Assembly: GCF_036488675.1 (NCBI RefSeq)
Contig: NZ_CP133152.1
Coordinates: 930,001-994,000 of the forward strand
DNA length: 64,000 bases
Source of the DNA: Sinorhizobium chiapasense
GTDB lineage: Bacteria; Pseudomonadota; Alphaproteobacteria; Rhizobiales; Rhizobiaceae
Direction of reading: 5' to 3'
Shown: one piece after another, positions 1 through 64,000 of the stretch
Layout of the letters: every line of letters starts with the position of its first letter
Position numbering within the stretch: position 1 is the first letter of the stretch
The notes under the pieces: model-generated
The model's database searches: none
What the model saw: the letters and a program-made list of their open reading frames with translations, nothing else
Told to the model about the DNA's origin: nothing
Made by a program: the position numbers and the translations under genes

Positions 1-804
1 TTCGGCCTCGGCACCCAGCAGAGCCCGGATCAGCCACCTCTCTACGCTGCCCGGCACGATGCTGATCACCTCAAGCACGTCCCGCTCACCCGCCGTCAGC
101 CGCGAGAGGCGCGCCCAGACCGCATCGCGTATGGAATCCGGCACGCGCCCCGGCTCGGTTTCGCCGCTTGCCAGAAGTTCGGTGATGAAAAAGGGATTGC
201 CCTCCGTAACGCGATAAAGATCAGCGCCGCAGCGACCCGCCTGTTCAGCCAATACCGTCACGGCTTCGAGAGACAGCGGTTCCAACGCTATACGCGTGAC
301 CGACGCGGACGGCAGGTCGCCTAGTACATGCGTCAGCGGATGATCGGCGCCGATTTCATCGCTGCGCAGACTGAGCACGAGCACGGCGGGCAGCAAGGAG
401 ATGCGGCGACCGAGGTATTTCACGAGGTCGAGCGTGGCGTTGTCGGCCCAGTGCACATCCTCGAAGACGAGTACGATCGCATCACCGGCGTGCTGGAGCA
501 CATTCAAGAGCGCCGGAAATAGTCGCTCGGGCGGAGCCGCCTGATCGAGCAGTGTTGCCACGCGGGGGTCAAGCGACTCCCGCATGTCCTGCAAGGGTCC
601 GAGCGGGCACGGCGTAAAAAGCGCCTCGCACCATCCCCACAGCACCCGGCAGCCCTTGTCCGCATGCTCCGCGAACTCGCGCAGGACAGAGGTCTTGCCA
701 ATACCCGCCTCGCCTTCGAGCAGCACGGTACCGCCGCGTCCGGCCGCAGCGCTCCGTGCCGCACTCAGCAAAGCCTCGAGTGGACCCTCTCGATCGAGCA
801 GCAT
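1..804 (-). CDS. AAA/LuxR-type ATP-binding regulator, partial
   Basis: The 268 N-terminal codons of a gene that runs off the left edge. A P-loop (GEAGIGKTS) sits about 30 residues in, and a Walker B-like segment (VLVFEDVHWAD) follows near residue 110. This layout is that of the AAA_16 ATPase module found at the N-terminus of large LuxR-family (MalT/LAL-like) regulators and of some adenylate-cyclase-type sensors. The usual C-terminal HTH or TPR part lies outside the window, so the class stays open. The ATG at 804 is preceded by a G-rich stretch (GGGGG) at good spacing. No partner gene can be assigned: the next gene is over 400 bases away on the same strand. Confidence 0.75.
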   Translation of the reverse strand, partial: MLLDREGPLEALLSAARSAAAGRGGTVLLEGEAGIGKTSVLREFAEHADKGCRVLWGWCEALFTPCPLGPLQDMRESLDPRVATLLDQAAPPERLFPALLNVLQHAGDAIVLVFEDVHWADNATLDLVKYLGRRISLLPAVLVLSLRSDEIGADHPLTHVLGDLPSASVTRIALEPLSLEAVTVLAEQAGRCGADLYRVTEGNPFFITELLASGETEPGRVPDSIRDAVWARLSRLTAGERDVLEVISIVPGSVERWLIRALLGAEAE

Positions 805-1236
805 CGCGAAACCCCCTTGAGAGTATAACAAGAAGATTAGCTTTACACGATGAGGATCGTGTGAGTTGAGGCCCGTATTTCGACAATAATAAGGGCGGCT
901 TTCCGATTCTCCATTCGGAAAAATCCAGTAATCCCCTTGTGGTTGCTTGGGCCAAAACACTGAAACCGGAGCGCGCGCAGGGTCGGGGACAGCGCGTTTA
1001 TTGCCGCTCGTAAACCGTCGATTGCATTAACCGCCGTATCGAACTGACCCTCGGGTTGAGAAGGACTCACAAGTCTCTAATCTGTTCATGCCGCCACCGC
1101 CGGCGCTACGACGGGCCGCATCTCCCTTTAGGGCGTCAGCGACGTCCCAGACGCCTGCGAAATTCATCTGATGCGTGTGACGTGAGCGAGGTAGCGCTAT
1201 CTTTTGCAGTGCAGTTGAGCAATCCTGCTGTAAGTT
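805..1236. other. Intergenic region, no convincing gene
   Basis: About 430 bases between the partial regulator and gntK. A 75-codon minus frame at 843-1070 has no ribosome binding site and no family resemblance I recognise. The only clear signal is the gluconate-type operator at 1189-1202. This stretch presumably holds the promoter of the regulator to the left and the 3' end of the gntK transcript. Confidence 0.5.
1189..1202. promoter_or_regulatory. Third GntR-like operator copy
   Basis: AGGTAGCGCTATCT, one base from a perfect palindrome and the same core (TAGCGCT) as the two sites between gntK and the LacI-family gene. It lies just beyond the gntK stop codon. It could be an auxiliary site for DNA looping, or serve a promoter reading left. 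Confidence 0.5.
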
Positions 1237-1767
1237 TCAGGCAGCATTCGTTGTATTGGTTTCCTGCAACCAATGAACGGCCTGCTCCACTATCGCCTCC
1301 AGCGGCAGACTTGCGTCCACGGCAAGCGTCAGCTGCTCCTGATGTGGAGGCTCGAGCGTCCGGTATTGGCTTTCGATCAGGCTTGCCGGCATGAAGTGCC
1401 CCGGACGCGTGGCAACGCGTTCGAAGGCGAGATCTCGTGCCAGATCGAGAAAGACGAATGCTAGCCCTGGCTCCCCCTGCCGGAGCAGGTCACGATAGCT
1501 TTTCCTGAGCGCTGAGCAGGTGAGAACCGGCCGCTCTCCGGCAGCAATGACCGCGGCGACTTCTTCGCTGAGGCGGCAGAGCCAACCGTGCCGATCTTCG
1601 TCCGTAAGGGGGACACCTGCACTCATCTTGGCAATGTTGGCAGCCGGATGAAAAGCATCGCCCTCGATCAAACGGCCCTGGTACAGAGCGGTGATGGCGG
1701 CGCCGACGCTGCTCTTTCCGCAGCCCGCAACACCCATGACGACGATACCGCGTATTTGCTCGGCCAT
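1237..1767 (-). CDS. gntK: Gluconokinase
   Basis: Phosphorylates D-gluconate to 6-phosphogluconate with ATP in the cytoplasm, feeding the Entner-Doudoroff or pentose phosphate route. The 176-residue protein has the usual length for the GntK/AroK-like kinase family. Its P-loop GVAGCGKSS lies at residues 12-20, followed by the family signature EGDAFHPAANIAKMSAGVPLTDEDR and a later CSALRKSYRD. The start at 1767 is chosen because GAGGAGG stands seven bases upstream; an in-frame ATG five codons earlier has no such site. It is divergent from a LacI-family repressor gene, with palindromic operators between them, so gluconate induction through that repressor is likely. Confidence 0.93.
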   Translation of the reverse strand: MAEQIRGIVVMGVAGCGKSSVGAAITALYQGRLIEGDAFHPAANIAKMSAGVPLTDEDRHGWLCRLSEEVAAVIAAGERPVLTCSALRKSYRDLLRQGEPGLAFVFLDLARDLAFERVATRPGHFMPASLIESQYRTLEPPHQEQLTLAVDASLPLEAIVEQAVHWLQETNTTNAA

Positions 1768-1781
1768 ATTTATCCTCCTCA

Positions 1782-1795
1782 AGATAGCGCTGTCT
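1782..1795. promoter_or_regulatory. GntR operator, gntK-proximal
   Basis: AGATAGCGCTGTCT, a 14-base palindrome with a central CG typical of LacI-family operators. It sits about 15 bases upstream of the gntK ATG, directly against the Shine-Dalgarno sequence, where bound repressor would block transcription of gntK. The same core occurs at 2002-2019 in front of the repressor gene. Confidence 0.75.
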
Positions 1796-1918
1796 CATTC
1801 AGTTTAAAAAAACACCTCCATGCCAACGAACACGGAGGTGACTGGAAATGAAAATCCCCGAAATCGCAGACAAACCTCCTGCCGCGCCAGGCGTCTTATC
1901 AGGCGGGCAAAGGACGCT

Positions 1919-1987
1919 GTAGCAATTTGAATTGCTGCATGTTTCCTTAAGCCGGTTACGATTTAAGGAACCATGCAGTAGCGGCGA
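1919..1987. repeat. Dispersed palindromic repeat, copy 1
   Basis: A roughly 65-base element made of a TTTGAATTGCTGCATG arm, a TCCTTAA...TTAAGGA centre and a CATGCAGTAGCGGC arm, so the transcript folds into a long hairpin. Related copies lie at 5197-5255 and 18195-18262. It separates the two gluconate operators. Such intergenic palindromes are common in Sinorhizobium and Rhizobium genomes. Confidence 0.7.
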
Positions 1988-2001
1988 GATCGTATTCTTC
2001 G

Positions 2002-2019
2002 TAAGATAGCGCTGTCTTA
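2002..2019. promoter_or_regulatory. GntR operator, repressor-proximal
   Basis: TAAGATAGCGCTGTCTTA, an 18-base palindrome with a single mismatched pair, 37 bases upstream of the repressor start. It is the best of the three related sites and suggests autoregulation. Confidence 0.78.
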
Positions 2020-2055
2020 TCGAAGCGAATCCTTGTTGGCAAGTATCAAACTATC

Positions 2056-3069
2056 ATGCGTAAAGAGGCCTCCCGCACCACCGGCCGCCCTACCCTCGCC
2101 GAAGTCGCACGGCTGGCCGGCGTCTCGCAGATCACCGCATCGCGCGCACTGCGCGACGTCCCGACAGTCGATCCGGTGCTGGTGTCGAAGGTGCGTGAAG
2201 CCTCGAAGGCGCTAGGCTATGTGCCGAACCCGGCGGCACGCACGCTCGCATCGGCGCGCAGCCAATCGGTCGTCGTGCTTGTCCCCGCACTCTCGAACCA
2301 GCTGTTCATCGAGACGCTCGAAGCCATTCACAGTGTCCTTCGCCCACGCGGCTATGATGTCCTTATCGGGAACTTCCACTATTCCCGGCACGAGGAAGAG
2401 GAGCTCATTCGCAACTATCTTGCCATCCAGCCTTGCGGCATCCTGCTCACCGGCTTCGACCGCACCGATGCATCGCTTCGCATGCTCGAAGCAAACAGGA
2501 TTCCCTGCGTTCACATGATGGAACTCACGAAAGCCGAGGACGTCTTTTCGGTTGGTTTCTCACAGGAAAGCGCCGGAGCCATGGTCGCGCGGCATCTTCT
2601 GGCGAGAGGAAAGCGCCGGCTCGCCTATGTCGCGGCCCAGCTCGACGCCCGCGTCGTACGACGCGGCGAAGGCTTCCGGCGTGCACTCGCCGAAGCGGGC
2701 GTGAATGCACTGGGGCTGGCGGTGCCCGACCCCTCGTCCGTCGGGCTCGGCGGTGAACTCTTCGACAGGTTGCTGCGCCAACATCCGGATGTCGATGGCA
2801 TTTTCTTTTGCAACGACGACCTGGCACATGGTGCAATTTTCGAGGCCCAACGGCAGGGCATATCTGTCCCAGGCCGCATCGCTTTCGTCGGCTTCAACGA
2901 CCTGCCGATGTCGGCCCACATCGTTCCAAGGCTGACCTCGGTCCGGACTCCTCGAGAAGATGTCGGCAGACACGCGGCACATTTGATGCTGGCGTTGCTT
3001 GCGGGCGCAGAGGTGCGCGACCGGACGATCGACCTCGGGTTCGAACTCGTCGTTCGCGAGAGCAGTTGA
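2056..3069 (+). CDS. gntR: LacI-family transcriptional repressor of gluconate genes
   Basis: A 337-residue LacI-type regulator. The N-terminal helix-turn-helix (LAEVARLAGVSQITASRALR, about residues 12-31) is followed by the hinge region (GYVPNPAARTLAS) and a periplasmic-binding-like effector domain (SVVVLVPALSNQLF ... VDGIFFCNDDLAHGA ... GFNDLPMSAHIVPRLTSVRTP). The divergent gntK and the palindromic operators at 1782 and 2002 argue for the GntR role: repression relieved by gluconate or 6-phosphogluconate. The family fold is certain; the ligand is inferred from the neighbour. Confidence 0.88.
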   Translation: MRKEASRTTGRPTLAEVARLAGVSQITASRALRDVPTVDPVLVSKVREASKALGYVPNPAARTLASARSQSVVVLVPALSNQLFIETLEAIHSVLRPRGYDVLIGNFHYSRHEEEELIRNYLAIQPCGILLTGFDRTDASLRMLEANRIPCVHMMELTKAEDVFSVGFSQESAGAMVARHLLARGKRRLAYVAAQLDARVVRRGEGFRRALAEAGVNALGLAVPDPSSVGLGGELFDRLLRQHPDVDGIFFCNDDLAHGAIFEAQRQGISVPGRIAFVGFNDLPMSAHIVPRLTSVRTPREDVGRHAAHLMLALLAGAEVRDRTIDLGFELVVRESS

Positions 3070-3226
3070 CGTCAACTGGCGCCCAAACCTTCGGGCGAAT
3101 GCGAGCGATCGTTGCTCTTTTCCCGCGTCGGGCGGCACCCTATTTGGCCAAGGGCAACGCGGCACTTGCAACCGCACGGCAGTGTGTTTGAATACGGACA
3201 AACGTTCGAGTGGAATCGTGATCGCG

Positions 3227-3577
3227 ATGGGTCAAACAACCTGGAGATGCGCGAGAGGATTGCTGGCCATCCTGGTCGCGATCACGTTCCTTGCCGCACC
3301 GATGGCCGAGGCGACCCCCTCGCCATGCGATAACTACGCTGCGCAGTTGGAACACAGCGAGGCCTCACCGGACTTGACCCACTCGGGCGACCATCATCCC
3401 GGCGACCACAAGGCTTGCTGCCACAGCGCGTGCAACTGGTGCAGTATCGTGCTTCCGGCCGCCAATTCCGTCGTCCTGTCGCTGGACGCCAATGGTCAGC
3501 GACATCTCGATCCTCAAAGCTCCATCACAGGCGTCACCTCGCCGCCCGCTCTCGGCCCTCCCCGATCCCACGCCTGA
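3227..3577 (+). CDS. Small exported Cys/His-rich protein, possibly DUF2946-like
   Basis: About 116 residues. A hydrophobic N-terminal segment (GLLAILVAITFLAAPMAEA) looks like a signal peptide ending near residue 27. The mature part is rich in metal-type ligands: a His/Asp stretch (HSGDHHPGDHKACCHSACNWC) with four Cys and several His. The multicopper oxidase and copper ATPase that follow on the same strand suggest a periplasmic copper-binding role. The ATG at 3227 was chosen; a GTG three codons earlier is equally possible, as neither has a strong ribosome binding site. The family assignment is a guess from length and composition. Confidence 0.55.
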   Translation: MGQTTWRCARGLLAILVAITFLAAPMAEATPSPCDNYAAQLEHSEASPDLTHSGDHHPGDHKACCHSACNWCSIVLPAANSVVLSLDANGQRHLDPQSSITGVTSPPALGPPRSHA

Positions 3578-3680
3578 ACGTGCTCCGCTCCCCAGCGGAA
3601 TGGTCATCTGTTGCCTGCGGTTCGCGCATGGCAACGGTTTCGTCGGCGTTGCCGACGCGAGAAAGAGGTTCAAACGAGAT

Positions 3681-5156
3681 ATGAAACGTCGTCAATTCTT
3701 AGGCCGATTGCTTTCGGGCGCCGCGCTCGTCGGTTCAGCGCCGCTATGGCTTCCGGCGCCTGCATGGCCGCAACCGGCAACGACCCCGTCATCACACGCG
3801 GATGCACTTCCGCTTACGATCTCCAGACGCGTGATAGAAGTGAAAGGGAAGGCTGCGAACGTCTTCGGCCTCGTCCAGCCGAACGGAAGACATGGCCTCA
3901 TACTCGACGCGGATGGCCAGTTCGACGTTGCCCTTGGCAACGAAGCCGGCGAGCCCACGCTCATTCACTGGCACGGGCTGACGCCGCCTTGGGAGATGGA
4001 TGGTGTGCCGGATAATCCGGCGGCGCTTCTGATGCCGCACGAGAGCCGGCGCTACACGTTCCCGGTCGGGTCAGGAGGCACCCACTGGATGCATGCGCAT
4101 ACGCTGCAGGAACAGAATCTGCTGGCGGCTCCGTTGATCGTCAGGACCGTCGAGGACGTGAAGCGCGACGAGCAGGAAGTCGTCATCCTGCTTCATGACT
4201 TTTCCTTTACGCCAGCGGAGGAACTACTCGCCAATCTCAAGGGTCCCGCCGCGGCAGCCGCCATGCCCAAGGGGCATGATACGATGACGGACGGCATGGC
4301 GGGTGCGATGCATGCTGGGCACATGTCCGGCACGGTGACGTCAGGAATGGGTGCCATGGACCTCAACGACATCGAGTATGACGCCTATCTCGCCAATGAT
4401 CGTACGCTCGATGATCCCGAAGTCATTGCGGTCGAAAACGGCGGCCGGGTTCGGCTGCGCATCATAAACGGCGCGACGGCGACGGCATTCACAATCGATA
4501 CCGGACCGATAGTTGGGCAACTGATCGCCGTGGATGGACAGGCGATCCAGCCGATGGCGGGAAGCCGCTTCCCCATCTCCATGGGCCAGCGCCTCGATAT
4601 CCGTTTGGAACTCCCGAAGACGGGTGAGGCGCACCCTGTCCTCGCCTTGCGCGAAGGGTCCAATGAGCGCACCGGCGTTATCCTCGCCCCGCCTGGCGCG
4701 GCGGTAAGCAAGCTCGCGTCCCAAGGGGAAGACACAGGTCCGGTGGTCGGCCTCGAGTTCGAGCGGAGCCTGGCGGCAATCATGCCGCTCCCGAACCGCC
4801 CGGCAGACCGCCGTTTCGCACTCACGCTGACCGGTGACATGGCGGGCTACGACTGGCAGATCGCTGGTGATGCCTTGAGCGTCAGGCAGGGCGACCGGGT
4901 GGAGGTCGTCATGCAGAACGTGTCGATGATGGCGCACCCGATGCATCTGCACGGCCACCATTTTCAAGTGGTTGGAATCAACGGCCTCCCCCTTCGGGGC
5001 GGAGCCGTGCGGGACACCGTTGTCGTGCCGCCGATGACAAGCGTGGCGATCGCCTTCGACGCGAACAATTCCGGGCGCTGGCCTCTCCACTGCCATCACC
5101 TCTATCACATGGCATCCGGGATGATGTCCTTCCTTAGTTATAGGAAGGCGGGCTGA
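3681..5156 (+). CDS. Tat-exported multicopper oxidase
   Basis: A 491-residue periplasmic copper oxidase. It starts with a twin-arginine signal (MKRRQFLGRLL followed by a hydrophobic stretch and APAWPQPA). All four copper-binding motifs are visible: HWHG at residues 96-99, HWMHAHT, HPMHLHGHH, and the C-terminal HCHHLYHMASGMM, which keeps the type 1 Cys, His and Met ligands. A Met/His-rich insert (around residues 200-220, with repeated GM and HM pairs) is typical of oxidases acting in copper tolerance (CopA/CueO-like cuprous oxidases). It lies between a Cys/His-rich exported protein and a copper P-type ATPase, all on one strand, so a copper detoxification role is likely. The long upstream open frame overlaps the preceding gene; the Tat motif fixes this start. 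Confidence 0.88.
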   Translation: MKRRQFLGRLLSGAALVGSAPLWLPAPAWPQPATTPSSHADALPLTISRRVIEVKGKAANVFGLVQPNGRHGLILDADGQFDVALGNEAGEPTLIHWHGLTPPWEMDGVPDNPAALLMPHESRRYTFPVGSGGTHWMHAHTLQEQNLLAAPLIVRTVEDVKRDEQEVVILLHDFSFTPAEELLANLKGPAAAAAMPKGHDTMTDGMAGAMHAGHMSGTVTSGMGAMDLNDIEYDAYLANDRTLDDPEVIAVENGGRVRLRIINGATATAFTIDTGPIVGQLIAVDGQAIQPMAGSRFPISMGQRLDIRLELPKTGEAHPVLALREGSNERTGVILAPPGAAVSKLASQGEDTGPVVGLEFERSLAAIMPLPNRPADRRFALTLTGDMAGYDWQIAGDALSVRQGDRVEVVMQNVSMMAHPMHLHGHHFQVVGINGLPLRGGAVRDTVVVPPMTSVAIAFDANNSGRWPLHCHHLYHMASGMMSFLSYRKAG

Positions 5157-5196
5157 GCACCAGAGCGCCGTGCGTCCCGGCGCGTGGTGCTTAACG

Positions 5197-5255
5197 CTTT
5201 GAATTGCTGGATAATTTCCCTCTTGATCGCGACGATTCAGGAACCATGTAGCAGA
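5197..5255. repeat. Dispersed palindromic repeat, copy 2 (degenerate)
   Basis: Shares the CTTTGAATTGCTG arm, the GATCGCGACGATT centre and the CAGGAACCATGTAGCAG arm with the copies at 1919 and 18195, but the two halves pair less well. It lies between the multicopper oxidase and the copper ATPase genes. Confidence 0.6.
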
Positions 5256-5363
5256 GTCAGTTTCCGCTTCGGCGTTCGCCGGCAACGGCATCGCGAAATA
5301 CGTTGGCCAACCGCGCCAAACTCGCGGGCTCCCAACGGGTGTCTACCAACGGAGTCATGTCCA

Positions 5364-7607
5364 ATGGACGATCATAATCATCACAAGCATCACCACCATC
5401 CCGTACAGCAGAGCGCGACGAAGCCAAGCCATGGGGAGGCTCCTCACGCGGAACAGGCGGAGGGCGTCGTCTACACCTGCCCCATGCATCCGCAGGTACG
5501 CCAGATCGGCCCCGGCAATTGCCCGATCTGCGGCATGGCGCTTGAACCGGAAGTCGCGACGCCAGAAACTGGCCCAAGCGCCGAACTCATCGACATGAGG
5601 CGCCGGTTTTGGGTCGGCCTGGTGTTGACGATACCGGTGCTTGCCCTCGAGATGGGCGGCCATGTCACCGATCTGCACATGCTGCTTGGGGCGCAGACAT
5701 CGAACTGGGTGCAACTCCTCTTCGCAACGCCAGTCGTGCTGTGGGCCGGGGCCCCGTTCTTTGAGCGGGCATGGCGATCCATCGCCAACCGACACCTCAA
5801 CATGTTCACGCTGATCGCGATGGGAACCGGCGTTGCATGGATCTACAGCGTGGTCGCAACCGTTGCGCCCGGCCTCTTCCCGCCAGCCTTCCGCGCTCCG
5901 GATGGCTCGATCGCGGTCTATTTCGAGGCGGCCGCCGTCATCACGGTGCTTGTCCTGCTCGGGCAGGTCTTGGAACTGCGGGCGCGCGAACAGACGGGAG
6001 GCGCGATCCGGGCGCTTCTGGATCTCGCCCCGAAAACAGCCCGCCGCATCCGCGATGACGGCGTCGACGAGGACGTGCCACTCGAAGCCGTAGTCGTCGG
6101 AGATCGACTGCGGGTTCGCCCCGGCGAGAAGGTCCCGGTCGACGGCGTCCTCGTCGAGGGACGCAGTTCGGTCGATGAATCGATGATCACCGGAGAATCG
6201 ATGCCCGTTACCAAGGAGATCGGCGCCAGCCTCATTGGCGGCACGATGAACCGCACAGGCGGGTTCGTCATGGAAGCGGGCAAGGTCGGGCGCGATACCA
6301 TGCTGTCGCAGATCGTGCACATGGTTGCGGATGCACAACGCTCGCGCGCACCGATCCAGCGCCTTGCCGACGAGGTCTCCGGCTGGTTCGTGCCCGTCGT
6401 GATTGCTATTGCCGTGATTGCATTTGTCATATGGATGGCGGTGGGGCCCGAGCCGCGCTTTGCGCACGGGCTTGTCGCCGCGGTCGCAGTGCTCATCATC
6501 GCCTGCCCCTGCGCTCTCGGCCTCGCCACCCCGATGTCGATCATGGTCGGCGTCGGACGGGGCGCGCGGCTCGGCGTGCTGATCAAGAACGCCGAGGCGT
6601 TGGAGCGCTTCGAAAAGGTCGACACGCTCGTGGTCGACAAGACCGGGACCCTGACGGAGGGCAAACCCAAGGTGACGTCGATCGAGGTTGCGAGCGGATT
6701 TTCCGAGACCGAATTGCTCCGCCTGGCCGCCACCCTGGAACGCGCGAGCGAGCACCCGCTCGCGGCGGCGATTGTGGAGGCCGCCCATGAACGCGGATTG
6801 AGTCTCGGCACAGCGGAGGACTTCGACAGTCCGGTCGGCAAAGGCGTGACCGGCTCCGTCGACGGGCGCAAGCTCGTCATCGGCAGCCACCGCATAATGG
6901 CCGAGGAAAAGGTGGGCGTTTCCTCTCTCAGCGAAAAGGCGGAAGCGTTGCGAGGGGAAGGGGCGACCGTGATCTTTGCCGCCGTCGACGGCCGCGTCGG
7001 CGGACTTTTTGCGATCTCCGACCCGATCAAGTCGACGACACCCGCTGCCGTCGAGGCACTGGTCAAGGAAGGTGTCCGGGTGGTCATGCTGACCGGAGAC
7101 AACAAGACCACGGCGCATGCCGTCGCGAGGAGGCTCGGGATCAAGGAAGTGGAGGCCGAAATCCTGCCGGAGCACAAAAGCGAGATCGTCGCCCGATTGC
7201 GCCGGGAGGGCCGGATCGTCGCCATGGCCGGGGACGGGGTGAACGATGCTCCAGCGCTTGCCGCGGCCGATGTCGGCATTGCCATGGGGACCGGGACGGA
7301 CGTTGCGATCGAGAGCGCCGGTGTAACGCTGCTCAAGGGCGATCTTCAGGGCATTGCACGAGCACGGCAGCTCAGCCACGCCACGATGAAGAACATCCGC
7401 CAAAATCTGTTCTTTGCCTTCATCTACAACGCCGCCGGCGTGCCGGTTGCCGCCGGCGTCCTTTATCCGGCCTTCGGGCTGCTCCTGTCGCCGATCATCG
7501 CCGCCGCGGCCATGGCGCTCTCCTCCGTCAGCGTCATCGGCAACGCTCTCCGGCTAAGGAGTGCGCAGATGACCGACGCCAAAGTCACGCGACAAAGGAC
7601 GACTTGA
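5364..7607 (+). CDS. copA: Copper-translocating P1B-type ATPase
   Basis: A 747-residue inner-membrane pump that exports Cu(I) from the cytoplasm using ATP. The N-terminus is very His-rich ([12 protein letters not shown]), then comes a CPMHP...CPICGM metal-binding domain at residues 39-58 in place of the usual CXXC ferredoxin-like domain. The TGES actuator motif follows, then the membrane CPC motif at residues 381-383, the phosphorylation site DKTGT at 425-429 and the hinge [11 protein letters not shown] with these flanks marks the Cu(I) group. The start at 5364 has GGAG nine bases upstream. The gene follows a multicopper oxidase and is followed after one base by an SRPBCC gene. It could alternatively supply copper to a periplasmic oxidase, like FixI-type pumps, but the CPM/CPI N-domain fits detoxification pumps better. 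Confidence 0.93.
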
Positions 7608-7608
7608 G

Positions 7609-8106
7609 TTGACCCACGCACATTCGGCACAGGCGGTCGTAACAGCCGCAGCGTCGGCCGAGACGCTGTTCGACTACCTGGACGACCCGGCTCGGCTCGG
7701 CTCCCATATGCAGGAGTCGTCGACGATGATGCTGGGCGGAACGATGTCGTATGAATTCGACGAAGCTCGCGGCCGCGCCGTCGGCTCGCTGATCAGAATG
7801 GAGGGAAGCGTCCTCGGGCTGAAGCTGTCCGTGGAACAGGTGATCGTCGAACGTCATCCTCCCCACCGGAAAACGTGGGAAACGCGGGGACAGCCAGATC
7901 TGCTCGTCATCGGAGCCTACCGGATGGGTTTCGAGATCAATGCTTCAGGCCAGTCCTCCCGCCTGCGCGTGTTTATCGACTATGACACCCCCAACTCGGT
8001 CATCGGCAAGATCGTTGGCGCGATATTCGGCCCCATCTACGCTCGCTGGTGCGTCAACCGGATGGCGAAGGACGCGGTCGGAATGTTTTCGAGAGAGCCG
8101 AGCTAA
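7609..8106 (+). CDS. SRPBCC-family protein
   Basis: A 165-residue protein of the START/polyketide-cyclase-like helix-grip fold: N-terminal beta strand and helix (VVTAAASAETLFDYLDDPARLGSHM), central strands, and a long C-terminal helix. It starts with TTG one base after the copper ATPase stop, preceded by AAGGACG, so it is translationally linked to the ATPase. Members bind hydrophobic ligands or act as accessory proteins; no reaction can be named. Its 3' end overlaps the convergent next gene by four bases. Confidence 0.7.
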   Translation: MTHAHSAQAVVTAAASAETLFDYLDDPARLGSHMQESSTMMLGGTMSYEFDEARGRAVGSLIRMEGSVLGLKLSVEQVIVERHPPHRKTWETRGQPDLLVIGAYRMGFEINASGQSSRLRVFIDYDTPNSVIGKIVGAIFGPIYARWCVNRMAKDAVGMFSREPS

Positions 8107-9662
8107 GGCTTTTCCGAAAGCGTAGGTTGTACCTGTGCCAGCTCTTGCGGAAGGCGCAAGATCTCCGAGGCGACTTGCTCGGCGTTGCGAGCGGCATCGA
8201 TCCGCCTCCAGCCCCTCTCGCCGCTGTCGCGGGCCAGTTGCCTGGACAGAACATCGAGGTTCGCATCCGAAGGCCCCCCGGTTCGGGAGGCAACGCGGTC
8301 ACGCAAAAGCGCCGGTTCGGCATCCAGCCACGCGGCGGTGAACGGGACACCGAGTTCACCTGCAACCCTTTCCATCAGGTTGCGATTTTCCGGCTTGTCG
8401 AACACCGCATCGACAATCGCAGTGCCTCCTGCTGCAAGAAGCGGGCGGACCCTCTCTGCCATTTCGCGATAGACCTTGTCCGAGATCTCGGGACGGTAAG
8501 CAGAGGGCGGCAGTCTGGTTTCTGCGGAAACGCCATGCATGGCCTTTCTGACGCGATCGCTTTCGACAATCCGGGCGCCGGGTGGCGCACTCACCTGTGC
8601 AGCCAATGCCTCTGCTACAGTCGTCTTGCCGGAGCCGCTGAATCCGCCGATGGCGAACAGCCGTGCCGGCGCCGGTTCGATCAGCGAGCGCGCCAGGTCG
8701 AAGTAGGATCTCGCTTCGGCAACGAGGTTCGCCGAAGCCTCCCCGCTTTCTTCCACCTGTGTCGCGGTGACGTGCGCCCTGACGGCGGCGCGGATTGCCA
8801 TCAGGTACGGCAGAAGCACGAAACCGTCCTCGTCATCCGACTCGTCCAGGTATCGATTCATGGCCAGGTTCGCCAGATCCGGGAAGCCACGATGCCAAAG
8901 ATCCATCAGCAGAAAGGCGAGATCGTAAAGCGTGTCGATCGTAGCGATCTGATCGTTGAACTCGATGCAATCGAACAACCGCGGCTCACCTTCGAGCAGG
9001 CAGATATTGCGCAGATGCAGATCGCCATGGCAGCGCCTGACCTTTCCTGCCGCCTCGCGCCGATCGAGCAGGGCCGCATGACGCGCGAGACCCCGCTCGA
9101 ACGCAAGTTTGATGGTGGCAAGCTCGCCCGGCTCGAAAACCCGGCTCGTTGCAAATCCCGCGGCATTGATCCGGAGAACTGCGGCGATATTGTCAGCGCC
9201 TCCCCCGTCATGGACGACCGGCGCCGCGCGGTGAAAGCGTGCGATCATCTGTGCAGCCACAGTCATGAGCTCGCGGGTCAACCTGCCCTCGACAGCCATT
9301 CGGTCGAAGAGCGATTGCTGATCGAAGCGCGCCATTTCGACAACTGCATCGACCAACGCCCCTTGGCCGTCAAACGCCAGAGTACCATCGTCCTCGCGGG
9401 TAATTCGCCGGACGCCGCGATACAGCCCTGGCGCAGTCGCGGAGTTAAGCTCAACCTCCTTCTGGCAGGCCCCGAGCCGCAGGTCGGCCGTCGAGAAATC
9501 GACATAGGGCAACTTGACCGCCCGCTTCATTTTGAAGGCTCGCTCCCCGACGAGGAAGATGCGGGAAATATGCGTCTCCATCGTTTCGATCGGCTCGGTG
9601 GTGTCATGAGAAGCGGGAGCGCTGAGAAAAGCGACCGCCGCGGTTTGTTCTTCCGCTATCAC
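8103..9662 (-). CDS. Aminoglycoside-phosphotransferase-like / P-loop kinase fusion
   Basis: A 519-residue two-domain protein. The N-terminal part (about residues 1-330) resembles the COG2187 aminoglycoside phosphotransferase-like domain: the catalytic-loop motif CHGDLHLRNIC is followed by the metal-binding FDCIEFND. The C-terminal part (about 340-519) is a P-loop kinase-like domain with GFSGSGKTT and a later DAVFDKPENR. The substrate is unknown; similar fusions are often found in stress or anaerobic regulons. A perfect FixK/FNR box lies 58 bases upstream, and the divergent universal stress gene has its own box, so low-oxygen induction is likely. Confidence 0.75.
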   Translation of the reverse strand: MIAEEQTAAVAFLSAPASHDTTEPIETMETHISRIFLVGERAFKMKRAVKLPYVDFSTADLRLGACQKEVELNSATAPGLYRGVRRITREDDGTLAFDGQGALVDAVVEMARFDQQSLFDRMAVEGRLTRELMTVAAQMIARFHRAAPVVHDGGGADNIAAVLRINAAGFATSRVFEPGELATIKLAFERGLARHAALLDRREAAGKVRRCHGDLHLRNICLLEGEPRLFDCIEFNDQIATIDTLYDLAFLLMDLWHRGFPDLANLAMNRYLDESDDEDGFVLLPYLMAIRAAVRAHVTATQVEESGEASANLVAEARSYFDLARSLIEPAPARLFAIGGFSGSGKTTVAEALAAQVSAPPGARIVESDRVRKAMHGVSAETRLPPSAYRPEISDKVYREMAERVRPLLAAGGTAIVDAVFDKPENRNLMERVAGELGVPFTAAWLDAEPALLRDRVASRTGGPSDANLDVLSRQLARDSGERGWRRIDAARNAEQVASEILRLPQELAQVQPTLSEKP

Positions 9663-9719
9663 GCATGCCTCCTGTTTTCTCCGACAGTTCCATGGAACGC
9701 CGTTTGGAGATCGTTCTCA

Positions 9720-9733
9720 TTGATACCGATCAA
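9720..9733. promoter_or_regulatory. FixK/FNR-type box
   Basis: TTGATACCGATCAA, a perfect match to the TTGAT-N4-ATCAA consensus. Its centre is about 64 bases upstream of the minus-strand phosphotransferase/P-loop gene start, right for activation at -41.5 with a short leader. Confidence 0.8.
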
Positions 9734-9821
9734 CCAAAGCACTCATCAAAGGAAACCCCCAAGCGGCGGAAGCGTTTCACGAAGTAGCCACGCCGCGCCC
9801 CGGATCGCTCGGCCAGCCGGT

Positions 9822-9835
9822 TTGATGCAGCTCAA
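9822..9835. promoter_or_regulatory. FixK/FNR-type box
   Basis: TTGATGCAGCTCAA, one mismatch from TTGAT-N4-ATCAA. It is centred about 76 bases upstream of the universal stress protein gene on the plus strand. Confidence 0.65.
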
Positions 9836-9904
9836 TGCAGAACGCGGTCGCCCGGTTAGGCTGAGATTCGGTAAACGCAACCAACCCTTCGAGGGAGAAC
9901 GCTC

Positions 9905-10738
9905 ATGGCCTTCAAGACAATCCTCACCGTCACAGGGGTCGACAATTCAGACAGCGATCTGCAAACCGCAGCCGATCTCTGCGGCCAATCGGGTGCCCAT
10001 CTTTCTGTCCTAGTCGTTGCCATGGCTCCGCCACCGCCGATCGGGGAGTATGCGACCGTTTCCACTATATGGCTGGAACAACGCGATCGCGATCGTGAGA
10101 AGCTTGAAGCATCCGTGAACCACGCGCGCGAAACAGTTTCTCGCACGGATGTTTCCTTCGAGATCGACGGCGTCTACGCCGAAGCCGGGACGGCAGATCG
10201 CGACATCGGCGACCGCGCGCTCTACGCCGATCTGGTCTTGATCGGGCCAAGCGTTCTGAGCCAAGCGGACCTGAAGCGGCAGGTGATCAACGGCAGCCTC
10301 TTTCAGGCAATGCGCCCGATCATGCTCATCCCGACCGACAGCAAGCCGAGTCTTGGGCCGAAGACGGTCCTGCTCGCCTGGGACTCGCGCGCGGAAGCTG
10401 CACATGCGGCGCGCGAAGCTCTCGAACTCATGGCGAAGGCGGCCTCGGTCCACGTGACCTTGGTTGATCCGGAGGCCGCTCGTGGAGAGAGCGGCGAGGA
10501 GCCTGGCGCCGATGTCGCTGCCTATCTCGCTCGCCACGGCGTCAACGTGACGGTCGACCAATTGCCGAGCGCGGGCCGTCCTGTCGCGAGCGTGCTCCAG
10601 CAGCATGCCGTCGACATTTCCGCCGACATGATCGTCATGGGAGCATACGGACATTCGCGAGTGCGCGAGCTGATCTTCGGTGGCGTCACGAAGTCAATGC
10701 TCGATGATGCTGCGATCCCCATCTTGATGGCCCGCTGA
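9905..10738 (+). CDS. Tandem-domain universal stress protein
   Basis: A 277-residue cytoplasmic protein with two UspA-like domains (about residues 1-145 and 150-277). The second keeps the nucleotide-binding glycine signature (GAYGHSRVRELIFGG) near the C-terminus; the first lacks a clean one. GAGGGAGAA supports the start. The FixK-type box upstream and the divergent partner with its own box suggest induction under low oxygen, as seen for many rhizobial Usp genes. Confidence 0.88.
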   Translation: MAFKTILTVTGVDNSDSDLQTAADLCGQSGAHLSVLVVAMAPPPPIGEYATVSTIWLEQRDRDREKLEASVNHARETVSRTDVSFEIDGVYAEAGTADRDIGDRALYADLVLIGPSVLSQADLKRQVINGSLFQAMRPIMLIPTDSKPSLGPKTVLLAWDSRAEAAHAAREALELMAKAASVHVTLVDPEAARGESGEEPGADVAAYLARHGVNVTVDQLPSAGRPVASVLQQHAVDISADMIVMGAYGHSRVRELIFGGVTKSMLDDAAIPILMAR

Positions 10739-10957
10739 GCGCCCCGCCGTCGAGGCTGACAGCAACCCGCAGCGCTTGGCCGACCGCGCAGAGCGGATCG
10801 AAGGATCGATGCCGAAGGGAAGACGGCAACACGCACCAAGATCGGGAAGGATCTGGTAAAGTTGCCCGTATCAGACACCGAACGATACTTCTCGGATGGG
10901 GCATCCACCCCTCCGGATGCAGATCGTTACAGACGACGCCAATTGGAGGTTGCACCA

Positions 10958-11377
10958 ATGAGCGAAGCTTGGGACCTGTCGATTTCACCCGAAAAGGTCT
11001 GCTTTTTCATAGTCAAGGCCAGGGAATTCGACGTCAAGGTTGCCGTCACGGACCCCGACCCGGCATCCAACGCATCCGACGACAACATGGCCTCGGTGCT
11101 CGAGGATCAACCGGACGATCCCGTCGAGGCTGAACTTGCGAGCGCGATCTGGGCGCTCAATGAAGACGAGCAGATCGATCTCGTCGCTTTGAGCTGGCTC
11201 GGCCGGGGCGACGGCAAACTGGAAGACTGGGACGACATTCGTGCCCAGGCGGCCGATGCACACAACAAGCGAACGGCCGCCTATCTGCTCGGCATACCGC
11301 TGTTGGCAGACTATCTGGAGGAGGCAATGGCGCAATTCGGCGAGTCCTGCCAGGACTACGAAATGGGGCGCCTCTGA
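10958..11377 (+). CDS. DUF3775-domain protein
   Basis: A 139-residue acidic cytoplasmic protein. The core reads AIWALNEDEQIDLVALSWLGRGDG, then a segment ending in LLGIPLLADYLEEAMAQFG, which matches what I recall of the DUF3775 family, small proteins of unknown function in Rhizobiales. The start at 10958 is set by GGAGG eight bases upstream; longer in-frame starts lack one. It sits between two apparently oxygen-regulated genes and may share their regulon, but no FixK-type box was seen in its own upstream region. Confidence 0.65.
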   Translation: MSEAWDLSISPEKVCFFIVKAREFDVKVAVTDPDPASNASDDNMASVLEDQPDDPVEAELASAIWALNEDEQIDLVALSWLGRGDGKLEDWDDIRAQAADAHNKRTAAYLLGIPLLADYLEEAMAQFGESCQDYEMGRL

Positions 11378-11454
11378 GGTTCCTTGTGCGCCCCGACGAA
11401 CGCGCATGCGTCTGCTTGCGAGCAGAAACCCGCCGCTCGAAATCAAGAGAGCGA

Positions 11455-11468
11455 TTGATTTACGTCAA
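11455..11468. promoter_or_regulatory. FixK/FNR-type box
   Basis: TTGATTTACGTCAA, matching TTGAT-N4-GTCAA, a good Anr/FixK site. It is centred about 88 bases upstream of the GTG of the interrupted DUF4405-like gene. Confidence 0.75.
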
Positions 11469-11549
11469 TAATTACAAATATTTAACTGCGCCTTCAGCGC
11501 TTGGACGCGCTAATGTTCGTCGCAGGGCAACAGAAATCAGAGGTGCACC

Positions 11550-12050
11550 GTGAAAGTCATCCTGCAGTGATATGCGACACCGTTCATCACAGGCCTGTTT
11601 CTCGTTTCGCTCATTTCGGGAATCGCGCTGTTCTTCCATGTCGGCAACGGCGTCTTCAACGAGATGCATGAGTGGCTGAGCATTGTGCTCATCCTGCCGT
11701 TCGCTCTGCATGTCTGGAAGAACTGGCGGTCGATGACGCACTACCTCGGACGTCTTCCGATGACGCTTGCGCTGCTCGTCTCGACAGGAGCAGCCGTTGC
11801 CTTGGCCTGGCCGAGCGGTGAGGGCCGCATCGGCGGGCCGCCGCAGATCGCCTTCAGCCGGCAAATCATCGCCAACACCGCCGACAAGATCGCACCGCTT
11901 CTGGGTCAGACGAGCGAAAGGCTGGTCGAAACACTCAGGGCGCGTGGGTTCGCGGCAGCGGCTCCTGACATGGCCTTGGCCGACATTGCCGCGAAATCGG
12001 GCAAGAACGAATTCCAGCTGGTGCAGGCCCTTTTGCTGCAGCAACCGTGA
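11550..12050 (+). pseudogene. DUF4405-like membrane protein with in-frame stop
   Basis: A GTG at 11550 with AGAGG in front opens a frame reading VKVILQ, then a TGA at 11568-11570, and then continues without interruption to 12050 (YATPFITGLFLVSLISGIALFF and on). The hydrophobic helix directly after the stop, the His-containing FFHVGNG...MHEWLSIVLILPFALHVWKNW and a second helix further on are those of DUF4405/cytochrome-b-like membrane proteins. The first ATG after the stop (11664) would lose the first helix. The single base that makes TGA instead of CGA or TGG explains the break. It could be a true nonsense mutation or a sequencing error; readthrough is less likely. Confidence 0.65.
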
Positions 12051-12109
12051 CGACCAGCCAAGAGATCACGACTTTATTCTACAAGCTTGCAATACAAACA
12101 CATGCTAGT

Positions 12110-12199
12110 GGTATCGGCCTAACATAAGAGTCCGGCTTTGGATTCCTTTTGGCGAAAGCGCATCCGAGTCTGGTGCACGCGCACAGGAATATCCTTCAT
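12110..12199. mobile_element. IS630-type left-end remnant, copy A
   Basis: GGTATCGGCCTAACATAAGAG and the following 70 bases match the sequence at 13280-13370, which runs into an IS630-type transposase gene in the same orientation. Here the similarity stops after ATATCCTTCA, before the transposase coding region proper. It is a truncated, more diverged end fragment. Confidence 0.7.
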
Positions 12200-12238
12200 T
12201 TCGTGAATTGCGCGGACAGCTCATCAGACGGTCGGCTA

Positions 12239-13177
12239 TTAGGACTTAACACTGGCGGCTTCCATGAGTCGCGCCGTAGCTTCACTCTCGCTCTCAACGA
12301 AGCGCGCGAACTCGGGCTGCGTCATGCTCATTGGCTCGCCCCCGTGTCTGGCGATCCATTCGGGCAGATCCGCTCCGGCGAGTACGCGGCCAACGTCATT
12401 CGCGAGCTTGTCAACCACGCCGCTCGGCGTGCCAGCCGGCACCCACATTCCATACCAGATCGGGAAGTTGAACCCGACGACGCCTGCCTCCGCGATCGTC
12501 GGTACCTGCGGGAGCAAGGTTGAGCGCCGCGCGGTACTGACGCCCAGCGCAACGAGTGTGCCGTCGCGAATGTGGGGCAGGACAAGAGAGATTGGCACCA
12601 AATAGTAGTTGAAGCGCCCCGCTATCGCGTTGACGATCGTATCGGCGTTCGAATCGTTCGGTGAGGGGAGCACATGCAGCGCCTTGATCCCCGCCGCTTG
12701 ATTGAATTTCTCGACTCCAACATGTGTGCCGGTGCCTATGCCGGTCGATCCGAACTTGAGCTCACCTGGCCTCGCCTTTGCCGCCGCAATGAGCTCGCCG
12801 ACCGTAGTGACACCAGGCGCCTTGCCTGCGACGAGTACGTAAGCTTGCCTTGTAAGCGGAATGACCGGAATGAAATCCTTCAACGGGTCATACGGGAGGT
12901 CCTTCGAGAGTCCCGCACTGTATGCCTGAGCGTTGGTGTTTATCAGCAGCGTGCGGCCGTCGGCGGGTGACTTCGCGACCTGTGCAGGGCCCGCAGTGGC
13001 TCCCGCACCGGGGATGTTCTCTACTGTCACCGGTTGGCCCCACAGCTCAGAGAGCTTCGGGGCCAGGGCACGGGCCAACAGATCGGGCCCGCCGCCCGCT
13101 CCAAACGGCTCAATTATGCGCACCGGCTTGCCCGGATAGTCTGGTGCGGACGCGGCCAGTTTTGTTGCGCTTCTCAT
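12239..13177 (-). CDS. Tripartite tricarboxylate (Bug/TctC) receptor without signal peptide
   Basis: A 312-residue protein of the Bug/TctC solute-receptor family: YPGKPVRIIEPFGAGGGPDLLARALAP at the N-terminus, then PGAGATAGPAQVAKSPADGRTLLINTNAQ, and a C-terminal segment with PEWIARHGGEPMSMTQPEFARFVESE. Members bind carboxylates in the periplasm. This one lacks the hydrophobic signal segment: the frame starts MRSATKLAASAPDYPGKP with GAGG just upstream. No TctA/TctB membrane genes are near. IS630 remnants flank it on both sides, so it looks like an acquired or rearranged orphan that may have lost its export signal. Confidence 0.75.
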   Translation of the reverse strand: MRSATKLAASAPDYPGKPVRIIEPFGAGGGPDLLARALAPKLSELWGQPVTVENIPGAGATAGPAQVAKSPADGRTLLINTNAQAYSAGLSKDLPYDPLKDFIPVIPLTRQAYVLVAGKAPGVTTVGELIAAAKARPGELKFGSTGIGTGTHVGVEKFNQAAGIKALHVLPSPNDSNADTIVNAIAGRFNYYLVPISLVLPHIRDGTLVALGVSTARRSTLLPQVPTIAEAGVVGFNFPIWYGMWVPAGTPSGVVDKLANDVGRVLAGADLPEWIARHGGEPMSMTQPEFARFVESESEATARLMEAASVKS

Positions 13178-13279
13178 CGTGTCCTCATGTCTCCCGGCAC
13201 ATTTAACGAGAAAAGCAACGCAATTGATCGAGGCGTCAGTCCCATAAGATCTCTCTTAGCGTCACTCAAAAGGCTACCT

Positions 13280-13830
13280 GGTATCGGCCTAATATAGCCT
13301 AACATAAGAGCTCGGTGTGGGATTCGCTTTGGCGAAAGCGCATGCGAGTCTGGTGCATGCGTACAGGAATATCCTTCACCGTTTCGCCGACCGATCGCCA
13401 GCGACTGATGGCTGTCGTCAAAGATCGCAATACGCCGCAGAAGCACGTCTGGCGCGCCGAGATCATCCTGCTGAGCGCTGACGGCGCCGGTACCGTCGAG
13501 ATCATGCGGCAGACCGGCAAGTCCAAGACCTGCGTGTGGCGCTGGCAGGAGCGCTTCGCCGCGGCAGGCTTCGAAGGACTGTTGCGCGACAAGACGCGGC
13601 CATCGCGCATTCCCCCGCTCGGCGCCCAAGTGGCCGTACGCGTGGTGGCGCAGACGTTGACGGACCCGCCGGGCGAGACCACACACTGGACCTCCGACAT
13701 GATGGCGCAGACTGCCGGCATCAGCGCCAGCGCGGTCAGACGCATCTGGAAGGCGCACGGCCTGGCGCCCCATCGCTGGCGGCAGTTCAAGCTCTCCAAC
13801 GATCCCCAGTTCGTCGACAAGCTGCGCGAC
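13280..13830 (+). mobile_element. IS630-family transposase fragment with left end, copy B
   Basis: The left end (13280 on) repeats copy A. The transposase frame starts at 13357 (MRTGISFTVSPTDRQRL) and shows the IS630 helix-turn-helix part: VWRAEIILLSADGAGTVEIM, GKSKTCVWRWQERF, and GLAPHRWRQFKLSNDPQFVDKLRD. Family similarity ends at about 13830. The frame then runs on into unrelated sequence; about 158 of some 350 residues remain and the DDE catalytic core is missing. It is a dead remnant. No right end was found before minE. Confidence 0.82.
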
Positions 13831-13909
13831 GGCGAGGCAGCCTCGACGGGTGTGTCCCGGCCGCTCCCTCGCGGCCGAGACTATCCTTGGCCTTGCAGGC
13901 CTTCCTCTC

Positions 13910-14173
13910 TCAGGCTGCCCGCACGCTTGCGTCGAGCGGGATCTCGATATCGACCTCGAGAGTCGAGACATGTTCGCCGCGGTCCATCTTCACGTTCACT
14001 TTGTCACGGTCGACCTGAACGTGCTTGGCGATAACCGCGAGGATTTCCTCCCGCAGTTGCGCTACCAGGTCCGAGTGACCGACCGAGGCGCGCTCATGTG
14101 CGAGCAGGACCTGGAGGCGTTCGCGCGCTGTCGGCGCGGAAGTCTGCTTGCTGAAAAAGCTGAAAATACTCAT
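13910..14173 (-). CDS. minE: Cell division topological specificity factor MinE
   Basis: An 87-residue MinE, which stimulates the MinD ATPase and drives its movement so that FtsZ rings form at mid-cell. It starts [29 protein letters not shown], where the short N-terminal amphipathic stretch binds the membrane, and continues with [20 protein letters not shown] and an EVDIEIPL strand. The start overlaps the minD stop by four bases (ATGA), so it is the last gene of minC-minD-minE. An IS630 fragment ends about 80 bases beyond its stop. Confidence 0.95.
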
Positions 14174-14988
14174 GCTGCCCTCCGCCCGAATATCTTTCCG
14201 AACAGGCCGCCGCGCTTCTCACCTGGAATGGTGATCGGAACCGTTTCGCCGGCAAGCCGCCGTGCGGCATCAAGGTAGGCGAGCGCCGGTGCGCTGCGGC
14301 TGTCGGCGATCGTGACCGGTGCGCCGATGTTGGAAGCGCGCAGCACATCCATGCTTTCGGGAACGATACCGAGCAGCGGGATCGAGAGGATCTCGAGCAC
14401 GTCATCGACCTTCAGCATGTCGCCGCGCTCTGCGCGGTTGGCGTCGTAACGGGTCAGCAGCAGATGCTTTTCGACCCGCTCGCCGCGTTCCGCTCTCTCC
14501 GTCTTGGAGTCGAGAAGGCCGATGATGCGATCCGAGTCGCGAACCGACGAGACTTCCGGGTTGGTGACGATGACGGCAACGTCGGCATGGCGCATGGCGA
14601 GCGTGGCACCGCGTTCGATGCCGGCCGGGCTGTCGCAGATGATCCAGTCGAAGTGCTTCTTCAACTCGGCCATCACCTTTTCGACGCCCTCGGCTGTCAG
14701 GCTATCCTTGTCGCGCGTCTGCGACGCCGGCAGCAGGAACAGCGTTTCGAGCCGCTTGTCGCGGATCAGCGCCTGCGGCAGCTTGGCGTCGCCTTGTATG
14801 ACATTGACCAGGTCATAAACGACTCGCCGCTCCGCGCCCATGACGAGATCGAGATTGCGCAGGCCGACGTCGAAATCGACGACTACGGTCTTCTCGTTCC
14901 TCTGCGCCAATGCCGCACCGAGTGCGGCGGTAGACGTCGTCTTGCCGACGCCGCCCTTACCCGATGTAACCACGATTACTTTCGCCAT
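14170..14988 (-). CDS. minD: Septum site-determining ATPase MinD
   Basis: A 272-residue ParA/MinD-type ATPase that binds the inner membrane in its ATP form and recruits MinC. The deviant Walker A motif GKGGVGKTT is at residues 10-18. [14 protein letters not shown] and [11 protein letters not shown] follow. A basic C-terminal tail ([11 protein letters not shown]) should form the membrane-targeting helix. It lies 32 bases after minC and overlaps minE. Confidence 0.97.
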
Positions 14989-15020
14989 CTTGCACTCCTG
15001 TTTCCCGGCCGGCAGCCGGC

Positions 15021-15773
15021 TCAGTTAAGTCTCTCTGCCATGATTGAATCTCCTTCGAGCCAAAGCTGCACCGCTTGCCCGCGAAGGTGTGGCGCCATGT
15101 CGTCGGCCGTCTTGTAGACACCGTCGATTGCCAGCAATTCTGCTTCAAGCTTACGGCAGAAGATGCGCGCCGAGGCATTACCCACGGATCCCGCCAGCGC
15201 TCGTCCCCGCAGCGTTCCGTAGATGTGAACCGAACCACCCGCGATGATTTCCGCGCCCGAGGCAACCGACCCGACGACGGTGACATCGCCTTCGGGAAAG
15301 ATCACCGATTGCCCGGAACGGACGGGCTCCTTGATGATGATCGAAGGCATTGCCCTGACCACCTGCGCCTCGGCACGAACGACAGGTTCTGCCGGCTTGC
15401 CGTGGCCGGATTTCGCCGGCTCCGCGGTCAAATCGGCTGACGGAACCTCGAAATCGGGGGCGGGCCGGCCACCCTTCATGGCCGGCGGCATGCCCGGCTC
15501 GAACAGTGAGGGGCGTCCACCTTCGATGCCCATGATCCGCACGTTGCGTTTCGCGAGCTCGCCGATCAGCGCCTTCAGCTGCGTTCGATCGAACTCGATG
15601 TCTTCCACATCGAGGACAACCGGCCTTCCCAGGAAAAACCCCGCTGAACGCGAGGCTAAGTCGTCGAGCCGGGTAAGCCATCCATCGAGAGGCAGTTCCG
15701 GAGAAAGCACGAGCGCCAGGAATGAGCGGCCCTTGATACGGATCGAGCGAGTATCTGTTAGCACTTTGGTCAT
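15021..15773 (-). CDS. minC: Septum site-determining protein MinC
   Basis: A 250-residue inhibitor of FtsZ polymerisation. The N-terminal domain (about 1-100, IRIKGRSFLALVLSPELPLDGW ... VVLDVEDIEF) is joined by a Pro/Glu/Lys-rich linker to the C-terminal beta-helix (VRSGQSVIFPEGDVTVVGSVASGAEIIAGGSVHIYGTLRGRALAG) that binds MinD. It is first in minCDE. A full CtrA box lies upstream, so cell-cycle control is expected. Confidence 0.95.
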   Translation of the reverse strand: MTKVLTDTRSIRIKGRSFLALVLSPELPLDGWLTRLDDLASRSAGFFLGRPVVLDVEDIEFDRTQLKALIGELAKRNVRIMGIEGGRPSLFEPGMPPAMKGGRPAPDFEVPSADLTAEPAKSGHGKPAEPVVRAEAQVVRAMPSIIIKEPVRSGQSVIFPEGDVTVVGSVASGAEIIAGGSVHIYGTLRGRALAGSVGNASARIFCRKLEAELLAIDGVYKTADDMAPHLRGQAVQLWLEGDSIMAERLN

Positions 15774-15814
15774 CTACGTTAATTTTTGGTTGCCAAGATT
15801 TACGTGAATCGCGG

Positions 15815-15830
15815 TTAACAAATGGTTAAC
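15815..15830. promoter_or_regulatory. CtrA binding site upstream of minC
   Basis: TTAACAAATGGTTAAC matches the full alphaproteobacterial CtrA consensus TTAA-N7-TTAAC. It lies 42-57 bases upstream of the minC ATG, where CtrA could act on the min promoter. Confidence 0.75.
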
Positions 15831-16217
15831 CAAGGCACCCTGCATGAAGCTGGAGAGCCAGATTTGACGGCAGAAAAAGCGCCCCTGAAAACGCGACGGT
15901 ACGCTGGCAAGAACGATGATTTGCAGCTGCTGCAGCGATCTCGGCGTGGGACGCGGTGAAGCCTGCGCCCAAGTCGGGCCGGCGATCGCCTGGCACTCCT
16001 TCGTCCCGAAACTTCGACGCGCTTCGATTCGCTGCCCGCCATCGGCCGACGAATCGTTGGCGCCTGATTGCGGGCAAGGTCGCTCCCCTCTCCAGCGCAG
16101 GGAGACGCCCGCCGAAGGTCAGTCGGTCGCGGCCATGCCGCCGCCAAGCCACTCACATCTTCCGCTGAAGGGCCACGCCCGCTCGCGGCTGTGAACTGTT
16201 ACAGAAACGATAAGAAA
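15831..16217. other. Intergenic region between minC and the phn operon
   Basis: Nearly 390 bases with no frame that has a ribosome binding site or family likeness. It separates two divergent operons. Regulatory sites sit at both edges: the CtrA box by minC and the PhoB-like box by phnC. Confidence 0.5.
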
Positions 16218-16235
16218 CTGACATTTGGCGTTCAT
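16218..16235 (+). promoter_or_regulatory. PhoB box-like site upstream of phnC
   Basis: CTGACAT-TTGG-CGTTCAT resembles two 7-base PhoB half-sites (consensus CTGTCAT) separated by four bases, matching 6/7 and 5/7. Another CTGT-rich stretch (CTGTGAACTGTTACAG) lies at 16189-16204. The site is 63 bases upstream of the phnC start and fits induction under phosphate starvation. Confidence 0.6.
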
Positions 16236-16297
16236 CTAGCGCCGCTATGGCAGGTGTCATACCGATGACCGGTCCCCCTAAAAAGGAACTGCTGCCA

Positions 16298-17140
16298 ATG
16301 TTTCAGTTGAAGAATGTAACCCGCCGGTTCGGCACGAAAACAGCCGTCAGCTCGGTTACCTTCGACATCCCGCAGGGTCAGATGGTCGGCATCATCGGCC
16401 GCTCGGGTGCCGGCAAGTCGACGCTGCTGCGCATGGTCAACCGGTTGGTCGATCTCTCGTCCGGCTCGATCGAATTCGGCGGCACGGAAGTATCCTCGCT
16501 CCGCGGTGCGGCGCTCCGAAACTGGCAGCGCGATTGCGCGATGATCTTCCAGCAGTTCAACCTCGTGCCGCGGCTCGACGTCTTGACCAATGTCCTGCTC
16601 GGCCGCCTCAACCACCGCTCGACGGCGCTCAGCATCCTCAACATGTTCACACGCGAAGAGCGGATCATGGCGATCGGCGCGCTCGAGCGCCTCGGCATCG
16701 AGCAGACGGCGTTGCAGCCAGCAGGCACGCTTTCTGGCGGTCAGCAGCAGCGCGTCGCGATCGCCCGCGCGCTGATGCAGCAGCCGAAGGTGCTGCTCGC
16801 CGATGAGCCGATCGCCTCGCTCGACCCGCTCAACGCCAAGATCGTCATGGATGCGCTGCGCGACATCAACGAGCGCGACGGAATCACCGTCATAACCAAC
16901 CTGCACACGCTCGACACCGCACGGAGCTATTGCGAACGGATCATCGGCATGGCGCATGGGCGCGTCGTGTTCGACGGGCAACCGAAGGATCTGACCGCCG
17001 CAGCCGTCGCCGAAATTTACGGCGCAGACACCGCAATCGAAGAATCGATGACCTCGACAAGCATCAATATCCCCGCGGCACTCCCGCAGGAAAACACCGC
17101 ATCGGCTGGCCTCAAGCCGCTGGCATTGGCTGGTCTCTGA
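16298..17140 (+). CDS. phnC: Phosphonate/phosphate ABC transporter ATP-binding protein
   Basis: A 280-residue ABC ATPase energising uptake through the two permeases downstream. Walker [10 protein letters not shown] is at about residues 34-42, the Q-loop in [19 protein letters not shown], the signature in [15 protein letters not shown] and Walker B in [13 protein letters not shown]. The wording around the signature is that of PhnC. The start at 16298 follows AAGGA; an upstream in-frame ATG at 16247 has no site. It heads phnC-D-E-E2, equivalent to the phoCDET system of S. meliloti, behind a PhoB-like box. Confidence 0.92.
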
Positions 17141-17230
17141 CGACCCGCCACGATCGAGCGCCCGCGTCAAGGGCACCTCTTTGCAACCGATATCGATCCG
17201 GCGCGGCCGGATAAACGGGAGACGAACCTC

Positions 17231-18136
17231 ATGTTGAAGAAAGCTCTTTTGGGCGCCGTTGCGCTCTTCGCCCTCGTCGGTCAGGCTCAGGCCGAAGACC
17301 TCAAGGAATTCCGCATCGGCATCCTTGGCGGCGAGAACGAAGCCGACCGCCTGCGTAATTTCCAGTGCCTGGTCGACAAGCTCCCGGCCGCAATCGGCGT
17401 CGAAAAGGTCTCGCTGTTCCCGGCCGCCGACTATGACGGCGTCATCCAGGGCCTGCTCGGCGGTACGCTCGACTACGCCGAGCTCGGCGCCTCCGGCTAT
17501 GCCAAGATCTACCTCGCCAAGGCAGACGCGGTCGAGCCGATCCTGACGACGGTACAGACCGACGGCTCCACGGGCTACCACTCGATCATGGTTGCCCGCA
17601 AGGACTCCGGCATCAGCAAGCTCGAAGACCTCAAGGGCAAGAAGCTCGGCTTCGCCGATCCGGATTCGACCTCCGGCTACCTCGTCCCCCTCGTCACGCT
17701 CCCGGAAGCCATCGGCGCGCCGGTCAAGGAATTCTTCGGTGAAACCGGCTTCGGCGGCGGCCACGAGAACCTGGTGCTCGAAGTCGTCAAGGGCACGTTC
17801 GATGCCGGCACGACCTTCGGTTCGGGCATCGGCGAATTCAAGGACGGCTACACTTCGGGCAACCTGCGCAAGATGGTCGACAAGGGTGTCGTCGACATGA
17901 ACGACCTCGTCGAGCTCTGGAAGTCGCCGCTGATCCCGAACGGCCCGATCGTCGTGCGCACTTCGATGAACGACGACATGAAGGCGAAGTTCAAGCAGTT
18001 CATGATGGACCTGCCGAAGACCGACGCCGCCTGCTTCTCGGCCATCCAAGGCGGCGACTTCTCCGGCTTCACCGAAGTTAATGCCGATTTCTACAAGCCG
18101 ATCATCGACGCTCGCAAGGCAACGATCGGCGGCTGA
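17231..18136 (+). CDS. phnD: Phosphonate/phosphate periplasmic binding protein
   Basis: A 301-residue binding protein with a clean signal peptide (MLKKALLGAVALFALVGQAQA, cut before EDLKEF). Family features include RIGILGGENEADRLRNFQCLVDKL, the YDGVIQGLLGGTLDYAELGASGYAKIY block and the GGHENLVLEVVKGTFDAGTTFGSG loop that contacts the ligand. It delivers phosphonate or phosphate to the PhnE permeases. A GGAG-type site precedes the ATG. A palindromic repeat separates it from the first permease gene and may stabilise its mRNA. Confidence 0.92.
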   Translation: MLKKALLGAVALFALVGQAQAEDLKEFRIGILGGENEADRLRNFQCLVDKLPAAIGVEKVSLFPAADYDGVIQGLLGGTLDYAELGASGYAKIYLAKADAVEPILTTVQTDGSTGYHSIMVARKDSGISKLEDLKGKKLGFADPDSTSGYLVPLVTLPEAIGAPVKEFFGETGFGGGHENLVLEVVKGTFDAGTTFGSGIGEFKDGYTSGNLRKMVDKGVVDMNDLVELWKSPLIPNGPIVVRTSMNDDMKAKFKQFMMDLPKTDAACFSAIQGGDFSGFTEVNADFYKPIIDARKATIGG

Positions 18137-18194
18137 TCGCCAGGGCATCAGATACACGCTGGCCATGTTGCAGCGCCGCACAGCGGCGCTGCAA

Positions 18195-18262
18195 CGGTTT
18201 GAGTTGCTGCATGATTTTATCCTTAGATCGAGTTCGATTTAGGAATCATGCAGTAGCGGCCA
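18195..18262. repeat. Dispersed palindromic repeat, copy 3
   Basis: The sequence GGTTTGAGTTGCTGCATGAT, an A/T-rich ATCGAGTTCGAT centre and ATCATGCAGTAGCGGCC form a strong inverted repeat. It matches copies 1919-1987 and 5197-5255. Its place after the binding-protein gene inside the operon suggests it may stabilise the upstream message. Confidence 0.7.
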
Positions 18263-18329
18263 GCGTTTGATTATCCGGATTGCCATCGGCATCCATTTCT
18301 CAAGAAGGCCGGCGCGTGCCGGAAACCCC

Positions 18330-19292
18330 ATGGCCACTTCCGTGCTTTCCCGACAGCTGAGCGAGAGCGGCGCTCTGGTGGAGCGTCACTGGCAGGAGCT
18401 CAATGCCCGCCGCCGCCTTTACACCTTCCTTGGTCTGGCGCTCCTCGTTCTGACGCTGTTCGCCTCGCTCTGGTTCGCCAACGACTCGAATGCCGGCAAG
18501 TTTTTCGACCGCCTGCCGCATTTCTTCGATTTCGTCGGCGATCTGCTCCCGCGCGACGCCATGGAGATCGTGCGTGCCATGTTCGACCTGCCCTCGCCCT
18601 ATGACGACGGCAGCTTCAAGTACAACTATCCTGACGGCCGGCTTTACCTCACCGACAGCCTCTACGTACCGGAATATTTTCACAAGATGCTGGAGACGGT
18701 GAACATCGCCATCTTTTCGACGGTGGTCGGCGTCTTCTTCGGCTTCATCCTTTCGTTTCTTGCCGCGCGCAATCTCATGCCCAACCCCTGGATCAGGGGC
18801 CCGGTGCGCCGCCTGATGGAGATCCTGCGCGCCTTTCCCGAAGTGGTCATTGCCGGTTTCTTCCTGGCGATCCTCTCGCTTGGCCCCATTCCCGCGATTG
18901 CGGCGGTGTCGATCCACACGGTCGGTGCGCTTGGCAAGTTGTTCTTCGAGGTCGTCGAGAATGCCGACATGAAGCCCGAAGAGGGTTTGCGCGCCGTCGG
19001 CGCCAACTGGATCGAGCGTGTCTGGTTCGGTATCGTTCCGCAGGTTCTTCCGAACTTCACCAGTTACTTCCTGCTTCGCCTCGAGATCAATGTGCGCGCC
19101 TCGACGATCATCGGCGCCGTCGGCGGCGGCGGTATCGGCGAATTGCTGCGCCTGGCGATCGGCCAGGGTCACGAGGCAAAGACGCTCGCGATCGTGATTC
19201 TGCTGTTCACGACAATCTTCGCCGTTGATCAATTTTCCGCATGGCTCCGCCGCCGCCTTGTCGGCGATCAGGCCTTCCAGCTTGCCCAGTAG
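18330..19292 (+). CDS. phnE: Phosphonate/phosphate ABC permease 1
   Basis: A 320-residue inner-membrane permease. A first helix (LYTFLGLALLVLTLFASLWFA) is followed by a periplasmic insert of about 75 residues, then the permease core with the ATPase-coupling loop (ENADMKPEEGLRAVGANWIERVWFGIVPQ) and the GAVGGGGIGELL motif. The start at 18330 agrees with the family N-terminus; GGAAA lies upstream. It pairs with the larger permease that begins nine bases later. Confidence 0.9.
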   Translation: MATSVLSRQLSESGALVERHWQELNARRRLYTFLGLALLVLTLFASLWFANDSNAGKFFDRLPHFFDFVGDLLPRDAMEIVRAMFDLPSPYDDGSFKYNYPDGRLYLTDSLYVPEYFHKMLETVNIAIFSTVVGVFFGFILSFLAARNLMPNPWIRGPVRRLMEILRAFPEVVIAGFFLAILSLGPIPAIAAVSIHTVGALGKLFFEVVENADMKPEEGLRAVGANWIERVWFGIVPQVLPNFTSYFLLRLEINVRASTIIGAVGGGGIGELLRLAIGQGHEAKTLAIVILLFTTIFAVDQFSAWLRRRLVGDQAFQLAQ

Positions 19293-19301
19293 GAGCACAT
19301 C

Positions 19302-20816
19302 ATGACCGCCTCGACCAAGCCGAGCCTCCTTGAAATGGAAGCGATCGCCGCGCGCCATCCGCACCTGTTGCAGTCCTCTTCAACAAAGAGGTTGAAAACA
19401 GCACTGATCGGTATCGGCGTGGTGCTCTACCTGGTTTTCAGCTGGTGGTTCTTTTCGATCGGCCATGTGCTTGCCAACGCCAATTGGGGTATCGCCGGCA
19501 CCTATCTCGCCGACTGGGTCTCCTATGAGGTCCGACCCGAGATCGCGATTGCGGCCGACGGCACGATGGCAGTCTCCTACGCGCGCAATTCGCCGCTCGG
19601 CCCCAATCCCAACCCCGATTGGATCACGCTCGAGAAGAAGACCGTAACCCGAACGATAGAGGCGCCGGCCGCTGCACAGGCGTCGAAGCCGAAGGGAAGT
19701 TCGTCCTTCAACTTCATGGCGCCGAATGCGGCGCTCGGCGATGCCCAAACGGCCCAGGCACCGGACCGCATCGAGACCCGTAGCGAAGAGGTCGTCACGC
19801 GCGCACTGATTGCCTTCGATCGGTCGACGAGCATCGAGGCTGCCAGCGGCGTGGTAAAGGCGACGCACCGCGGCGAGACGCTGATAATGACCGTGGACGG
19901 CGCCGATACGGTAACGCCGCAGGGTCCGCTGCCCCGCTGGGCCATGCAGAAGCGGCCGGGAGAAAAGATCACGCTCTCCTTCGGCCTCACCGGCTGGGCG
20001 GAGGTCGAAGGCGACGAGGTCTCGATCCGCAATCGCTTCTTCGGCTGGGCGAACTTCCTCTTCGACACCAACTCGCCGTTCTTCGGAAAGCCCTATGGCG
20101 AAGTGGCCTCGCTGATCGTCGCCGGCGAACGGATCGATCCGGCACGCTCCAACCTTTCGCTTGCTTGGAACAACATTCTCTACAATGCGGAGTGGCAGCA
20201 TCTCGACGTCTGGACCAAACTGTTGCAGACGGTCGTCATGGCTTTCGTCGGCACGCTGTTCGCATCGCTGATCGCCTTTCCGCTCTGCTTCCTCGCCGCG
20301 CGCAACGTCACGCCGAACTTTCTTGCCAACCAACTCGCCAAGCGCTTCTTCGATTTCTTGAGGTCGGTGGACATGTTCATCTGGGCGCTGTTCTTCACGC
20401 GCGCCTTCGGCCCCGGCCCGCTTGCCGGCATCTCGGCGATCTTCTTCACCGACACCGGCACGCTCGGCAAGCTCTATTCCGAGGCGCTCGAAAACATCGA
20501 CGACAAGCAGCGCGAGGGCGTGAAATCGGTCGGCGCGACGCCGATCGCGGTACAGCGCTTCGGCGTGCTGCCGCAGGTCCTCCCGGTCTTTGCCAGCCAG
20601 GCACTCTATTTCTGGGAATCGAACACCCGCTCGGCGACGATCATCGGCGCCGTCGGCGCCGGCGGCATCGGGCTCAAATTGTGGGAGGCGATGCGCACCA
20701 ACTCCGATTGGGAAAATGTCGCCTACATGGTGCTTCTGATCTTGATAGTTGTCTTCATTTTCGACAGCATCTCAAACGCGTGCCGCTCGCGGCTGATGGG
20801 ACGCAAGACGCATTAG
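19302..20816 (+). CDS. phnE2: Phosphonate/phosphate ABC permease 2, with large periplasmic insert
   Basis: A 504-residue permease, nearly twice the usual PhnE length. One N-terminal helix (TALIGIGVVLYLVFSWWFFSIG, about residues 33-54) is followed by some 245 residues of predicted soluble sequence before the permease core starts near residue 300 (LLQTVVMAFVGTLFASLIAF). The core keeps the EALENIDDKQREGVKSVGATPIAVQRFGVLPQV coupling loop and GAVGAGGIGLKLWEAM. This architecture corresponds to PhoT of the S. meliloti phoCDET transporter. It is translated closely after permease 1. The role of the insert is unknown to me. Confidence 0.88.
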   Translation: MTASTKPSLLEMEAIAARHPHLLQSSSTKRLKTALIGIGVVLYLVFSWWFFSIGHVLANANWGIAGTYLADWVSYEVRPEIAIAADGTMAVSYARNSPLGPNPNPDWITLEKKTVTRTIEAPAAAQASKPKGSSSFNFMAPNAALGDAQTAQAPDRIETRSEEVVTRALIAFDRSTSIEAASGVVKATHRGETLIMTVDGADTVTPQGPLPRWAMQKRPGEKITLSFGLTGWAEVEGDEVSIRNRFFGWANFLFDTNSPFFGKPYGEVASLIVAGERIDPARSNLSLAWNNILYNAEWQHLDVWTKLLQTVVMAFVGTLFASLIAFPLCFLAARNVTPNFLANQLAKRFFDFLRSVDMFIWALFFTRAFGPGPLAGISAIFFTDTGTLGKLYSEALENIDDKQREGVKSVGATPIAVQRFGVLPQVLPVFASQALYFWESNTRSATIIGAVGAGGIGLKLWEAMRTNSDWENVAYMVLLILIVVFIFDSISNACRSRLMGRKTH

Positions 20817-20821
20817 AATCA

Positions 20822-20867
20822 GAGCGGGAGGCGGGCGGAAGCCGCACACACTTTTCCTCGGCCGCTC
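20822..20867. repeat. Short RIME-like palindrome
   Basis: GAGCGG ... CCGCTC arms enclose GGCGGAAGCCGCACACACTT, followed by TTCC, resembling half of the RIME-type element at 25683-25726. It lies in the phnE2 to DUF1045 gap. Confidence 0.5.
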
Positions 20868-20993
20868 CGCCCCGAATTGCGTTTCGCACCGAAGTCATCA
20901 TGATGTTGTCATGCAAATCGGCTAGCTGCGCATCGCACCCCGCGAACATCGACCCGCCGGACGGCGGGCCGGTCGATACAGAAAGTGAGACCC

Positions 20994-21701
20994 GTGCGTT
21001 ATGCAATCTATTTCGCGCCGCCGGCCGATGACCGGCTGACGCAGACCGCAGCCCGTTGGCTTGGCCGCGACGCCTTTGTCGACGGAGCACTCAGCTGGCC
21101 GGAAGTCCCGGCGCTCGGGCGCGAAAATCAGATGGCGTTGACGGCAGATCCGCGCCGATACGGCTTTCACGGAACGTTGAAGGCGCCGTTCGAGCTCGCA
21201 GAAGGCAAGGGCGAAGCGGATCTGCTCGCGGCCTTCGACGAGTTTGCGGCGGAGATCGAACCCTTCGACGTGCCGCGGATCGTGCTTCACCAGATCGGTC
21301 CCTTTTTCGCGCTGGTCGCAGCCGAAGACTGCCAGCCTCTTCAAAACCTGGCGGAACAGGCCGTTCGCCGTTTCGAGCCGTTCCGGGCGCCGCTATCGGA
21401 CGCCGATGTCGGTCGCCGCAATCCGGAGAAGCTCACGCTGCGTCAGCGGGAATATCTTACGACGTGGGGTTACCCTTACGTCTTTGAGGAATTTCAGTTC
21501 CACTTGACGCTGACGGGACCGGTGCCGACGGAGACGGAAGGAGTGATGCGCGAGACGCTCACCGCCGCATTCGAGGAGTTCATCGGCAAGCCGCTCGACG
21601 TTTCGACCGTGGCACTTTTCGTCGAGCCCCATCGCGGCGCGCCGTTTACGGTTCATTCCCTACTGCCGCTTGGCGGCGCGTCCCAACGAAAGATCGCATG
21701 A
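20994..21701 (+). CDS. DUF1045 (2H phosphoesterase-like) phosphonate metabolism protein
   Basis: About 235 residues. Two H-X-T/S-type motifs of the 2H phosphoesterase superfamily are visible: YGFHGTLKAPF near residue 56 and FQFHLTLTGP near residue 165. DUF1045 proteins are regularly found in phosphonate operons next to phnM and phnN, as here; they probably hydrolyse a cyclic phosphate intermediate (the role held by PhnP elsewhere), which is inference. Family members begin (M)RYAIYF, so the GTG at 20994 is preferred over the one at 20985. It ends one base before phnM. Confidence 0.82.
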   Translation: MRYAIYFAPPADDRLTQTAARWLGRDAFVDGALSWPEVPALGRENQMALTADPRRYGFHGTLKAPFELAEGKGEADLLAAFDEFAAEIEPFDVPRIVLHQIGPFFALVAAEDCQPLQNLAEQAVRRFEPFRAPLSDADVGRRNPEKLTLRQREYLTTWGYPYVFEEFQFHLTLTGPVPTETEGVMRETLTAAFEEFIGKPLDVSTVALFVEPHRGAPFTVHSLLPLGGASQRKIA

Positions 21702-21702
21702 G

Positions 21703-22842
21703 ATGAGCAAAGAACAGGTTTTGAGCAACGCCCGCATCGTTCTCGAGGACAGGATCGTCAACGGTTCCGTCCTCATCCGTGACGGTCGCATCGCCGACAT
21801 TTCGGAAGGGGCAAGCAGCGCGGGCGAAGATTTTGACGGCGACTACCTACTGCCCGGCCTGATCGAACTCCACACCGATCATCTGGAGGCGCACTACTCG
21901 CCGCGCCCGGGCGTGCGCTGGCTGAAGATCGCGGCGATCCAGGCCCATGACGCCCAGGTCGTCACCTCCGGCATCACCACGGTCTTCGACTGCCTGCGTC
22001 TGGGTTCGGACGAGGATGGCGGCTTCCAGAAGGGCGAGATGCGCAGCATGGCCGACGCCCTGGCACAGGCTAAGGAGGAAGGCCGCTTGCGCGCCGACCA
22101 CCTCATCCATCTGCGTTGCGAAGTTTCGACCTCCGACGTCCTCGAGCATTACGAGGACTTTCAACAAGACCCGCAAGTTCGGCTCGTCTCGCTGATGGAC
22201 CACGCGCCGGGACAGCGTCAGTTCCAGACGATGGATCAGTACACGCTCTACTACAAGACGAAGCGCGGCCTTTCGGACGAGGCCTTCACCGAGTTCGTCG
22301 AGCGCCAGCAGGCGCTTTCCGCCCGGTACGCCGCGCCACATCGTACGGCGCTGGCGAAGGCGTGCGCCGAACGCGGCATCACCATTGCCAGCCATGACGA
22401 CGCGACGGTGGCGCATGTCGAGGAATCGATCGGCTACGGCATCCGCTTGGCGGAATTCCCGACGAGCTTCGAGGCAGCCGAAGCCTCGCATCGCGCCGGC
22501 CTGAGCGTTCTGATGGGCGCGCCCAATATCGTGCGCGGCAAGTCTCATTCCGGCAACATCGCCGCCCGCGATCTCGCCGAGCGTGGTGTTCTCGATGTGC
22601 TTTCCTCCGATTATGTGCCTTTCAGCCTCATCCATGCGCCGTTCGTTCTGGCTGACGAGGTCGAGGCGATCGATCTGCCGCAGGCGATCGCCATGGTAAC
22701 AGCGACGCCGGCGCGCACCGTCGGTCTCGACGATCGCGGCCGGATTGCTGTCGGACTGCGCGCCGATATCGCGCGCGTCCATCGCCGTGAGGGCATTCCA
22801 GTTGTTCGCTCCGTCTGGCGCGAAGGACGGCGTGTCGCATGA
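21703..22842 (+). CDS. phnM: Alpha-D-ribose 1-methylphosphonate 5-triphosphate diphosphatase
   Basis: A 379-residue amidohydrolase-fold enzyme that removes pyrophosphate from the ribose methylphosphonate triphosphate intermediate of the C-P lyase pathway. Metal ligands are seen in LPGLIELHTDHLEAHY and ASHDDATVAHVEE. LMDHAPGQRQF and GAPNIVRGKSHSGNIAA are PhnM hallmarks. The ATG follows one base after the DUF1045 stop, and the gene overlaps phnN by four bases. The C-P lyase core genes (phnGHIJKL) are not in this window. Confidence 0.93.
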   Translation: MSKEQVLSNARIVLEDRIVNGSVLIRDGRIADISEGASSAGEDFDGDYLLPGLIELHTDHLEAHYSPRPGVRWLKIAAIQAHDAQVVTSGITTVFDCLRLGSDEDGGFQKGEMRSMADALAQAKEEGRLRADHLIHLRCEVSTSDVLEHYEDFQQDPQVRLVSLMDHAPGQRQFQTMDQYTLYYKTKRGLSDEAFTEFVERQQALSARYAAPHRTALAKACAERGITIASHDDATVAHVEESIGYGIRLAEFPTSFEAAEASHRAGLSVLMGAPNIVRGKSHSGNIAARDLAERGVLDVLSSDYVPFSLIHAPFVLADEVEAIDLPQAIAMVTATPARTVGLDDRGRIAVGLRADIARVHRREGIPVVRSVWREGRRVA

Positions 22843-23429
22843 CGGAGGTCGGACAGGGACGTGGAGCGCTCATCGTCGTCGTCGGCCCAAGCGGGGCAGG
22901 CAAGGACAGCGTCATGGGCTTCGCCGCGCACCATTTCGCGCATCGCCCGGACATCCTCTTCGTGCGGCGCGTGATCACGCGTCCATCGGATGCCGGCAGT
23001 GAAGTGCATGAAAGCGTCTCGACTCCGGAATTCGAGGACATGAGGCGAAACGGCGCTTTTGCCGTTTCGTGGCAGGCCCATGGCTTGAGCTACGGCGTTC
23101 CAATCGAGATCGCCGACAGGGTCTCAAGCGGCATGACGGCGATCGTCAACGGCAGCCGCGCCGCCCTTCCCGCAATTCGCGCGGCCTTCGGCACCATCGC
23201 CGTCGCGCTCGTGACCGCGGACCCGGCGGTGCTGGCGAAGCGCCTGGCCGAACGCGGGCGCGAGAGCGAAGAGGACGTGTTGCGCCGGCTCACGCGGCAG
23301 ACGCCCGACATCGTCGCCGGCGGACCCGACGTGACGGTGATCGACAATAGCGGCCGGCTCGATGTCGCCGGGCAGCGCTTCGTTGCGCTCGTCGAGCGGC
23401 ATTGCGCGGCGTTGCATCATCTGGCCTGA
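22839..23429 (+). CDS. phnN: Ribose 1,5-bisphosphokinase
   Basis: A 196-residue guanylate-kinase-like enzyme making PRPP from ribose 1,5-bisphosphate, the last step after C-P bond cleavage. The P-loop GPSGAGKDS lies at residues 16-24 and VRRVITRPSDAGSEVHESVS follows, as in PhnN. It overlaps phnM by ATGA and is followed by a strong terminator, which ends the operon. Confidence 0.92.
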   Translation: MTEVGQGRGALIVVVGPSGAGKDSVMGFAAHHFAHRPDILFVRRVITRPSDAGSEVHESVSTPEFEDMRRNGAFAVSWQAHGLSYGVPIEIADRVSSGMTAIVNGSRAALPAIRAAFGTIAVALVTADPAVLAKRLAERGRESEEDVLRRLTRQTPDIVAGGPDVTVIDNSGRLDVAGQRFVALVERHCAALHHLA

Positions 23430-23461
23430 GCAAGAACGAAGGATCGCGAACGTTCTCGATA

Positions 23462-23494
23462 GCCCCGGGTCTAATAGTCCGGGGCCTTTTTTTT
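23462..23494 (+). terminator. Rho-independent terminator after phnN
   Basis: A GC-only stem (GCCCCGG paired with CCGGGGC), a short TCTAATAGT-like loop and a run of eight T, 33 bases after the phnN stop. Confidence 0.88.
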
Positions 23495-23578
23495 GCACTG
23501 CGCCCGTGGCAGGCAACAGGCTTTGCCCCCTACAGCTTGTCGGGACCAATACGATCGATGCCCCGGCGCGGACCTTTG

Positions 23579-23950
23579 CTATCGCGGGTCGCCTTGCGCC
23601 AGCGCCTCTTCCGCCACTTCCTCGATCTTCTTCACCATGGGAAGGTCCACCGCGGCGGCGATGACGGAATCGAGCAGGCCCGGAAAGCGACTATCGAGGT
23701 CGTCGCTCCGCAGCGTGATCAGTCGGCTGGTGCCGGAGACCTCCGTGCGGGTAATGCCGGCCTCGCGCAATTTGGCGAGATGGTAGCTGATATTGGTCTT
23801 GGAGCCGAACTCCGTGAAGTTCAGGCACATGGTCGGGCGTCCGTCGCGGCGGGCGAGATAAGCGACGATCGCCAGGCGTGTCGGGTCGCCGAGGGAGGAG
23901 AGCACGTTGGATAGGGTGATCTGATCGGCGGTGGGATGAGGCAGGGTCAT
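23579..23950 (-). CDS. ArsR-family transcriptional regulator
   Basis: A 123-residue winged-helix repressor: LSNVLSSLGDPTRLAIVAYL, then the recognition region KTNISYHLAKLREAGITRTEVSGTSRLITLR. The single Cys in MCLNFTEF is not enough for the classic metal site, so the signal may be organic. It is divergent from an MFS efflux gene. The 140 bases between them hold inverted repeats (TTGACATG...CATGTTCAA and TTCAA...TTGAA, around 24034-24075), fitting repression of both genes. The start at 23950 gives the usual ArsR length. Confidence 0.85.
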   Translation of the reverse strand: MTLPHPTADQITLSNVLSSLGDPTRLAIVAYLARRDGRPTMCLNFTEFGSKTNISYHLAKLREAGITRTEVSGTSRLITLRSDDLDSRFPGLLDSVIAAAVDLPMVKKIEEVAEEALAQGDPR

Positions 23951-24091
23951 GGTTCGAACATAGCTGCGCCGGCACTCCAGTTCAACGCGGCCGGCCGTCC
24001 CGTCCCTTATACCGGGGCGGTGGAACGCGTATATTGACATGGCGACCAGTCATGTTCAATAGTTCAGTATATTTTGAATAAAGGATCTCCC

Positions 24092-25276
24092 ATGGACAAG
24101 CGCCTCATCTGGCTCGCTGTCGGCTCCTTCACGATGAGCACGGTCGGCTTCGTTTTTTCGAGCCTTTTGCCATCGATCGCGGCCGACACCCACACGACCA
24201 TCCCACATGCGGGGCACCTGATTACTGTGTTCTCGCTTTCCTACGCCATCGGCGCGCCGCTGCTCTCGGCGATGGCGGGGGCGGCTGACAGGCGGCGGCT
24301 GCTTGTGGCTGCCATGCTTACCTTCGTGGTCGGCAACGGCATCGCGGCGACAAGCGTCTCGTTCACGACGCTGCTGCTTGCCCAGATTGTCATGGGAATG
24401 GCGAGTGGGCTGTTTGCTGCCACCGCCCAGGCAACAGCGGTTTCGCTCGCCGGGTCGGAGCACCGCGCGCTGGCAATCTCGATCGTAGTGGGCGGCACCA
24501 CGTTCGCCGTGGCTCTGGGCGCACCCCTCGGGGCGCTGATCGCGGCCTTCTGGGGCTGGCGCGGCACGTTCGCGGCGGTTGCCCTGCTCGGACTCGCCTG
24601 CGCCACCGTGCTGTGGTTGCGCCTGCCGCGGGGCCTCAGCGGAACCAAGCTGACGCTTTCCGAGCGCTTCAGCGCCATCGCTCGCCCGGGCGTGGCCTCG
24701 TCGCTGATGGTGACCTTTCTTTATCTTGCGGGCGCCTTCGTGATCATCTCCTATCTCGCACCGCTGGCGATCGACGGTGCCGGGCTTTCGAAAATGGCGT
24801 TGCCCGGCCTGCTCCTTGCTTTCGGCGTGGGCGCGGTGATCGGCAATCTTTCCAGTGGCTACTTGGCCGACCAAGTCGGCGCGACGCGCATGGTGGCGCT
24901 TTCGCTGATGTCCGCGCTGATAGTGTCGCTGGTGATTGCCTTCGGGCTGCATCTCCTGCCGCGCCACCTCGCCGGCCTGCTGCTGATCGGCATCATGGTG
25001 CCGTGGGGCATCATCGGCTGGGCGTTCCCGCCGGCACAGGCCAGTCGCATCGTCGGCTTCGCGCCGGAGGTGGCGCATCTGACGCTGTCGCTCAACGCCT
25101 CGGCGATCTATCTCGGCATCGCCAGCGGCACAGCGATCGGCGGGCGCGTGCTGGAAAACACGGCCGCAGCCAATCTCGGCTTCTTCGCCGCGCTGTTTCC
25201 GGTGGCCGCGCTCGCCGTGCTCTACGCGGGGCTGCGCTCCTACCGGCGGCGCTTCGCAGTCGGCCTGGCGGAATAG
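24092..25276 (+). CDS. MFS efflux transporter (DHA1-like)
   Basis: A 394-residue inner-membrane protein with 12 predicted helices. The loop between helices 2 and 3 reads LSAMAGAADRRRLL, a variant of the MFS signature; other helices read GGTTFAVALGAPLGALIAAFWGWR. It resembles AraJ/PbuE-type drug or metabolite exporters. The start at 24092 has AAGGA upstream; a TTG six codons earlier is less likely. The divergent ArsR gene probably controls it. Substrate unknown. Confidence 0.85.
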   Translation: MDKRLIWLAVGSFTMSTVGFVFSSLLPSIAADTHTTIPHAGHLITVFSLSYAIGAPLLSAMAGAADRRRLLVAAMLTFVVGNGIAATSVSFTTLLLAQIVMGMASGLFAATAQATAVSLAGSEHRALAISIVVGGTTFAVALGAPLGALIAAFWGWRGTFAAVALLGLACATVLWLRLPRGLSGTKLTLSERFSAIARPGVASSLMVTFLYLAGAFVIISYLAPLAIDGAGLSKMALPGLLLAFGVGAVIGNLSSGYLADQVGATRMVALSLMSALIVSLVIAFGLHLLPRHLAGLLLIGIMVPWGIIGWAFPPAQASRIVGFAPEVAHLTLSLNASAIYLGIASGTAIGGRVLENTAAANLGFFAALFPVAALAVLYAGLRSYRRRFAVGLAE

Positions 25277-25626
25277 GTACAACCGCAATTGAGCCGGCGC
25301 GGGACATGCATGCTTTCGCGCCGGCCGACTCAAACGTGGTCGGCGACGCGATCTCAGTGGGATCGCTGAGCGGATCCAACACATTCCGGCCAAGCTCGTC
25401 GGCGCGCTCACCTCCGTGTCGGTAAGCGCACAACACTTGAACGCTTTCGATCCGGAGGCCGTGCCGGCTCGCTGCGACACTACCGAGCGATCTACCCTGC
25501 TGCGCTGTTCGACATATTCAAATAAGGTCGCGGCCGCCATGTCGCCGCTCTCTCGACGGCACAGCCCAACCGATCAGCAACATATCGCGCCGCTCTCGGC
25601 GACAACTCTGCCCCCATCTGACGGCC
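25277..25626. other. Intergenic region downstream of the MFS gene
   Basis: Holds a 9-bp hairpin (GCCGGCGCG at 25293-25301 pairing with 25317-25325), which lacks a T run but may end the MFS transcript. The rest shows no gene I can support; short frames on both strands have no ribosome binding sites. Confidence 0.5.
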
Positions 25627-25732
25627 TAGATCATTTCATTGTTTCATTGAAACGGTGAAATGATCTAACTCTTTGAAACCACGCAATTCCGGACGGAAAA
25701 CCGTCACACACTTTTCCTGGAATTGCTCTAGG
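25627..25732. repeat. RIME-like double palindrome
   Basis: Two adjacent palindromes: 25627-25667 (TAGATCATTTCA ... TGAAATGATCTA) and 25683-25726 (GCAATTCC ... GGAATTGC enclosing GGACGGAAAACCGTC). The two-palindrome architecture of just over 100 bases fits the rhizobial intergenic mosaic element RIME1 as I recall it. It lies between the MFS gene and the hut operon. Confidence 0.7.
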
Positions 25733-25845
25733 TCTGCCGCCGGAACCTTCCATGCGGCAAGATCACCCTATCTTCTCTGTCATCAAGCTGATCCGGCACG
25801 TTCGTGTCGCAACGCCGCGAATTTTCGCTTGCCACCGGCATTATT

Positions 25846-25857
25846 ATGTATATACAT
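25846..25857. promoter_or_regulatory. Putative HutC operator
   Basis: ATGTATATACAT, a perfect 12-base palindrome 25 bases upstream of the hutI start. GntR-type HutC repressors bind TGTATA-like palindromes and release on urocanate. No hutC gene lies in the window next to hut, so the regulator would act from elsewhere. Confidence 0.6.
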
Positions 25858-25881
25858 TATCGCAAGAGAAGGGCGGAACTT

Positions 25882-27129
25882 ATGGACGTAAACAGGAACG
25901 CGAGTTCAAGCATAACCAGCCTCTGGCGCAATGCGCGCCTGGCAACGCTTCGCGAGGATATCGGGCCGCTCGGCATCATCGAGAAAGGCGCCGTCGCCGC
26001 CCGCGGCGACCGGATCGTCTATGTCGGCGCAGAAGAACACCTGCCCCAGGACCTTGCCCAAGCCGACGAGACAATCGATTGTGAAGGCCGTTGGATGACG
26101 CCGGCGCTGATCGATTGCCACACCCATATCGTCCATGGCGGCAACCGCGCGCGTGAATTCCAGCTTCGGCTCGAAGGCGCCACCTACGAGGAAATTGCGC
26201 GCGCCGGCGGTGGCATCGCCTCGACGGTGAAGGCGACCAATGCCCTGTCGGTCGAGGAACTGGTGGAAGCGGCACTTCCGCGGCTCGACACGCTGCTTGG
26301 TGAGGGGGTCGCGACGGTCGAGGTGAAGTCCGGCTATGGCCTGAATATCGAGGCCGAGCTGAAGATGCTGCGCGCCGCGCGCCGGCTTCAAGAGCTGCGT
26401 CCGGTGCGCATCGTCACGAGCTATCTCGCCGCGCACGCGACGCCCCCCGAATACAAGAGCCGCAATAGCGACTATATTGCCGACGTCGTGCTGCCGGGCC
26501 TAGAAGCCGCGCACGCCGAGGGCCTCGTCGACGCAGTCGACGGCTTCTGCGAAGGCATCGCCTTTTCGCCCGCCGAGATCGGCCGGGTCTTCGATGCCGC
26601 GAAGGAGCTTGGCCTGCCGGTCAAGCTTCATGCCGAACAGCTTTCGGACCTCGGCGGCGCCAAGCTCGCCGCCTCCTACGGCGCGCTTTCGGCCGACCAT
26701 CTCGAATATCTCGACGCGGAAGGCGCGGCCGCTATGGCAAGGGCCGGCACTGTCGCAGTGCTCCTGCCCGGTGCCTTCTTTACGCTTCGGGAAAAACAAC
26801 TGCCGCCGGTCGACGCGCTACGTGCCGCCGGCACGCGCATTGCCATTGCGACGGATTGCAACCCGGGTACCTCACCGCTGACGTCGCTGCTTCTGACCAT
26901 GAACATGTCGGCGACGCTCTTCCGGCTGACCGTCGACGAGTGCCTCGCGGGGGTCACGCGCGAAGCCGCGCGCGCGCTCGGAATCCTCGACAAGACCGGC
27001 ACGATCGAGGTCGGCAAATCCGCGGACCTCGCGATCTGGAACATCGATGAGCCTGCCGAACTTATCTATCGGATAGGCTTCAATCCGCTGCATCAGCGCA
27101 TCTTTGGAGGCGAAAGAATCGGCCAATGA
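25882..27129 (+). CDS. hutI: Imidazolonepropionase
   Basis: Hydrolyses 4-imidazolone-5-propionate to N-formimino-L-glutamate, the third step of histidine degradation. The 415-residue protein has the amidohydrolase metal site [10 protein letters not shown] near residue 78, [18 protein letters not shown] and [10 protein letters not shown]. The ATG at 25882 with GGGCGGAAC upstream gives the usual length. First of hutI-hutH-hutG-hutU; it overlaps hutH by four bases. Confidence 0.95.
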
Positions 27130-28661
27130 CCATCGTACTTAAGCCAGGCTCCGTTCCGCTCAAGGATCTGGAGACGATCTACTGGAGCCGGGAACCGGCC
27201 CGCCTCGATCCCGCCTTCGACGTCGCCATTGCCAAAGGCGCCGCGCGCATCGCCGAAATTGCCGCGGGCAACGCCCCGGTTTATGGCATCAACACCGGCT
27301 TCGGCAAACTTGCCTCGATCAAGATCGACAGCGCCGACGTGGCGACGCTGCAGCGCAACCTCATCCTCTCCCATTGCTGCGGCGTCGGTGCGCCTCTTCC
27401 GGAAAACATCGTCCGGCTGATCATGGCGCTGAAGCTCGTCTCGCTCGGCCGAGGCGCCTCGGGCGTTCGCCTCGAACTCGTCCGCCTGATCGAGGCGATG
27501 CAGGAACGGGGCGTGATCCCGATGATCCCGGAAAAGGGCTCGGTCGGCGCATCGGGCGACCTTGCGCCGCTTGCGCACATGGCGGCCGTGATGATGGGCC
27601 ACGGAGAAGCCTTCTTCGATGGCGCGCGCATGCCGGGTGGAGCCGCATTGGAAAAGGCCGGGCTTTCGCCCGTGACGCTCGCCGCGAAGGAAGGCCTCGC
27701 CCTGATCAACGGCACGCAGGCGTCCACCGCGCTGGCGCTCGCCGGTCTCTTCCGCGCCCACCGCGCCGCACAGGCGGCGCTCATCACCGGGGCGCTCTCG
27801 ACCGATGCCGCGATGGGATCGTCGGCACCCTTCCATCCGGATATTCATACCCTGCGTGGCCATCGCGGCCAGATCGACACCGCCGCTGCCCTTCGCCAAT
27901 TGCTCGAGGGATCCGTGATCCGGCAGAGCCACATCGAGGGCGACGAACGGGTGCAGGATCCCTATTGCATCCGCTGCCAGCCGCAGGTCGACGGCGCCTG
28001 CCTCGATCTTTTGCGCTCCGTCGCTGCATCGCTCACCATCGAGGCCAACGCCGTCACCGACAATCCGCTGGTGCTTTCGGACAACTCCGTCGTCTCGGGC
28101 GGCAATTTCCACGCCGAACCGGTGGCCTTCGCCGCCGACCAGATCGCGCTTGCGGTTTGCGAGATCGGCGCGATCGCGCAGCGCCGCATCGCACTTCTTG
28201 TCGATCCGGCACTCAGCTACGGCCTGCCGGCGTTCCTGGCCAAGAAGCCGGGGCTGAACTCCGGTCTGATGATTGCCGAGGTCACCTCGGCCGCGCTGAT
28301 GTCGGAAAACAAGCAACTCGCGCACCCGGCTTCCGTCGACTCGACGCCGACCTCCGCCAACCAGGAAGACCACGTGTCGATGGCCTGCCACGGTGCCCGG
28401 CGCCTGCTGCAGATGACCGACAACCTGTTCTCGATCATCGGCATCGAGGCGCTGACGGCTGCCCAGGGCGTCGAGCTCCGGGCGCCGCTCACGACCAGTG
28501 CGGAACTCCTGAAGGCAGTGGCTGCCGTACGCCGCGTGTCGCCGACGATCGAAGAGGACCGCTACATGGCCGACGATCTCAAGGCGGCGGGCGAACTCGT
28601 CGCGTCCGGCGCGCTCAACGCCGCCGTCTCCAATGGCATTCTTCCGAAGCTGGACATCTGA
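27126..28661 (+). CDS. hutH: Histidine ammonia-lyase
   Basis: Converts L-histidine to trans-urocanate and ammonia. In this 511-residue protein the Ala-Ser-Gly triplet that cyclises to the MIO cofactor is at residues 142-144 ([12 protein letters not shown]). [17 protein letters not shown] near the C-terminal third is also typical. Overlaps hutI (ATGA) and ends one base before hutG. Confidence 0.97.
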
Positions 28662-28662
28662 C

Positions 28663-29474
28663 ATGGCCGTTTTCGAAGTCCATCGAGGCACCTCCCCCGT
28701 CATCCTCGGCCTTCCCCACACGGGCACCGACGTGCCCGCACAGATCTGGGAGCGGCTCAACAGCAACGGTCGCCTCCTCGCCGACACGGACTGGCATATC
28801 CACGAGCTCTACGAAGGGCTTCTGCCGGAAGCCACAACCGTGCGCGCGACCTTCCACCGCTACGTCATCGACGCCAATCGCGACCCGGAAGGTGTCAGCC
28901 TCTATCCCGGCCAGAACACAACTGGTCTCGTGCCCGAGACCGACTTCGACGGCGCGTCGATCTGGAAGGATGGCGAGGCACCGACCGAAGCCGACATTGC
29001 GATGAGGCTTCGCGATTTCCATGCTCCCTATCACGCGGCGCTCGCCGCCGAGATCGAGCGCGTCAAGGCGATCCATGGGGTGGCGGTGCTCTACGACTGC
29101 CACTCGATCCGCTCGCACATCCCCTTCCTCTTCGAAGGCAAGCTTCCCGACTTCAATATCGGCACGGACATAGGCAAGACCTGCGCCGCCGAAATAGAAA
29201 AGGCGACGGAAGAAATCGCCGCTTCTGCAGAGGGTTACACCAGTATCCTGAACGGCCGCTTCAAGGGCGGCTGGACGACTCGGCATTACGGCCGTCCGGC
29301 AACGGGCGTCCACGCGATCCAGATGGAACTTGCGCAGTCCACGCATCTGGCGACCGAAGCGCCGCCGTTCTCGCTGGATTCCGCCAAGGCCGAACGCCTT
29401 CGCGCCCATCTCAAGGCCATCCTGAAACGCATCGAAACAACGGCATTCGCCCTCAAACTGACAGGGAGTGAGGC

Positions 29475-29478
<4 letters not shown>
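28663..29478 (+). CDS. hutG: N-formylglutamate deformylase
   Basis: 271 residues of the N-formylglutamate amidohydrolase family ([46 protein letters not shown]). It releases formate and glutamate, implying the five-step route in which formiminoglutamate is first deaminated. The formimidoylglutamate deiminase (HutF) needed for that route is not in this window. Overlaps hutU by four bases. Confidence 0.92.
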
Positions 29479-31154
<1,676 letters not shown>

Positions 31155-31196
31155 CGAAAGACGCGGGAGGCCCGCACGGCCTCCCGCTGTCCCTCG

Positions 31197-32489
31197 CTAC
31201 GGCATGGAAACCGCCCTGCGGCGGGCGCCGTCGAGGAAGAGTAGCAAGGCGCCGCCCGCCACCCCCGCAAGTGCGCCAAGAAGTGCCGTTCCGGAATAGT
31301 CGCTGATGCGGGTGCCGAGCGCGAAAAGCGCCGCACTGAGTGCCCCGCCCAGAAAAACGTTCACCGCGATCAACGAGCTTCCAAGCCCCGGACGATCGGC
31401 AATCAGGTCTTGCAGATAGGTGATCGGGATGCTGATCAGCGCCGCCGCACCGAAGCCGCTGATCAGTGTCAACGCATAAATATGCCAGGGCCGGGACGAA
31501 AAGCCGAGCAGCGCCATGTAGACCACGTAGATTGCCGTACCGAGCGCAAGCGCGTCGACGTGATTGAGGCGATACTGGATCCGTCCCCAGACGAGGATGA
31601 AGATCACCTCCAGCAGCGCCACGACACCGACGACAATGCCGATATCGGTGGCCGAGCCACCGGCAGCACCGGTGACAATCAACGGCAGCACGGTCGCGTT
31701 GACATGCAGCGTGGAGCAGATGAGCGCCACGGCGACAAGTCGGGCAAGAACGCGGGGCGAAAGGATTTCGGCAAGGGACGCGAGATAGGAAAGCCGCTTG
31801 CTGAGGATAGGATCGGCGCCGCGTCGGGCCGGCAGCAGGAAGAAGACCAGCAGCAGATTGGCGATACAGCCGAGGCTGGCCAGCAGATAGGCTGGCAGCA
31901 TGCTGCCCCGCGCCGAGAGCAAGAAGCCGACCAATCCCGGAACCAGCACCCACGAGAGCGATATGGCGGCTCTCACGCCGGAATTGACCGCTGCCGCGTC
32001 CTTGCCGCCCATGCCGTTGGCGGCGCTGCGGACATTGGCGAACAGGAGCGAGTTCAGTGCGCCGTAGACCGGCAGCAATGCCAACGTGGCGACAACGAAA
32101 CTCGTCTTTGTCGGCAGCGCGTAGACCAGACCGTAGCCGATCGCGCCAGAAAGGATGACCGCCAACATCAGCGTCCGGTAATTGCCGACGCGGTCGGCAA
32201 CGATGCCAACAGTGACGCTGACGGTGACATTCACCAGCGCCGCAACGAAGATCAGCGCCGAATAGAACCCGTCGCTCAAGCCAAGCTCGGTGATACCGAC
32301 CACCGACTGGTAGGGCGAGGTCGCAGCACCCGAAAAGCCGAACAGGAAGATGGCAAGCACGCTCGTCCGGATAACCGGGTTACGCATGGCAAAGAGCAAG
32401 GAGGAAGACATGATCCGGTCCGCGGAGTGCGAAGACTTGTGGGAGGCCGCCCCGACACGGGCGATCGTTGCAGGAAGGCCGGGTTTCAC
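31197..32489 (-). CDS. MFS transporter, sugar-efflux/uptake type
   Basis: Up to 430 residues with 12 predicted helices. The loop VGIVADRVGNYR follows the MFS signature shape, and the general look is of the SET/sugar efflux transporter group. The GTG at 32489 directly follows the stop of the M81 peptidase gene; an ATG at 32411 (MSSSLLFAMRNP) would remove 26 mostly polar residues and may be the true start. It is the last gene of a minus-strand operon with an M81 peptidase, a GH20 hexosaminidase, an SDR, RpiR and RidA, so it probably moves the substrate or product of that pathway. Confidence 0.8.
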   Translation of the reverse strand: MKPGLPATIARVGAASHKSSHSADRIMSSSLLFAMRNPVIRTSVLAIFLFGFSGAATSPYQSVVGITELGLSDGFYSALIFVAALVNVTVSVTVGIVADRVGNYRTLMLAVILSGAIGYGLVYALPTKTSFVVATLALLPVYGALNSLLFANVRSAANGMGGKDAAAVNSGVRAAISLSWVLVPGLVGFLLSARGSMLPAYLLASLGCIANLLLVFFLLPARRGADPILSKRLSYLASLAEILSPRVLARLVAVALICSTLHVNATVLPLIVTGAAGGSATDIGIVVGVVALLEVIFILVWGRIQYRLNHVDALALGTAIYVVYMALLGFSSRPWHIYALTLISGFGAAALISIPITYLQDLIADRPGLGSSLIAVNVFLGGALSAALFALGTRISDYSGTALLGALAGVAGGALLLFLDGARRRAVSMP

Positions 32490-33923
32490 TCAGGTCCAGC
32501 GGGCCGAGAACCGCGCCCTCGGCTCGAAATCGAAATCGCGATCGAACGGAAAGATCGGCCGCTGGCGTCGTTCGCTCGCGAGATTTTCGATGTCCTGATT
32601 GACGACACCATCGGTGAGCGCCATCAGGTTGGGATTGGCAATCGGTGCAAGCTCCCGCGAAAGATAGCCGGACTTGACGACGAGCAGGCGCACGCTGCTC
32701 GGATCGAGGCCAAGGCGACGGAAGTCCTCGATGTTGTGATACGGGCGCCGGCGGGCCGACAGCACCACCTCGATCCCGCCGACACGCACGACGGCCTGGC
32801 GCTCGGCAATCGGTCCCGGATCGTCCAGCCGCACGACAATAGCCGTGACCTCCGCCACAGGGCTCGACGGATCGAGACTGCCGCCGAGCCGCAAGTCGAG
32901 CGTCGCGCCTTCGCCGGCCATGAAACAGGCCTCCACCGCCGGCCGATCAGCGATGCCGGCAATCAGTGCATCCCGCCAGCCGCGCGCTAGAAGAGCCCTC
33001 AATACATCGGCGCGGTCGCCGACACCGCCACCCGTGGGATTGTCACCGGAATCGGCGAGGATGACGGGCCTCGTTGTCATCTCCTCGGCAATGTCGAGCA
33101 TCGCTTCGAGTGGACCCGTAACCGCACCGAAGCGGAAATTCTCCCGTTCGTTCCAGTAGCTTGCGGCGATTTCTTCCACCACCTTCGAGGCGGTCGCCTT
33201 GTCCGATCCGGTCACCACCGAACAAGCGGTTGCCCGCCGCTCGTCGGCCCAGACGTAGCCCACCATCAGGTTGGCATCGAGAATGCCGGGACGCTGATCG
33301 AAGTCCGGCAGGCGCCGGTAAAGGCTGCTCGCAGGTTCATCCTCCGTGGACGTGCACTCCCCCGGAAGCAGCAGCGGCGCGGGCGCCCAGGCGACGCCTG
33401 GCCGCGTTCCCGTCCGCAGAGCCTGCACCAGCATCGACCAGGCCCGAACCATCGTCTCGCGCGTATCGATGTGCGGCGCGGTGCGGTAGCCGGCAAAGAT
33501 GTCGATCTGGTCGATGATCTTCTGGCTGACATTACCGTGGAGATCGTAGCTCGTTGCGATCGGGCAGTTCGGGCCGACAACCGCGCGGGCGGCGGAAATC
33601 CAGTCGCCTTCGGCATCGTCCATGCCGTCGACCTTGATCGCTCCATGCATCGCAAGATAGAGGCCGTCTAGCGGCAGCGCAGCGCGAAGCCGCTCGAGGA
33701 ACTCGGTCTTGAAGGCGTCGTAGGCCGCACGCGAAACGGGGCCGCCGGGCACGGCCCGTGCATGGAGGAGCGGGACATGCTCGAAGCCGTCGGCCTCGAG
33801 GAAACTGAAATAGTCCGCCCTCAGGAGTTCGGCTCCCCTCAGCACCCGGAAGTCCTCCACCGTCATCAGGACAGGCGAGTAGGTGCTGCACTCCGTATGG
33901 ATTCCACCGACGGCGATCCGCAT
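32490..33923 (-). CDS. M81 (MlrC-like) metallopeptidase
   Basis: 477 residues of the DUF1485/MlrC family, whose best-known member degrades linearised microcystin. Visible features: IHTECSTYSP with potential metal ligands at residues 9-11, YLAMHGAIKVDGMDDAEGDW, TSYDLHGNVS, and DSGDNPTGGGVGDRADVLRALL. Family members in soil bacteria mostly lie in amino-acid or peptide catabolic operons with unknown substrates. A second M81 gene (38572) lies on the other side of the shared control region. Ten bases follow the GH20 stop. Confidence 0.85.
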   Translation of the reverse strand: MRIAVGGIHTECSTYSPVLMTVEDFRVLRGAELLRADYFSFLEADGFEHVPLLHARAVPGGPVSRAAYDAFKTEFLERLRAALPLDGLYLAMHGAIKVDGMDDAEGDWISAARAVVGPNCPIATSYDLHGNVSQKIIDQIDIFAGYRTAPHIDTRETMVRAWSMLVQALRTGTRPGVAWAPAPLLLPGECTSTEDEPASSLYRRLPDFDQRPGILDANLMVGYVWADERRATACSVVTGSDKATASKVVEEIAASYWNERENFRFGAVTGPLEAMLDIAEEMTTRPVILADSGDNPTGGGVGDRADVLRALLARGWRDALIAGIADRPAVEACFMAGEGATLDLRLGGSLDPSSPVAEVTAIVVRLDDPGPIAERQAVVRVGGIEVVLSARRRPYHNIEDFRRLGLDPSSVRLLVVKSGYLSRELAPIANPNLMALTDGVVNQDIENLASERRQRPIFPFDRDFDFEPRARFSARWT

Positions 33924-33933
33924 GGCTTCAAAC

Positions 33934-35853
33934 TCACAAAATCGGGCTCAGAGGGGCGATCGCGGCGAACCGCAGCCAGTCCTTTTGCGCCTTCGGCGTC
34001 CAGGCCGCTTCAGCGATAGCGGGGAGGCGGGGGAAGACGAGACGATTGAAATAGCCGCGCGAGAGGAAATGCTCCGACCAGATGCAGGCCTGCACGCCCT
34101 TCATGCGGTTCTTCAGTTCTTCCGGGAATTCGCCTTCCGCCTCGTAGGCGTAGGTGTGCGCCGGCGTAGCTGTGCCGGCCCAGCTCGCTCCCGGCTCCTG
34201 GAAGGCCTCGGCCTGCGCCATGTCGAGGTAATAGGCCTGGCCGGGCGTCATCACGACGTCGTAGCCTTCGCGCGCCAGCTCGATCCCGACCTTGGGGTTC
34301 TCCCAGGCCATCAACAGCGTGCCCTCGGTGCCGACGCCGCCGCCATGGGCGACCTCGTTCCAGCCGACGAGCTTGCGGCCGCGCGCCGTCAGCATCTGCT
34401 TCACTTTTTTCAGGAAGTAGGACTGCAGCGCAAAGGTGCCGGAAATGCCCTCGCGTTCCATGAGCTTGCGCGCCAATGGCGACGCCAGCCACGAACCGTT
34501 GGCCACCTCGTCGCCGCCGACATGGATGTACTGGCTCGGGAAGAGCTCGATCATTTCGTCGAAGACCCTTTCGAGGAACTCGTATGTCAACGGAATGGCC
34601 GGGTTCAGCGCATTGTTGGGATAGCCCTGGACGGAATGATAGCTTTCCGGCGCCTCCTGCCCATCGGAGAGCTCCGGCAGGGCGACAAGCGCGGCCGTGC
34701 TATGGCCGGGAATGTCGATCTCCGGCACGACCTCGACATTGAGCGCGCCGGCATGGGCAACGATCGCTTTCACCTCGTCCTGGCTGTAGAAACCGCCGAC
34801 CGGTTCCGCGCCATTGCCGAGCTGCGGCAGCAGCGGCTCGACCGGCCCGCGAAGCACGCCGAGCGTCGTCAGCGTGGGATAGGCCTTGATCTCCAGCCGC
34901 CAGGCTTCGTCGTCGGTCAGATGCCAGTGGAAAATGTTGAGCTTGAACCAGGCGAGAATATCGATGAGCCGCATGACGTCGGCGGTCGGATAGAACTGGC
35001 GAGAGACGTCGAGATGGCAGCCGCGCCAGCCATACCGGGGCTGGTCAGAGATTGTGCCTGACACGGGAAAACGGAACGTTCCCCCCTCGCTGCGCGCCCC
35101 GTCGAGAAGCTGCGCGAGTGTTGTCAAACCATATTGCCGGCCGGCGGCTGCGCCGTATTCGAGCCGGATCTCCCGCTCGGAGAAAGCCAGCGTGTAGCCC
35201 TCGGGACCGAGTTCGGGCTTTGCGGCGAAGACGATCTGGCGACCCTGTGGAGACGAGGCGAGCGTGAACGGCGCGTGGCCTGCTGAGAAGAGACGATGAA
35301 AGAGCGAAAGCACCGTGTCGACCGCCCTGATCTCGTCCTTGCTGCTGCCGGGTGCCGGATAGAGAACGACGGGGAATCCATCACCCGGCACGGCGTCGAT
35401 CTTCGCCGGCCAGGGCTGCAAGGCGAAAGGCAGCTCGAGCTTGCCTTCCGGCAGGCGCTGCGGCGGAGGCTCGCTTGTTGCCCCTTCGAGGAGAAGATCG
35501 GAAACCGCCACCGGCACATGCCGGCCGTCGGAAAGCGTCAGATACGCCGACTTGGCACCATCCGTGCAGTGTTTTGCCTGCCTGTGCAGTCCGCTGACGG
35601 TAAAGGTCCAGCTTTCGCCAGCGCCAAGTGAAAACCCTTGCGGCGGCGAGAATTCGTGGAAATTGGCGTTGCGGCGCAGAAAGACTGCGTTCTCGCAAGC
35701 CGCCGCATCGATGACGCGGGTCAGCGACGTGTAGACGAGGCGAAAGCCGCTGATCGGGGTTTCGGAGAGATTGACGAGAGTGAAGGTAAAGCGCCCGAAG
35801 CGACCGCCTTCCGGTTGCCAGGCAGATTCGAGGCGATGAGAAACCGGCTGCAT
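33934..35853 (-). CDS. Beta-N-acetylhexosaminidase (GH20)
   Basis: A 639-residue glycoside hydrolase removing terminal GlcNAc or GalNAc. An N-terminal beta-sandwich region (about 1-110) precedes the GH20b domain (LPEGKLELPFALQPWPAKI) and the catalytic barrel (YGWRGCHLDVSRQFYP, NIFHWHLTDDEAWR, HVGGDEV). The catalytic Asp-Glu pair is at about residues 448-449. No signal peptide is visible, so it probably works in the cytoplasm on imported amino sugars. GGGAGGACG supports the start. Confidence 0.9.
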   Translation of the reverse strand: MQPVSHRLESAWQPEGGRFGRFTFTLVNLSETPISGFRLVYTSLTRVIDAAACENAVFLRRNANFHEFSPPQGFSLGAGESWTFTVSGLHRQAKHCTDGAKSAYLTLSDGRHVPVAVSDLLLEGATSEPPPQRLPEGKLELPFALQPWPAKIDAVPGDGFPVVLYPAPGSSKDEIRAVDTVLSLFHRLFSAGHAPFTLASSPQGRQIVFAAKPELGPEGYTLAFSEREIRLEYGAAAGRQYGLTTLAQLLDGARSEGGTFRFPVSGTISDQPRYGWRGCHLDVSRQFYPTADVMRLIDILAWFKLNIFHWHLTDDEAWRLEIKAYPTLTTLGVLRGPVEPLLPQLGNGAEPVGGFYSQDEVKAIVAHAGALNVEVVPEIDIPGHSTAALVALPELSDGQEAPESYHSVQGYPNNALNPAIPLTYEFLERVFDEMIELFPSQYIHVGGDEVANGSWLASPLARKLMEREGISGTFALQSYFLKKVKQMLTARGRKLVGWNEVAHGGGVGTEGTLLMAWENPKVGIELAREGYDVVMTPGQAYYLDMAQAEAFQEPGASWAGTATPAHTYAYEAEGEFPEELKNRMKGVQACIWSEHFLSRGYFNRLVFPRLPAIAEAAWTPKAQKDWLRFAAIAPLSPIL

Positions 35854-35877
35854 GAGCGTCCTCCCGTTATGGCTTTG

Positions 35878-36654
35878 TCAGTAATGGCTGGATTGCGAAA
35901 AGGTGCGTGCGAGTTCCGCCTGGCCTGCAGTGAGCCCGCAATCGACCGGCAGGCAGACGCCGGATATGGCGCTGGCCAAGGGACCTGCGAGGAACTGGAC
36001 GGCATTGGCGACGTCCTCCGGATTGACGATGCGCTGCAGCGGATACCAGCGCTTCGCCTCCTCGAAGACCTGCGGATTGGCCGCGGCGCGCGCTTCCCAG
36101 GCCTGGGTGCGCACGGTGCCGGGCGCCACTGCATTGGAGCGGATGCCGAATTTGCCGTACTCGACCGCGATCAGCCGGGTCAGATGCAGGAGACCGGCCT
36201 TGGCAGCGCTATAGGCAGGATGGCCGAAAACATTCATGCCGTTGACGGATGCGATGTTGACGACGGATCCCCGGCTCTCCTTCAGCATGTCCTCGACGGC
36301 GCGGAAGCAAAGGAACGCCGCCTCGAGATTGAGCGCATTGTCCATGCGCCAGATCTCCGGCGTCGTGTCGTGCAGGCTGACGGCGCGTGCCGCACCCGCA
36401 TTGTTGACGAGCGTGCGCACCGCCCCGAGCGATCCGGCGCTCGCCGCCATCGACGCGACACTCGCGTTATCTGTGACATCGCAGGCGATGGCCGCGAAAC
36501 GCTCCTCCGCGCCGAGGCCGCGCGCGACCTTCTCCGCCGCATCTCCGTCGATGTCCGCAAGTACCACCACGTCATGATCATCGGCGAGGCGGCCAGCGAT
36601 CGCGCGACCGATATCCCCCGCTGCTCCGGTGACGATCGCGACCGACTTCTTCAC
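35878..36654 (-). CDS. Short-chain dehydrogenase/reductase
   Basis: 258 residues with the classical SDR motifs: TGAAGDIGRA (cofactor loop, residues 9-18), ADIDGDAAEK, NNAGAA, the YSAAK active site and a terminal VDCGLTAGQ segment. An acidic residue after the second strand favours NAD. The GTG at 36654 was chosen for AGGAA at seven bases and the MKKSVAIVTG family start; a GTG at 36672 overlaps the rpiR stop. Its place between GH20 and rpiR suggests oxidation of a sugar or sugar acid. Confidence 0.85.
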   Translation of the reverse strand: MKKSVAIVTGAAGDIGRAIAGRLADDHDVVVLADIDGDAAEKVARGLGAEERFAAIACDVTDNASVASMAASAGSLGAVRTLVNNAGAARAVSLHDTTPEIWRMDNALNLEAAFLCFRAVEDMLKESRGSVVNIASVNGMNVFGHPAYSAAKAGLLHLTRLIAVEYGKFGIRSNAVAPGTVRTQAWEARAAANPQVFEEAKRWYPLQRIVNPEDVANAVQFLAGPLASAISGVCLPVDCGLTAGQAELARTFSQSSHY

Positions 36655-36673
36655 ACGGGATTCCTGTGGCACA

Positions 36674-37537
36674 TCAGTCTCCAAGAAGCTGGCGATCGTC
36701 GCCATCCCTGTGCACCACCAGCTGCTGCTTGATGCGCCTAAGCGTCGCCGTCGCCTGCGGCTGGACACGGTAGGCGACGAGGCTGGCGATGATATCAAGC
36801 AAGGCGAGATAGGCGATGCGCGTGGATGTCGGCCGATAGATGTTGTTGCCCTCCGGCAGGTCGACCGGGACGGTGATGTCGGCGGCAAGCGCGACGGCGC
36901 TGCCGCTCTGGGTCAGCGCGATCGTCGGGACCCTGGCTTCGCGGGCGAGCGTGAAGGCACGCACGAGTTCCGCGTTGCGCCCCGAGAACGAGGAACCGAT
37001 CAGCACGTCCGTCGGCTTGGCCGCGGCCGCCATCATCAGTTGCATGCTGTGATCGGAGCTCGAGGTGATGCGCAGGCCGAGCCGAAAGAGCCGGTTCTGC
37101 AATTCGCTGGCAACCATCGACGAATTGCCGCCCGAACCGAAGGCGTAAATCATCTCCGCTCTGGCCAACCGCTCGGCGGTCTCTTCGATCGCGGCGAGAT
37201 CGAGCGAGCGGTGCAGCAGGAAGAGCGCGTTCTGCGCCTTGGTGATGATGTCCTGCGCGACGTCGGCCGGCTCCTGGCTCTTCGGCTCCGGCTTCAGGTA
37301 GCGCATGCCGATATAGGCGGTGCGGGCCAGTTGCACCTTGAAGTCGGAAAAACTCTCGCAGCCGAGACGCCGGCAAAAACGGGTCACCGTCGGCGGCGAC
37401 ACATCGGCCTTGCCCGCAAGCTCGATGATCGAGGCGTTCACGGCAAATTCGAAATCATTGAGCAGGATGTCGGCAATGCGGCTTTCCGACTGGGACAGCC
37501 GCCCCTTTTCCTCCTGCAGTGTCGCGAAAATATCCAT
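36674..37537 (-). CDS. RpiR-family transcriptional regulator
   Basis: 287 residues: an N-terminal HTH_6 domain (SESRIADILLNDFEFAVNASIIELAGKADVSPPTVTRFCRRLG) and a C-terminal SIS domain (YAFGSGGNSSMVASELQNRLFRLG, GSSFSGRNAEL) that binds phosphosugars. The TGAAA-N4-TTTCA operator pair at 37961 and 38033 probably belongs to it, so it would control both divergent arms of this catabolic block. Confidence 0.9.
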   Translation of the reverse strand: MDIFATLQEEKGRLSQSESRIADILLNDFEFAVNASIIELAGKADVSPPTVTRFCRRLGCESFSDFKVQLARTAYIGMRYLKPEPKSQEPADVAQDIITKAQNALFLLHRSLDLAAIEETAERLARAEMIYAFGSGGNSSMVASELQNRLFRLGLRITSSSDHSMQLMMAAAAKPTDVLIGSSFSGRNAELVRAFTLAREARVPTIALTQSGSAVALAADITVPVDLPEGNNIYRPTSTRIAYLALLDIIASLVAYRVQPQATATLRRIKQQLVVHRDGDDRQLLGD

Positions 37538-37557
37538 CGAACGCCCACCCCCTATGA

Positions 37558-37947
37558 TCAGGCGTCCTTCGGCTTGTAGGCGACGCAGTCGATCTCAACC
37601 TTGCAGTCGACCATCATCGAAGACTGCACGCAGGCGCGCGCAGGAGGATGAGCGCCGAAATATTCCTGATAGATCTTGTTGAAGCTCCAGAAATCACGCG
37701 GGTCATCCAGCCAGACGCCGACCCTGACCACGTGTTCGACACCGTAACCGGCCTCCTTCAGAATGGCCAGAAGATTACCGATCGCCTTGTGCGTCTGCGC
37801 GACAATATTGCCGTCGATGATCTCGCCGTTTTCCAAAGCGACCTGGCCGGAGACGTGCAACCAGCCGTCAGCCTCGACGGCTCGCGCGAACGGCAGCGAC
37901 TTGTCACCCGCGCCGATCTGCTCCGCGCCATAACGTTTGATGGACAT
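37558..37947 (-). CDS. RidA/YjgF-family protein
   Basis: 129 residues of the Rid family, which hydrolyses reactive enamine/imine intermediates from PLP enzymes. The conserved VSGQVALENGEII, LKEAGYGVEHVVRVGVWL and a PPARACVQ segment, which carries the Arg that binds the substrate carboxylate, are all present. First gene of the minus arm of the RpiR-controlled block. Confidence 0.88.
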   Translation of the reverse strand: MSIKRYGAEQIGAGDKSLPFARAVEADGWLHVSGQVALENGEIIDGNIVAQTHKAIGNLLAILKEAGYGVEHVVRVGVWLDDPRDFWSFNKIYQEYFGAHPPARACVQSSMMVDCKVEIDCVAYKPKDA

Positions 37948-37960
37948 AGGTGACCTTCGT

Positions 37961-37974
37961 GCAAATTATTTTCT
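37961..37974. promoter_or_regulatory. Weak RpiR-type operator, minus arm
   Basis: GCAAA-TTAT-TTTCT, matching seven of ten conserved positions of TGAAA-N4-TTTCA. It sits 14 bases upstream of the ridA start. Confidence 0.45.
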
Positions 37975-38032
37975 TTATCCGTTGACAAGTGACCATAGAA
38001 TACGGAATTTGACCAGAGAAAATCCTGTTTTA

Positions 38033-38046
38033 TGAAAAGAATTTCA
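38033..38046. promoter_or_regulatory. RpiR-type operator, plus arm
   Basis: TGAAA-AGAA-TTTCA, a perfect inverted repeat of the kind used by RpiR-family regulators. It overlaps a possible -10 (TATGAA at 38031, with TTGACC at 38009 as -35). An ATG at 38032 lies within this site, which argues that the gene really starts at 38062. Confidence 0.65.
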
Positions 38047-38061
38047 ATCCAAGGCGAAGCG

Positions 38062-38553
38062 ATGCGGGATCCCTTCCAGAATCCGTTCCCCACCTCCGAT
38101 GTTGCCCGGCATCAGATTTGGGACATGCTGGTGACACGAGATATCGACGCTTTCCTGGCTGCGGACTGGTCGCTGGTCGCCGAAGATTTTGTCGAGGACG
38201 GGTTCATCGGCATCGACGGAAGGCGGGACGAAAGCCCGGACAATTGGCGCCTCGCCTTTCCGTCGCTTGCCGCCTATCGCGACGAATGGCTGCGCCAGGC
38301 GAAGGATTTCGCCGGCCAATCCTTCGCCGAGGATCCGCGCGCGGCGATCTTCGCAACGACCACGCTGGAAGACATCGAGATCAGCGGAAACCTTGCACTG
38401 GCGCGCAAGAAGTTCGACGGCGGCCTGAAGAAGGCCGATGGCGGCTATGATGTCATGAAGTGGCAGACGGTCTATTATTGCCGGCTGCATCAAGGCCGCT
38501 GGAAGATCTGCGGGTTTACCGGCTATCTGCCCAACCCGATGGGATCGAACTAG
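38062..38553 (+). CDS. NTF2/SnoaL-like protein
   Basis: 163 residues. The opening MRDPFQNPFPTSDVARHQIWDMLVTRDIDAFLAADWSLVAEDF and the closing VYYCRLHQGRWKICGFTGYLP show the cone-shaped NTF2-like fold common in small catabolic enzymes; the activity is unknown. The start at 38062 follows CAAGGCGAAG; the ATG ten codons earlier lies in the operator. Shares a transcript with the following M81 gene 18 bases on. Confidence 0.7.
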   Translation: MRDPFQNPFPTSDVARHQIWDMLVTRDIDAFLAADWSLVAEDFVEDGFIGIDGRRDESPDNWRLAFPSLAAYRDEWLRQAKDFAGQSFAEDPRAAIFATTTLEDIEISGNLALARKKFDGGLKKADGGYDVMKWQTVYYCRLHQGRWKICGFTGYLPNPMGSN

Positions 38554-38571
38554 GCGAAAAAGGCGACAGCA

Positions 38572-40047
38572 TTGCGAATCTTCACGGCGGCCCTGGCGAC
38601 CGAGACCAACACCTTCTCGCCGATCTGCATCGACAAGCGAGCCTTCGAGGCTTCGCTTTATGCCCCGCCTGGCAGTCATCCGGAAACGCCAACGCTCTGC
38701 ACCGCACCGATCACCGTCGGCCGGCAAGTCGTGGCCGAAAAGGGCTGGCAGTTGATCGAGGGAACGGCCGCCTGGGCGGACCCCGCTGGCCTCGTAAACC
38801 GGCACACCTACGAAAGCATGCGCGACGAAATCCTCGAGCAGTTGCGGACGGCCCTTCCCGTCGACGCAGTCGTCCTCGGCTTGCACGGCGCCATGGTCGC
38901 CGATGGCTACGAGGACACCGAAGGTGATCTGCTGACGCGCATCCGCGAACTCATCGGACCGGACGTGCTCCTCTGTGCCGAGCTCGATCCGCACAGCCAC
39001 CTGACCGAGAAGCGCGTAGCCGCGGCCGATTTCTTTGTTTTCTTCAAGGAGTTCCCGCACACCGATTTCGTCGATCGCGCCAGGGATCTGTGGCGGATCG
39101 CGGTCGATACGCTCGAAGGCCGCGTAAAGCCGGTCATGTCGGTCTTCGACTGCCGGATGATCGACGTGTTTCCGACGTCCCGCGAGCCGATGCGCAGCTT
39201 CGTCGACAAGCTCATGCGGATCGAACGAGAGGACGCCGATGTGCTGTCGCTCTCGGTGGTGCACGGCTTCATGGCAGGCGACGTGCCGCAGATGGGCACG
39301 AAGATGATCGCGGTGACCGACGGCAACCGGCAGAAGGGCAAGGCACTTGCCCGCGACCTCGGGCTGGAGCTCTTCGCCAAGCGCGGAACGTTCCGCATGC
39401 CGGAGGTCGACGAGCGCCAAGCGGTCGCCGATGCGATCGCCGCGACCGCCGGTCCGGTGGTGATCGCCGACATGTGGGACAATCCCGGCGGTGGGACGGC
39501 GGGTGACGCAACCGTGGTGCTGGAAGAATTGCTCGCCAATGACGTCACCGACGCGGCCGTCGGCACGATCTGGGATCCGATGGCCGTGCAGATCTGCATG
39601 GCCGCAGGCGAAGGCGCCGAGATCCCGTTGCGCTTCGGCGCAAAATCGGCGCCCGGTACCGGCAACCCGATCGACGGAACGGTCAAGGTCATACGTCTGG
39701 TGCGAAACGCCGAAATGCGGTTCGGAGAAAGCTTCGCCCCCTTCGGCGACGCCGCACACATCCAGCATCGCGCCATCGACATCATCCTGAATTCCACGCG
39801 CGCGCAGAGCTTCGACCCAAGCCTGTTCTCGGTGATGGGAATTGATCCGCGGTCAAAGAAGATCCTGGTCATCAAGTCGACCAACCATTTCTTCGCCTCC
39901 TTCTCGAAGATCGCGTCGAAGATCCTCTACTGCTCGGCTGGGACGCCCTACCCCAACAATCCGGCGAAGACGCCTTACAGGCGTGCGCGGCGCGACATCT
40001 GGCCGATGATCGCGGACCCGCATGCGCCGGAAAGGGGCGCAGCCTGA
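38572..40047 (+). CDS. M81 (MlrC-like) metallopeptidase, second copy
   Basis: 491 residues of the same DUF1485/MlrC family as the gene at 32490, but clearly diverged. It shows LATETNTFSP, VLGLHGAMVADGYEDTEGDLL, CAELDPHSHLTE, FFKEFPHTDFVDRARDL and ADMWDNPGGGTAGDATVVLEELL. The start is TTG at 38572 with AAAAAGGCGAC in front. It forms the plus arm of the RpiR-controlled block with the NTF2-like gene. Two different M81 enzymes in one regulated locus suggest substrates handled in two steps or as two isomers. Confidence 0.85.
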   Translation: MRIFTAALATETNTFSPICIDKRAFEASLYAPPGSHPETPTLCTAPITVGRQVVAEKGWQLIEGTAAWADPAGLVNRHTYESMRDEILEQLRTALPVDAVVLGLHGAMVADGYEDTEGDLLTRIRELIGPDVLLCAELDPHSHLTEKRVAAADFFVFFKEFPHTDFVDRARDLWRIAVDTLEGRVKPVMSVFDCRMIDVFPTSREPMRSFVDKLMRIEREDADVLSLSVVHGFMAGDVPQMGTKMIAVTDGNRQKGKALARDLGLELFAKRGTFRMPEVDERQAVADAIAATAGPVVIADMWDNPGGGTAGDATVVLEELLANDVTDAAVGTIWDPMAVQICMAAGEGAEIPLRFGAKSAPGTGNPIDGTVKVIRLVRNAEMRFGESFAPFGDAAHIQHRAIDIILNSTRAQSFDPSLFSVMGIDPRSKKILVIKSTNHFFASFSKIASKILYCSAGTPYPNNPAKTPYRRARRDIWPMIADPHAPERGAA

Positions 40048-40096
40048 ACCGTCAGCTCGACGCTGCCGGTCCCGATTTGGCTTGGCAATACCTGAT

Positions 40097-40981
40097 TTAG
40101 CCCATCCGCTCGGACGCATAGCTTCCCGGGCTCGGTGGGAAGACGACGACGCGGTTGCCGTTGATGAAGCAGCGGTGGTGGATGTGGGCGTGCACGGCCC
40201 GGGCCAGCACCTGGCTTTCGACGTCGCGGCCGATCGAGACGTAGTCCTCGGCCGACTGCGCATGGGTGATGCGGGCGATGTCCTGCTCGATGATCGGACC
40301 CTCGTCAAGATCCGCGGTGACATAATGCGCCGTCGCGCCGATCAGCTTGACGCCGCGCTCATAGGCCTGCTTGTAGGGGTTGGCGCCCTTGAAGCTCGGC
40401 AGGAACGAATGGTGGATGTTGATGATCTTGCCCGACATCTTCTTGCATAGCGCGTCGGACAAGACCTGCATGTAGCGGGCGAGCACGATGAGTTCCGCGC
40501 CGGTCTGCTCGACGAGCTCCAGCAGCTGCGCTTCGGCCTTCGGTTTGTTCTCCTTCGTCACCTTGAAGCAGTGGAACGGAATGTCGTGGTTGACGACCAC
40601 CTTCTGGTAATCGAAGTGGTTGGAGACGACGCCGACGATGTCGATCGGCAGCGCGCCGATCTTCCAGCGGTAGAGCAGGTCGTTGAGGCAATGGCCGAAA
40701 CGCGACACCATCAACAGCACCTTCATGCGCTCGCTCGTATCATGCATTTCGGCGGCCATGCCGAATGTCTCGGCGATCGGCGCGAAGCCTCTTTCGAGCG
40801 CCTCCCGGCCTACGCCCTCCTCCGAGATGAAGCTGACACGCATGAAGAACAGACCCGTTTCGAGATCGTCGAACTGCGAGCTGTCGATGATGTTGCACCC
40901 CTGTTCGGCGAGATAGCCGGAAACTGCTGCAATGATGCCGGTCGTCGACCTGCACGTAATTGTAAGGATGTGCGATTTCAC
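40097..40981 (-). CDS. purU: Formyltetrahydrofolate deformylase
   Basis: 294 residues hydrolysing 10-formyl-THF to formate and THF. An N-terminal ACT domain (ILTITCRSTTGIIAAVSGYLAEQGCNII) is followed by a formyltransferase-like catalytic domain with KIINIHHSFLPSFKG and GATAHYVTADLDEGPII. The GTG at 40981 follows AAGGAAG. It is the last gene of the minus-strand eut/sox operon, 37 bases after eutE, and would recycle folate loaded with one-carbon units by the sarcosine-oxidase-like complex. A 9-bp hairpin (41004-41023) spans the eutE stop. Confidence 0.93.
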   Translation of the reverse strand: MKSHILTITCRSTTGIIAAVSGYLAEQGCNIIDSSQFDDLETGLFFMRVSFISEEGVGREALERGFAPIAETFGMAAEMHDTSERMKVLLMVSRFGHCLNDLLYRWKIGALPIDIVGVVSNHFDYQKVVVNHDIPFHCFKVTKENKPKAEAQLLELVEQTGAELIVLARYMQVLSDALCKKMSGKIINIHHSFLPSFKGANPYKQAYERGVKLIGATAHYVTADLDEGPIIEQDIARITHAQSAEDYVSIGRDVESQVLARAVHAHIHHRCFINGNRVVVFPPSPGSYASERMG

Positions 40982-41018
40982 GACTATCTTCCTTGGAATA
41001 TGATGTAGCTCAGATGAG

Positions 41019-42017
41019 CTACACCGCGACGACCGCCACACAGTCGCCCGGCTTGACCAGACCGGGAAAGTGCCGTGCGGCCAGCAGGCCATCCATTTTT
41101 GCCTTTATCGTGACAGCGTCAGCACCGGTGCGCCCGATAGGGTAGATGCGGGCGACCGCGTCGCCCTTCCGCACCTTCTCCCCAAGATCGACGAGAGGCT
41201 CGATCAGGCCTCCATCCTCCGCGAACAGGAAGCAGTCTCCGTCCGGCATGTCGAGCCATTCGGTCTTCGATATCTCGACTGCACCCTTCAGGATGCCGGC
41301 GGCGCGAAGCACGTTCCTGACGCCACGTTTGGCAATGCCCGCGCTCCTGGCGGTTGCCGTTCCGCCGCCGCCAAGCTCGGTGGTAATGAACACCTTGCCC
41401 ATCTCCTCGGCCGCGGTGTCGTACATGCCGACCGCGTCGATCTCCAGCATCTTCATCGACCAGGGCGCGCCGAACGCCCTGACGAGTTCGAAGGCCCTTG
41501 CCTCCTGCTCCTTGTCGGGCAGGATGTGCGCCGCGCAGAACGGCAGGAAGTCCAGCGTCCTTCCGCCCGAGTGGAAGTCGAGGACGATGTCGGCGAGCGG
41601 CAGGAGCTCTCGCTGAAAATAGTCGGCGATCTTCTGCGTCACGGTGCCGTCCGGTCTTCCCGGAAAGCTCCGGTTCATGTTGCCCTTGTCGATCGGCGAC
41701 GTGCGGGTGCCGGCGGTGAAGGCGGGGTAGTTCATGGCAGGTACGATGATGACGCGTCCCGTTACCTGCTCCGGCCCCAATGTCCGGGCGAGGTCGAAGA
41801 GCGCGATCGGCCCTTCGTACTCGTCGCCGTGGTTGCCGCCCGTGAGAAGGGCCGTCGGCCCATTCCCATTCTTGACAACGGTGATCGGGATCATCACCGA
41901 TCCCCAGGCGGAGTCATCGCGGCTGTAGGGCAACCGCAGGAAGCCGTGCTGGACGCCGTCGGCCGAAAAATCGACGCTTGCTGAGATCGGCGATGGCCGC
42001 AATATCGTCTCCGTCAT
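41019..42017 (-). CDS. eutE: N-acetyl-diaminobutyrate deacetylase, ectoine degradation
   Basis: 332 residues of the succinylglutamate desuccinylase/aspartoacylase family (DoeB/EutE). Zinc ligands are visible in TGGNHGDEYEGPIAL and DIVLDFHSGGRTLDF. It removes the acetyl group from N-alpha-acetyl-diaminobutyrate, the product of ectoine ring opening, giving diaminobutyrate and acetate. It lies seven bases after the ectoine hydrolase gene, which supports the assignment. Confidence 0.88.
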   Translation of the reverse strand: MTETILRPSPISASVDFSADGVQHGFLRLPYSRDDSAWGSVMIPITVVKNGNGPTALLTGGNHGDEYEGPIALFDLARTLGPEQVTGRVIIVPAMNYPAFTAGTRTSPIDKGNMNRSFPGRPDGTVTQKIADYFQRELLPLADIVLDFHSGGRTLDFLPFCAAHILPDKEQEARAFELVRAFGAPWSMKMLEIDAVGMYDTAAEEMGKVFITTELGGGGTATARSAGIAKRGVRNVLRAAGILKGAVEISKTEWLDMPDGDCFLFAEDGGLIEPLVDLGEKVRKGDAVARIYPIGRTGADAVTIKAKMDGLLAARHFPGLVKPGDCVAVVAV

Positions 42018-42023
42018 TTGCTG

Positions 42024-43205
42024 CTAGTCCTTGATTAAGAGCTGGCGCGGCACATTGGCGAAGCACTCGACGCCCGTCTCGGTGATGAGGATGCTTTCCG
42101 TCGTCTCGAAGCCCATGTCCTCGAGCCAAAGCCCCGTCATGAAGTGGAAGGTCATGCCCGGCTTGAGTTCCGTCCTGTCGCCGGGACGCAGGCTCATGGT
42201 GCGCTCGCCCCAATCAGGCGGATAGGAAAGCCCGATCGGATAGCCGGTGCGGTTGTCCTTGACGATGCCGTATTTCTTCAGGACCGCGAAGAAGGCTTTG
42301 GCTATATCCTCGCAGGTATTGCCCGGCCTGGCGACTGCAAGTCCCGCCTCCATTCCTTCGAGGGTCGCCTTTTCCGCGTCGAGAAAGGCTTTCGTCGGCT
42401 TGCCGAGGAAGACGGTGCGCGACAGCGGCACATGGTAACGATTGTAGCAGCCGGCGATCTCGAAGAAGGTGCCTTCCCCCGCCCTCATGGGCTTATCGTC
42501 CCAGGTGAGATGCGGTGCGGTTGCGTCACGGCCCGACGGCAGCAGCGGCACGATCGCCGGGTAGTCACCGCCGATACCGTCGACCCCGCGCGTGCCGGCG
42601 TCATAGATCTCCGCAACGAGATCGCATTTGCGCATGCCGACCTCGATCTTGTCGAAGATGCGCCGATGCATGCCCTCGACGATACGCGCGGCGTTGCGCA
42701 TATACTTGATCTCGGTCTCGCTCTTGACCGCGCGCTGCCAGTTGACGAGCGCCGTCGCGTCGACGAAGCGAGCATTGGGCAGATGCTTTTGCAGCGAGGC
42801 AAAAGCGGCGGCGGAGAACCAGTAGTTGTCCATCTCGACGCCGATGCGGAGCGCCGCCCAGCCGCGGTCGGCAAGGATGCCGGAGAGGTAATCCATCGGA
42901 TGGCGCTCGGTGGACTGCACGTAGTGGTCGGGATAGCCGATGATGTTCTCGTGCTTCAGATAGGTGGTCAGCTTCGCCCCGTTGGCGTCCTGACCGCGGC
43001 CATACCAGATCGGTTCGCCCGACGGCGGTACGATCACGGCCTGGTGCACGTAGAACGACCACCCGTCATAGCCGGTCAACCAGGCCATGTTCGAAGGGTC
43101 GCTGACGATCAGCAGATCGATGCCCTTCGCCTCCATCGACTGGCGCGTTTTCAGAAGTCTTGCTTCGTATTCTCGGGAAGAGAATTTGAGATTGGGTTGC
43201 GTCAT
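42024..43205 (-). CDS. eutD: Ectoine hydrolase (M24/creatinase-like)
   Basis: 393 residues of the M24 pita-bread fold, close to DoeA/EutD, which open the ectoine ring. Typical blocks: DPSNMAWLTGYDGWSFYVHQ near residue 35, DGIGGDYPAIVPLLPSGRDATAPHLTWDD and GYPIGLSYPPDWGERTMSLRPGDRTELKPGM. The usual two-metal ligand set of M24 aminopeptidases appears incomplete, as in creatinase-like members. GGAGGAGG stands before the ATG. A paralogue of the same length is at 51377. Confidence 0.9.
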   Translation of the reverse strand: MTQPNLKFSSREYEARLLKTRQSMEAKGIDLLIVSDPSNMAWLTGYDGWSFYVHQAVIVPPSGEPIWYGRGQDANGAKLTTYLKHENIIGYPDHYVQSTERHPMDYLSGILADRGWAALRIGVEMDNYWFSAAAFASLQKHLPNARFVDATALVNWQRAVKSETEIKYMRNAARIVEGMHRRIFDKIEVGMRKCDLVAEIYDAGTRGVDGIGGDYPAIVPLLPSGRDATAPHLTWDDKPMRAGEGTFFEIAGCYNRYHVPLSRTVFLGKPTKAFLDAEKATLEGMEAGLAVARPGNTCEDIAKAFFAVLKKYGIVKDNRTGYPIGLSYPPDWGERTMSLRPGDRTELKPGMTFHFMTGLWLEDMGFETTESILITETGVECFANVPRQLLIKD

Positions 43206-43225
43206 CGTCTTTTCCTCCTCCGGCC

Positions 43226-44218
43226 CTAGCTTTCAAACGTGGTCCCGGCATCCGCCGCCCTGGCCCGCGCAAAGGCGAGAGTGGCGATCGCCGTATCCTG
43301 AATGCCCGTGCCGGTGAGATCCGCGATGGTGATATGATCGGCATCAGCGCGTCCCTGCCTCTGCCCGGCAATGATCTGCCCAAGCTCCGGGAAGTCACGT
43401 CCTGCCTCGACAACGCCTGCCTCGATGGCGTGATGCAGTTCGCCCAGCCTGCGTGTTTGCGCGAGGCTGTCGGCCACATACAGATCCGCGCGGCCGATGA
43501 CGGCGGGCTCGATCTCGTTCTTGTGCTCGGCGTCCGATCCCATCGCCGTAACGTGCTGTCCCTTCTCGAGCCATTCCGCCTTCAGTATGGGCGTGGAGGA
43601 CGGCGTCGTCGTGATGATGACGTGTGCGCCCGAAACAGCCGCCTCGGCGTCTGAAATGGCGGTCACAGGGATCCCGAGCTTTGCGGTGAGTTCCTCCGCG
43701 GCGGCCTTGGCCCTCGAATGATCTCGCGCCCAGATGCGCGCTTCGCGGATGGGCCGCACCAGCGCAAGTGCCTGAAGCTGCAGCTTCGCCTGCATCCCGG
43801 CACCCAAAACCGCGGCAAGGCTCGCATCCTGCCGGGCGAGATATTTGGCCGCAACCGCTCCGGCGGCGGCCGTACGAACATCCGTCAGGTAGCCGTTGTC
43901 GAGCAGCAGCGCCTCCACGAGTCCGGTGCGGCTCGACAGAAGCACCATCATTCCGTTGGTGCTCGGCAACCCGATCTTCGGATTGTCGAAGAAGCCAGGG
44001 CTGATCTTGATTGCAAAGCCCTCGATGCCGGGAACGTAGGCGGTCTTGACGTCGACCTCGCCGCGGTACTCCGGAATGTCCAGCCGCAGGATGGGCGGCA
44101 TCGCCACGGCGTTCGTGGCCAAGGCATGGAACGCGCCCTCGACGCAATCGACCGCCTCGAGGTCGAGCGATACGACCGCCCTCAGATCGGCCTCTGTGAG
44201 AATCTTCATTTGCCTCAT
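43226..44218 (-). CDS. eutC: Ornithine cyclodeaminase-family protein EutC
   Basis: 330 residues of the ornithine cyclodeaminase/mu-crystallin family: DVRTAAAGAVAAKYLAR, then the NAD-binding VLGAGMQAKLQLQAL, and MGSDAEHKNEIEP. In ectoine loci EutC and EutB are thought to convert hydroxylated diaminobutyrate derived from hydroxyectoine. GGAGG precedes the ATG, which overlaps the eutB stop by four bases. Confidence 0.87.
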   Translation of the reverse strand: MRQMKILTEADLRAVVSLDLEAVDCVEGAFHALATNAVAMPPILRLDIPEYRGEVDVKTAYVPGIEGFAIKISPGFFDNPKIGLPSTNGMMVLLSSRTGLVEALLLDNGYLTDVRTAAAGAVAAKYLARQDASLAAVLGAGMQAKLQLQALALVRPIREARIWARDHSRAKAAAEELTAKLGIPVTAISDAEAAVSGAHVIITTTPSSTPILKAEWLEKGQHVTAMGSDAEHKNEIEPAVIGRADLYVADSLAQTRRLGELHHAIEAGVVEAGRDFPELGQIIAGQRQGRADADHITIADLTGTGIQDTAIATLAFARARAADAGTTFES

Positions 44219-45201
44219 GTTCTAACCTCCCGAAGGGGATCCGTTTCGCCGTTTATCACGCGCAGATGCAGCCCCATGTCGATGTTGCGTCCCGATAGGA
44301 TCAGCGCGATGGGTCCGCCAATGTTTCTGATCTTGCCCGCCAAGAGCGCCGCGAAGCCGACCGCCCCTGCCCCCTCGACGATCTCGCGTTCCTGCTCATA
44401 GGCGTGACGAATGCCGGCGGCGATCTCGTCTTCGGAAAGCAGCACGACCTCGTCGAGGAGATCGCGGCACATGGCGAACGTCACTCGGTTGTCGAGTCCG
44501 ATCCCCCCGCCGAGCGAGTCCGCAAGGCTTGCCTCTTCCTCGACTTGCACGGGGCGGCCGGCGTCGAGGCTTGCCTTCATCGCCGCACCGCGCTCCATCG
44601 TCAGCCCGATCACGCGTGCCTCTGGCCGGCATGCTTTGACCGCGGCGGCGACACCCGCCGCGAGCCCGCCGCCCGACAGCGGCGCCAGTACCATCGACAC
44701 CTCCGGCATGTCCTCGACAATCTCGAGCCCCAACGTGCCCTGTCCGGCAACAATTGCCGGATGGTCAAACGGCGGCACCATCACCAGGCCTTCCTCGCTG
44801 ACCAGTCGGTCGACCTCCTGCTGGGCCTCGTCCTGCGACCGGCCGACGATCCTCACATTCGCGCCGAGGCGTCGGATCTCCGAGACCTTGTTCTCCGGCA
44901 CCAGCCGCGACATGCAGATCGTCGCGCTAGATCCTTCGGCTTTGGCCGCATGGGCGAGCGCCCGGCCGTGATTGCCCGTCGAAGCTGCCACGACGCCGCG
45001 GGCCCGCTGCTCAGGGCTGAGCGACAGGACGGCGTTTGTAGCGCCGCGCAGCTTGAAGCTGCCGGTGGTCTGGTGGTGTTCGAGCTTCAGGCCGACAGGC
45101 ACGCCGCAGCGCTCGGACAGCGCCGCGGAAAGGACAAGCGGCGTGCGCAGCACCCGGCCGGCGATCCTTTGGCGGGCAGCCAGGAAAGTGTCGAGTTCCA
45201 T
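44215..45201 (-). CDS. eutB: Threonine dehydratase-like PLP enzyme EutB
   Basis: 328 residues of fold-type II PLP enzymes. The Schiff-base Lys is at position 50 (TTGSFKLRGA), the phosphate loop is in PLSGGGLAAG, and STGNHGRALAHAA follows. EutB acts on the hydroxyectoine branch, probably as hydroxy-diaminobutyrate dehydratase. The ATG at 45201 overlaps the soxG stop (TGATG) with GGAGG ten bases upstream; starts at 45210 and 45222 are poorly spaced. Confidence 0.87.
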   Translation of the reverse strand: MELDTFLAARQRIAGRVLRTPLVLSAALSERCGVPVGLKLEHHQTTGSFKLRGATNAVLSLSPEQRARGVVAASTGNHGRALAHAAKAEGSSATICMSRLVPENKVSEIRRLGANVRIVGRSQDEAQQEVDRLVSEEGLVMVPPFDHPAIVAGQGTLGLEIVEDMPEVSMVLAPLSGGGLAAGVAAAVKACRPEARVIGLTMERGAAMKASLDAGRPVQVEEEASLADSLGGGIGLDNRVTFAMCRDLLDEVVLLSEDEIAAGIRHAYEQEREIVEGAGAVGFAALLAGKIRNIGGPIALILSGRNIDMGLHLRVINGETDPLREVRT

Positions 45202-45698
45202 CACCGACATACCTCCAGCCATTCAGAGATGCTTCTGGCGAAGCTTCGCGGTACGACGAATGCGCCATCGTGCTCCGAGGAACGCGTGAACATGACCGGG
45301 ATACGGTGCAGCGAGGAAAAGGTCGCAACGCCGAGCGTGCGTTCCCAGTCGATCGCCAGACACTTGGAGACGACATCGCGCAGATCCGGCGTGGTCACCT
45401 CGATGCGTATCCGCCCTTCGCTGAGGTCGAGCCTGCAGCCCAATTCGGGCGGAATGCCGGAAGCAATCGCCGACGCGCGCTCCGCCGGGAAGATCCAGAA
45501 GCGGCGTGGTCCCGCACGGACGACCTTCATGCCGTCGCGCTCAGCAATCCCGCCGACCTGCGTCGGCAGGGCACCACCGAACTGACGGGCAAGCGCCGGT
45601 TCGAACGCAGCGAGTGTGCCCTCCCATGCATCACATTGAATGAGCGGGCATGGCAGTTGCTTCAGCACCATGGCCTTGGCGGATGACATCTCAACCAT
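45201..45698 (-). CDS. soxG: Sarcosine oxidase gamma subunit-like
   Basis: 165 residues resembling SoxG, the small gamma subunit of heterotetrameric sarcosine oxidases (QVGGIAERDGMKVVRAGPRRFWIF ... RIRIEVTTPDLRDVVSKCLAIDW ... IPVMFTRS). The ATG at 45698 overlaps the soxA end; an ATG at 45689 is possible. Gamma subunits evolve fast, so the position after soxB-D-A carries much of the weight. Confidence 0.78.
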   Translation of the reverse strand: MVEMSSAKAMVLKQLPCPLIQCDAWEGTLAAFEPALARQFGGALPTQVGGIAERDGMKVVRAGPRRFWIFPAERASAIASGIPPELGCRLDLSEGRIRIEVTTPDLRDVVSKCLAIDWERTLGVATFSSLHRIPVMFTRSSEHDGAFVVPRSFARSISEWLEVCR

Positions 45699-48630
45699 GC
45701 ATGCGTTCTCCGGCGGGATCGAGGAAGACAGGCGAAACGACGCGCGCCCGCACGACTTCATTTTTCATGGGATAGGAAGCAATCACCTCGTCGCCCTCGA
45801 AGTTTGCGGCGAGGAGGCCGAGGCCGACGTAGCAGTCGAGTTCCGGACTGTAGGTGATCGACGTCATGCGGCCGTGGCCGTGGCCTTCGAGTGGCTCGCC
45901 GGGCGCGAACAGAAGCGCCCCGCCGCGAAGCCGTTTGCCGGGTTCGACGCATTTCAGGCCGACCAGTCGCTGGCGGTTTGCCGCCTGAAAAGCCTCCCGA
46001 CGGCTGAGCGCCTCTCCGACATAGCCGCTTCGCTTGGCGACCATCCGTCCCATGCCGAGGTCCGAGAAAGTCGTTCTGCCGTCGATTTCGGGGCCGGCCA
46101 CGTGGCCTTTTTCGACGCGCAGCGCACCGAGCGCCTCCACGCCGTAGGGTTTCAAGCCGTAGGGTGCGCCGACATCGACGAGGTGTCGCCAGGCGTTCTC
46201 GCCATTCGAGGCCCCGACATAGATCTCGTAGGCGCGCTCACCCGAATAGCTGAGGCGTACGATCCTAAGCGGACTATCCTTGAACGTTCCCTCGGCCAGC
46301 CCCATGTGCGGCAGCGCCTCGTTGGAGAAATCGATATCCGGGAAAGCGGCCGCGAGTATCTCGCCACTCTCGGGCCCTGCGACTGACATGCCCGCCCATT
46401 CGTCGCTGACCGACGAAACGGAGACACGCAGATCCGGCCACGCCGTATCCAGAAGGAATTCCAGCCAGGAAAGCACGTCCGCGGCCTTGGCCGTCGACGT
46501 CGTCATGAAGAAGCGGTTTTGCTCCAGGCGCGTCGTCGTTCCGTCATCGAAGACGATGCCGTCGTCGCGCAGCATGACGCCGTAACGCGCCCGCCCGACC
46601 TTGAGGCTGGCGAAGCCATTGGCATAGACCCGGTCGAGAAAGGCGGCCGCGTCCGGTCCCTGGATGTCGATCTTGCCGAGCGTCGAGATATCCATGATCC
46701 CCGCCGCGGACCGCACGTGCCGCATTTCGTTGACGTATGCCGCATTCACGTCCTTGCCGGAGGCCTCGAAGAACCACGGCCGCATCCAGAGCCCGACTTC
46801 GAGCATTTGCGCGCCGTTTGCCGTGTGCCAGTCGTGGATGGGCGTGAGGCGGTAGGGACGGAAATGGTGACCCGTCGCACGTCCGGCAACCGCCCCGATC
46901 GTCACCGGCGTGTAGGGCGGCCGGAACGTGGTCGTTCCGGCCTCCGGGATCGATATCCCGCGCAGCTTGGCCATCACCTTCAAGGCGTTGATATTGCTGG
47001 TCTTACCCTGGTCCGTTCCCATCCCCAGCGTCGTATAGCGCTTGAGATGTTCGACCGACTCGTAGCCTTCCCGCTGGGCCAGTTGGATATCGTCAAGCGT
47101 CACGTCCATCTGGAAATCGACGAATGCCTTTCGCTGACCAAAGATCGGCTTGTAGACGGTCGTCGGACCGGCGTTTTCCTCGATCTCCAACGCGCGCGCT
47201 TCGGCTACCGTCCCCACCTTTCCAGCGACGGCGGCCGCCGCGCGGCCGGCGCTCGCACCCTCGGCGACCGCCGCCGAGATGCTCAAGCTTCCGGTCGCCG
47301 CACCGGCGACGAACTGGGTTTCAGGGAGCTGCCCCGGAACAAAAGCATCGATGTCCGGCCGGTAGACAGGCTTCACTCCCTGGTGCGACGTCAAATGCAG
47401 CACCGGAGACCAGCCGGCGGACATGCCGACCAGATCGCAGGTGACGCTGGTCTTGCCTGCCTTTCCGGCAAGCACGACGCCCTGTACCGCATATTTGCCT
47501 TTCACGCCCGCCACATTCGTTCCGAGATGGACCTCGGCGCCCATTTGCTTCGCCTTCGCCAGCAGCGTCGGCTCCGCGAGCGGCCTTGCGTCGGCGATCG
47601 TGACCCGTGCCCCGTGGGCGAGGAGATCGAAAGCGGTGAGATAGGCGCTGTCGTCGGCGGTCGCGATTACGACATTCCTGCCCGGCAGAACCGCGTAGCG
47701 ATTGATATAGGCCCTGATCGCCGAGTTCAGCATGACGCCGGGCCGGTCATTGTTCGAAAAGACCATCGGCCGCTCGACCGCGCCGGTCGCGAAGACGATG
47801 CTCTGTGCGCGCAGCAGCGTGAAGGTTTTCCGCGCCGAATCCATGCCGCGCCCCGCGAACGGATCTGCATCCTCGATCAGCGCGAGCGTATTCCCGTCGT
47901 AGAGTCCGAAAGCGGTCGTCCGTCGCATGATGCGCACGTTCCGCATGTCCTCAAGCTCTGTCCGTATCGCGTGCAGCCATGCCGCTCCGGCAGGCTCGGA
48001 AAGCAGGCGCCCGCCGATTTCGAAGTCCTGCTCGATCAGCAGCACGCGCGCTCCGGCTTGCGCGGCGGCCCGGGCGGCGGAAAGTCCGGCCGCCCCACTG
48101 CCGACGACCGCCACGTCCGTGAAATCGTCACGGGAGTCGTACACATCTGGGTCCGGCATCATTGTCGCTTTGCCGAGACCCGCAGCCTTGCGGATAAAGT
48201 GCTCATAGAACATCCAGGCCCGGCGGCTCGGTCCCATGAAGGTCTTGTAGTAGAACCCCGGGGGAAGGAGCGGACTGAACAGGCTGTTGATGCTCTGGAC
48301 ATCGAAACGCAATGACGGCCAGTTGTTCTGGCTTGCCGCTTCCAGACCGGTTGTCAGTTCAAGCATCGTGGCCGGCAGGTTCGTCTCCCGGCGCGCGCCC
48401 GTGCCAACCGTCACCAGCGCGTTCGGCTCCTCAACGCCGGCGGAGAGAATGCCGCGGGGACGATGATACTTGAAACTCCTGCCGACCAGCGAGACCCCGC
48501 TCGCGAGCAGGGCGGAAGCGAGCGTGTCTCCCTTCAATCCCGCATACTGACGGCCATCGAACATAAACTTGAGGACTTGCGAGCGGTCCAGATATCCGCC
48601 TGACGCAAGGCGCTTTTCGGTGGGTGTCAT
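45691..48630 (-). CDS. soxA: Sarcosine oxidase alpha subunit-like
   Basis: 979 residues, the length of SoxA. Order: 2Fe-2S-like N-terminal domain (LKFMFDGRQYAGLKGDTLASALLASGVSLVGRSFKYHRPRG), NAD/FAD domain with VAVVGSGAAGLSAARAAAQAG, a central oxidoreductase part, and the C-terminal folate-binding aminomethyltransferase domain (from about residue 600; LGKIDIQGPDAAAFLDRVYAN ... ALRVEKGHVAGPEIDGRTTFSDLGMGRMV). The complex oxidatively demethylates N-methyl amino acids, passing the one-carbon unit to THF. Its presence between M24 and eut genes is unusual; sarcosine itself may not be the substrate. Confidence 0.9.
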   Translation of the reverse strand: MTPTEKRLASGGYLDRSQVLKFMFDGRQYAGLKGDTLASALLASGVSLVGRSFKYHRPRGILSAGVEEPNALVTVGTGARRETNLPATMLELTTGLEAASQNNWPSLRFDVQSINSLFSPLLPPGFYYKTFMGPSRRAWMFYEHFIRKAAGLGKATMMPDPDVYDSRDDFTDVAVVGSGAAGLSAARAAAQAGARVLLIEQDFEIGGRLLSEPAGAAWLHAIRTELEDMRNVRIMRRTTAFGLYDGNTLALIEDADPFAGRGMDSARKTFTLLRAQSIVFATGAVERPMVFSNNDRPGVMLNSAIRAYINRYAVLPGRNVVIATADDSAYLTAFDLLAHGARVTIADARPLAEPTLLAKAKQMGAEVHLGTNVAGVKGKYAVQGVVLAGKAGKTSVTCDLVGMSAGWSPVLHLTSHQGVKPVYRPDIDAFVPGQLPETQFVAGAATGSLSISAAVAEGASAGRAAAAVAGKVGTVAEARALEIEENAGPTTVYKPIFGQRKAFVDFQMDVTLDDIQLAQREGYESVEHLKRYTTLGMGTDQGKTSNINALKVMAKLRGISIPEAGTTTFRPPYTPVTIGAVAGRATGHHFRPYRLTPIHDWHTANGAQMLEVGLWMRPWFFEASGKDVNAAYVNEMRHVRSAAGIMDISTLGKIDIQGPDAAAFLDRVYANGFASLKVGRARYGVMLRDDGIVFDDGTTTRLEQNRFFMTTSTAKAADVLSWLEFLLDTAWPDLRVSVSSVSDEWAGMSVAGPESGEILAAAFPDIDFSNEALPHMGLAEGTFKDSPLRIVRLSYSGERAYEIYVGASNGENAWRHLVDVGAPYGLKPYGVEALGALRVEKGHVAGPEIDGRTTFSDLGMGRMVAKRSGYVGEALSRREAFQAANRQRLVGLKCVEPGKRLRGGALLFAPGEPLEGHGHGRMTSITYSPELDCYVGLGLLAANFEGDEVIASYPMKNEVVRARVVSPVFLDPAGERMHG

Positions 48631-48893
48631 GCCCGTTGCCTTCTTGAAAAACTGACCGAATGGATCGAATGCGTGACAGTGTCGCGCTCGACGACGAGCC
48701 ATTGGCGGCAGCCGAGAACGTGCTGCCAAAATTCGCGATGCAGCCCCTTGGGATTGGCCCGCACGTATACATAGCGGTACCAGGCATCGAGATCCGGATT
48801 GTCGTGAGCGGGCCGCTCGGCGGTGGCATCGCCGCCGTAACGGAATTCACTGTGGTCACGCACGCCGCAGCAGGGGCAGTCGATACGAAGCAT
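48627..48893 (-). CDS. soxD: Sarcosine oxidase delta subunit-like
   Basis: 88 residues. It starts MLRIDCPCCGVRDHSEFRYGG and continues with WYRYVYVRANPKGLHREFWQHVLGCRQW, the standard SoxD pattern with Cys and His ligands for one zinc. It overlaps soxA by four bases and lies nine bases after soxB. Confidence 0.92.
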   Translation of the reverse strand: MLRIDCPCCGVRDHSEFRYGGDATAERPAHDNPDLDAWYRYVYVRANPKGLHREFWQHVLGCRQWLVVERDTVTHSIHSVSFSRRQRA

Positions 48894-48902
48894 CTCGCTC
48901 TC

Positions 48903-50159
48903 CTATTGAAGCCAGGCGAAGGGGCCGGCGCCCGCTTCATCGATCATGTGCCCGCTGCGGAAGCGCCCCAGCCCGTAACCGCGGATAAGGGCGGGTGTCT
49001 CGCCGGTCGCCAGCATCTCGGCGAAGCACCAGCCGGATGCGGGGGTCGCCTTGAACCCGCCGTAGCACCAGCCGCCGTTCAGATAGAGGCCATCGACAGG
49101 CGTCAGCGAGATGATCGGGCTTGCGTCCGGCGTCATGTCCATGATCCCGCCCCAATGGCGCAGCAGGCGCAGGCGCGAGATGTTCGGCATCAGCGCAATC
49201 GCGGCCTCGCAGACCTCGCGCAGCACGCCGGTGTTGCCGCGCTGGGCGTAGGAGTTGTAGCCATCGAGGTTGCCGCCAAAGACAAGGCCGCCCTTGTCCG
49301 ATTGGCTGAGATAGAAGTGGTCCGCGCCGTAGGCGACGACATGGTCGACCAACGGCTTGACTGGCTCCGTCACGAAAGCCTGAAGCAAATGGCTCTCGAT
49401 CGGGAGTTCCAACCCGGCCTTCTGGGCAAGGACGGAGGTGTGACCGGCCACCGCGAGACCGATCCGGCCGGCTCCGATACGGCCCCGCGTGGTTTCAACG
49501 CCGATGATCCGATCGCCCTGCCGGACAAAGTCGGTCACTTCGCAGCCCTCGATGATGTCGACGCCGTGGCCGCTCGCTGCGCGCGCATAGCCCCATGCCA
49601 CCGCGTCGTGGCGGGCCGTGCCGGCTCGCCCCTGGAAGATCGCACCGTGGATCGGAAACCGGGCTGTGTCGGAGAAGTCGAGATAGGGCACAAGCTTGCG
49701 CACGGCCTCCCGGTCGAGGATCTCCGCATCGATGCCGTTCGAGCGCATGACATTGGCGCGGTGGGTGAACGTATCGAGCTGATCGGCCGAATGTGCCGTC
49801 ACGAGCTGGCCGCGCTGCGAGAACATAACGTTGAAGTTGAGCGCGGTCGACATACCCTCCCAGAGCTTCATCGAGAACTCGTAGAACTGCGTATTGCCGT
49901 CGAGCAGGTAGTTCGACCGGATGACCGTGGTATTCCGACCGACATTGCCGCCGCCGATATAGCCCTTCTCAAGTACCGCAACGTTGCGGATGCCGTGGTT
50001 CTCGGCGAGATAGAAGGCGGTTGCGAGGCCGTGTCCGCCGCCGCCGATGATGACGACGTCATAGGAGGCCTTTGGACTGGCTGCGCGCCAGGCGCGTTGC
50101 CATCCCCTGTTGCCTGTGGCTGCGTGGCGCAGCAGCGAGAAGACCGAATAGCGGCTCAT
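48903..50159 (-). CDS. soxB: Sarcosine oxidase beta subunit-like
   Basis: 418 residues, an FAD-dependent DAO-family oxidoreductase. The dinucleotide motif VVIIGGGGHGLATAFYLAENHG is near residue 32, followed by VAVLEKGYIGGGNVGRNTTVIRSNY. The C-terminus has RHWGGIMDMTPDASPIISLTPVDGLYLNGGWCYGGFKATPASG. It holds the amine-oxidising site of the SoxBDAG complex. Nine bases after the M24 gene. Confidence 0.92.
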   Translation of the reverse strand: MSRYSVFSLLRHAATGNRGWQRAWRAASPKASYDVVIIGGGGHGLATAFYLAENHGIRNVAVLEKGYIGGGNVGRNTTVIRSNYLLDGNTQFYEFSMKLWEGMSTALNFNVMFSQRGQLVTAHSADQLDTFTHRANVMRSNGIDAEILDREAVRKLVPYLDFSDTARFPIHGAIFQGRAGTARHDAVAWGYARAASGHGVDIIEGCEVTDFVRQGDRIIGVETTRGRIGAGRIGLAVAGHTSVLAQKAGLELPIESHLLQAFVTEPVKPLVDHVVAYGADHFYLSQSDKGGLVFGGNLDGYNSYAQRGNTGVLREVCEAAIALMPNISRLRLLRHWGGIMDMTPDASPIISLTPVDGLYLNGGWCYGGFKATPASGWCFAEMLATGETPALIRGYGLGRFRSGHMIDEAGAGPFAWLQ

Positions 50160-50168
50160 GGCAAAGTC

Positions 50169-51317
50169 CTATCGAACGATCGGGCCGAGCGGCGTGCGCG
50201 TCAGCACCTCGGGTCCGGCCTCCGTTAGCAACACGGTATTGGAGACGAAATCGTCCCCCTTGCCGGTCCCCATAAGCCAGGAAAGGATGTGGAAGCTCAT
50301 CCCGGTGCGGATCTCGAGATCGGAATCGTGCCGAAGACCGGTCACCGTATTTCCCCCGGTCCACGACGGAGGCTGGCCGACGCCCACGCAATAGCCGCAG
50401 TGATGGCGGCGGTAATGGGAAAGACCCGCATCATCGACGACAGCCTGCCAGGCGGCGTAGACATCACGGGCGCGCGCGCTGGGCCTCAGCGCCCCGACGA
50501 CGGCATTAAAGGCGGCCGCCGTCACTTCGGCCATGCGCGCATCGGCGTCGCTGATGCCTCCAAGCCGGATCAGACGCCCCAGGGGTGCGTGATAACGCGA
50601 GATGCACCCGGAAAGCTCGATGAAAACCGGTTCCCCCTGGCGATAGCTTCCGGATCCCCACGTCGTGTGCTCTTCGCCAAGCCGGGACGCCGGACGGATG
50701 AAGGGGCCGAAGCCCGGCACATGACCTCCCGCGCGGGTCATCGCCGCGATGCACTCGGCAGCAACGTCGCGCTCGCGTGCACCGTCGGCGATCATCTCGA
50801 TGGCGGCGCTGGCCGCCGCGTCGGTGACTGCAGCGGCCCGCCGCATGAGCACTTGCTCCTCGGCGCTCTTCACCAATCTCAGGTGATCCACCAGGTTGGA
50901 GACATCGTTCCACTCGGCGGACACCAGCGACTCGAGCCGCCGTGCAAGCCCATGACTCAGCCCGGACGTCCATTGCTCGAGCCCGAGCCGCTTTCCGGCA
51001 AAACCCTGATCATTGAGAATGCGCGACGCAAGGTCGGCCGCCGTTTCGCTGTCGCTGTGACCGCGGAAGTCCGCCGCACGGACATGATTTTCGATCGTCA
51101 CCCGCTCCATCGCACGGGTGACGAGCGTCGGTTTGCCCTGGAGCGGAACGATGAGAAGATGCGGCGCAAAGTAGCCCCAATGGTCGAGGCCCGTCAGATA
51201 AAAGACGTTTTCCGGCGACGCGAAAACCGCAGCGTCGAGTCCACGATCGACGAGCCCAGCTCGTACAGCATCAAGACGGCGCGCGATTTCGCCATCGGTA
51301 AAGGGATTACCGTCCAT
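50169..51317 (-). CDS. M24-family peptidase/creatinase-like hydrolase
   Basis: 382 residues with an N-terminal creatinase domain (PENVFYLTGLDHWGYFAPHLLIVP) and the M24 fold (GHVPGFGPFIRPASRLGEEHTTWGSGSYRQGEPVFIELSGCISRYHAPLGR ... HHCGYCVGVGQPPSW). It is more distant from EutD than the neighbour at 51377 and lacks the full aminopeptidase P metal set. Position between an ectoine-hydrolase paralogue and soxB suggests hydrolysis of a C-N bond to free an N-methyl amino acid, as creatinase does; this is inference. Confidence 0.82.
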   Translation of the reverse strand: MDGNPFTDGEIARRLDAVRAGLVDRGLDAAVFASPENVFYLTGLDHWGYFAPHLLIVPLQGKPTLVTRAMERVTIENHVRAADFRGHSDSETAADLASRILNDQGFAGKRLGLEQWTSGLSHGLARRLESLVSAEWNDVSNLVDHLRLVKSAEEQVLMRRAAAVTDAAASAAIEMIADGARERDVAAECIAAMTRAGGHVPGFGPFIRPASRLGEEHTTWGSGSYRQGEPVFIELSGCISRYHAPLGRLIRLGGISDADARMAEVTAAAFNAVVGALRPSARARDVYAAWQAVVDDAGLSHYRRHHCGYCVGVGQPPSWTGGNTVTGLRHDSDLEIRTGMSFHILSWLMGTGKGDDFVSNTVLLTEAGPEVLTRTPLGPIVR

Positions 51318-51376
51318 GGTCTCTCTCTTGTCTCCGCCCTCAGTCGGCGGCGCTTCGAATGGATATCAACGGGCGT

Positions 51377-52558
51377 CTATTCGACGACGATCAGTTCCCG
51401 GGGTGACGTGCAAAGCTTCTCCCCACCCTTGTCCGTAACGACGAAGGACTCGGATATCGCGAGGCCAAAATCGCCAAGCCAGACACCCGCCATCATGTGA
51501 AAGCACATGCCCGGCCGTAACTCGGTCCGGTCGCCCGGCCGGAGACTGACCGTGCGCTCGCCCCAGTCCGGCGGATAGGCCAGACCGATCGGATAACCGA
51601 CGCGGCTTTCCTTCTTCAGTCCCCGGCTGCGCAGAACTGCCTGCCATGCGGCTTCGACCTCCTCGGCGGTGTTGCCGGAACGCGCCTTTTCGAGACCGGC
51701 GTCCACACCGTCGACAATTGCCTTGGCGATATCGACGTAGGTCTTCGGCGGCCGACCAAAGTGCACCGTGCGGGTAAGCGCCGCATGGTAACGCCGCCTT
51801 ACGCCGGCAATTTCAAGTATCGCGAGGCCGGACTGCGGCAGAGGATCCTCGGTCCAGGTCAGATGCGGCGTAGCAGTGCCTTCGCCGACGGGCATCAGCG
51901 GGCAGATCGCGGCATAGTCGCCACCCAGGCCGTCCACGCCCATGATCTGCGCATGATAGAGCTCGGCGATGACCTCGTTCTGCGGCACCCCGGGGCTCAT
52001 CTTCGCTATGGCTCGTTCCATCGCATGTGAGCAGATGGCGCCGGCCTCACGCATCAAGGCCAGCTCGGGCTCGGATTTGATCAGGCGCGCCCAATTGACC
52101 AGGTCGCCGTTGTTGGAAAAGCTGGCATCCGGGAGACCCTTGACGAGATGGGCGTGACACCGCGCCGTGTAGTAGTGCGCATCCATCTCCACACCGACGC
52201 GCGCCGTCCCCCAACCACGGGCGCGCACGAGTTCGGCAAGCTCGTCGAAGGGGTGGCCTTCCGGGTTCTGCACCAGATGCTCCGAAAACGGCACGACGTT
52301 GCCTTGAGGCAAGCCTGTCGTCAGAAGGGCGCTCTTTTCGTCTTGCGCCCGACCGAACCAGATGGGCCGTTCCTCGTCCAGGTGCACGAGAACACATTGC
52401 GGCACATAGAACGACCAGCCGTCGTACCCGGTGAGCCAGCCCATATTCGCAGGATCCTGACAGATGATGAGGTCGAAGCCCGCCCGCTCCATGCGTTTCT
52501 TCACGTCACGGATCCGGCGGGAATACTCCGCCGCCGTAAAAACAGCCGACCTGTTCAC
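51377..52558 (-). CDS. Ectoine-hydrolase paralogue (M24/DoeA-like)
   Basis: 393 residues, the same length as EutD at 42024 and sharing its signature blocks (DPANMGWLTGYDGWSFYVPQ, DGLGGDYAAICPLMPVGEGTATPHLTWTED, GYPIGLAYPPDWGERTVSLRPGDRTELRPGM). The GTG at 52558 is set by GGAGGAG seven bases upstream; a longer frame to 52618 would run into the operator region. First gene of the eleven-gene minus operon. It could be the true ectoine hydrolase, a hydroxyectoine form, or a hydrolase for a related cyclic amidine. Confidence 0.87.
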   Translation of the reverse strand: MNRSAVFTAAEYSRRIRDVKKRMERAGFDLIICQDPANMGWLTGYDGWSFYVPQCVLVHLDEERPIWFGRAQDEKSALLTTGLPQGNVVPFSEHLVQNPEGHPFDELAELVRARGWGTARVGVEMDAHYYTARCHAHLVKGLPDASFSNNGDLVNWARLIKSEPELALMREAGAICSHAMERAIAKMSPGVPQNEVIAELYHAQIMGVDGLGGDYAAICPLMPVGEGTATPHLTWTEDPLPQSGLAILEIAGVRRRYHAALTRTVHFGRPPKTYVDIAKAIVDGVDAGLEKARSGNTAEEVEAAWQAVLRSRGLKKESRVGYPIGLAYPPDWGERTVSLRPGDRTELRPGMCFHMMAGVWLGDFGLAISESFVVTDKGGEKLCTSPRELIVVE

Positions 52559-52588
52559 GACATCTCCTCCACCGTGTATGACGCCATA

Positions 52589-52685
52589 GATGTGTACATC
52601 ATTTTTGGCAGCACGCAACAGGATCTCCGCAAATTTGAGATTTTTGCAGGCCGCCTTGCCAAAACGAGAGTCAGATGTATACTTC
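52589..52685. promoter_or_regulatory. Candidate GntR operators in the ehu/eut divergent promoter
   Basis: Two related motifs, GATGTGTACATC (52589-52600) and GATGTATACTTC (52674-52685), share the GATGTrTAC core. One stands 31 bases upstream of the minus operon start and the other 64 bases before ehuB. FCD-type GntR regulators use such GTnTAC-like palindromes, and the gene at 55837 is the obvious candidate. Confidence 0.55.
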
Positions 52686-52748
52686 TATTCTCTCGCGAGG
52701 CATTCATGCCGTCCGAGGCGAACACCATCTTCAAAAAAAGGGGAACCC

Positions 52749-53612
52749 ATGTTCAGATCTCTCATTTCCCGCAGGAATGCACTGAGGGCCGCAGCCCTCA
52801 CCGTCGCCGCCGTATCCTTCTGCGGCTACGCCCATGCAGAATCGACCCTCGAGAAAGCAAAGGCCGCCGGCTATATTCGCATCGGGTTTGCCAATGAGGC
52901 GCCGTTCGGATTCGCCACTCCGGACGGAAAGCTCACGGGCGAGGCTCCGGAAGTCGCCAAGGCCGTGCTCAAGAAAATGGGCATTGCGGAAGTCGACGGC
53001 GTCCTCACCGAATTCGGCTCGCTCATTCCCGGCTTGAAGGCGGGTCGCTTCGACATCATCGCGGCGGGCATGTTCATCAATCCCAAGCGCTGCGCCGAGA
53101 TCGCCTTCTCCGAGCCCTCTTATGGCATCGGGCAGGCCATGCTGGTTGCGGAGGGCAACCCCAAGGCCGTCAAGGACTATTCCACCTTCGCGTCCAACAA
53201 GGACCTGAAGCTCGCCGTGATGGCGGGTGCCGTGGAAAGCGGCTACGCGAAGGATGCCGGCGTCTCCGCGGAGCAGGTCGTCTCGCTCCCGGATCAGTCC
53301 AGCCTCGTCGCCGCTGTTCAGGCCGGCCGCGCGGATGCGGCAGCCCTGACCGCTCTGTCGATCGCCGACATGGCCAAGAAAGCGGAAGGAGTGGAGTCGA
53401 CGGTGCCCTTCGGCGAAGTTGCCGGAAAATCGGTCAAGGGGCACGGCGGTTTCGGCTTCCGCAAGGAGGACAAGGATCTCGTCGACGCCTTCAACAAGGA
53501 ACTCGCCGCCTTCCTCGGCACCCCGGAACATATCGCCCTCGTCGAACCGCTGGGCTTTGGCAAGGACTATCTGCCGAACAAGACGACCGCGCAGCTTTGC
53601 GCAGGCGAGTAA
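52749..53612 (+). CDS. ehuB: Ectoine/hydroxyectoine ABC transporter binding protein
   Basis: 287 residues with a signal peptide (RNALRAAALTVAAVSFCGYAHA, cut before ESTLEK). The amino-acid binding-protein family 3 fold shows in GYIRIGFANEAPFGFATPDGKLTGEAPEVAKAVLKKMG and KAGRFDIIAAGMFINPKRC. The wording matches EhuB. The first ATG with AGGGGA in front is at 52749. Heads ehuB-C-D-A. Confidence 0.88.
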   Translation: MFRSLISRRNALRAAALTVAAVSFCGYAHAESTLEKAKAAGYIRIGFANEAPFGFATPDGKLTGEAPEVAKAVLKKMGIAEVDGVLTEFGSLIPGLKAGRFDIIAAGMFINPKRCAEIAFSEPSYGIGQAMLVAEGNPKAVKDYSTFASNKDLKLAVMAGAVESGYAKDAGVSAEQVVSLPDQSSLVAAVQAGRADAAALTALSIADMAKKAEGVESTVPFGEVAGKSVKGHGGFGFRKEDKDLVDAFNKELAAFLGTPEHIALVEPLGFGKDYLPNKTTAQLCAGE

Positions 53613-53675
53613 CGCCTTCTGGCCGGCGGCGCGAAAGCGCCGCACTTCCAATCCCTGCGTTCATGAGGGACCCAG

Positions 53676-54404
53676 ATGTGGATTCGTATGCTCGCCGCGA
53701 TGCTCGCGGCAACCTTGTTGCTGATTGCCCTGCTTTCGGCCAACCCTGAATACCGGCTCTTCATGCCGGGCCTCTTCGAAGGCGCCGTGCTGACGGTGGA
53801 GATAACGCTTCTGGGAGCCGTGCTCGCTGTGTTCATGGCCCTGATAGCAGCGCTCGCAAAGCTCTACAGCCCGCTGCCGATAAGGTGGCTTTCGACAACC
53901 TACATTGAGATCTTCCGCGGAACTTCCGCGTTGGTGCAGCTCTTTTGGCTCTATTTCGTCCTGCCGCAATTCGGCGTCTTCCTTGACGCCTTCCTGGTGG
54001 CGGTTCTGGCGCTCGGCCTGAACATAGGAGCCTATGGAGCGGAGGTGGTCCGAGGTGCCATCCTCTCCGTGGCCCGCGGGCAGTGGGAGGCTTCGATCGC
54101 GCTCAACATGTCGAAGGCACAAATGCTGCGTCGGATCATCCTGCCTCAGGCCTTTACGGCCATGATCCCTCCCTGGGGCAACCTTTTTATCGAACTCGTG
54201 AAGTCTACCTCGCTGGTTTCCCTGATTACGCTGGCGGACCTTACCTTCAAAGCCCAGCAAATGAACCAGACAACACTGAAGACGGTACCCGTGTTTACCC
54301 TCGTGCTGCTGATCTATCTGGCCATTTCTCTAACCGTCACCATTGCCATGCGCCTGCTTGAGCAGCGTGCGTCGAAGGGACTGACACGCGGAAGGGTCGC
54401 CTGA
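53676..54404 (+). CDS. ehuC: Ectoine/hydroxyectoine ABC permease
   Basis: 242 residues of HisMQ-type permeases. The EIFRGTSALVQLFWLYFVLPQFG region and the coupling loop VVRGAILSVARGQWEASIALNMSKAQMLRRIILPQAF are clear, as is IELVKSTSLVSLITLADLTF. Overlaps ehuD by one base. Confidence 0.88.
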   Translation: MWIRMLAAMLAATLLLIALLSANPEYRLFMPGLFEGAVLTVEITLLGAVLAVFMALIAALAKLYSPLPIRWLSTTYIEIFRGTSALVQLFWLYFVLPQFGVFLDAFLVAVLALGLNIGAYGAEVVRGAILSVARGQWEASIALNMSKAQMLRRIILPQAFTAMIPPWGNLFIELVKSTSLVSLITLADLTFKAQQMNQTTLKTVPVFTLVLLIYLAISLTVTIAMRLLEQRASKGLTRGRVA

Positions 54405-55051
54405 TGTGGGATTGGACATTCACATTCGAGATTCTGCCGGTCCTCGCTCGGGCGGCGATCATGACGATCGAAGCGACCGCTCTCGGTTTCGCCATAGCGG
54501 CGACACTCGGGCTTGTGCTCGCCTCCATCAGGCTGGCTTTTCCGGCCGCCGGCGTCGTGGTCACAGTGTTGGTGGAACTGATCCGGTCGACGCCCCTGCT
54601 CATCCAGATATTCTTCCTTTACTTCGTCTTGCCGAAGGCAGGGATCGTGCTGGACGCGTTTACGGCGGGCGTGGCAGCCATAGGCATTCACTACGCCGCC
54701 TATTGCTCCGAGGTTTACCGGGCCGGATTCGAGAACGTTCCGAGGGGCCAATGGGAGGCATCGATCGCTCTCAATCTGTCTCCATGGAACACTTTCAAGG
54801 ATATAATCCTGCCTCAGGCCCTGCCTCCGATCGTTCCAGCGCTCGGAAACTATCTGATAGCGTTGTTCAAGGAGACGCCCCTGCTCTCGGCCATTGCGGT
54901 CCTCGAACTCATGCAGACCGCAAAGAACATCGGATCCGAGACCTTCCGCTATACCGAGCCCGTGACGCTCGTTGGGGTGTTCTTCCTGGTTATGAGTCTC
55001 GTTTCAGCGGGCATGGTCCGGATGCTCGAATCGTGGTTGCAGCGGAGATAA
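54404..55051 (+). CDS. ehuD: Ectoine/hydroxyectoine ABC permease
   Basis: 215 residues, the partner of ehuC with the same topology (ELIRSTPLLIQIFFLYFVLPKAG, VYRAGFENVPRGQWEASIALNLSPWNTFKDIILPQALPPIVPALGNYLIALFKETPLLSAI). Three bases separate it from the ATPase gene. Confidence 0.88.
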   Translation: MWDWTFTFEILPVLARAAIMTIEATALGFAIAATLGLVLASIRLAFPAAGVVVTVLVELIRSTPLLIQIFFLYFVLPKAGIVLDAFTAGVAAIGIHYAAYCSEVYRAGFENVPRGQWEASIALNLSPWNTFKDIILPQALPPIVPALGNYLIALFKETPLLSAIAVLELMQTAKNIGSETFRYTEPVTLVGVFFLVMSLVSAGMVRMLESWLQRR

Positions 55052-55054
55052 AAG

Positions 55055-55834
55055 ATGAACGACATGCCAATGGTACGCTTCGAGAACGTTTCAAAACGAT
55101 ACGGCGCACTCACCGTTCTCGACAATCTCAACCTCGATATCGGCCGTGGGGAAAAGGTGTCGATCATCGGTCCCTCGGGCTCCGGAAAGACCACCGTGCT
55201 GCGCATGCTCATGACGCTGGAAGCCATCAATGACGGTGTCCTCTGGGTCGACGGAGAGCCCATGACGCATATGATGCAAAACGGCAAGCTTGTGCCCGCG
55301 ACCACCAAGCACATGCGCCGGATCCGCGCGAAAATCGGCATGGTATTCCAGTCCTTCAACCTGTTCCCCCACATGACGGCGATAGGAAACTGCATCGAAG
55401 CTCCGATAACCGTGCTCGGAATGAAGCGCTCGGAGGCCGAGGAACGCGCGGCAGAGCTGTTGGACATGGTCGGCCTGTCCGCCAAGAAGGATCACTACCC
55501 GTCGCAGCTGTCGGGCGGTCAGCAGCAGCGCGTGGCGATCGCGCGGGCACTTGCAATGCGGCCGAAGATCATGCTGTTCGACGAAGTGACGTCGGCGCTC
55601 GACCCGGAACTTGTGGGCGAAGTGCTGCAGGTTATAAGGAAGATCGGCCGCGAGCACGACTTGACCATGCTCATGGTTACCCACCAGATGGGTTTCGCCA
55701 AGGAGTTTTCGGACCGGGTGTGCTTCTTCTATCAAGGTAAGATTTGCGAACAGGGCGCTCCTGCGGAAATCTTTGGAAACCCCAAGAACGAAAGGACAAG
55801 ACAGTTTCTCAACGCTGTCTTGGAAGCAGGATAG
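55055..55834 (+). CDS. ehuA: Ectoine/hydroxyectoine ABC transporter ATPase
   Basis: 259 residues. Walker A GPSGSGKTT near residue 38, Q-loop VFQSFNLFPHMTAIGNC, signature [15 protein letters not shown], Walker B IMLFDEVTSALDPE and H-loop VTHQMGFA. The THMMQNGKLVPATTKHMRRIR insert before the Q-loop fits EhuA. Energises uptake through EhuC/EhuD. Confidence 0.88.
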   Translation: MNDMPMVRFENVSKRYGALTVLDNLNLDIGRGEKVSIIGPSGSGKTTVLRMLMTLEAINDGVLWVDGEPMTHMMQNGKLVPATTKHMRRIRAKIGMVFQSFNLFPHMTAIGNCIEAPITVLGMKRSEAEERAAELLDMVGLSAKKDHYPSQLSGGQQQRVAIARALAMRPKIMLFDEVTSALDPELVGEVLQVIRKIGREHDLTMLMVTHQMGFAKEFSDRVCFFYQGKICEQGAPAEIFGNPKNERTRQFLNAVLEAG

Positions 55835-55836
55835 CC

Positions 55837-56568
55837 TTGCACCCTGAATTGCCCGGCAACGTCGAAACCAGCGCCGCCTTCCAGCCGGTATCGGCCAGAG
55901 AGAGGTTCGACCGGATATATCATACTCTCAGGAACCGTATCTGCATGCTCGAGTACGCGCCGAGCAGCCGCCTGTCCGAGGAAGAGTTGGCAAAGGAATT
56001 TTCTACCAGTCGCACGCCAGTAAGGCGTGTGCTGGCAAGGCTGGAGTCCGAAGGGCTGGTGGAATCGGTGCATGGTGTCGGAACGATCGTGACCGACCCC
56101 GATATCGGCGAATTGGTGCAGATCTATCATTTGCGGATGGAGCTTGCGCTTCTCGTCGGCAAGCTCTCGCCGATCCCGCGCAGCGCCGAGGATCTGGAAC
56201 GGATCAGGGCGCTGATAGCCCGCTGCGACGAGGAGATGAAAAATCCCACGCAAAAGGCCTTCCTGCACCTGAATATGGCGTTCTTTACCGAAATCAGGGC
56301 GTTCACAGGAAACCTGCCGCTGCGGGAGATCAGCGAGCGGCTGTACTATCAGGTCGTTCGCGTCGTGCTGAAGATGATGCCGAAGCTGGGATTGGCGGAA
56401 GAGTACTCGGCCTTTCGCAACGAGATGCAGGCCGTCCTGTCTGCTGCGGAAATCGGCGACTGGGAGGCGATCGGATACATTCGGCGGGCCCACATTTCGA
56501 TGAGCTTCCACCGCATGATGGCCTACGCCGACAAGTCGGAACTGTCCGAAGAGCGTTCCAAGGCATGA
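55837..56568 (+). CDS. GntR-family (FCD) transcriptional regulator
   Basis: 243 residues: a winged helix (IYHTLRNRICMLEYAPSSRLSEEELAKEFSTSRTPVRRVLARLESEGLVESVHGVGTIV) and an all-helical FCD-like effector domain. It starts with TTG at 55837, two bases after the ehuA stop, with CAGGA upstream, so it is expressed with the transporter. It is the likely local regulator of the ehu and eut/sox operons, in the place held by EnuR (MocR type) in other ectoine loci. Confidence 0.85.
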   Translation: MHPELPGNVETSAAFQPVSARERFDRIYHTLRNRICMLEYAPSSRLSEEELAKEFSTSRTPVRRVLARLESEGLVESVHGVGTIVTDPDIGELVQIYHLRMELALLVGKLSPIPRSAEDLERIRALIARCDEEMKNPTQKAFLHLNMAFFTEIRAFTGNLPLREISERLYYQVVRVVLKMMPKLGLAEEYSAFRNEMQAVLSAAEIGDWEAIGYIRRAHISMSFHRMMAYADKSELSEERSKA

Positions 56569-57050
56569 TCAAGCTTGACGCCATTGATCTGCGCATCCTG
56601 GAGGCGATCCAGAAGGATGGAAGAATTACCAAGCTGGCGCTTGCCGAGAAGGCGGGGCTGTCGCCAACACCTTGCTGGCTCAGACTGAGGAAACTGGAAA
56701 AAGCCGGCATAGTGACGGGCTATCACGCACGACTCGCCATGCGCCGAGTCACGCCGGTCACGAGTGTTCTCACCGAGATCACGCTCGGCAACCACCGCCA
56801 GACCGATTTCGAACGCTTCGAACGCGTGATCGCCTCGATCCCCGAAATCGTCGCCTGCTGGTCGGTCGGCGGCGGCGTCGACTACATTCTGAAAATCATG
56901 ACACCCGACGTCGACGCCTACCAGCGGCTCATTGATGGCTTGCTGGATCGCGAATTGGGCATAGACCGCTATTTCACCTATATCGTCACCAAGACGGTCA
57001 AGGAAGAAACCCTGCTCCCGCTCACCAGCCTGCTGCCTCGGGCGCCGTAG
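56565..57050 (+). CDS. asnC: Lrp/AsnC-family regulator
   Basis: 161 residues: HTH (LDAIDLRILEAIQKDGRITKLALAEKAGLSPTPCWLRLRKLEKAGIVTGYHA) and the RAM ligand domain. It overlaps the GntR gene by four bases. An asnC-ssd-atf trio recurs in ectoine degradation loci, where AsnC responds to diaminobutyrate-type intermediates (DoeX/AsnC). Confidence 0.9.
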   Translation: MIKLDAIDLRILEAIQKDGRITKLALAEKAGLSPTPCWLRLRKLEKAGIVTGYHARLAMRRVTPVTSVLTEITLGNHRQTDFERFERVIASIPEIVACWSVGGGVDYILKIMTPDVDAYQRLIDGLLDRELGIDRYFTYIVTKTVKEETLLPLTSLLPRAP

Positions 57051-57168
57051 ACAATCCGGCTGTCCAGTCCGGCTTATTTGGTCCAACTCTCTGCTGCGTG
57101 CGGGCGGAATAGACAACTTCTCTCCCCCTTGCGGTCCAGACTAGCCGCAACAAGAGAGGAGATCGGAT

Positions 57169-58665
57169 ATGACTGCTGTTTTCGCACGCACGACCTTCCA
57201 TGACGCATTGAACCACCTGAATGATCGGCAACTCCTGCGGGAGCTCGCCTATGTCGGTGGGCGCTGGGTTGCCGGGCGTGATGGCAAGGCCTTCGAGGTG
57301 CAAGACCCCGCAACCGGCGCGACGCTTTCCTGGGTCGCCTCGCTCGACGCCACCCAAACTTCGGAAGCCGTCGATGCCGCTGCCGGGGCTTTCCTGGCAT
57401 GGCGTAGCACGCTGCCGCAAGCGCGCGCCGCAATTCTGCGCAAATGGTACGAGCTGATGCTTGCCGCCAAGGAGGATCTCGCGCTGCTGATGACGCTGGA
57501 GCAGGGCAAACCGCTTGCGGAATCCCGCGGCGAAATCGACTATGCCGCCTCCTTCATCGAATGGTATGCCGAGGAAGGCAAGCGGCTCAACGCCGAAAGC
57601 GTGACGAGCCATCTGCCGGGCGCGGAGATGATCGTGCGCCGCGAAGCACTCGGCGTAGTCGGCATCGTCACGCCCTGGAATTTCCCCTCGGCGATGATCA
57701 CCCGAAAGGCGGCCGCGGCACTTGCCGCCGGCTGCACCGTCGTTGCCCACCCCTCCTCCGAAACGCCGCTTTCCGCCCTGGCGCTCGCAGGGCTCGGCGA
57801 GCGCGCCGGCCTGCCGGCCGGCGTCTTCAACGTTGTCACCGGTGATGCCGCGACCATTGTCGGCCGCCTGTGCGAGGAACCACGCGTTCGCGCCATGAGC
57901 TTCACCGGCTCGACCGAGATCGGCAAGCTGATCGCCCGCCAGTGCGCTCCGACGATGAAGCGGCTGGTGATGGAACTGGGCGGCCATGCGCCGCTAATCG
58001 TGTTCGCCGATGCCGATGTGGAGAAGGCGGCGGACATCGCGATCGCCGCAAAATTCGCGACCTCGGGGCAGGACTGCCTGGCGGCGAACCGCATCTATGT
58101 CGAACGACCGATCATCAAAGCCTTCAACGAGGCTTTCGCTGCACGCGTTTCCCGTCTCAAAGTCGGCGCGGGGCTCGCACAGGAAACCGACATCGGACCG
58201 CTCATGCATGAGCGCGCCATCGCCAAGCTCGAGGAGCAGGTAACCGACGCGCTGAAGCGCGGCGCAAAACTCGCGATCGGCGGCAAGCGGCACGTCGCAG
58301 GGCCGCTGTTCTTCCAGCCGACCGTGCTCACCGATGTACCGGACGACGCGCTGATCATGCGCGAAGAGACATTCGGCCCCGTGGCCGCCGTCACCGTATT
58401 CGACAGAGAGGATGAGGTGATCACCCGAGCGAACGACACCGAATATGGCCTCGTGGCCTATGTCGTCACCGAAAACGGCGCTCGCCAACTGCGGCTCGCC
58501 CGGGCTCTCGAATACGGAATGGTAGCAATCAACCGGGTGAAGATCACCGGCGGGCCGATCCCTTTCGGCGGCTGGAAGCAGTCCGGCCTGGCACGCGAAG
58601 GCTCCCGTCATGGCATGGAGGCCTTCACCGAACTCAAATATCTCTGCATCGACACCGCCGCCTGA
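57169..58665 (+). CDS. ssd: NAD(P)-dependent (succinate) semialdehyde dehydrogenase
   Basis: 498 residues of the aldehyde dehydrogenase superfamily. The catalytic Glu is at about residue 269 (VMELGGHAP) and the catalytic Cys at 303 (SGQDCLAANR); FTGSTEIGKLIA binds the nucleotide. Related to GabD. In the ectoine pathway it would oxidise aspartate semialdehyde to aspartate. AGAGAGGAG lies before the ATG. Confidence 0.87.
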   Translation: MTAVFARTTFHDALNHLNDRQLLRELAYVGGRWVAGRDGKAFEVQDPATGATLSWVASLDATQTSEAVDAAAGAFLAWRSTLPQARAAILRKWYELMLAAKEDLALLMTLEQGKPLAESRGEIDYAASFIEWYAEEGKRLNAESVTSHLPGAEMIVRREALGVVGIVTPWNFPSAMITRKAAAALAAGCTVVAHPSSETPLSALALAGLGERAGLPAGVFNVVTGDAATIVGRLCEEPRVRAMSFTGSTEIGKLIARQCAPTMKRLVMELGGHAPLIVFADADVEKAADIAIAAKFATSGQDCLAANRIYVERPIIKAFNEAFAARVSRLKVGAGLAQETDIGPLMHERAIAKLEEQVTDALKRGAKLAIGGKRHVAGPLFFQPTVLTDVPDDALIMREETFGPVAAVTVFDREDEVITRANDTEYGLVAYVVTENGARQLRLARALEYGMVAINRVKITGGPIPFGGWKQSGLAREGSRHGMEAFTELKYLCIDTAA

Positions 58666-58689
58666 ACGGATTTGACGAAAGGAAAGACC

Positions 58690-60069
58690 ATGCTCAACAG
58701 AAACAACGAACTCACCGCCTGGGACCGCGACCATTTCTTCCATCCGTCCACGCATATGGGTATGCATGCGCGCGGCGAAACCCCGACGAGGGTCATCGGC
58801 GGCGGCGAAGGCGTTTACATCACCGACATTGCCGGCAAGCGCAGCCTCGATGCCTTCGCTGGTCTCTACTGTGTCAATGTCGGCTACGGCCGGCAGAAGA
58901 TTGCCGAGGCGATCGCCGAACAGGCGAAGAACCTCGCCTACTATCACGCCTATGTCGGCCACGGCACCGAGGCGTCGATCCGGCTCTCCAAGATGATCAT
59001 CGATCGTGCGCCGGAAAGCATGAGCCGCGTCTATTTCGGCCTCTCCGGTTCGGATGCCAACGAGACCAACATCAAACTGATCTGGTACTACAACAACATT
59101 CTCGGCAGGCCCGAGAAGAAGAAGATCATTTCTCGTTGGCGCGGCTATCACGGTTCAGGTGTGATGACGGGCTCGTTGACCGGCCTCCAGCTTTTCCATA
59201 ATGCCTTCGACTTGCCGCGCGCACCGATCCTGCACACCGAGGCGCCCTACTATTTCCGCCGGCCGGACCGCTCGATGAACGAAGAGCAGTTCTCGCAATA
59301 TTGCGCCGACAAGCTGGAGGAGATGATTCTCGCCGAAGGGCCGGATACGGTCGCGGCCTTCATCGGTGAGCCGATCCTTGGTACAGGCGGCATCGTGCCG
59401 CCGCCGAAGGGCTATTGGCAGAAGATCCAGGCGGCGCTCGAGAAATACGACATCTTGCTCGTCGCAGACGAGGTCGTGACGGGCTTCGGCCGCCTTGGCA
59501 CAATGTTCGGCTCCGACCACTACGGCATCAAGCCCGATCTCGTCACCATCGCCAAGGGCCTGACGTCGGCCTATGCGCCGCTTTCCGGCAGCATCGTTTC
59601 GGAAAAGATGTGGCAGGTGCTGGTGCAGGGGTCGGACGAACTCGGCCCGATCGGCCACGGCTGGACCTATTCCGCCCACCCGATCTGCGCTGCGGCCGGC
59701 ATCGCCAATCTCGAACTAATCGACGAACTCGGCATTGTCGAGAACGCCGGCTCGACCGGAGCCTATTTCCGATCCGAGCTTGCAAGGGCGCTCTCCGAGC
59801 ACCGGCACGTCGGCGAAGTGCGCGGGGACGGCCTGATGGCGGCGATCGAGTTCGTTGAGGATAAAGACGACCGGAAGTTCTTCGATCCGGCGCAGAAGGT
59901 CGGACCAAGAGTGGCGACAGCGCTGGCGGAGCGCGGTGTCCTCGGCCGGGCGATGCCGCAGGGTGACATCCTGGGGTTTGCCCCGCCGCTCTGCCTGACG
60001 CGCGATGAGGCCGACATCGTCGTGAAGGCCGCAGTCGGCGCCATCACTGAAGTTCTCGGCAACAAATAG
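58690..60069 (+). CDS. atf: Class III aminotransferase, diaminobutyrate transaminase
   Basis: 459 residues of PLP fold type I omega-aminotransferases. VGHGTEASIRLSKMI, VFGLSGSDANET-like YFGLSGSDANETN, LLVADEVVTGFGRLG and the PLP Lys at about 289 (VTIAKGLTSAYAPL) are seen. With ssd it would turn diaminobutyrate into aspartate semialdehyde and aspartate (DoeD/Atf role). The ATG at 58690 follows AAAGGAAAG. Confidence 0.88.
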   Translation: MLNRNNELTAWDRDHFFHPSTHMGMHARGETPTRVIGGGEGVYITDIAGKRSLDAFAGLYCVNVGYGRQKIAEAIAEQAKNLAYYHAYVGHGTEASIRLSKMIIDRAPESMSRVYFGLSGSDANETNIKLIWYYNNILGRPEKKKIISRWRGYHGSGVMTGSLTGLQLFHNAFDLPRAPILHTEAPYYFRRPDRSMNEEQFSQYCADKLEEMILAEGPDTVAAFIGEPILGTGGIVPPPKGYWQKIQAALEKYDILLVADEVVTGFGRLGTMFGSDHYGIKPDLVTIAKGLTSAYAPLSGSIVSEKMWQVLVQGSDELGPIGHGWTYSAHPICAAAGIANLELIDELGIVENAGSTGAYFRSELARALSEHRHVGEVRGDGLMAAIEFVEDKDDRKFFDPAQKVGPRVATALAERGVLGRAMPQGDILGFAPPLCLTRDEADIVVKAAVGAITEVLGNK

Positions 60070-60097
60070 CGACCTGAGTTCCGGTCGCTCAAATCTG

Positions 60098-60126
60098 GCG
60101 GAGCGCCGTTTTCTGCGGCGCTCCGC
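60098..60126 (+). terminator. Strong hairpin after the ehu-ssd-atf operon
   Basis: An 11-bp stem, GCGGAGCGCCG paired with CGGCGCTCCGC, around a TTTTCTG loop, 28 bases after the atf stop. There is no long T run directly behind it. Confidence 0.7.
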
Positions 60127-60169
60127 AAACGGGCCTCCCCTTTTGAGGCCGCTGGTTCGCCATCACCCG

Positions 60170-60553
60170 TCAGCGACCGGCGGGCTGAAACAGTTCGACA
60201 AAATTGCCGGACGGGTCGATCAACAGGATCTGTGATCCGCCGGGTCCGGTCACGATGTCGTTGCGGAACTTGGCGCCGGCTGCTCGCAATCGCGCGACCT
60301 CTGCAGCCAGATCATCGACAATGAGATGGATCCGATTCCAGCCGCCGGGCGCAGGACGCTCGCCGTCAGGCATCGGTCGTCCCGCAGAGCTCAAGGGGCC
60401 ACTGAGCAACAGCCTCAGCGCTCCCCGCTTGACGTCCGCGAAGGCCGGAGCGTGGTTGGAGAGAAGTGAAAAGCCGAGATGCTTCGTGTACCACTCGATG
60501 GCAGCCTCGACGTCATCAACCATGTAACGCATGTTGACCGTTACTTCGGACAT
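60170..60553 (-). CDS. VOC (glyoxalase/dioxygenase superfamily) protein
   Basis: 127 residues: two beta-alpha-beta-beta-beta units (VNMRYMVDDVEAAIEWYTKHLGFSLL and WNRIHLIVDDLAAEVARLRAAGAKFRN ... GGSQILLIDPSGNFVELFQP). Metal ligands may be His and Glu in these strands. Function unknown. It stands alone on the minus strand between two operons. Confidence 0.82.
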   Translation of the reverse strand: MSEVTVNMRYMVDDVEAAIEWYTKHLGFSLLSNHAPAFADVKRGALRLLLSGPLSSAGRPMPDGERPAPGGWNRIHLIVDDLAAEVARLRAAGAKFRNDIVTGPGGSQILLIDPSGNFVELFQPAGR

Positions 60554-60676
60554 TCCTGCCTCCTGATGTGAGTTCCACGAGCTCGAATGACGTGCGTATT
60601 CTACGACAACGATCGCGGAAGGAGAAACCTTCCACCGCGCGACCGAAACCGGAGGTGAGAAGGTGCCGCCGGCCGA

Positions 60677-61807
60677 TCAGGCTGCTGGATCGAAAAGCGC
60701 CATGTCGATATCGGTCATCTCGACGCAACGCTCGAAGGCTGTACCGTTTTCGTCGAACAAGTGGCAGTCAGCGGCACGGATGCCGGTTCTGACCTCTTCG
60801 TCCGCCCGGATCGCAACAGTGCCCGGCAGCATGGCGCAATAATTCTCCCCCTCGCCTCCGAGCGCGGCATAGGCAACCGTGTGCGCGCCGAGACGCTCGA
60901 TGACCGAGGGTGTGACCGTCAACGTCAGGTCTCCGGAACCGAGCTGGATGTGCTCGGGGCGCACGCCGAGGGTCAAGGTCGCACCGGCCATGCCGCTGCG
61001 CGGCTTGACCGGAACGATCACCGTCTGACCCTTGTATTCGACCTCAACGCCGGCGTCGCTGACGCTCCTGCAGGTAGCCGGCAAGAAGTTCATCTTCGGG
61101 TTGCCGATGAAGCCGGCCACGAAGGTGTTGGCCGGCTTATGATAGAGTTCAAGCGGCGCGCCCGTCTGGGCGATCTCTCCGGCGTTGAGCACGACGATGC
61201 GGTCCGCCATCGTCATCGCTTCGACTTGGTCGTGCGTGACGTAGATCATCGTTGCCTTTAGTTGCCGGTGCAGTTTCGCCAGTTCGATGCGCATGTCGGC
61301 ACGCAAAGCCGCATCAAGGTTGGACAGCGGCTCGTCGAAGAGGAAGATCTTCGGCTCGCGGACGATCGCGCGGCCGATCGCGACGCGCTGGCGCTGTCCG
61401 CCCGAGAGCATGCCGGGCTTCTGCTGCAGCCGCTGATCGAGATGGAGAATGCGCGCCGCGTGCTCGACCTTGGCCTTGAGCTTTTCCTCGGGCATCTTTT
61501 CCACGCGCAGCGGAAAGGCGATGTTCTCGAACACGCTCATGTGCGGATAGAGCGCATAGGACTGGAAGACCATGGCGATGCCGCGCTTGACCGGAGGCAG
61601 GTCGTTGACACGCTTGCCGTTGATGAGGATGTCGCCGGCCGTCGTTTCGTCGAGCCCCGCAATCATTCTGAGCAACGTGGACTTGCCGCAGCCGGATGGA
61701 CCGACAAAGACTACGAATTCGCCGTTCTTGACCTCGAGCTGCACGCTCTTCAGCACTTCGAAGGTACCGTAGAATTTCTGAACCTTGTTGAGATTGAGCT
61801 GTCCCAA
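60677..61807 (-). CDS. Sugar ABC transporter ATPase (UgpC/MalK type)
   Basis: 376 residues. ABC domain with Walker A GPSGCGKST, signature LSGGQRQRVAIGRAI and Walker B IFLFDEPLSNLDA; the C-terminal third is the MalK/TOBE regulatory part (GVRPEHIQL). The TTG at 61807 (reading MGQLNLNKVQKFYG) has GGAGACAG in front; a GTG at 61825 is the alternative. Serves the binding protein and permease upstream. Confidence 0.87.
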   Translation of the reverse strand: MGQLNLNKVQKFYGTFEVLKSVQLEVKNGEFVVFVGPSGCGKSTLLRMIAGLDETTAGDILINGKRVNDLPPVKRGIAMVFQSYALYPHMSVFENIAFPLRVEKMPEEKLKAKVEHAARILHLDQRLQQKPGMLSGGQRQRVAIGRAIVREPKIFLFDEPLSNLDAALRADMRIELAKLHRQLKATMIYVTHDQVEAMTMADRIVVLNAGEIAQTGAPLELYHKPANTFVAGFIGNPKMNFLPATCRSVSDAGVEVEYKGQTVIVPVKPRSGMAGATLTLGVRPEHIQLGSGDLTLTVTPSVIERLGAHTVAYAALGGEGENYCAMLPGTVAIRADEEVRTGIRAADCHLFDENGTAFERCVEMTDIDMALFDPAA

Positions 61808-61857
61808 GAATCTGTCTCCGGCCACCGGCGAGAAGCGGTTCTCTCTAAGTAAAGAAA

Positions 61858-61885
61858 GGACCGCGAACCGTGCGGTTCGCGGTCC
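61858..61885 (-). terminator. Intercistronic hairpin between binding protein and ATPase genes
   Basis: A 13-bp perfect inverted repeat (GGACCGCGAACCG and its complement) just after the binding-protein stop. On the minus strand TTTCTTTACTT follows. It may end part of the transcript or protect the 3' end, giving more binding protein than ATPase. Confidence 0.65.
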
Positions 61886-61893
61886 CGACGAGC

Positions 61894-63108
61894 TTACTTA
61901 TACTGTTCAAGGTCGCCTGCCGCCTTCTTCAAGGCGTCAGCGGGCTCGGCCTTGCCGGTGACGACCGACTGGACCATTTCGATCATCGTGTTCTGCAAGC
62001 CCTTATAGTCGGTGAAGAGCGGCTCCGGCCCGCCGAAAGAAATGCCGTCGATGAACGGCTTCCAATAGGGGTTGGCGGCAACCATGTCGTCCACCGCCTT
62101 GCCCGGACGCAACGGCGTCAGGCCTTCCTGTGCTTCGTAGATCGGCTGGTTTTCAGCATTGGTCAGGAATTTGGCGAATTCGATCGCTTTTTCCTCGACA
62201 CCGGTCCCGCTGAAAACGGCAAGGCTGTCGGTGATCAGAAGCGTGCCCTGCCCCTTGGCGCTGGGTCCGAGCGGCAGCGGTGCTACTCCCCAGTTGATCT
62301 TCGTTTCCTTGAGACGGTTCACCGCGCCGACCGAGGCATGGATCATACCGAGCTTGCCATCGAGGAAGATCGCCCTGACCTCGTTCTGCTCATAGGACGT
62401 CGGTCCTTCCTCGGCGTAGGGAACAATATCCTTCAGCGCCGTCAGCGCCTCCAGGTTCTCCTTGCTGTCGAGGGTGATGTTGCCGTCAGCATCGATTACC
62501 GAGCCGTTGTTGGTGTAAACCCAATGCAGGAACTGGTGCATGGTGTTGTCGAAGGTCTTGGCGACCACGCCGAAGCCGGCGGTGCCCGTCTTCTCCTTGA
62601 TGGTCTTGGCGTATTCGAGTTCCTCGGCCCAGGTCTGCGGCGGCTTTTCCGGATCGAGGCCGGCCTGCTTGAAGAGGTCCTTGTTCCAGTAGAGCGACTT
62701 CGTGGAGAAGGCGACGGGAATGCCCCATTGCTTGCCGGCGGTCGTCACCGTGTCCATGATGTAGGGATAGTAGGAGGCCTTTTCTTCTTCCGAGAACGTG
62801 ATCGGCACGATCAGTTCGTTGTCGGCGAATTCCTTGAGCGTTCGCGAGCCCACATAGGCAAGCGCAACCGGCGTTCCGGAAGCCGCGAGCGTCGTCACCT
62901 TGTCCTGGCACTGACCCCAGCCGACCACTTCGGCCGCGATCTTGTAACCCGGGTTCGCCTCCTCCCATTTCTTGATGAAGTCGGCATGGGCCGGCTGCAT
63001 CTTGTCGCCGCAGGCGATGAAGCTGATCTCGGTGTCTGCGAGCGCCGGCAGCGCCGTACTGGCGAGAAGCGCGAAAGTTCCGGCAATCAATGAGGCATGC
63101 TTTGTCAT
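61894..63108 (-). CDS. Extracellular sugar-binding protein (CUT1 family)
   Basis: 404 residues. Signal peptide SLIAGTFALLASTALPALA precedes DTEISFIACGDKMQPAHADFIKKWEEANPGYK. Family 1 binding-protein features include VALAYVGSRTLKEFADNELIVPI and WGVAPLPLGPSAKGQGTLLITDSLAVF. The sugar cannot be told from sequence. Confidence 0.88.
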   Translation of the reverse strand: MTKHASLIAGTFALLASTALPALADTEISFIACGDKMQPAHADFIKKWEEANPGYKIAAEVVGWGQCQDKVTTLAASGTPVALAYVGSRTLKEFADNELIVPITFSEEEKASYYPYIMDTVTTAGKQWGIPVAFSTKSLYWNKDLFKQAGLDPEKPPQTWAEELEYAKTIKEKTGTAGFGVVAKTFDNTMHQFLHWVYTNNGSVIDADGNITLDSKENLEALTALKDIVPYAEEGPTSYEQNEVRAIFLDGKLGMIHASVGAVNRLKETKINWGVAPLPLGPSAKGQGTLLITDSLAVFSGTGVEEKAIEFAKFLTNAENQPIYEAQEGLTPLRPGKAVDDMVAANPYWKPFIDGISFGGPEPLFTDYKGLQNTMIEMVQSVVTGKAEPADALKKAAGDLEQYK

Positions 63109-63143
63109 GGTAGTTCCCCTCGCTTATGAGCTCGTTGTTGCGG

Positions 63144-64000
63144 TTACTGTTTCACGGCGCCGGCGGTAAGGCCGGCGACGAGATAGCGTTGCATCAGAAA
63201 GATCAGGATGACGGCTGGCGCGATGCCGACGAAACTCGCCGCCATCAGTTCGTTCCAGATCACTTCCTGGCGGCCGAAATAGGCAAAGAGGCCGATCGGC
63301 AGCGGCATGTATTCGGTCTTCGAGTTGAAGGTCAGCGCGAAGATGAATTGCTGGGCGTAGGACCCGATGAAGGTGGTGATCGCAACCACTGTAATGCCAG
63401 GCATGGCGATCGGCAGGATGATGCGCCTGAGCGTATAGAAATGGCTCGCGCCGTCGACGAAGGCGGCCTCATCCAGTTCGCGGGGGATGCGCATCATGTA
63501 GGTACGCAAGAGCCAGATCGCCGAGGGAATGAGGAAGGCGACGCCCGGCACGATCATCGCGAAATAGGTATTGAGCACGCCGAAGCTGCGCATCAGGCGG
63601 AAAAGCGGAATGAGCAGCACCGCGCCGGAAAACATGTTGACCGCCAGGAAGGCCGCGAGCAGCGGCCCGCTGCCGCGGAACCTGAACCGTGCGAAGGCGT
63701 AGGCCGCCGGCACCACCAGCGCGAGCACGACCACGGTGACGATCGTGGAGATGAAGAAGGAATTGAAAATATAGCGTGCAAAGCCCGGCACGCTCACCCA
63801 CATGCTGCGGTAGGCGGCGAAGGAGCCGTTCTCCGGCCAGAAGCGGTACGGCGAGGAAAAGAGCAACCCGAGCGGCTTCAACGACACCAGGAAGCCTTCG
63901 ACAAAGGGGGCGAGAATGAAGGTCAGGAAGACAAAGATCCCCGCATAGATACCGGCCAGCTCGTACCAGCGATAGCGATTGATCAGGGCCGGTTGGCTCA
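63144..64000 (-). CDS. Sugar ABC permease (MalG type), 5' end at window edge
   Basis: 285 codons are present; reading upstream, the frame continues through SQPALINRYRWYELAGIYAG to the very edge, where TG remains of what is probably the ATG one base outside. It has six predicted helices and the MalG-type coupling loop DEAAFVDGASHFYTLRRIILPIAMPGI. A shorter start (GTG at 63887) would drop the first helix. The partner MalF-type permease should lie further right. Confidence 0.87.
   Translation of the reverse strand, partial: SQPALINRYRWYELAGIYAGIFVFLTFILAPFVEGFLVSLKPLGLLFSSPYRFWPENGSFAAYRSMWVSVPGFARYIFNSFFISTIVTVVVLALVVPAAYAFARFRFRGSGPLLAAFLAVNMFSGAVLLIPLFRLMRSFGVLNTYFAMIVPGVAFLIPSAIWLLRTYMMRIPRELDEAAFVDGASHFYTLRRIILPIAMPGITVVAITTFIGSYAQQFIFALTFNSKTEYMPLPIGLFAYFGRQEVIWNELMAASFVGIAPAVILIFLMQRYLVAGLTAGAVKQ

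Follow-up and report, generated by a model that had tools for sequence, protein, structure and literature searches.

A conserved divergent locus in Sinorhizobium joins ectoine genes to a putative N-demethylation module

The DNA analysed here (the window) is a stretch of 64,000 nucleotides from Sinorhizobium chiapasense (RefSeq assembly GCF_036488675.1, contig NZ_CP133152.1, positions 930,001 to 994,000), in which an 11-gene minus arm and an 8-gene plus arm diverge from one 190-bp region, with ectoine and demethylation genes interleaved. Read outwards from this region, the minus arm comprises M24a, M24b, soxB, soxD, soxA, soxG, eutB, eutC, eutD, eutE and purU, and the plus arm ehuB, ehuC, ehuD, ehuA, gntR, lrp, ssd and atf. 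Profile searches of the window's open reading frames recovered all 19 genes, in agreement with the two divergent operons and single promoter region of the initial annotation. The features are as follows.

40097..40981, minus strand: purU, formyl-THF deformylase, GTG start (TIGR00655, 332.8 bits, cut-off 285.95)
41019..42017, minus strand: eutE/doeB, N-acetyl-diaminobutyrate deacetylase (TIGR02994, 620.5 bits, cut-off 402.7)
42024..43205, minus strand: eutD/doeA, canonical ectoine hydrolase (TIGR02993, 823.9 bits, cut-off 613; 6twk, E 2.3e-164)
43226..44218, minus strand: eutC, imine reductase-like (TIGR02992, 583.9 bits, above cut-off)
44215..45201, minus strand: eutB, PLP dehydratase (TIGR02991, 568.8 bits, above cut-off)
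45201..45698, minus strand: soxG-like gamma subunit (TIGR01375, 52.3 bits, below cut-off 143.95)
45691..48630, minus strand: soxA-like alpha subunit with GcvT-type folate domain (TIGR01372, 1229 bits, cut-off 1164)
48627..48893, minus strand: soxD-like delta subunit (PF04267; TIGR01374, 108.9 bits, just below cut-off 116.5)
48903..50159, minus strand: soxB-like catalytic beta subunit, NMGDH clade (TIGR01373, 660 bits; maximum-likelihood tree; GWCYGGFK signature)
50169..51317, minus strand: M24b, DoeA-fold hydrolase of a separate subfamily
51377..52558, minus strand: M24a, diverged ectoine-hydrolase paralogue (TIGR02993, 479 bits, below cut-off 613; DoeA 6twk, E 3.9e-115)
52559..52748, no strand: shared divergent control region
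52588..52600, no strand: operator-like site 1 (AGATGTGTACATC), nearer to M24a
52673..52685, no strand: operator-like site 2 (AGATGTATACTTC), covering the promoter-like site of ehuB (52656-52683) at its second hexamer
52749..53612, plus strand: ehuB, solute-binding protein of diverged type by its site residues (TIGR02995, 308.6 bits, cut-off 190.9)
53676..54404, plus strand: ehuC, permease (TIGR03004, above cut-off)
54404..55051, plus strand: ehuD, permease (TIGR03003, above cut-off)
55055..55834, plus strand: ehuA, ATPase (TIGR03005, above cut-off)
55831..56568, plus strand, approximate start: GntR/FCD regulator (PF00392 and PF07729)
56565..57050, plus strand: Lrp/AsnC regulator (PF01037)
57169..58665, plus strand: ssd, semialdehyde dehydrogenase (top matches to SSADH models, below their cut-offs)
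58690..60069, plus strand: atf, aminotransferase, ATG start at 58690 (NF005684, 863.8 bits, cut-off 687)

The genes are tightly packed, and re-inspection of the junctions bears out those described earlier and adds others: 9 bases separate M24b from soxB and again soxB from soxD, ATGA overlaps join soxD to soxA and eutB to eutC, soxG and eutB share TGATG, and 37 bases lie between eutE and the GTG of purU. The eutB start taken here is the ATG at 45201, within the soxG stop (alternatives at 45210 and 45222), and that of M24a is a GTG at 52558 picked by alignment. The products of eutB and eutC also match BhcB (197 bits) and the iminosuccinate reductase BhcD (185 bits), both below the cut-offs of those families. 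The canonical ectoine locus of Sinorhizobium meliloti and Ruegeria pomeroyi comprises ehuABCD-eutABCDE together with enuR and asnC-ssd-atf. EutD and EutE of the window exceed the curated cut-offs, as do all four importer components, whereas EutA and the MocR-type EnuR are missing from the locus, which carries a GntR/FCD regulator instead. The complete ectoine importer ascribed to the plus arm by the initial annotation stands, but not in the company of the canonical regulator.

Two operator-like cores were present in all 39 distinct intergenic regions compared. Within the 6.87 Mb genome their exact sequence occurs twice, both times in the shared region and nowhere else, and the GntR/FCD protein presumably binds both sites. 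Sigma-70-like sites showed no excess (5 vs 4.1 in shuffled sequence).

This SoxB is carried by 10 of the 33 genomes of the genus, always in an identical gene order, and the recurrence of the window's arrangement in nine further Sinorhizobium genomes indicates that the order is not due to chance. The coding sequences have diverged from those of eight of the nine with dN/dS values of 0.035 (soxB), 0.057 (M24b) and 0.056 (M24a). Full-length purU is found in seven of these nine; a contig end cuts the copy of one (L140) and only the first 21 codons were found in another (L137, G026). EutA is missing from many described ectoine loci. In the window's own genome (G000) TIGR02990 had no match at E 1e-30 and the locus holds no eutA; EutA above the cut-off is absent from nine of the ten genomes with the fused locus and an EnuR orthologue from the same nine, the best match to EnuR in the window's genome being just 34% identical and outside the locus. 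A second EhuB is absent from seven of the ten. S. mexicanum carries both the fused and the canonical locus. In one genome (G015), copies of eutB, eutC and eutD are 98.4-99.6% identical in nucleotides to those of its own canonical locus, so that eut genes seem to undergo transfer or conversion readily. Separate control of the sox genes and lack of conservation, both named beforehand as arguments against a joint function, were not found in the sequence, there being one control region and an order kept in ten genomes. These comparisons support the view that the ectoine and demethylation pathways make up one conserved unit under a single control region.

The demethylation genes had been described as a sarcosine-oxidase-type module, a label that no longer fits. 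In a maximum-likelihood tree SoxB falls within a 28-row clade with MgdA of the N-methylglutamate dehydrogenase (NMGDH) of Paracoccus aminophilus, apart from heterotetrameric sarcosine oxidase (TSOX; support 100/98), and forms its own separate branch inside that clade; its signature is GWCYGGFK and not the TSOX-type GWGTGGFK. Among the TSOX models, SoxB and SoxA exceed the NCBIfam cut-offs and SoxD and SoxG stay below them. On clade and signature, a plain sarcosine oxidase was rejected. A second SoxB, 52-53% identical to that of the window, is present in all 33 genomes of the genus (partial in one) and is TSOX-like in the five copies examined. Neither gmaS nor mgsABC is among the 19 genes. PurU exceeds its family cut-off, and its presence is consistent with a folate-linked demethylase.

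The two additional M24 proteins had been called creatinase-like, with N-methylglycine as product. Both fall below the cut-offs of the DoeA models (TIGR02993 and NF038259), with 479/613 and 162.2/575 bits for M24a and 152/613 and 198.5/575 for M24b. Nonetheless, DoeA ranks above creatinase among solved M24 structures by sequence for both and, in a VIA re-ranking, by fold for M24b, so that both pass as DoeA-like and a creatinase identity was rejected on these ranks. By implication N-methylglycine loses its support too, since the M24 proteins are DoeA-like and SoxB has N-methylglutamate dehydrogenase residues. Plain use of creatine or sarcosine beside the ectoine genes, with an M24 creatinase yielding sarcosine for oxidation by Sox, is very improbable. 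Public annotations label these genes as sarcosine oxidase, Xaa-Pro peptidase or aminopeptidase P, and thereby hide a recurring catabolic unit. Of 8000 candidate sequences scored, 2487 were M24b homologues at E 1e-60.

Outside Sinorhizobium, an eut-less module (ehuBCDA-gntR diverging from (M24a)-M24b-soxBDAG) stands free in Mesorhizobium, Shinella and Rhizobium sullae; Burkholderia and Paraburkholderia have it too, their Sox being more distant. In Dongia and in a metagenome-assembled genome (L104) it is found integrated among ectoine genes, M24a there being a neighbour of sox, eutE, eutBC, ssd and atf and the sole DoeA-family match at E 1e-80, and it adjoins the ectoine locus, near-tandem, in Burkholderia 8Y. 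The co-occurrence of sox and ectoine genes in relatives, suggested earlier as a check, is found in nine further Sinorhizobium genomes and beyond the genus. Where the canonical locus of rhizobia with the module was read, in four genomes (L144, L148, L156, L157), a complete ehuABCD-eutABCDE lies elsewhere, and the module should thus serve another substrate. Of eight separate-module genomes in which other ectoine genes were read, five (these four rhizobia and Paracoccus methylarcula, L154) hold eutABC elsewhere, two Burkholderiaceae (L150, L155) have eutBC without eutA, and Maritimibacter (L153) showed no more than eutA, eutE and a fragment of eutB. All 25 genomes with sox that were tested had EutE above the cut-off, six of them being outside Rhizobiales to judge by their titles, a count uncorrected for kinship and with EutE common in Mesorhizobium; it did so in 8 of 15 genomes with M24b but no sox, and in 151 of 394 in the family. 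In Paracoccus methylarcula, M24b and soxB are separated by a gene for a BCCT transporter.

It is against this distribution that a chance joining of two unrelated nutrient pathways, with one promoter and no common substrate, has to be judged. The 26 of 59 M24b loci with sox but no eutBC, the ease with which eut genes appear to move or convert in G015 and the loss of purU from one fused genome all speak for it. We nevertheless consider it quite improbable, given the separate integrations in Sinorhizobium, Dongia and L104, the near-tandem in Burkholderia 8Y, the restriction of purU among M24b loci to fused ones, and the loss of the canonical regulator in nine of ten genomes.

Across the 59 M24b loci, eutBC or sox accompanied M24b in 53 and both in eight; eutBC without sox occurred in 19, which argues that M24b is not specific to demethylation, and M24a was missing from 6 of 34 sox loci. 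Only one of the 59 held eutA. Together with the company of eutBC or sox in 53 loci, this could indicate that M24b and Sox provide an alternative 5-hydroxyectoine route replacing EutA, with Sox acting on an imino acid or on a derivative N-methylated only inside the cell. Such a route is improbable, however: the 19 genes include no methyltransferase, the folate-domain Sox and PurU suggest that the compound already bears a methyl group when it enters, and eutABC persists elsewhere in most of the separate-module genomes read. Clustering of unlabelled ORFs in module loci gave no group spanning Mesorhizobium, Shinella and R. sullae; the largest groups, typed by Pfam on one member each, spanned 13 loci (an ORF with no Pfam match) and 12 loci (an M20 peptidase), mostly of the eutBC type without sox. 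A short-chain dehydrogenase made up a group of 8 loci, and a branched-chain-type permease one of 6. No common partner gene was found among selected ORFs at four M24b loci with neither sox nor eutBC (L105, L118, L123, L129).

The window's EhuB type differs from canonical EhuB by Y60F, T133V, D117T, Q155S and G157L, in a numbering anchored on what we take to be Glu21. Each EhuB type is found in loci both with and without sox and the site residues do not track sox; since the same differences occur in sox-free loci, they carry no information on an N-methyl ligand and were dropped as a clue.

The second gene set probably serves to demethylate an amino acid, and several classes of substrate may be considered. 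It is conceivable, if rather unlikely, that the substrate of the Sox module is an N-methylated acidic amino acid of the N-methyl-aspartate or N-methyl-glutamate type, or its amide or lactam, that does not derive from ectoine, the operon being common since both pathways feed aspartate or glutamate and use an importer of the same family. SoxB indeed clusters with MgdA; aspartate ammonia-lyase overlaps soxB at the start of a related Thalassospira operon that ends in purU, methylaspartate ammonia-lyase adjoins an orthologous Sox in Mesorhizobium 131-2-5, ammonia-lyases in such positions fitting N-methyl-aspartate-type substrates equally, and a parallel plasmid divergon carries an amidase and aspartate dehydrogenase. 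Such a pathway, however, would have no need for two DoeA-like hydrolases and an EhuB-family importer, nor would it account for EutE in every module genome tested, six outside Rhizobiales, or for M24a in the place of EutD in Dongia and L104.

We tentatively favour, at somewhat less than even confidence, a fused catabolic divergon that would take up an N-methylated relative of ectoine, open its ring and remove the N-methyl group, together with the ectoine route. The genes present, their conservation and co-occurrence, the operator-like sites shared by the loci and the placement of SoxB in its clade are observed, whereas we infer the substrate, the order of steps and which M24 protein acts where. 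A first, self-contained unit (EhuBCDA of the diverged type, GntR/FCD, M24a, M24b and SoxBDAG as an NMGDH-kind N-methyl-amino-acid dehydrogenase) would import an N-methylated ectoine-like cyclic amidine or amide, hydrolyse its C-N bonds through the DoeA-like M24a and M24b, and oxidise the N-methyl group onto tetrahydrofolate, from which PurU would free the C1 unit as formate. A second unit (EutD, EutE, EutB, EutC, Lrp, Ssd and Atf) would take the demethylated diaminobutyrate-type product and ectoine to aspartate. In most of this Sinorhizobium clade, lacking EutA and EnuR, the ectoine genes may have been taken over by the importer and regulator of the first unit. Against this reading stand the EhuB site residues that do not track sox, the 19 loci with M24b and eutBC but no sox, the six sox loci lacking M24a, the broken purU of one fused genome, the ammonia-lyases beside related Sox operons and the lack of any excess of sigma-70-like sites.

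The joining of ectoine genes to a methyl-stripping set in some soil and root-nodule bacteria suggests a diet of an undescribed ectoine-like compound. It is tempting to speculate further, if with some doubt, that the environment offers an N-methylated compound of the ectoine family, which may be hydroxylated as well, and that alpha- and betaproteobacteria have a dedicated divergon for it, M24a and M24b being new amidine or amide hydrolases and SoxBDAG an N-methyl-diaminobutyrate-type dehydrogenase new to the NMGDH/sarcosine-oxidase superfamily. The term 'methylectoine' did not occur in the literature searched, which counts against a methylated ectoine as substrate, and we came across no earlier description of the arrangement in our literature searches. 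Were the substrate such a relative, a compatible solute or a plant or microbial metabolite would have been missed, although more than 30 genomes already allow the pathway of its breakdown to be read. If otherwise, two orphan hydrolase subfamilies and a branch of the N-methylglutamate dehydrogenase family still gain from the unit a function that can be tested. The locus also appears as a case of ectoine catabolism captured by another importer and regulator.

With the canonical ectoine locus the window shares EutB, C, D, E, Lrp/AsnC, Ssd, Atf, an Ehu-family ABC importer and convergence on aspartate; it differs in lacking EutA and EnuR, in GntR/FCD control, in the order ehuBCDA, in an EhuB 39-40% identical to those of the genus's canonical loci, and in the two DoeA-like hydrolases, SoxBDAG and PurU added inside the operon. 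M24a and M24b share the M24 fold with DoeA/EutD (6twj, 6twk, 6yo9) and creatinase (1chm), and M24b keeps the DoeA-type E..G..RYH segment at the aspartate positions that we take to be metallopeptidase ligands; unlike DoeA, both lie far below its cut-offs, and M24b reads SN near the C-terminus where DoeA-type rows have SE or TE. The Sox proteins resemble TSOX (2gag, 3ada) in subunit plan, folate domain and the aligned Arg and Lys, presumably the carboxylate-binding residues, but SoxB stands in a separate clade with other residues before GGFK, and SoxD and SoxG fall short of the family cut-offs. MgdABCD of the methylamine pathway of P. aminophilus (pAMI6) has the same four subunits in the same order, the same SoxB clade and signature, and purU (and folD) in its neighbourhood; in contrast, the window's operon is free of gmaS and mgsABC, its SoxB is 58% identical, and its Sox genes are linked to an importer and DoeA-like hydrolases.

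The fusion of ectoine genes with a sox module is real and conserved. In the 6.87-Mb Sinorhizobium-type genome that carries the window, whose nearest named plasmid relatives are S. mexicanum and S. terangae, the locus comprises 19 genes in two divergent operons, and reading of the sequence confirmed the tight spacing and overlapping junctions described in the initial annotation. In profile searches of the window EutB, EutC, EutD, EutE, PurU and EhuA-D passed their curated cut-offs, SoxB and SoxA scored above and SoxD and SoxG below family cut-offs, and the two extra DoeA-like M24 hydrolases (M24a and M24b) fell well under those for ectoine hydrolase; eutA is absent from the 19 genes. The initial interpretation required relatives to share the arrangement, and they do: ten of the 33 genus genomes have a SoxB with at least 97% identity, and the fused order, compared over nine fetched regions and the window, is identical in all ten, purU excepted. 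Seven of the nine fetched regions hold a complete purU; the copy in L140 ends at the contig edge, and in one fused genome (G026; L137 from position 19010, also L078) it is reduced to its first 21 codons with the other operon genes retained. The genes of the fused locus are under purifying selection, with dN/dS, averaged across eight genomes with L140 left out, of 0.035 for soxB, 0.057 for M24b, 0.056 for M24a and 0.062 for eutD, soxG being the loosest (0.262).

The sarcosine-oxidase-type label initially given to soxBDAG is not borne out by phylogeny. In a maximum-likelihood tree of 33 selected SoxB rows, the window SoxB, the M24b-linked Sox among these rows, those of Thalassospira and Parasedimentitalea and P. 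aminophilus MgdA, the SoxB-type subunit of N-methylglutamate dehydrogenase, form a 28-row clade (support 100/98), its internal forks only partly resolved, that is separate from heterotetrameric sarcosine oxidase (TSOX) and from a paralogue present in all 33 genus genomes. A distant Chloroflexi Sox (L131), on a very long branch, falls outside this clade though linked to M24b. The Sox of Maritimibacter and Paracoccus methylarcula nest in the MgdA group (97/97); Sox thus seems to have been joined to M24b more than once. The residues preceding GGFK are GT in the TSOX rows, in the five paralogues examined and in the parallel plasmid loci described below, and CY or NY in the other groups. In published work, mgd clusters are associated with folD and purU (PMC7574528), SAR11 soxBDAG is listed as a putative N-methylglutamate dehydrogenase (PMC3160333) and mgdABCD is named on pAMI6 (PMC4543880); we equate mgdABCD with the four genes spanning 21749-26772 of locus L149.

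The module extends beyond its fused form. A scan of GTDB contigs for M24b gave 59 loci, in which tblastn with window proteins, using thresholds set by us and 10 kb flanks, detected soxB in 34 (26 without and eight with eutBC), eutBC without sox in 19 and neither in six. M24a is present in 28 of the 34 sox loci versus 2 of the other 25, the exceptions being two Mesorhizobium loci (L085, L086), Burkholderia 8Y, Paraburkholderia diazotrophica, Maritimibacter and P. methylarcula; in the last (L125, 11199-12773) a gene for a transporter of the BCCT (betaine/carnitine/choline) family lies between M24b and soxB. Only one of the 59 loci has eutA (queried with that of the canonical S. mexicanum locus), and purU was found in fused loci only. 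The eut-less form, ehuBCDA-gntR // M24a-M24b-soxBDAG, occurs in Mesorhizobium, Shinella (where an annotated record shows it) and Rhizobium sullae, and in Burkholderia 8Y about 6 kb separates the module from a eutBCDE-lrp-ssd-atf locus. Dongia and a metagenome-assembled genome (MAG; L104) hold eutE, gntR, ehuADCB, eutBC, M24a, M24b, sox, lrp, ssd and atf together; there M24a, the sole DoeA-family match in either genome at E 1e-80, probably stands in for EutD.

Other Sox loci were seen alongside. Large plasmids of nodule isolates (L160, Rhizobium jaguaris; L161, Rhizobium sp. CCGE532; L162, Mesorhizobium sp. 131-3-5) bear a parallel divergon, read in three of nine such plasmid matches, with the order ehuBCDA-aspartate dehydrogenase-GntR // M24b-like (45%)-amidase-soxBDAG (SoxB 43%)-beta-eliminating lyase-threonine dehydratase-purU(-folD-RidA). 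Adjoining it in L162 (2087-5726) are genes for a MocE-like ferredoxin, an FAD oxidoreductase and a desaturase, which resemble rhizopine catabolism (moc) genes. On a Mesorhizobium sp. 131-2-5 plasmid (L039, 8271-29254) orthologous Sox (78%) accompanies doeA, two M20-type hydrolases, an M24b-like gene, ehu genes, methylaspartate ammonia-lyase, a CoA-transferase and a CoA ester lyase, and this variant pathway may end in mesaconate. In Thalassospira marina (L040, 12604-19949) aspartate ammonia-lyase overlaps soxB and is followed by soxDAG and purU, in what looks like an operon for N-methyl-aspartate catabolism. In Sinorhizobium genome G004 (L152) a SoxBDAG operon (64%) has as neighbours, inside a 20 kb span, an M24b-like gene (41%), an amidase and other genes for ABC importers.

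In most genomes that carry it, the fused locus appears to replace the canonical one. eutA scores above cut-off in 21 of 33 genus genomes and, among the ten fused ones, in G015 alone (by its coordinates S. mexicanum), four of the other nine giving weaker matches under it. An EnuR orthologue (at least 75%) was not found in any fused genome except G015, G026 having a 51% relative, and in seven of the ten no EhuB match at E 1e-40 exists besides that of the fused locus (G015, G025 and G026 have more). In G015 the canonical and fused loci (L134, L142) share a replicon, some 150 kb of which separates them, and their nucleotide identities are 99.6% for eutD, 98.4% for eutB and eutC and 91.7% for eutE; therefore, fused eut genes exchange with, or derive from, the canonical ones.

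Ectoine genes elsewhere were read in eight genomes with a separate module. Four rhizobia (L144, L148, L156, L157) have a complete ehuABCD-eutABCDE, and the module is thus dispensable there for ectoine and hydroxyectoine; in P. methylarcula (L154) the reading gave eutABCDE, in Burkholderia and Paraburkholderia (L150, L155) ehu with eutBCDE and no eutA, and in Maritimibacter (L153) eutA, eutE and a fragment of eutB. All 25 sox-bearing genomes compared have EutE above its cut-off; for M24b genomes lacking sox the figure is 8 of 15, and for the family as a whole 151 of 394. These raw counts are uncorrected for kinship, and EutE is common in Mesorhizobium, but Burkholderia, Paraburkholderia, Maritimibacter, Paracoccus, Dongia and a MAG are among the 25. 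The comparison took in 40 of the 59 loci; the rest include nine sox loci (three from Mesorhizobium and six from Sinorhizobium with eutE in place). A group of M20 peptidases, assigned by a Pfam run on the L123 member, lies near M24b in 12 loci (L106, L108, L110, L113, L117, L119, L122, L123, L125, L126, L132, L039), four of them (L106, L108, L119, L126) in genomes without EutE above cut-off, where the peptidase is perhaps a substitute deacylase.

Two palindrome-like sites with a spacing of 85 bp, AGATGTGTACATC and AGATGTATACTTC, lie in the 190-bp divergent region. The latter overlaps the best promoter-like site at its second hexamer, in a region where the overall count of such promoter-like sites is no higher than shuffles yield. 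At least two GTRYAC cores, a motif picked after the window was inspected, occur in 39 of 39 distinct intergenics shorter than 500 bp, against 1.15 of 39 in mononucleotide shuffles; the set was restricted to divergently arranged loci whose ehuB and M24 reach at least 60% and 55% identity, respectively, and excluded five longer entries, from four distinct loci in which about 2.2 kb holding eutBC lies between the two. The exact pattern of these operator-like sites has two copies in the 6.87-Mb genome, both in this region, and its reversed control none. A two-mismatch search of the window gave seven matches (3.5 expected), four being the two sites on both strands and none of the others falling in front of eutB, lrp or ssd. 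The regulator of the ehu operon, of the GntR/FCD type, is predicted to bind the two sites. Their spacing, at 52588-52685 in the window and in orthologous intergenics, is about 85 bp for Sinorhizobium and Shinella, close to 8 helical turns, and for most Mesorhizobium about 95 bp, close to 9.

To the observed gene content, SoxB clade and control region a pathway can be fitted, all of whose chemical steps we infer from protein families. The substrate, probably an N-methylated relative of ectoine, would be imported by EhuBCDA, have its ring opened and C-N bonds hydrolysed by M24a/EutD and M24b, and then be deacetylated by EutE; SoxBDAG would N-demethylate it to yield methylene-THF, which FolD, encoded outside the operon, and PurU would convert to formate. 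EutB and EutC, for which there are also matches to BhcB and BhcD under cut-off, would remove any hydroxyl, and Atf and Ssd would lead to aspartate.

Searches of openly available main texts, covering ectoine together with sarcosine oxidase gene clusters and with creatinase, revealed no locus of this kind, no paper pairing ehuB with soxB and none using the term 'methylectoine'. The main texts of PMC13188858 and PMC5924519 contain 'sarcosine' once, in a reference title, or never. Ectoine loci without eutA (PMC13188858, PMC5924519) and ehuBCDA loci (PMC13188858) are described in these works, and the fused locus, unreported in the searchable literature, is a variant among ectoine loci.
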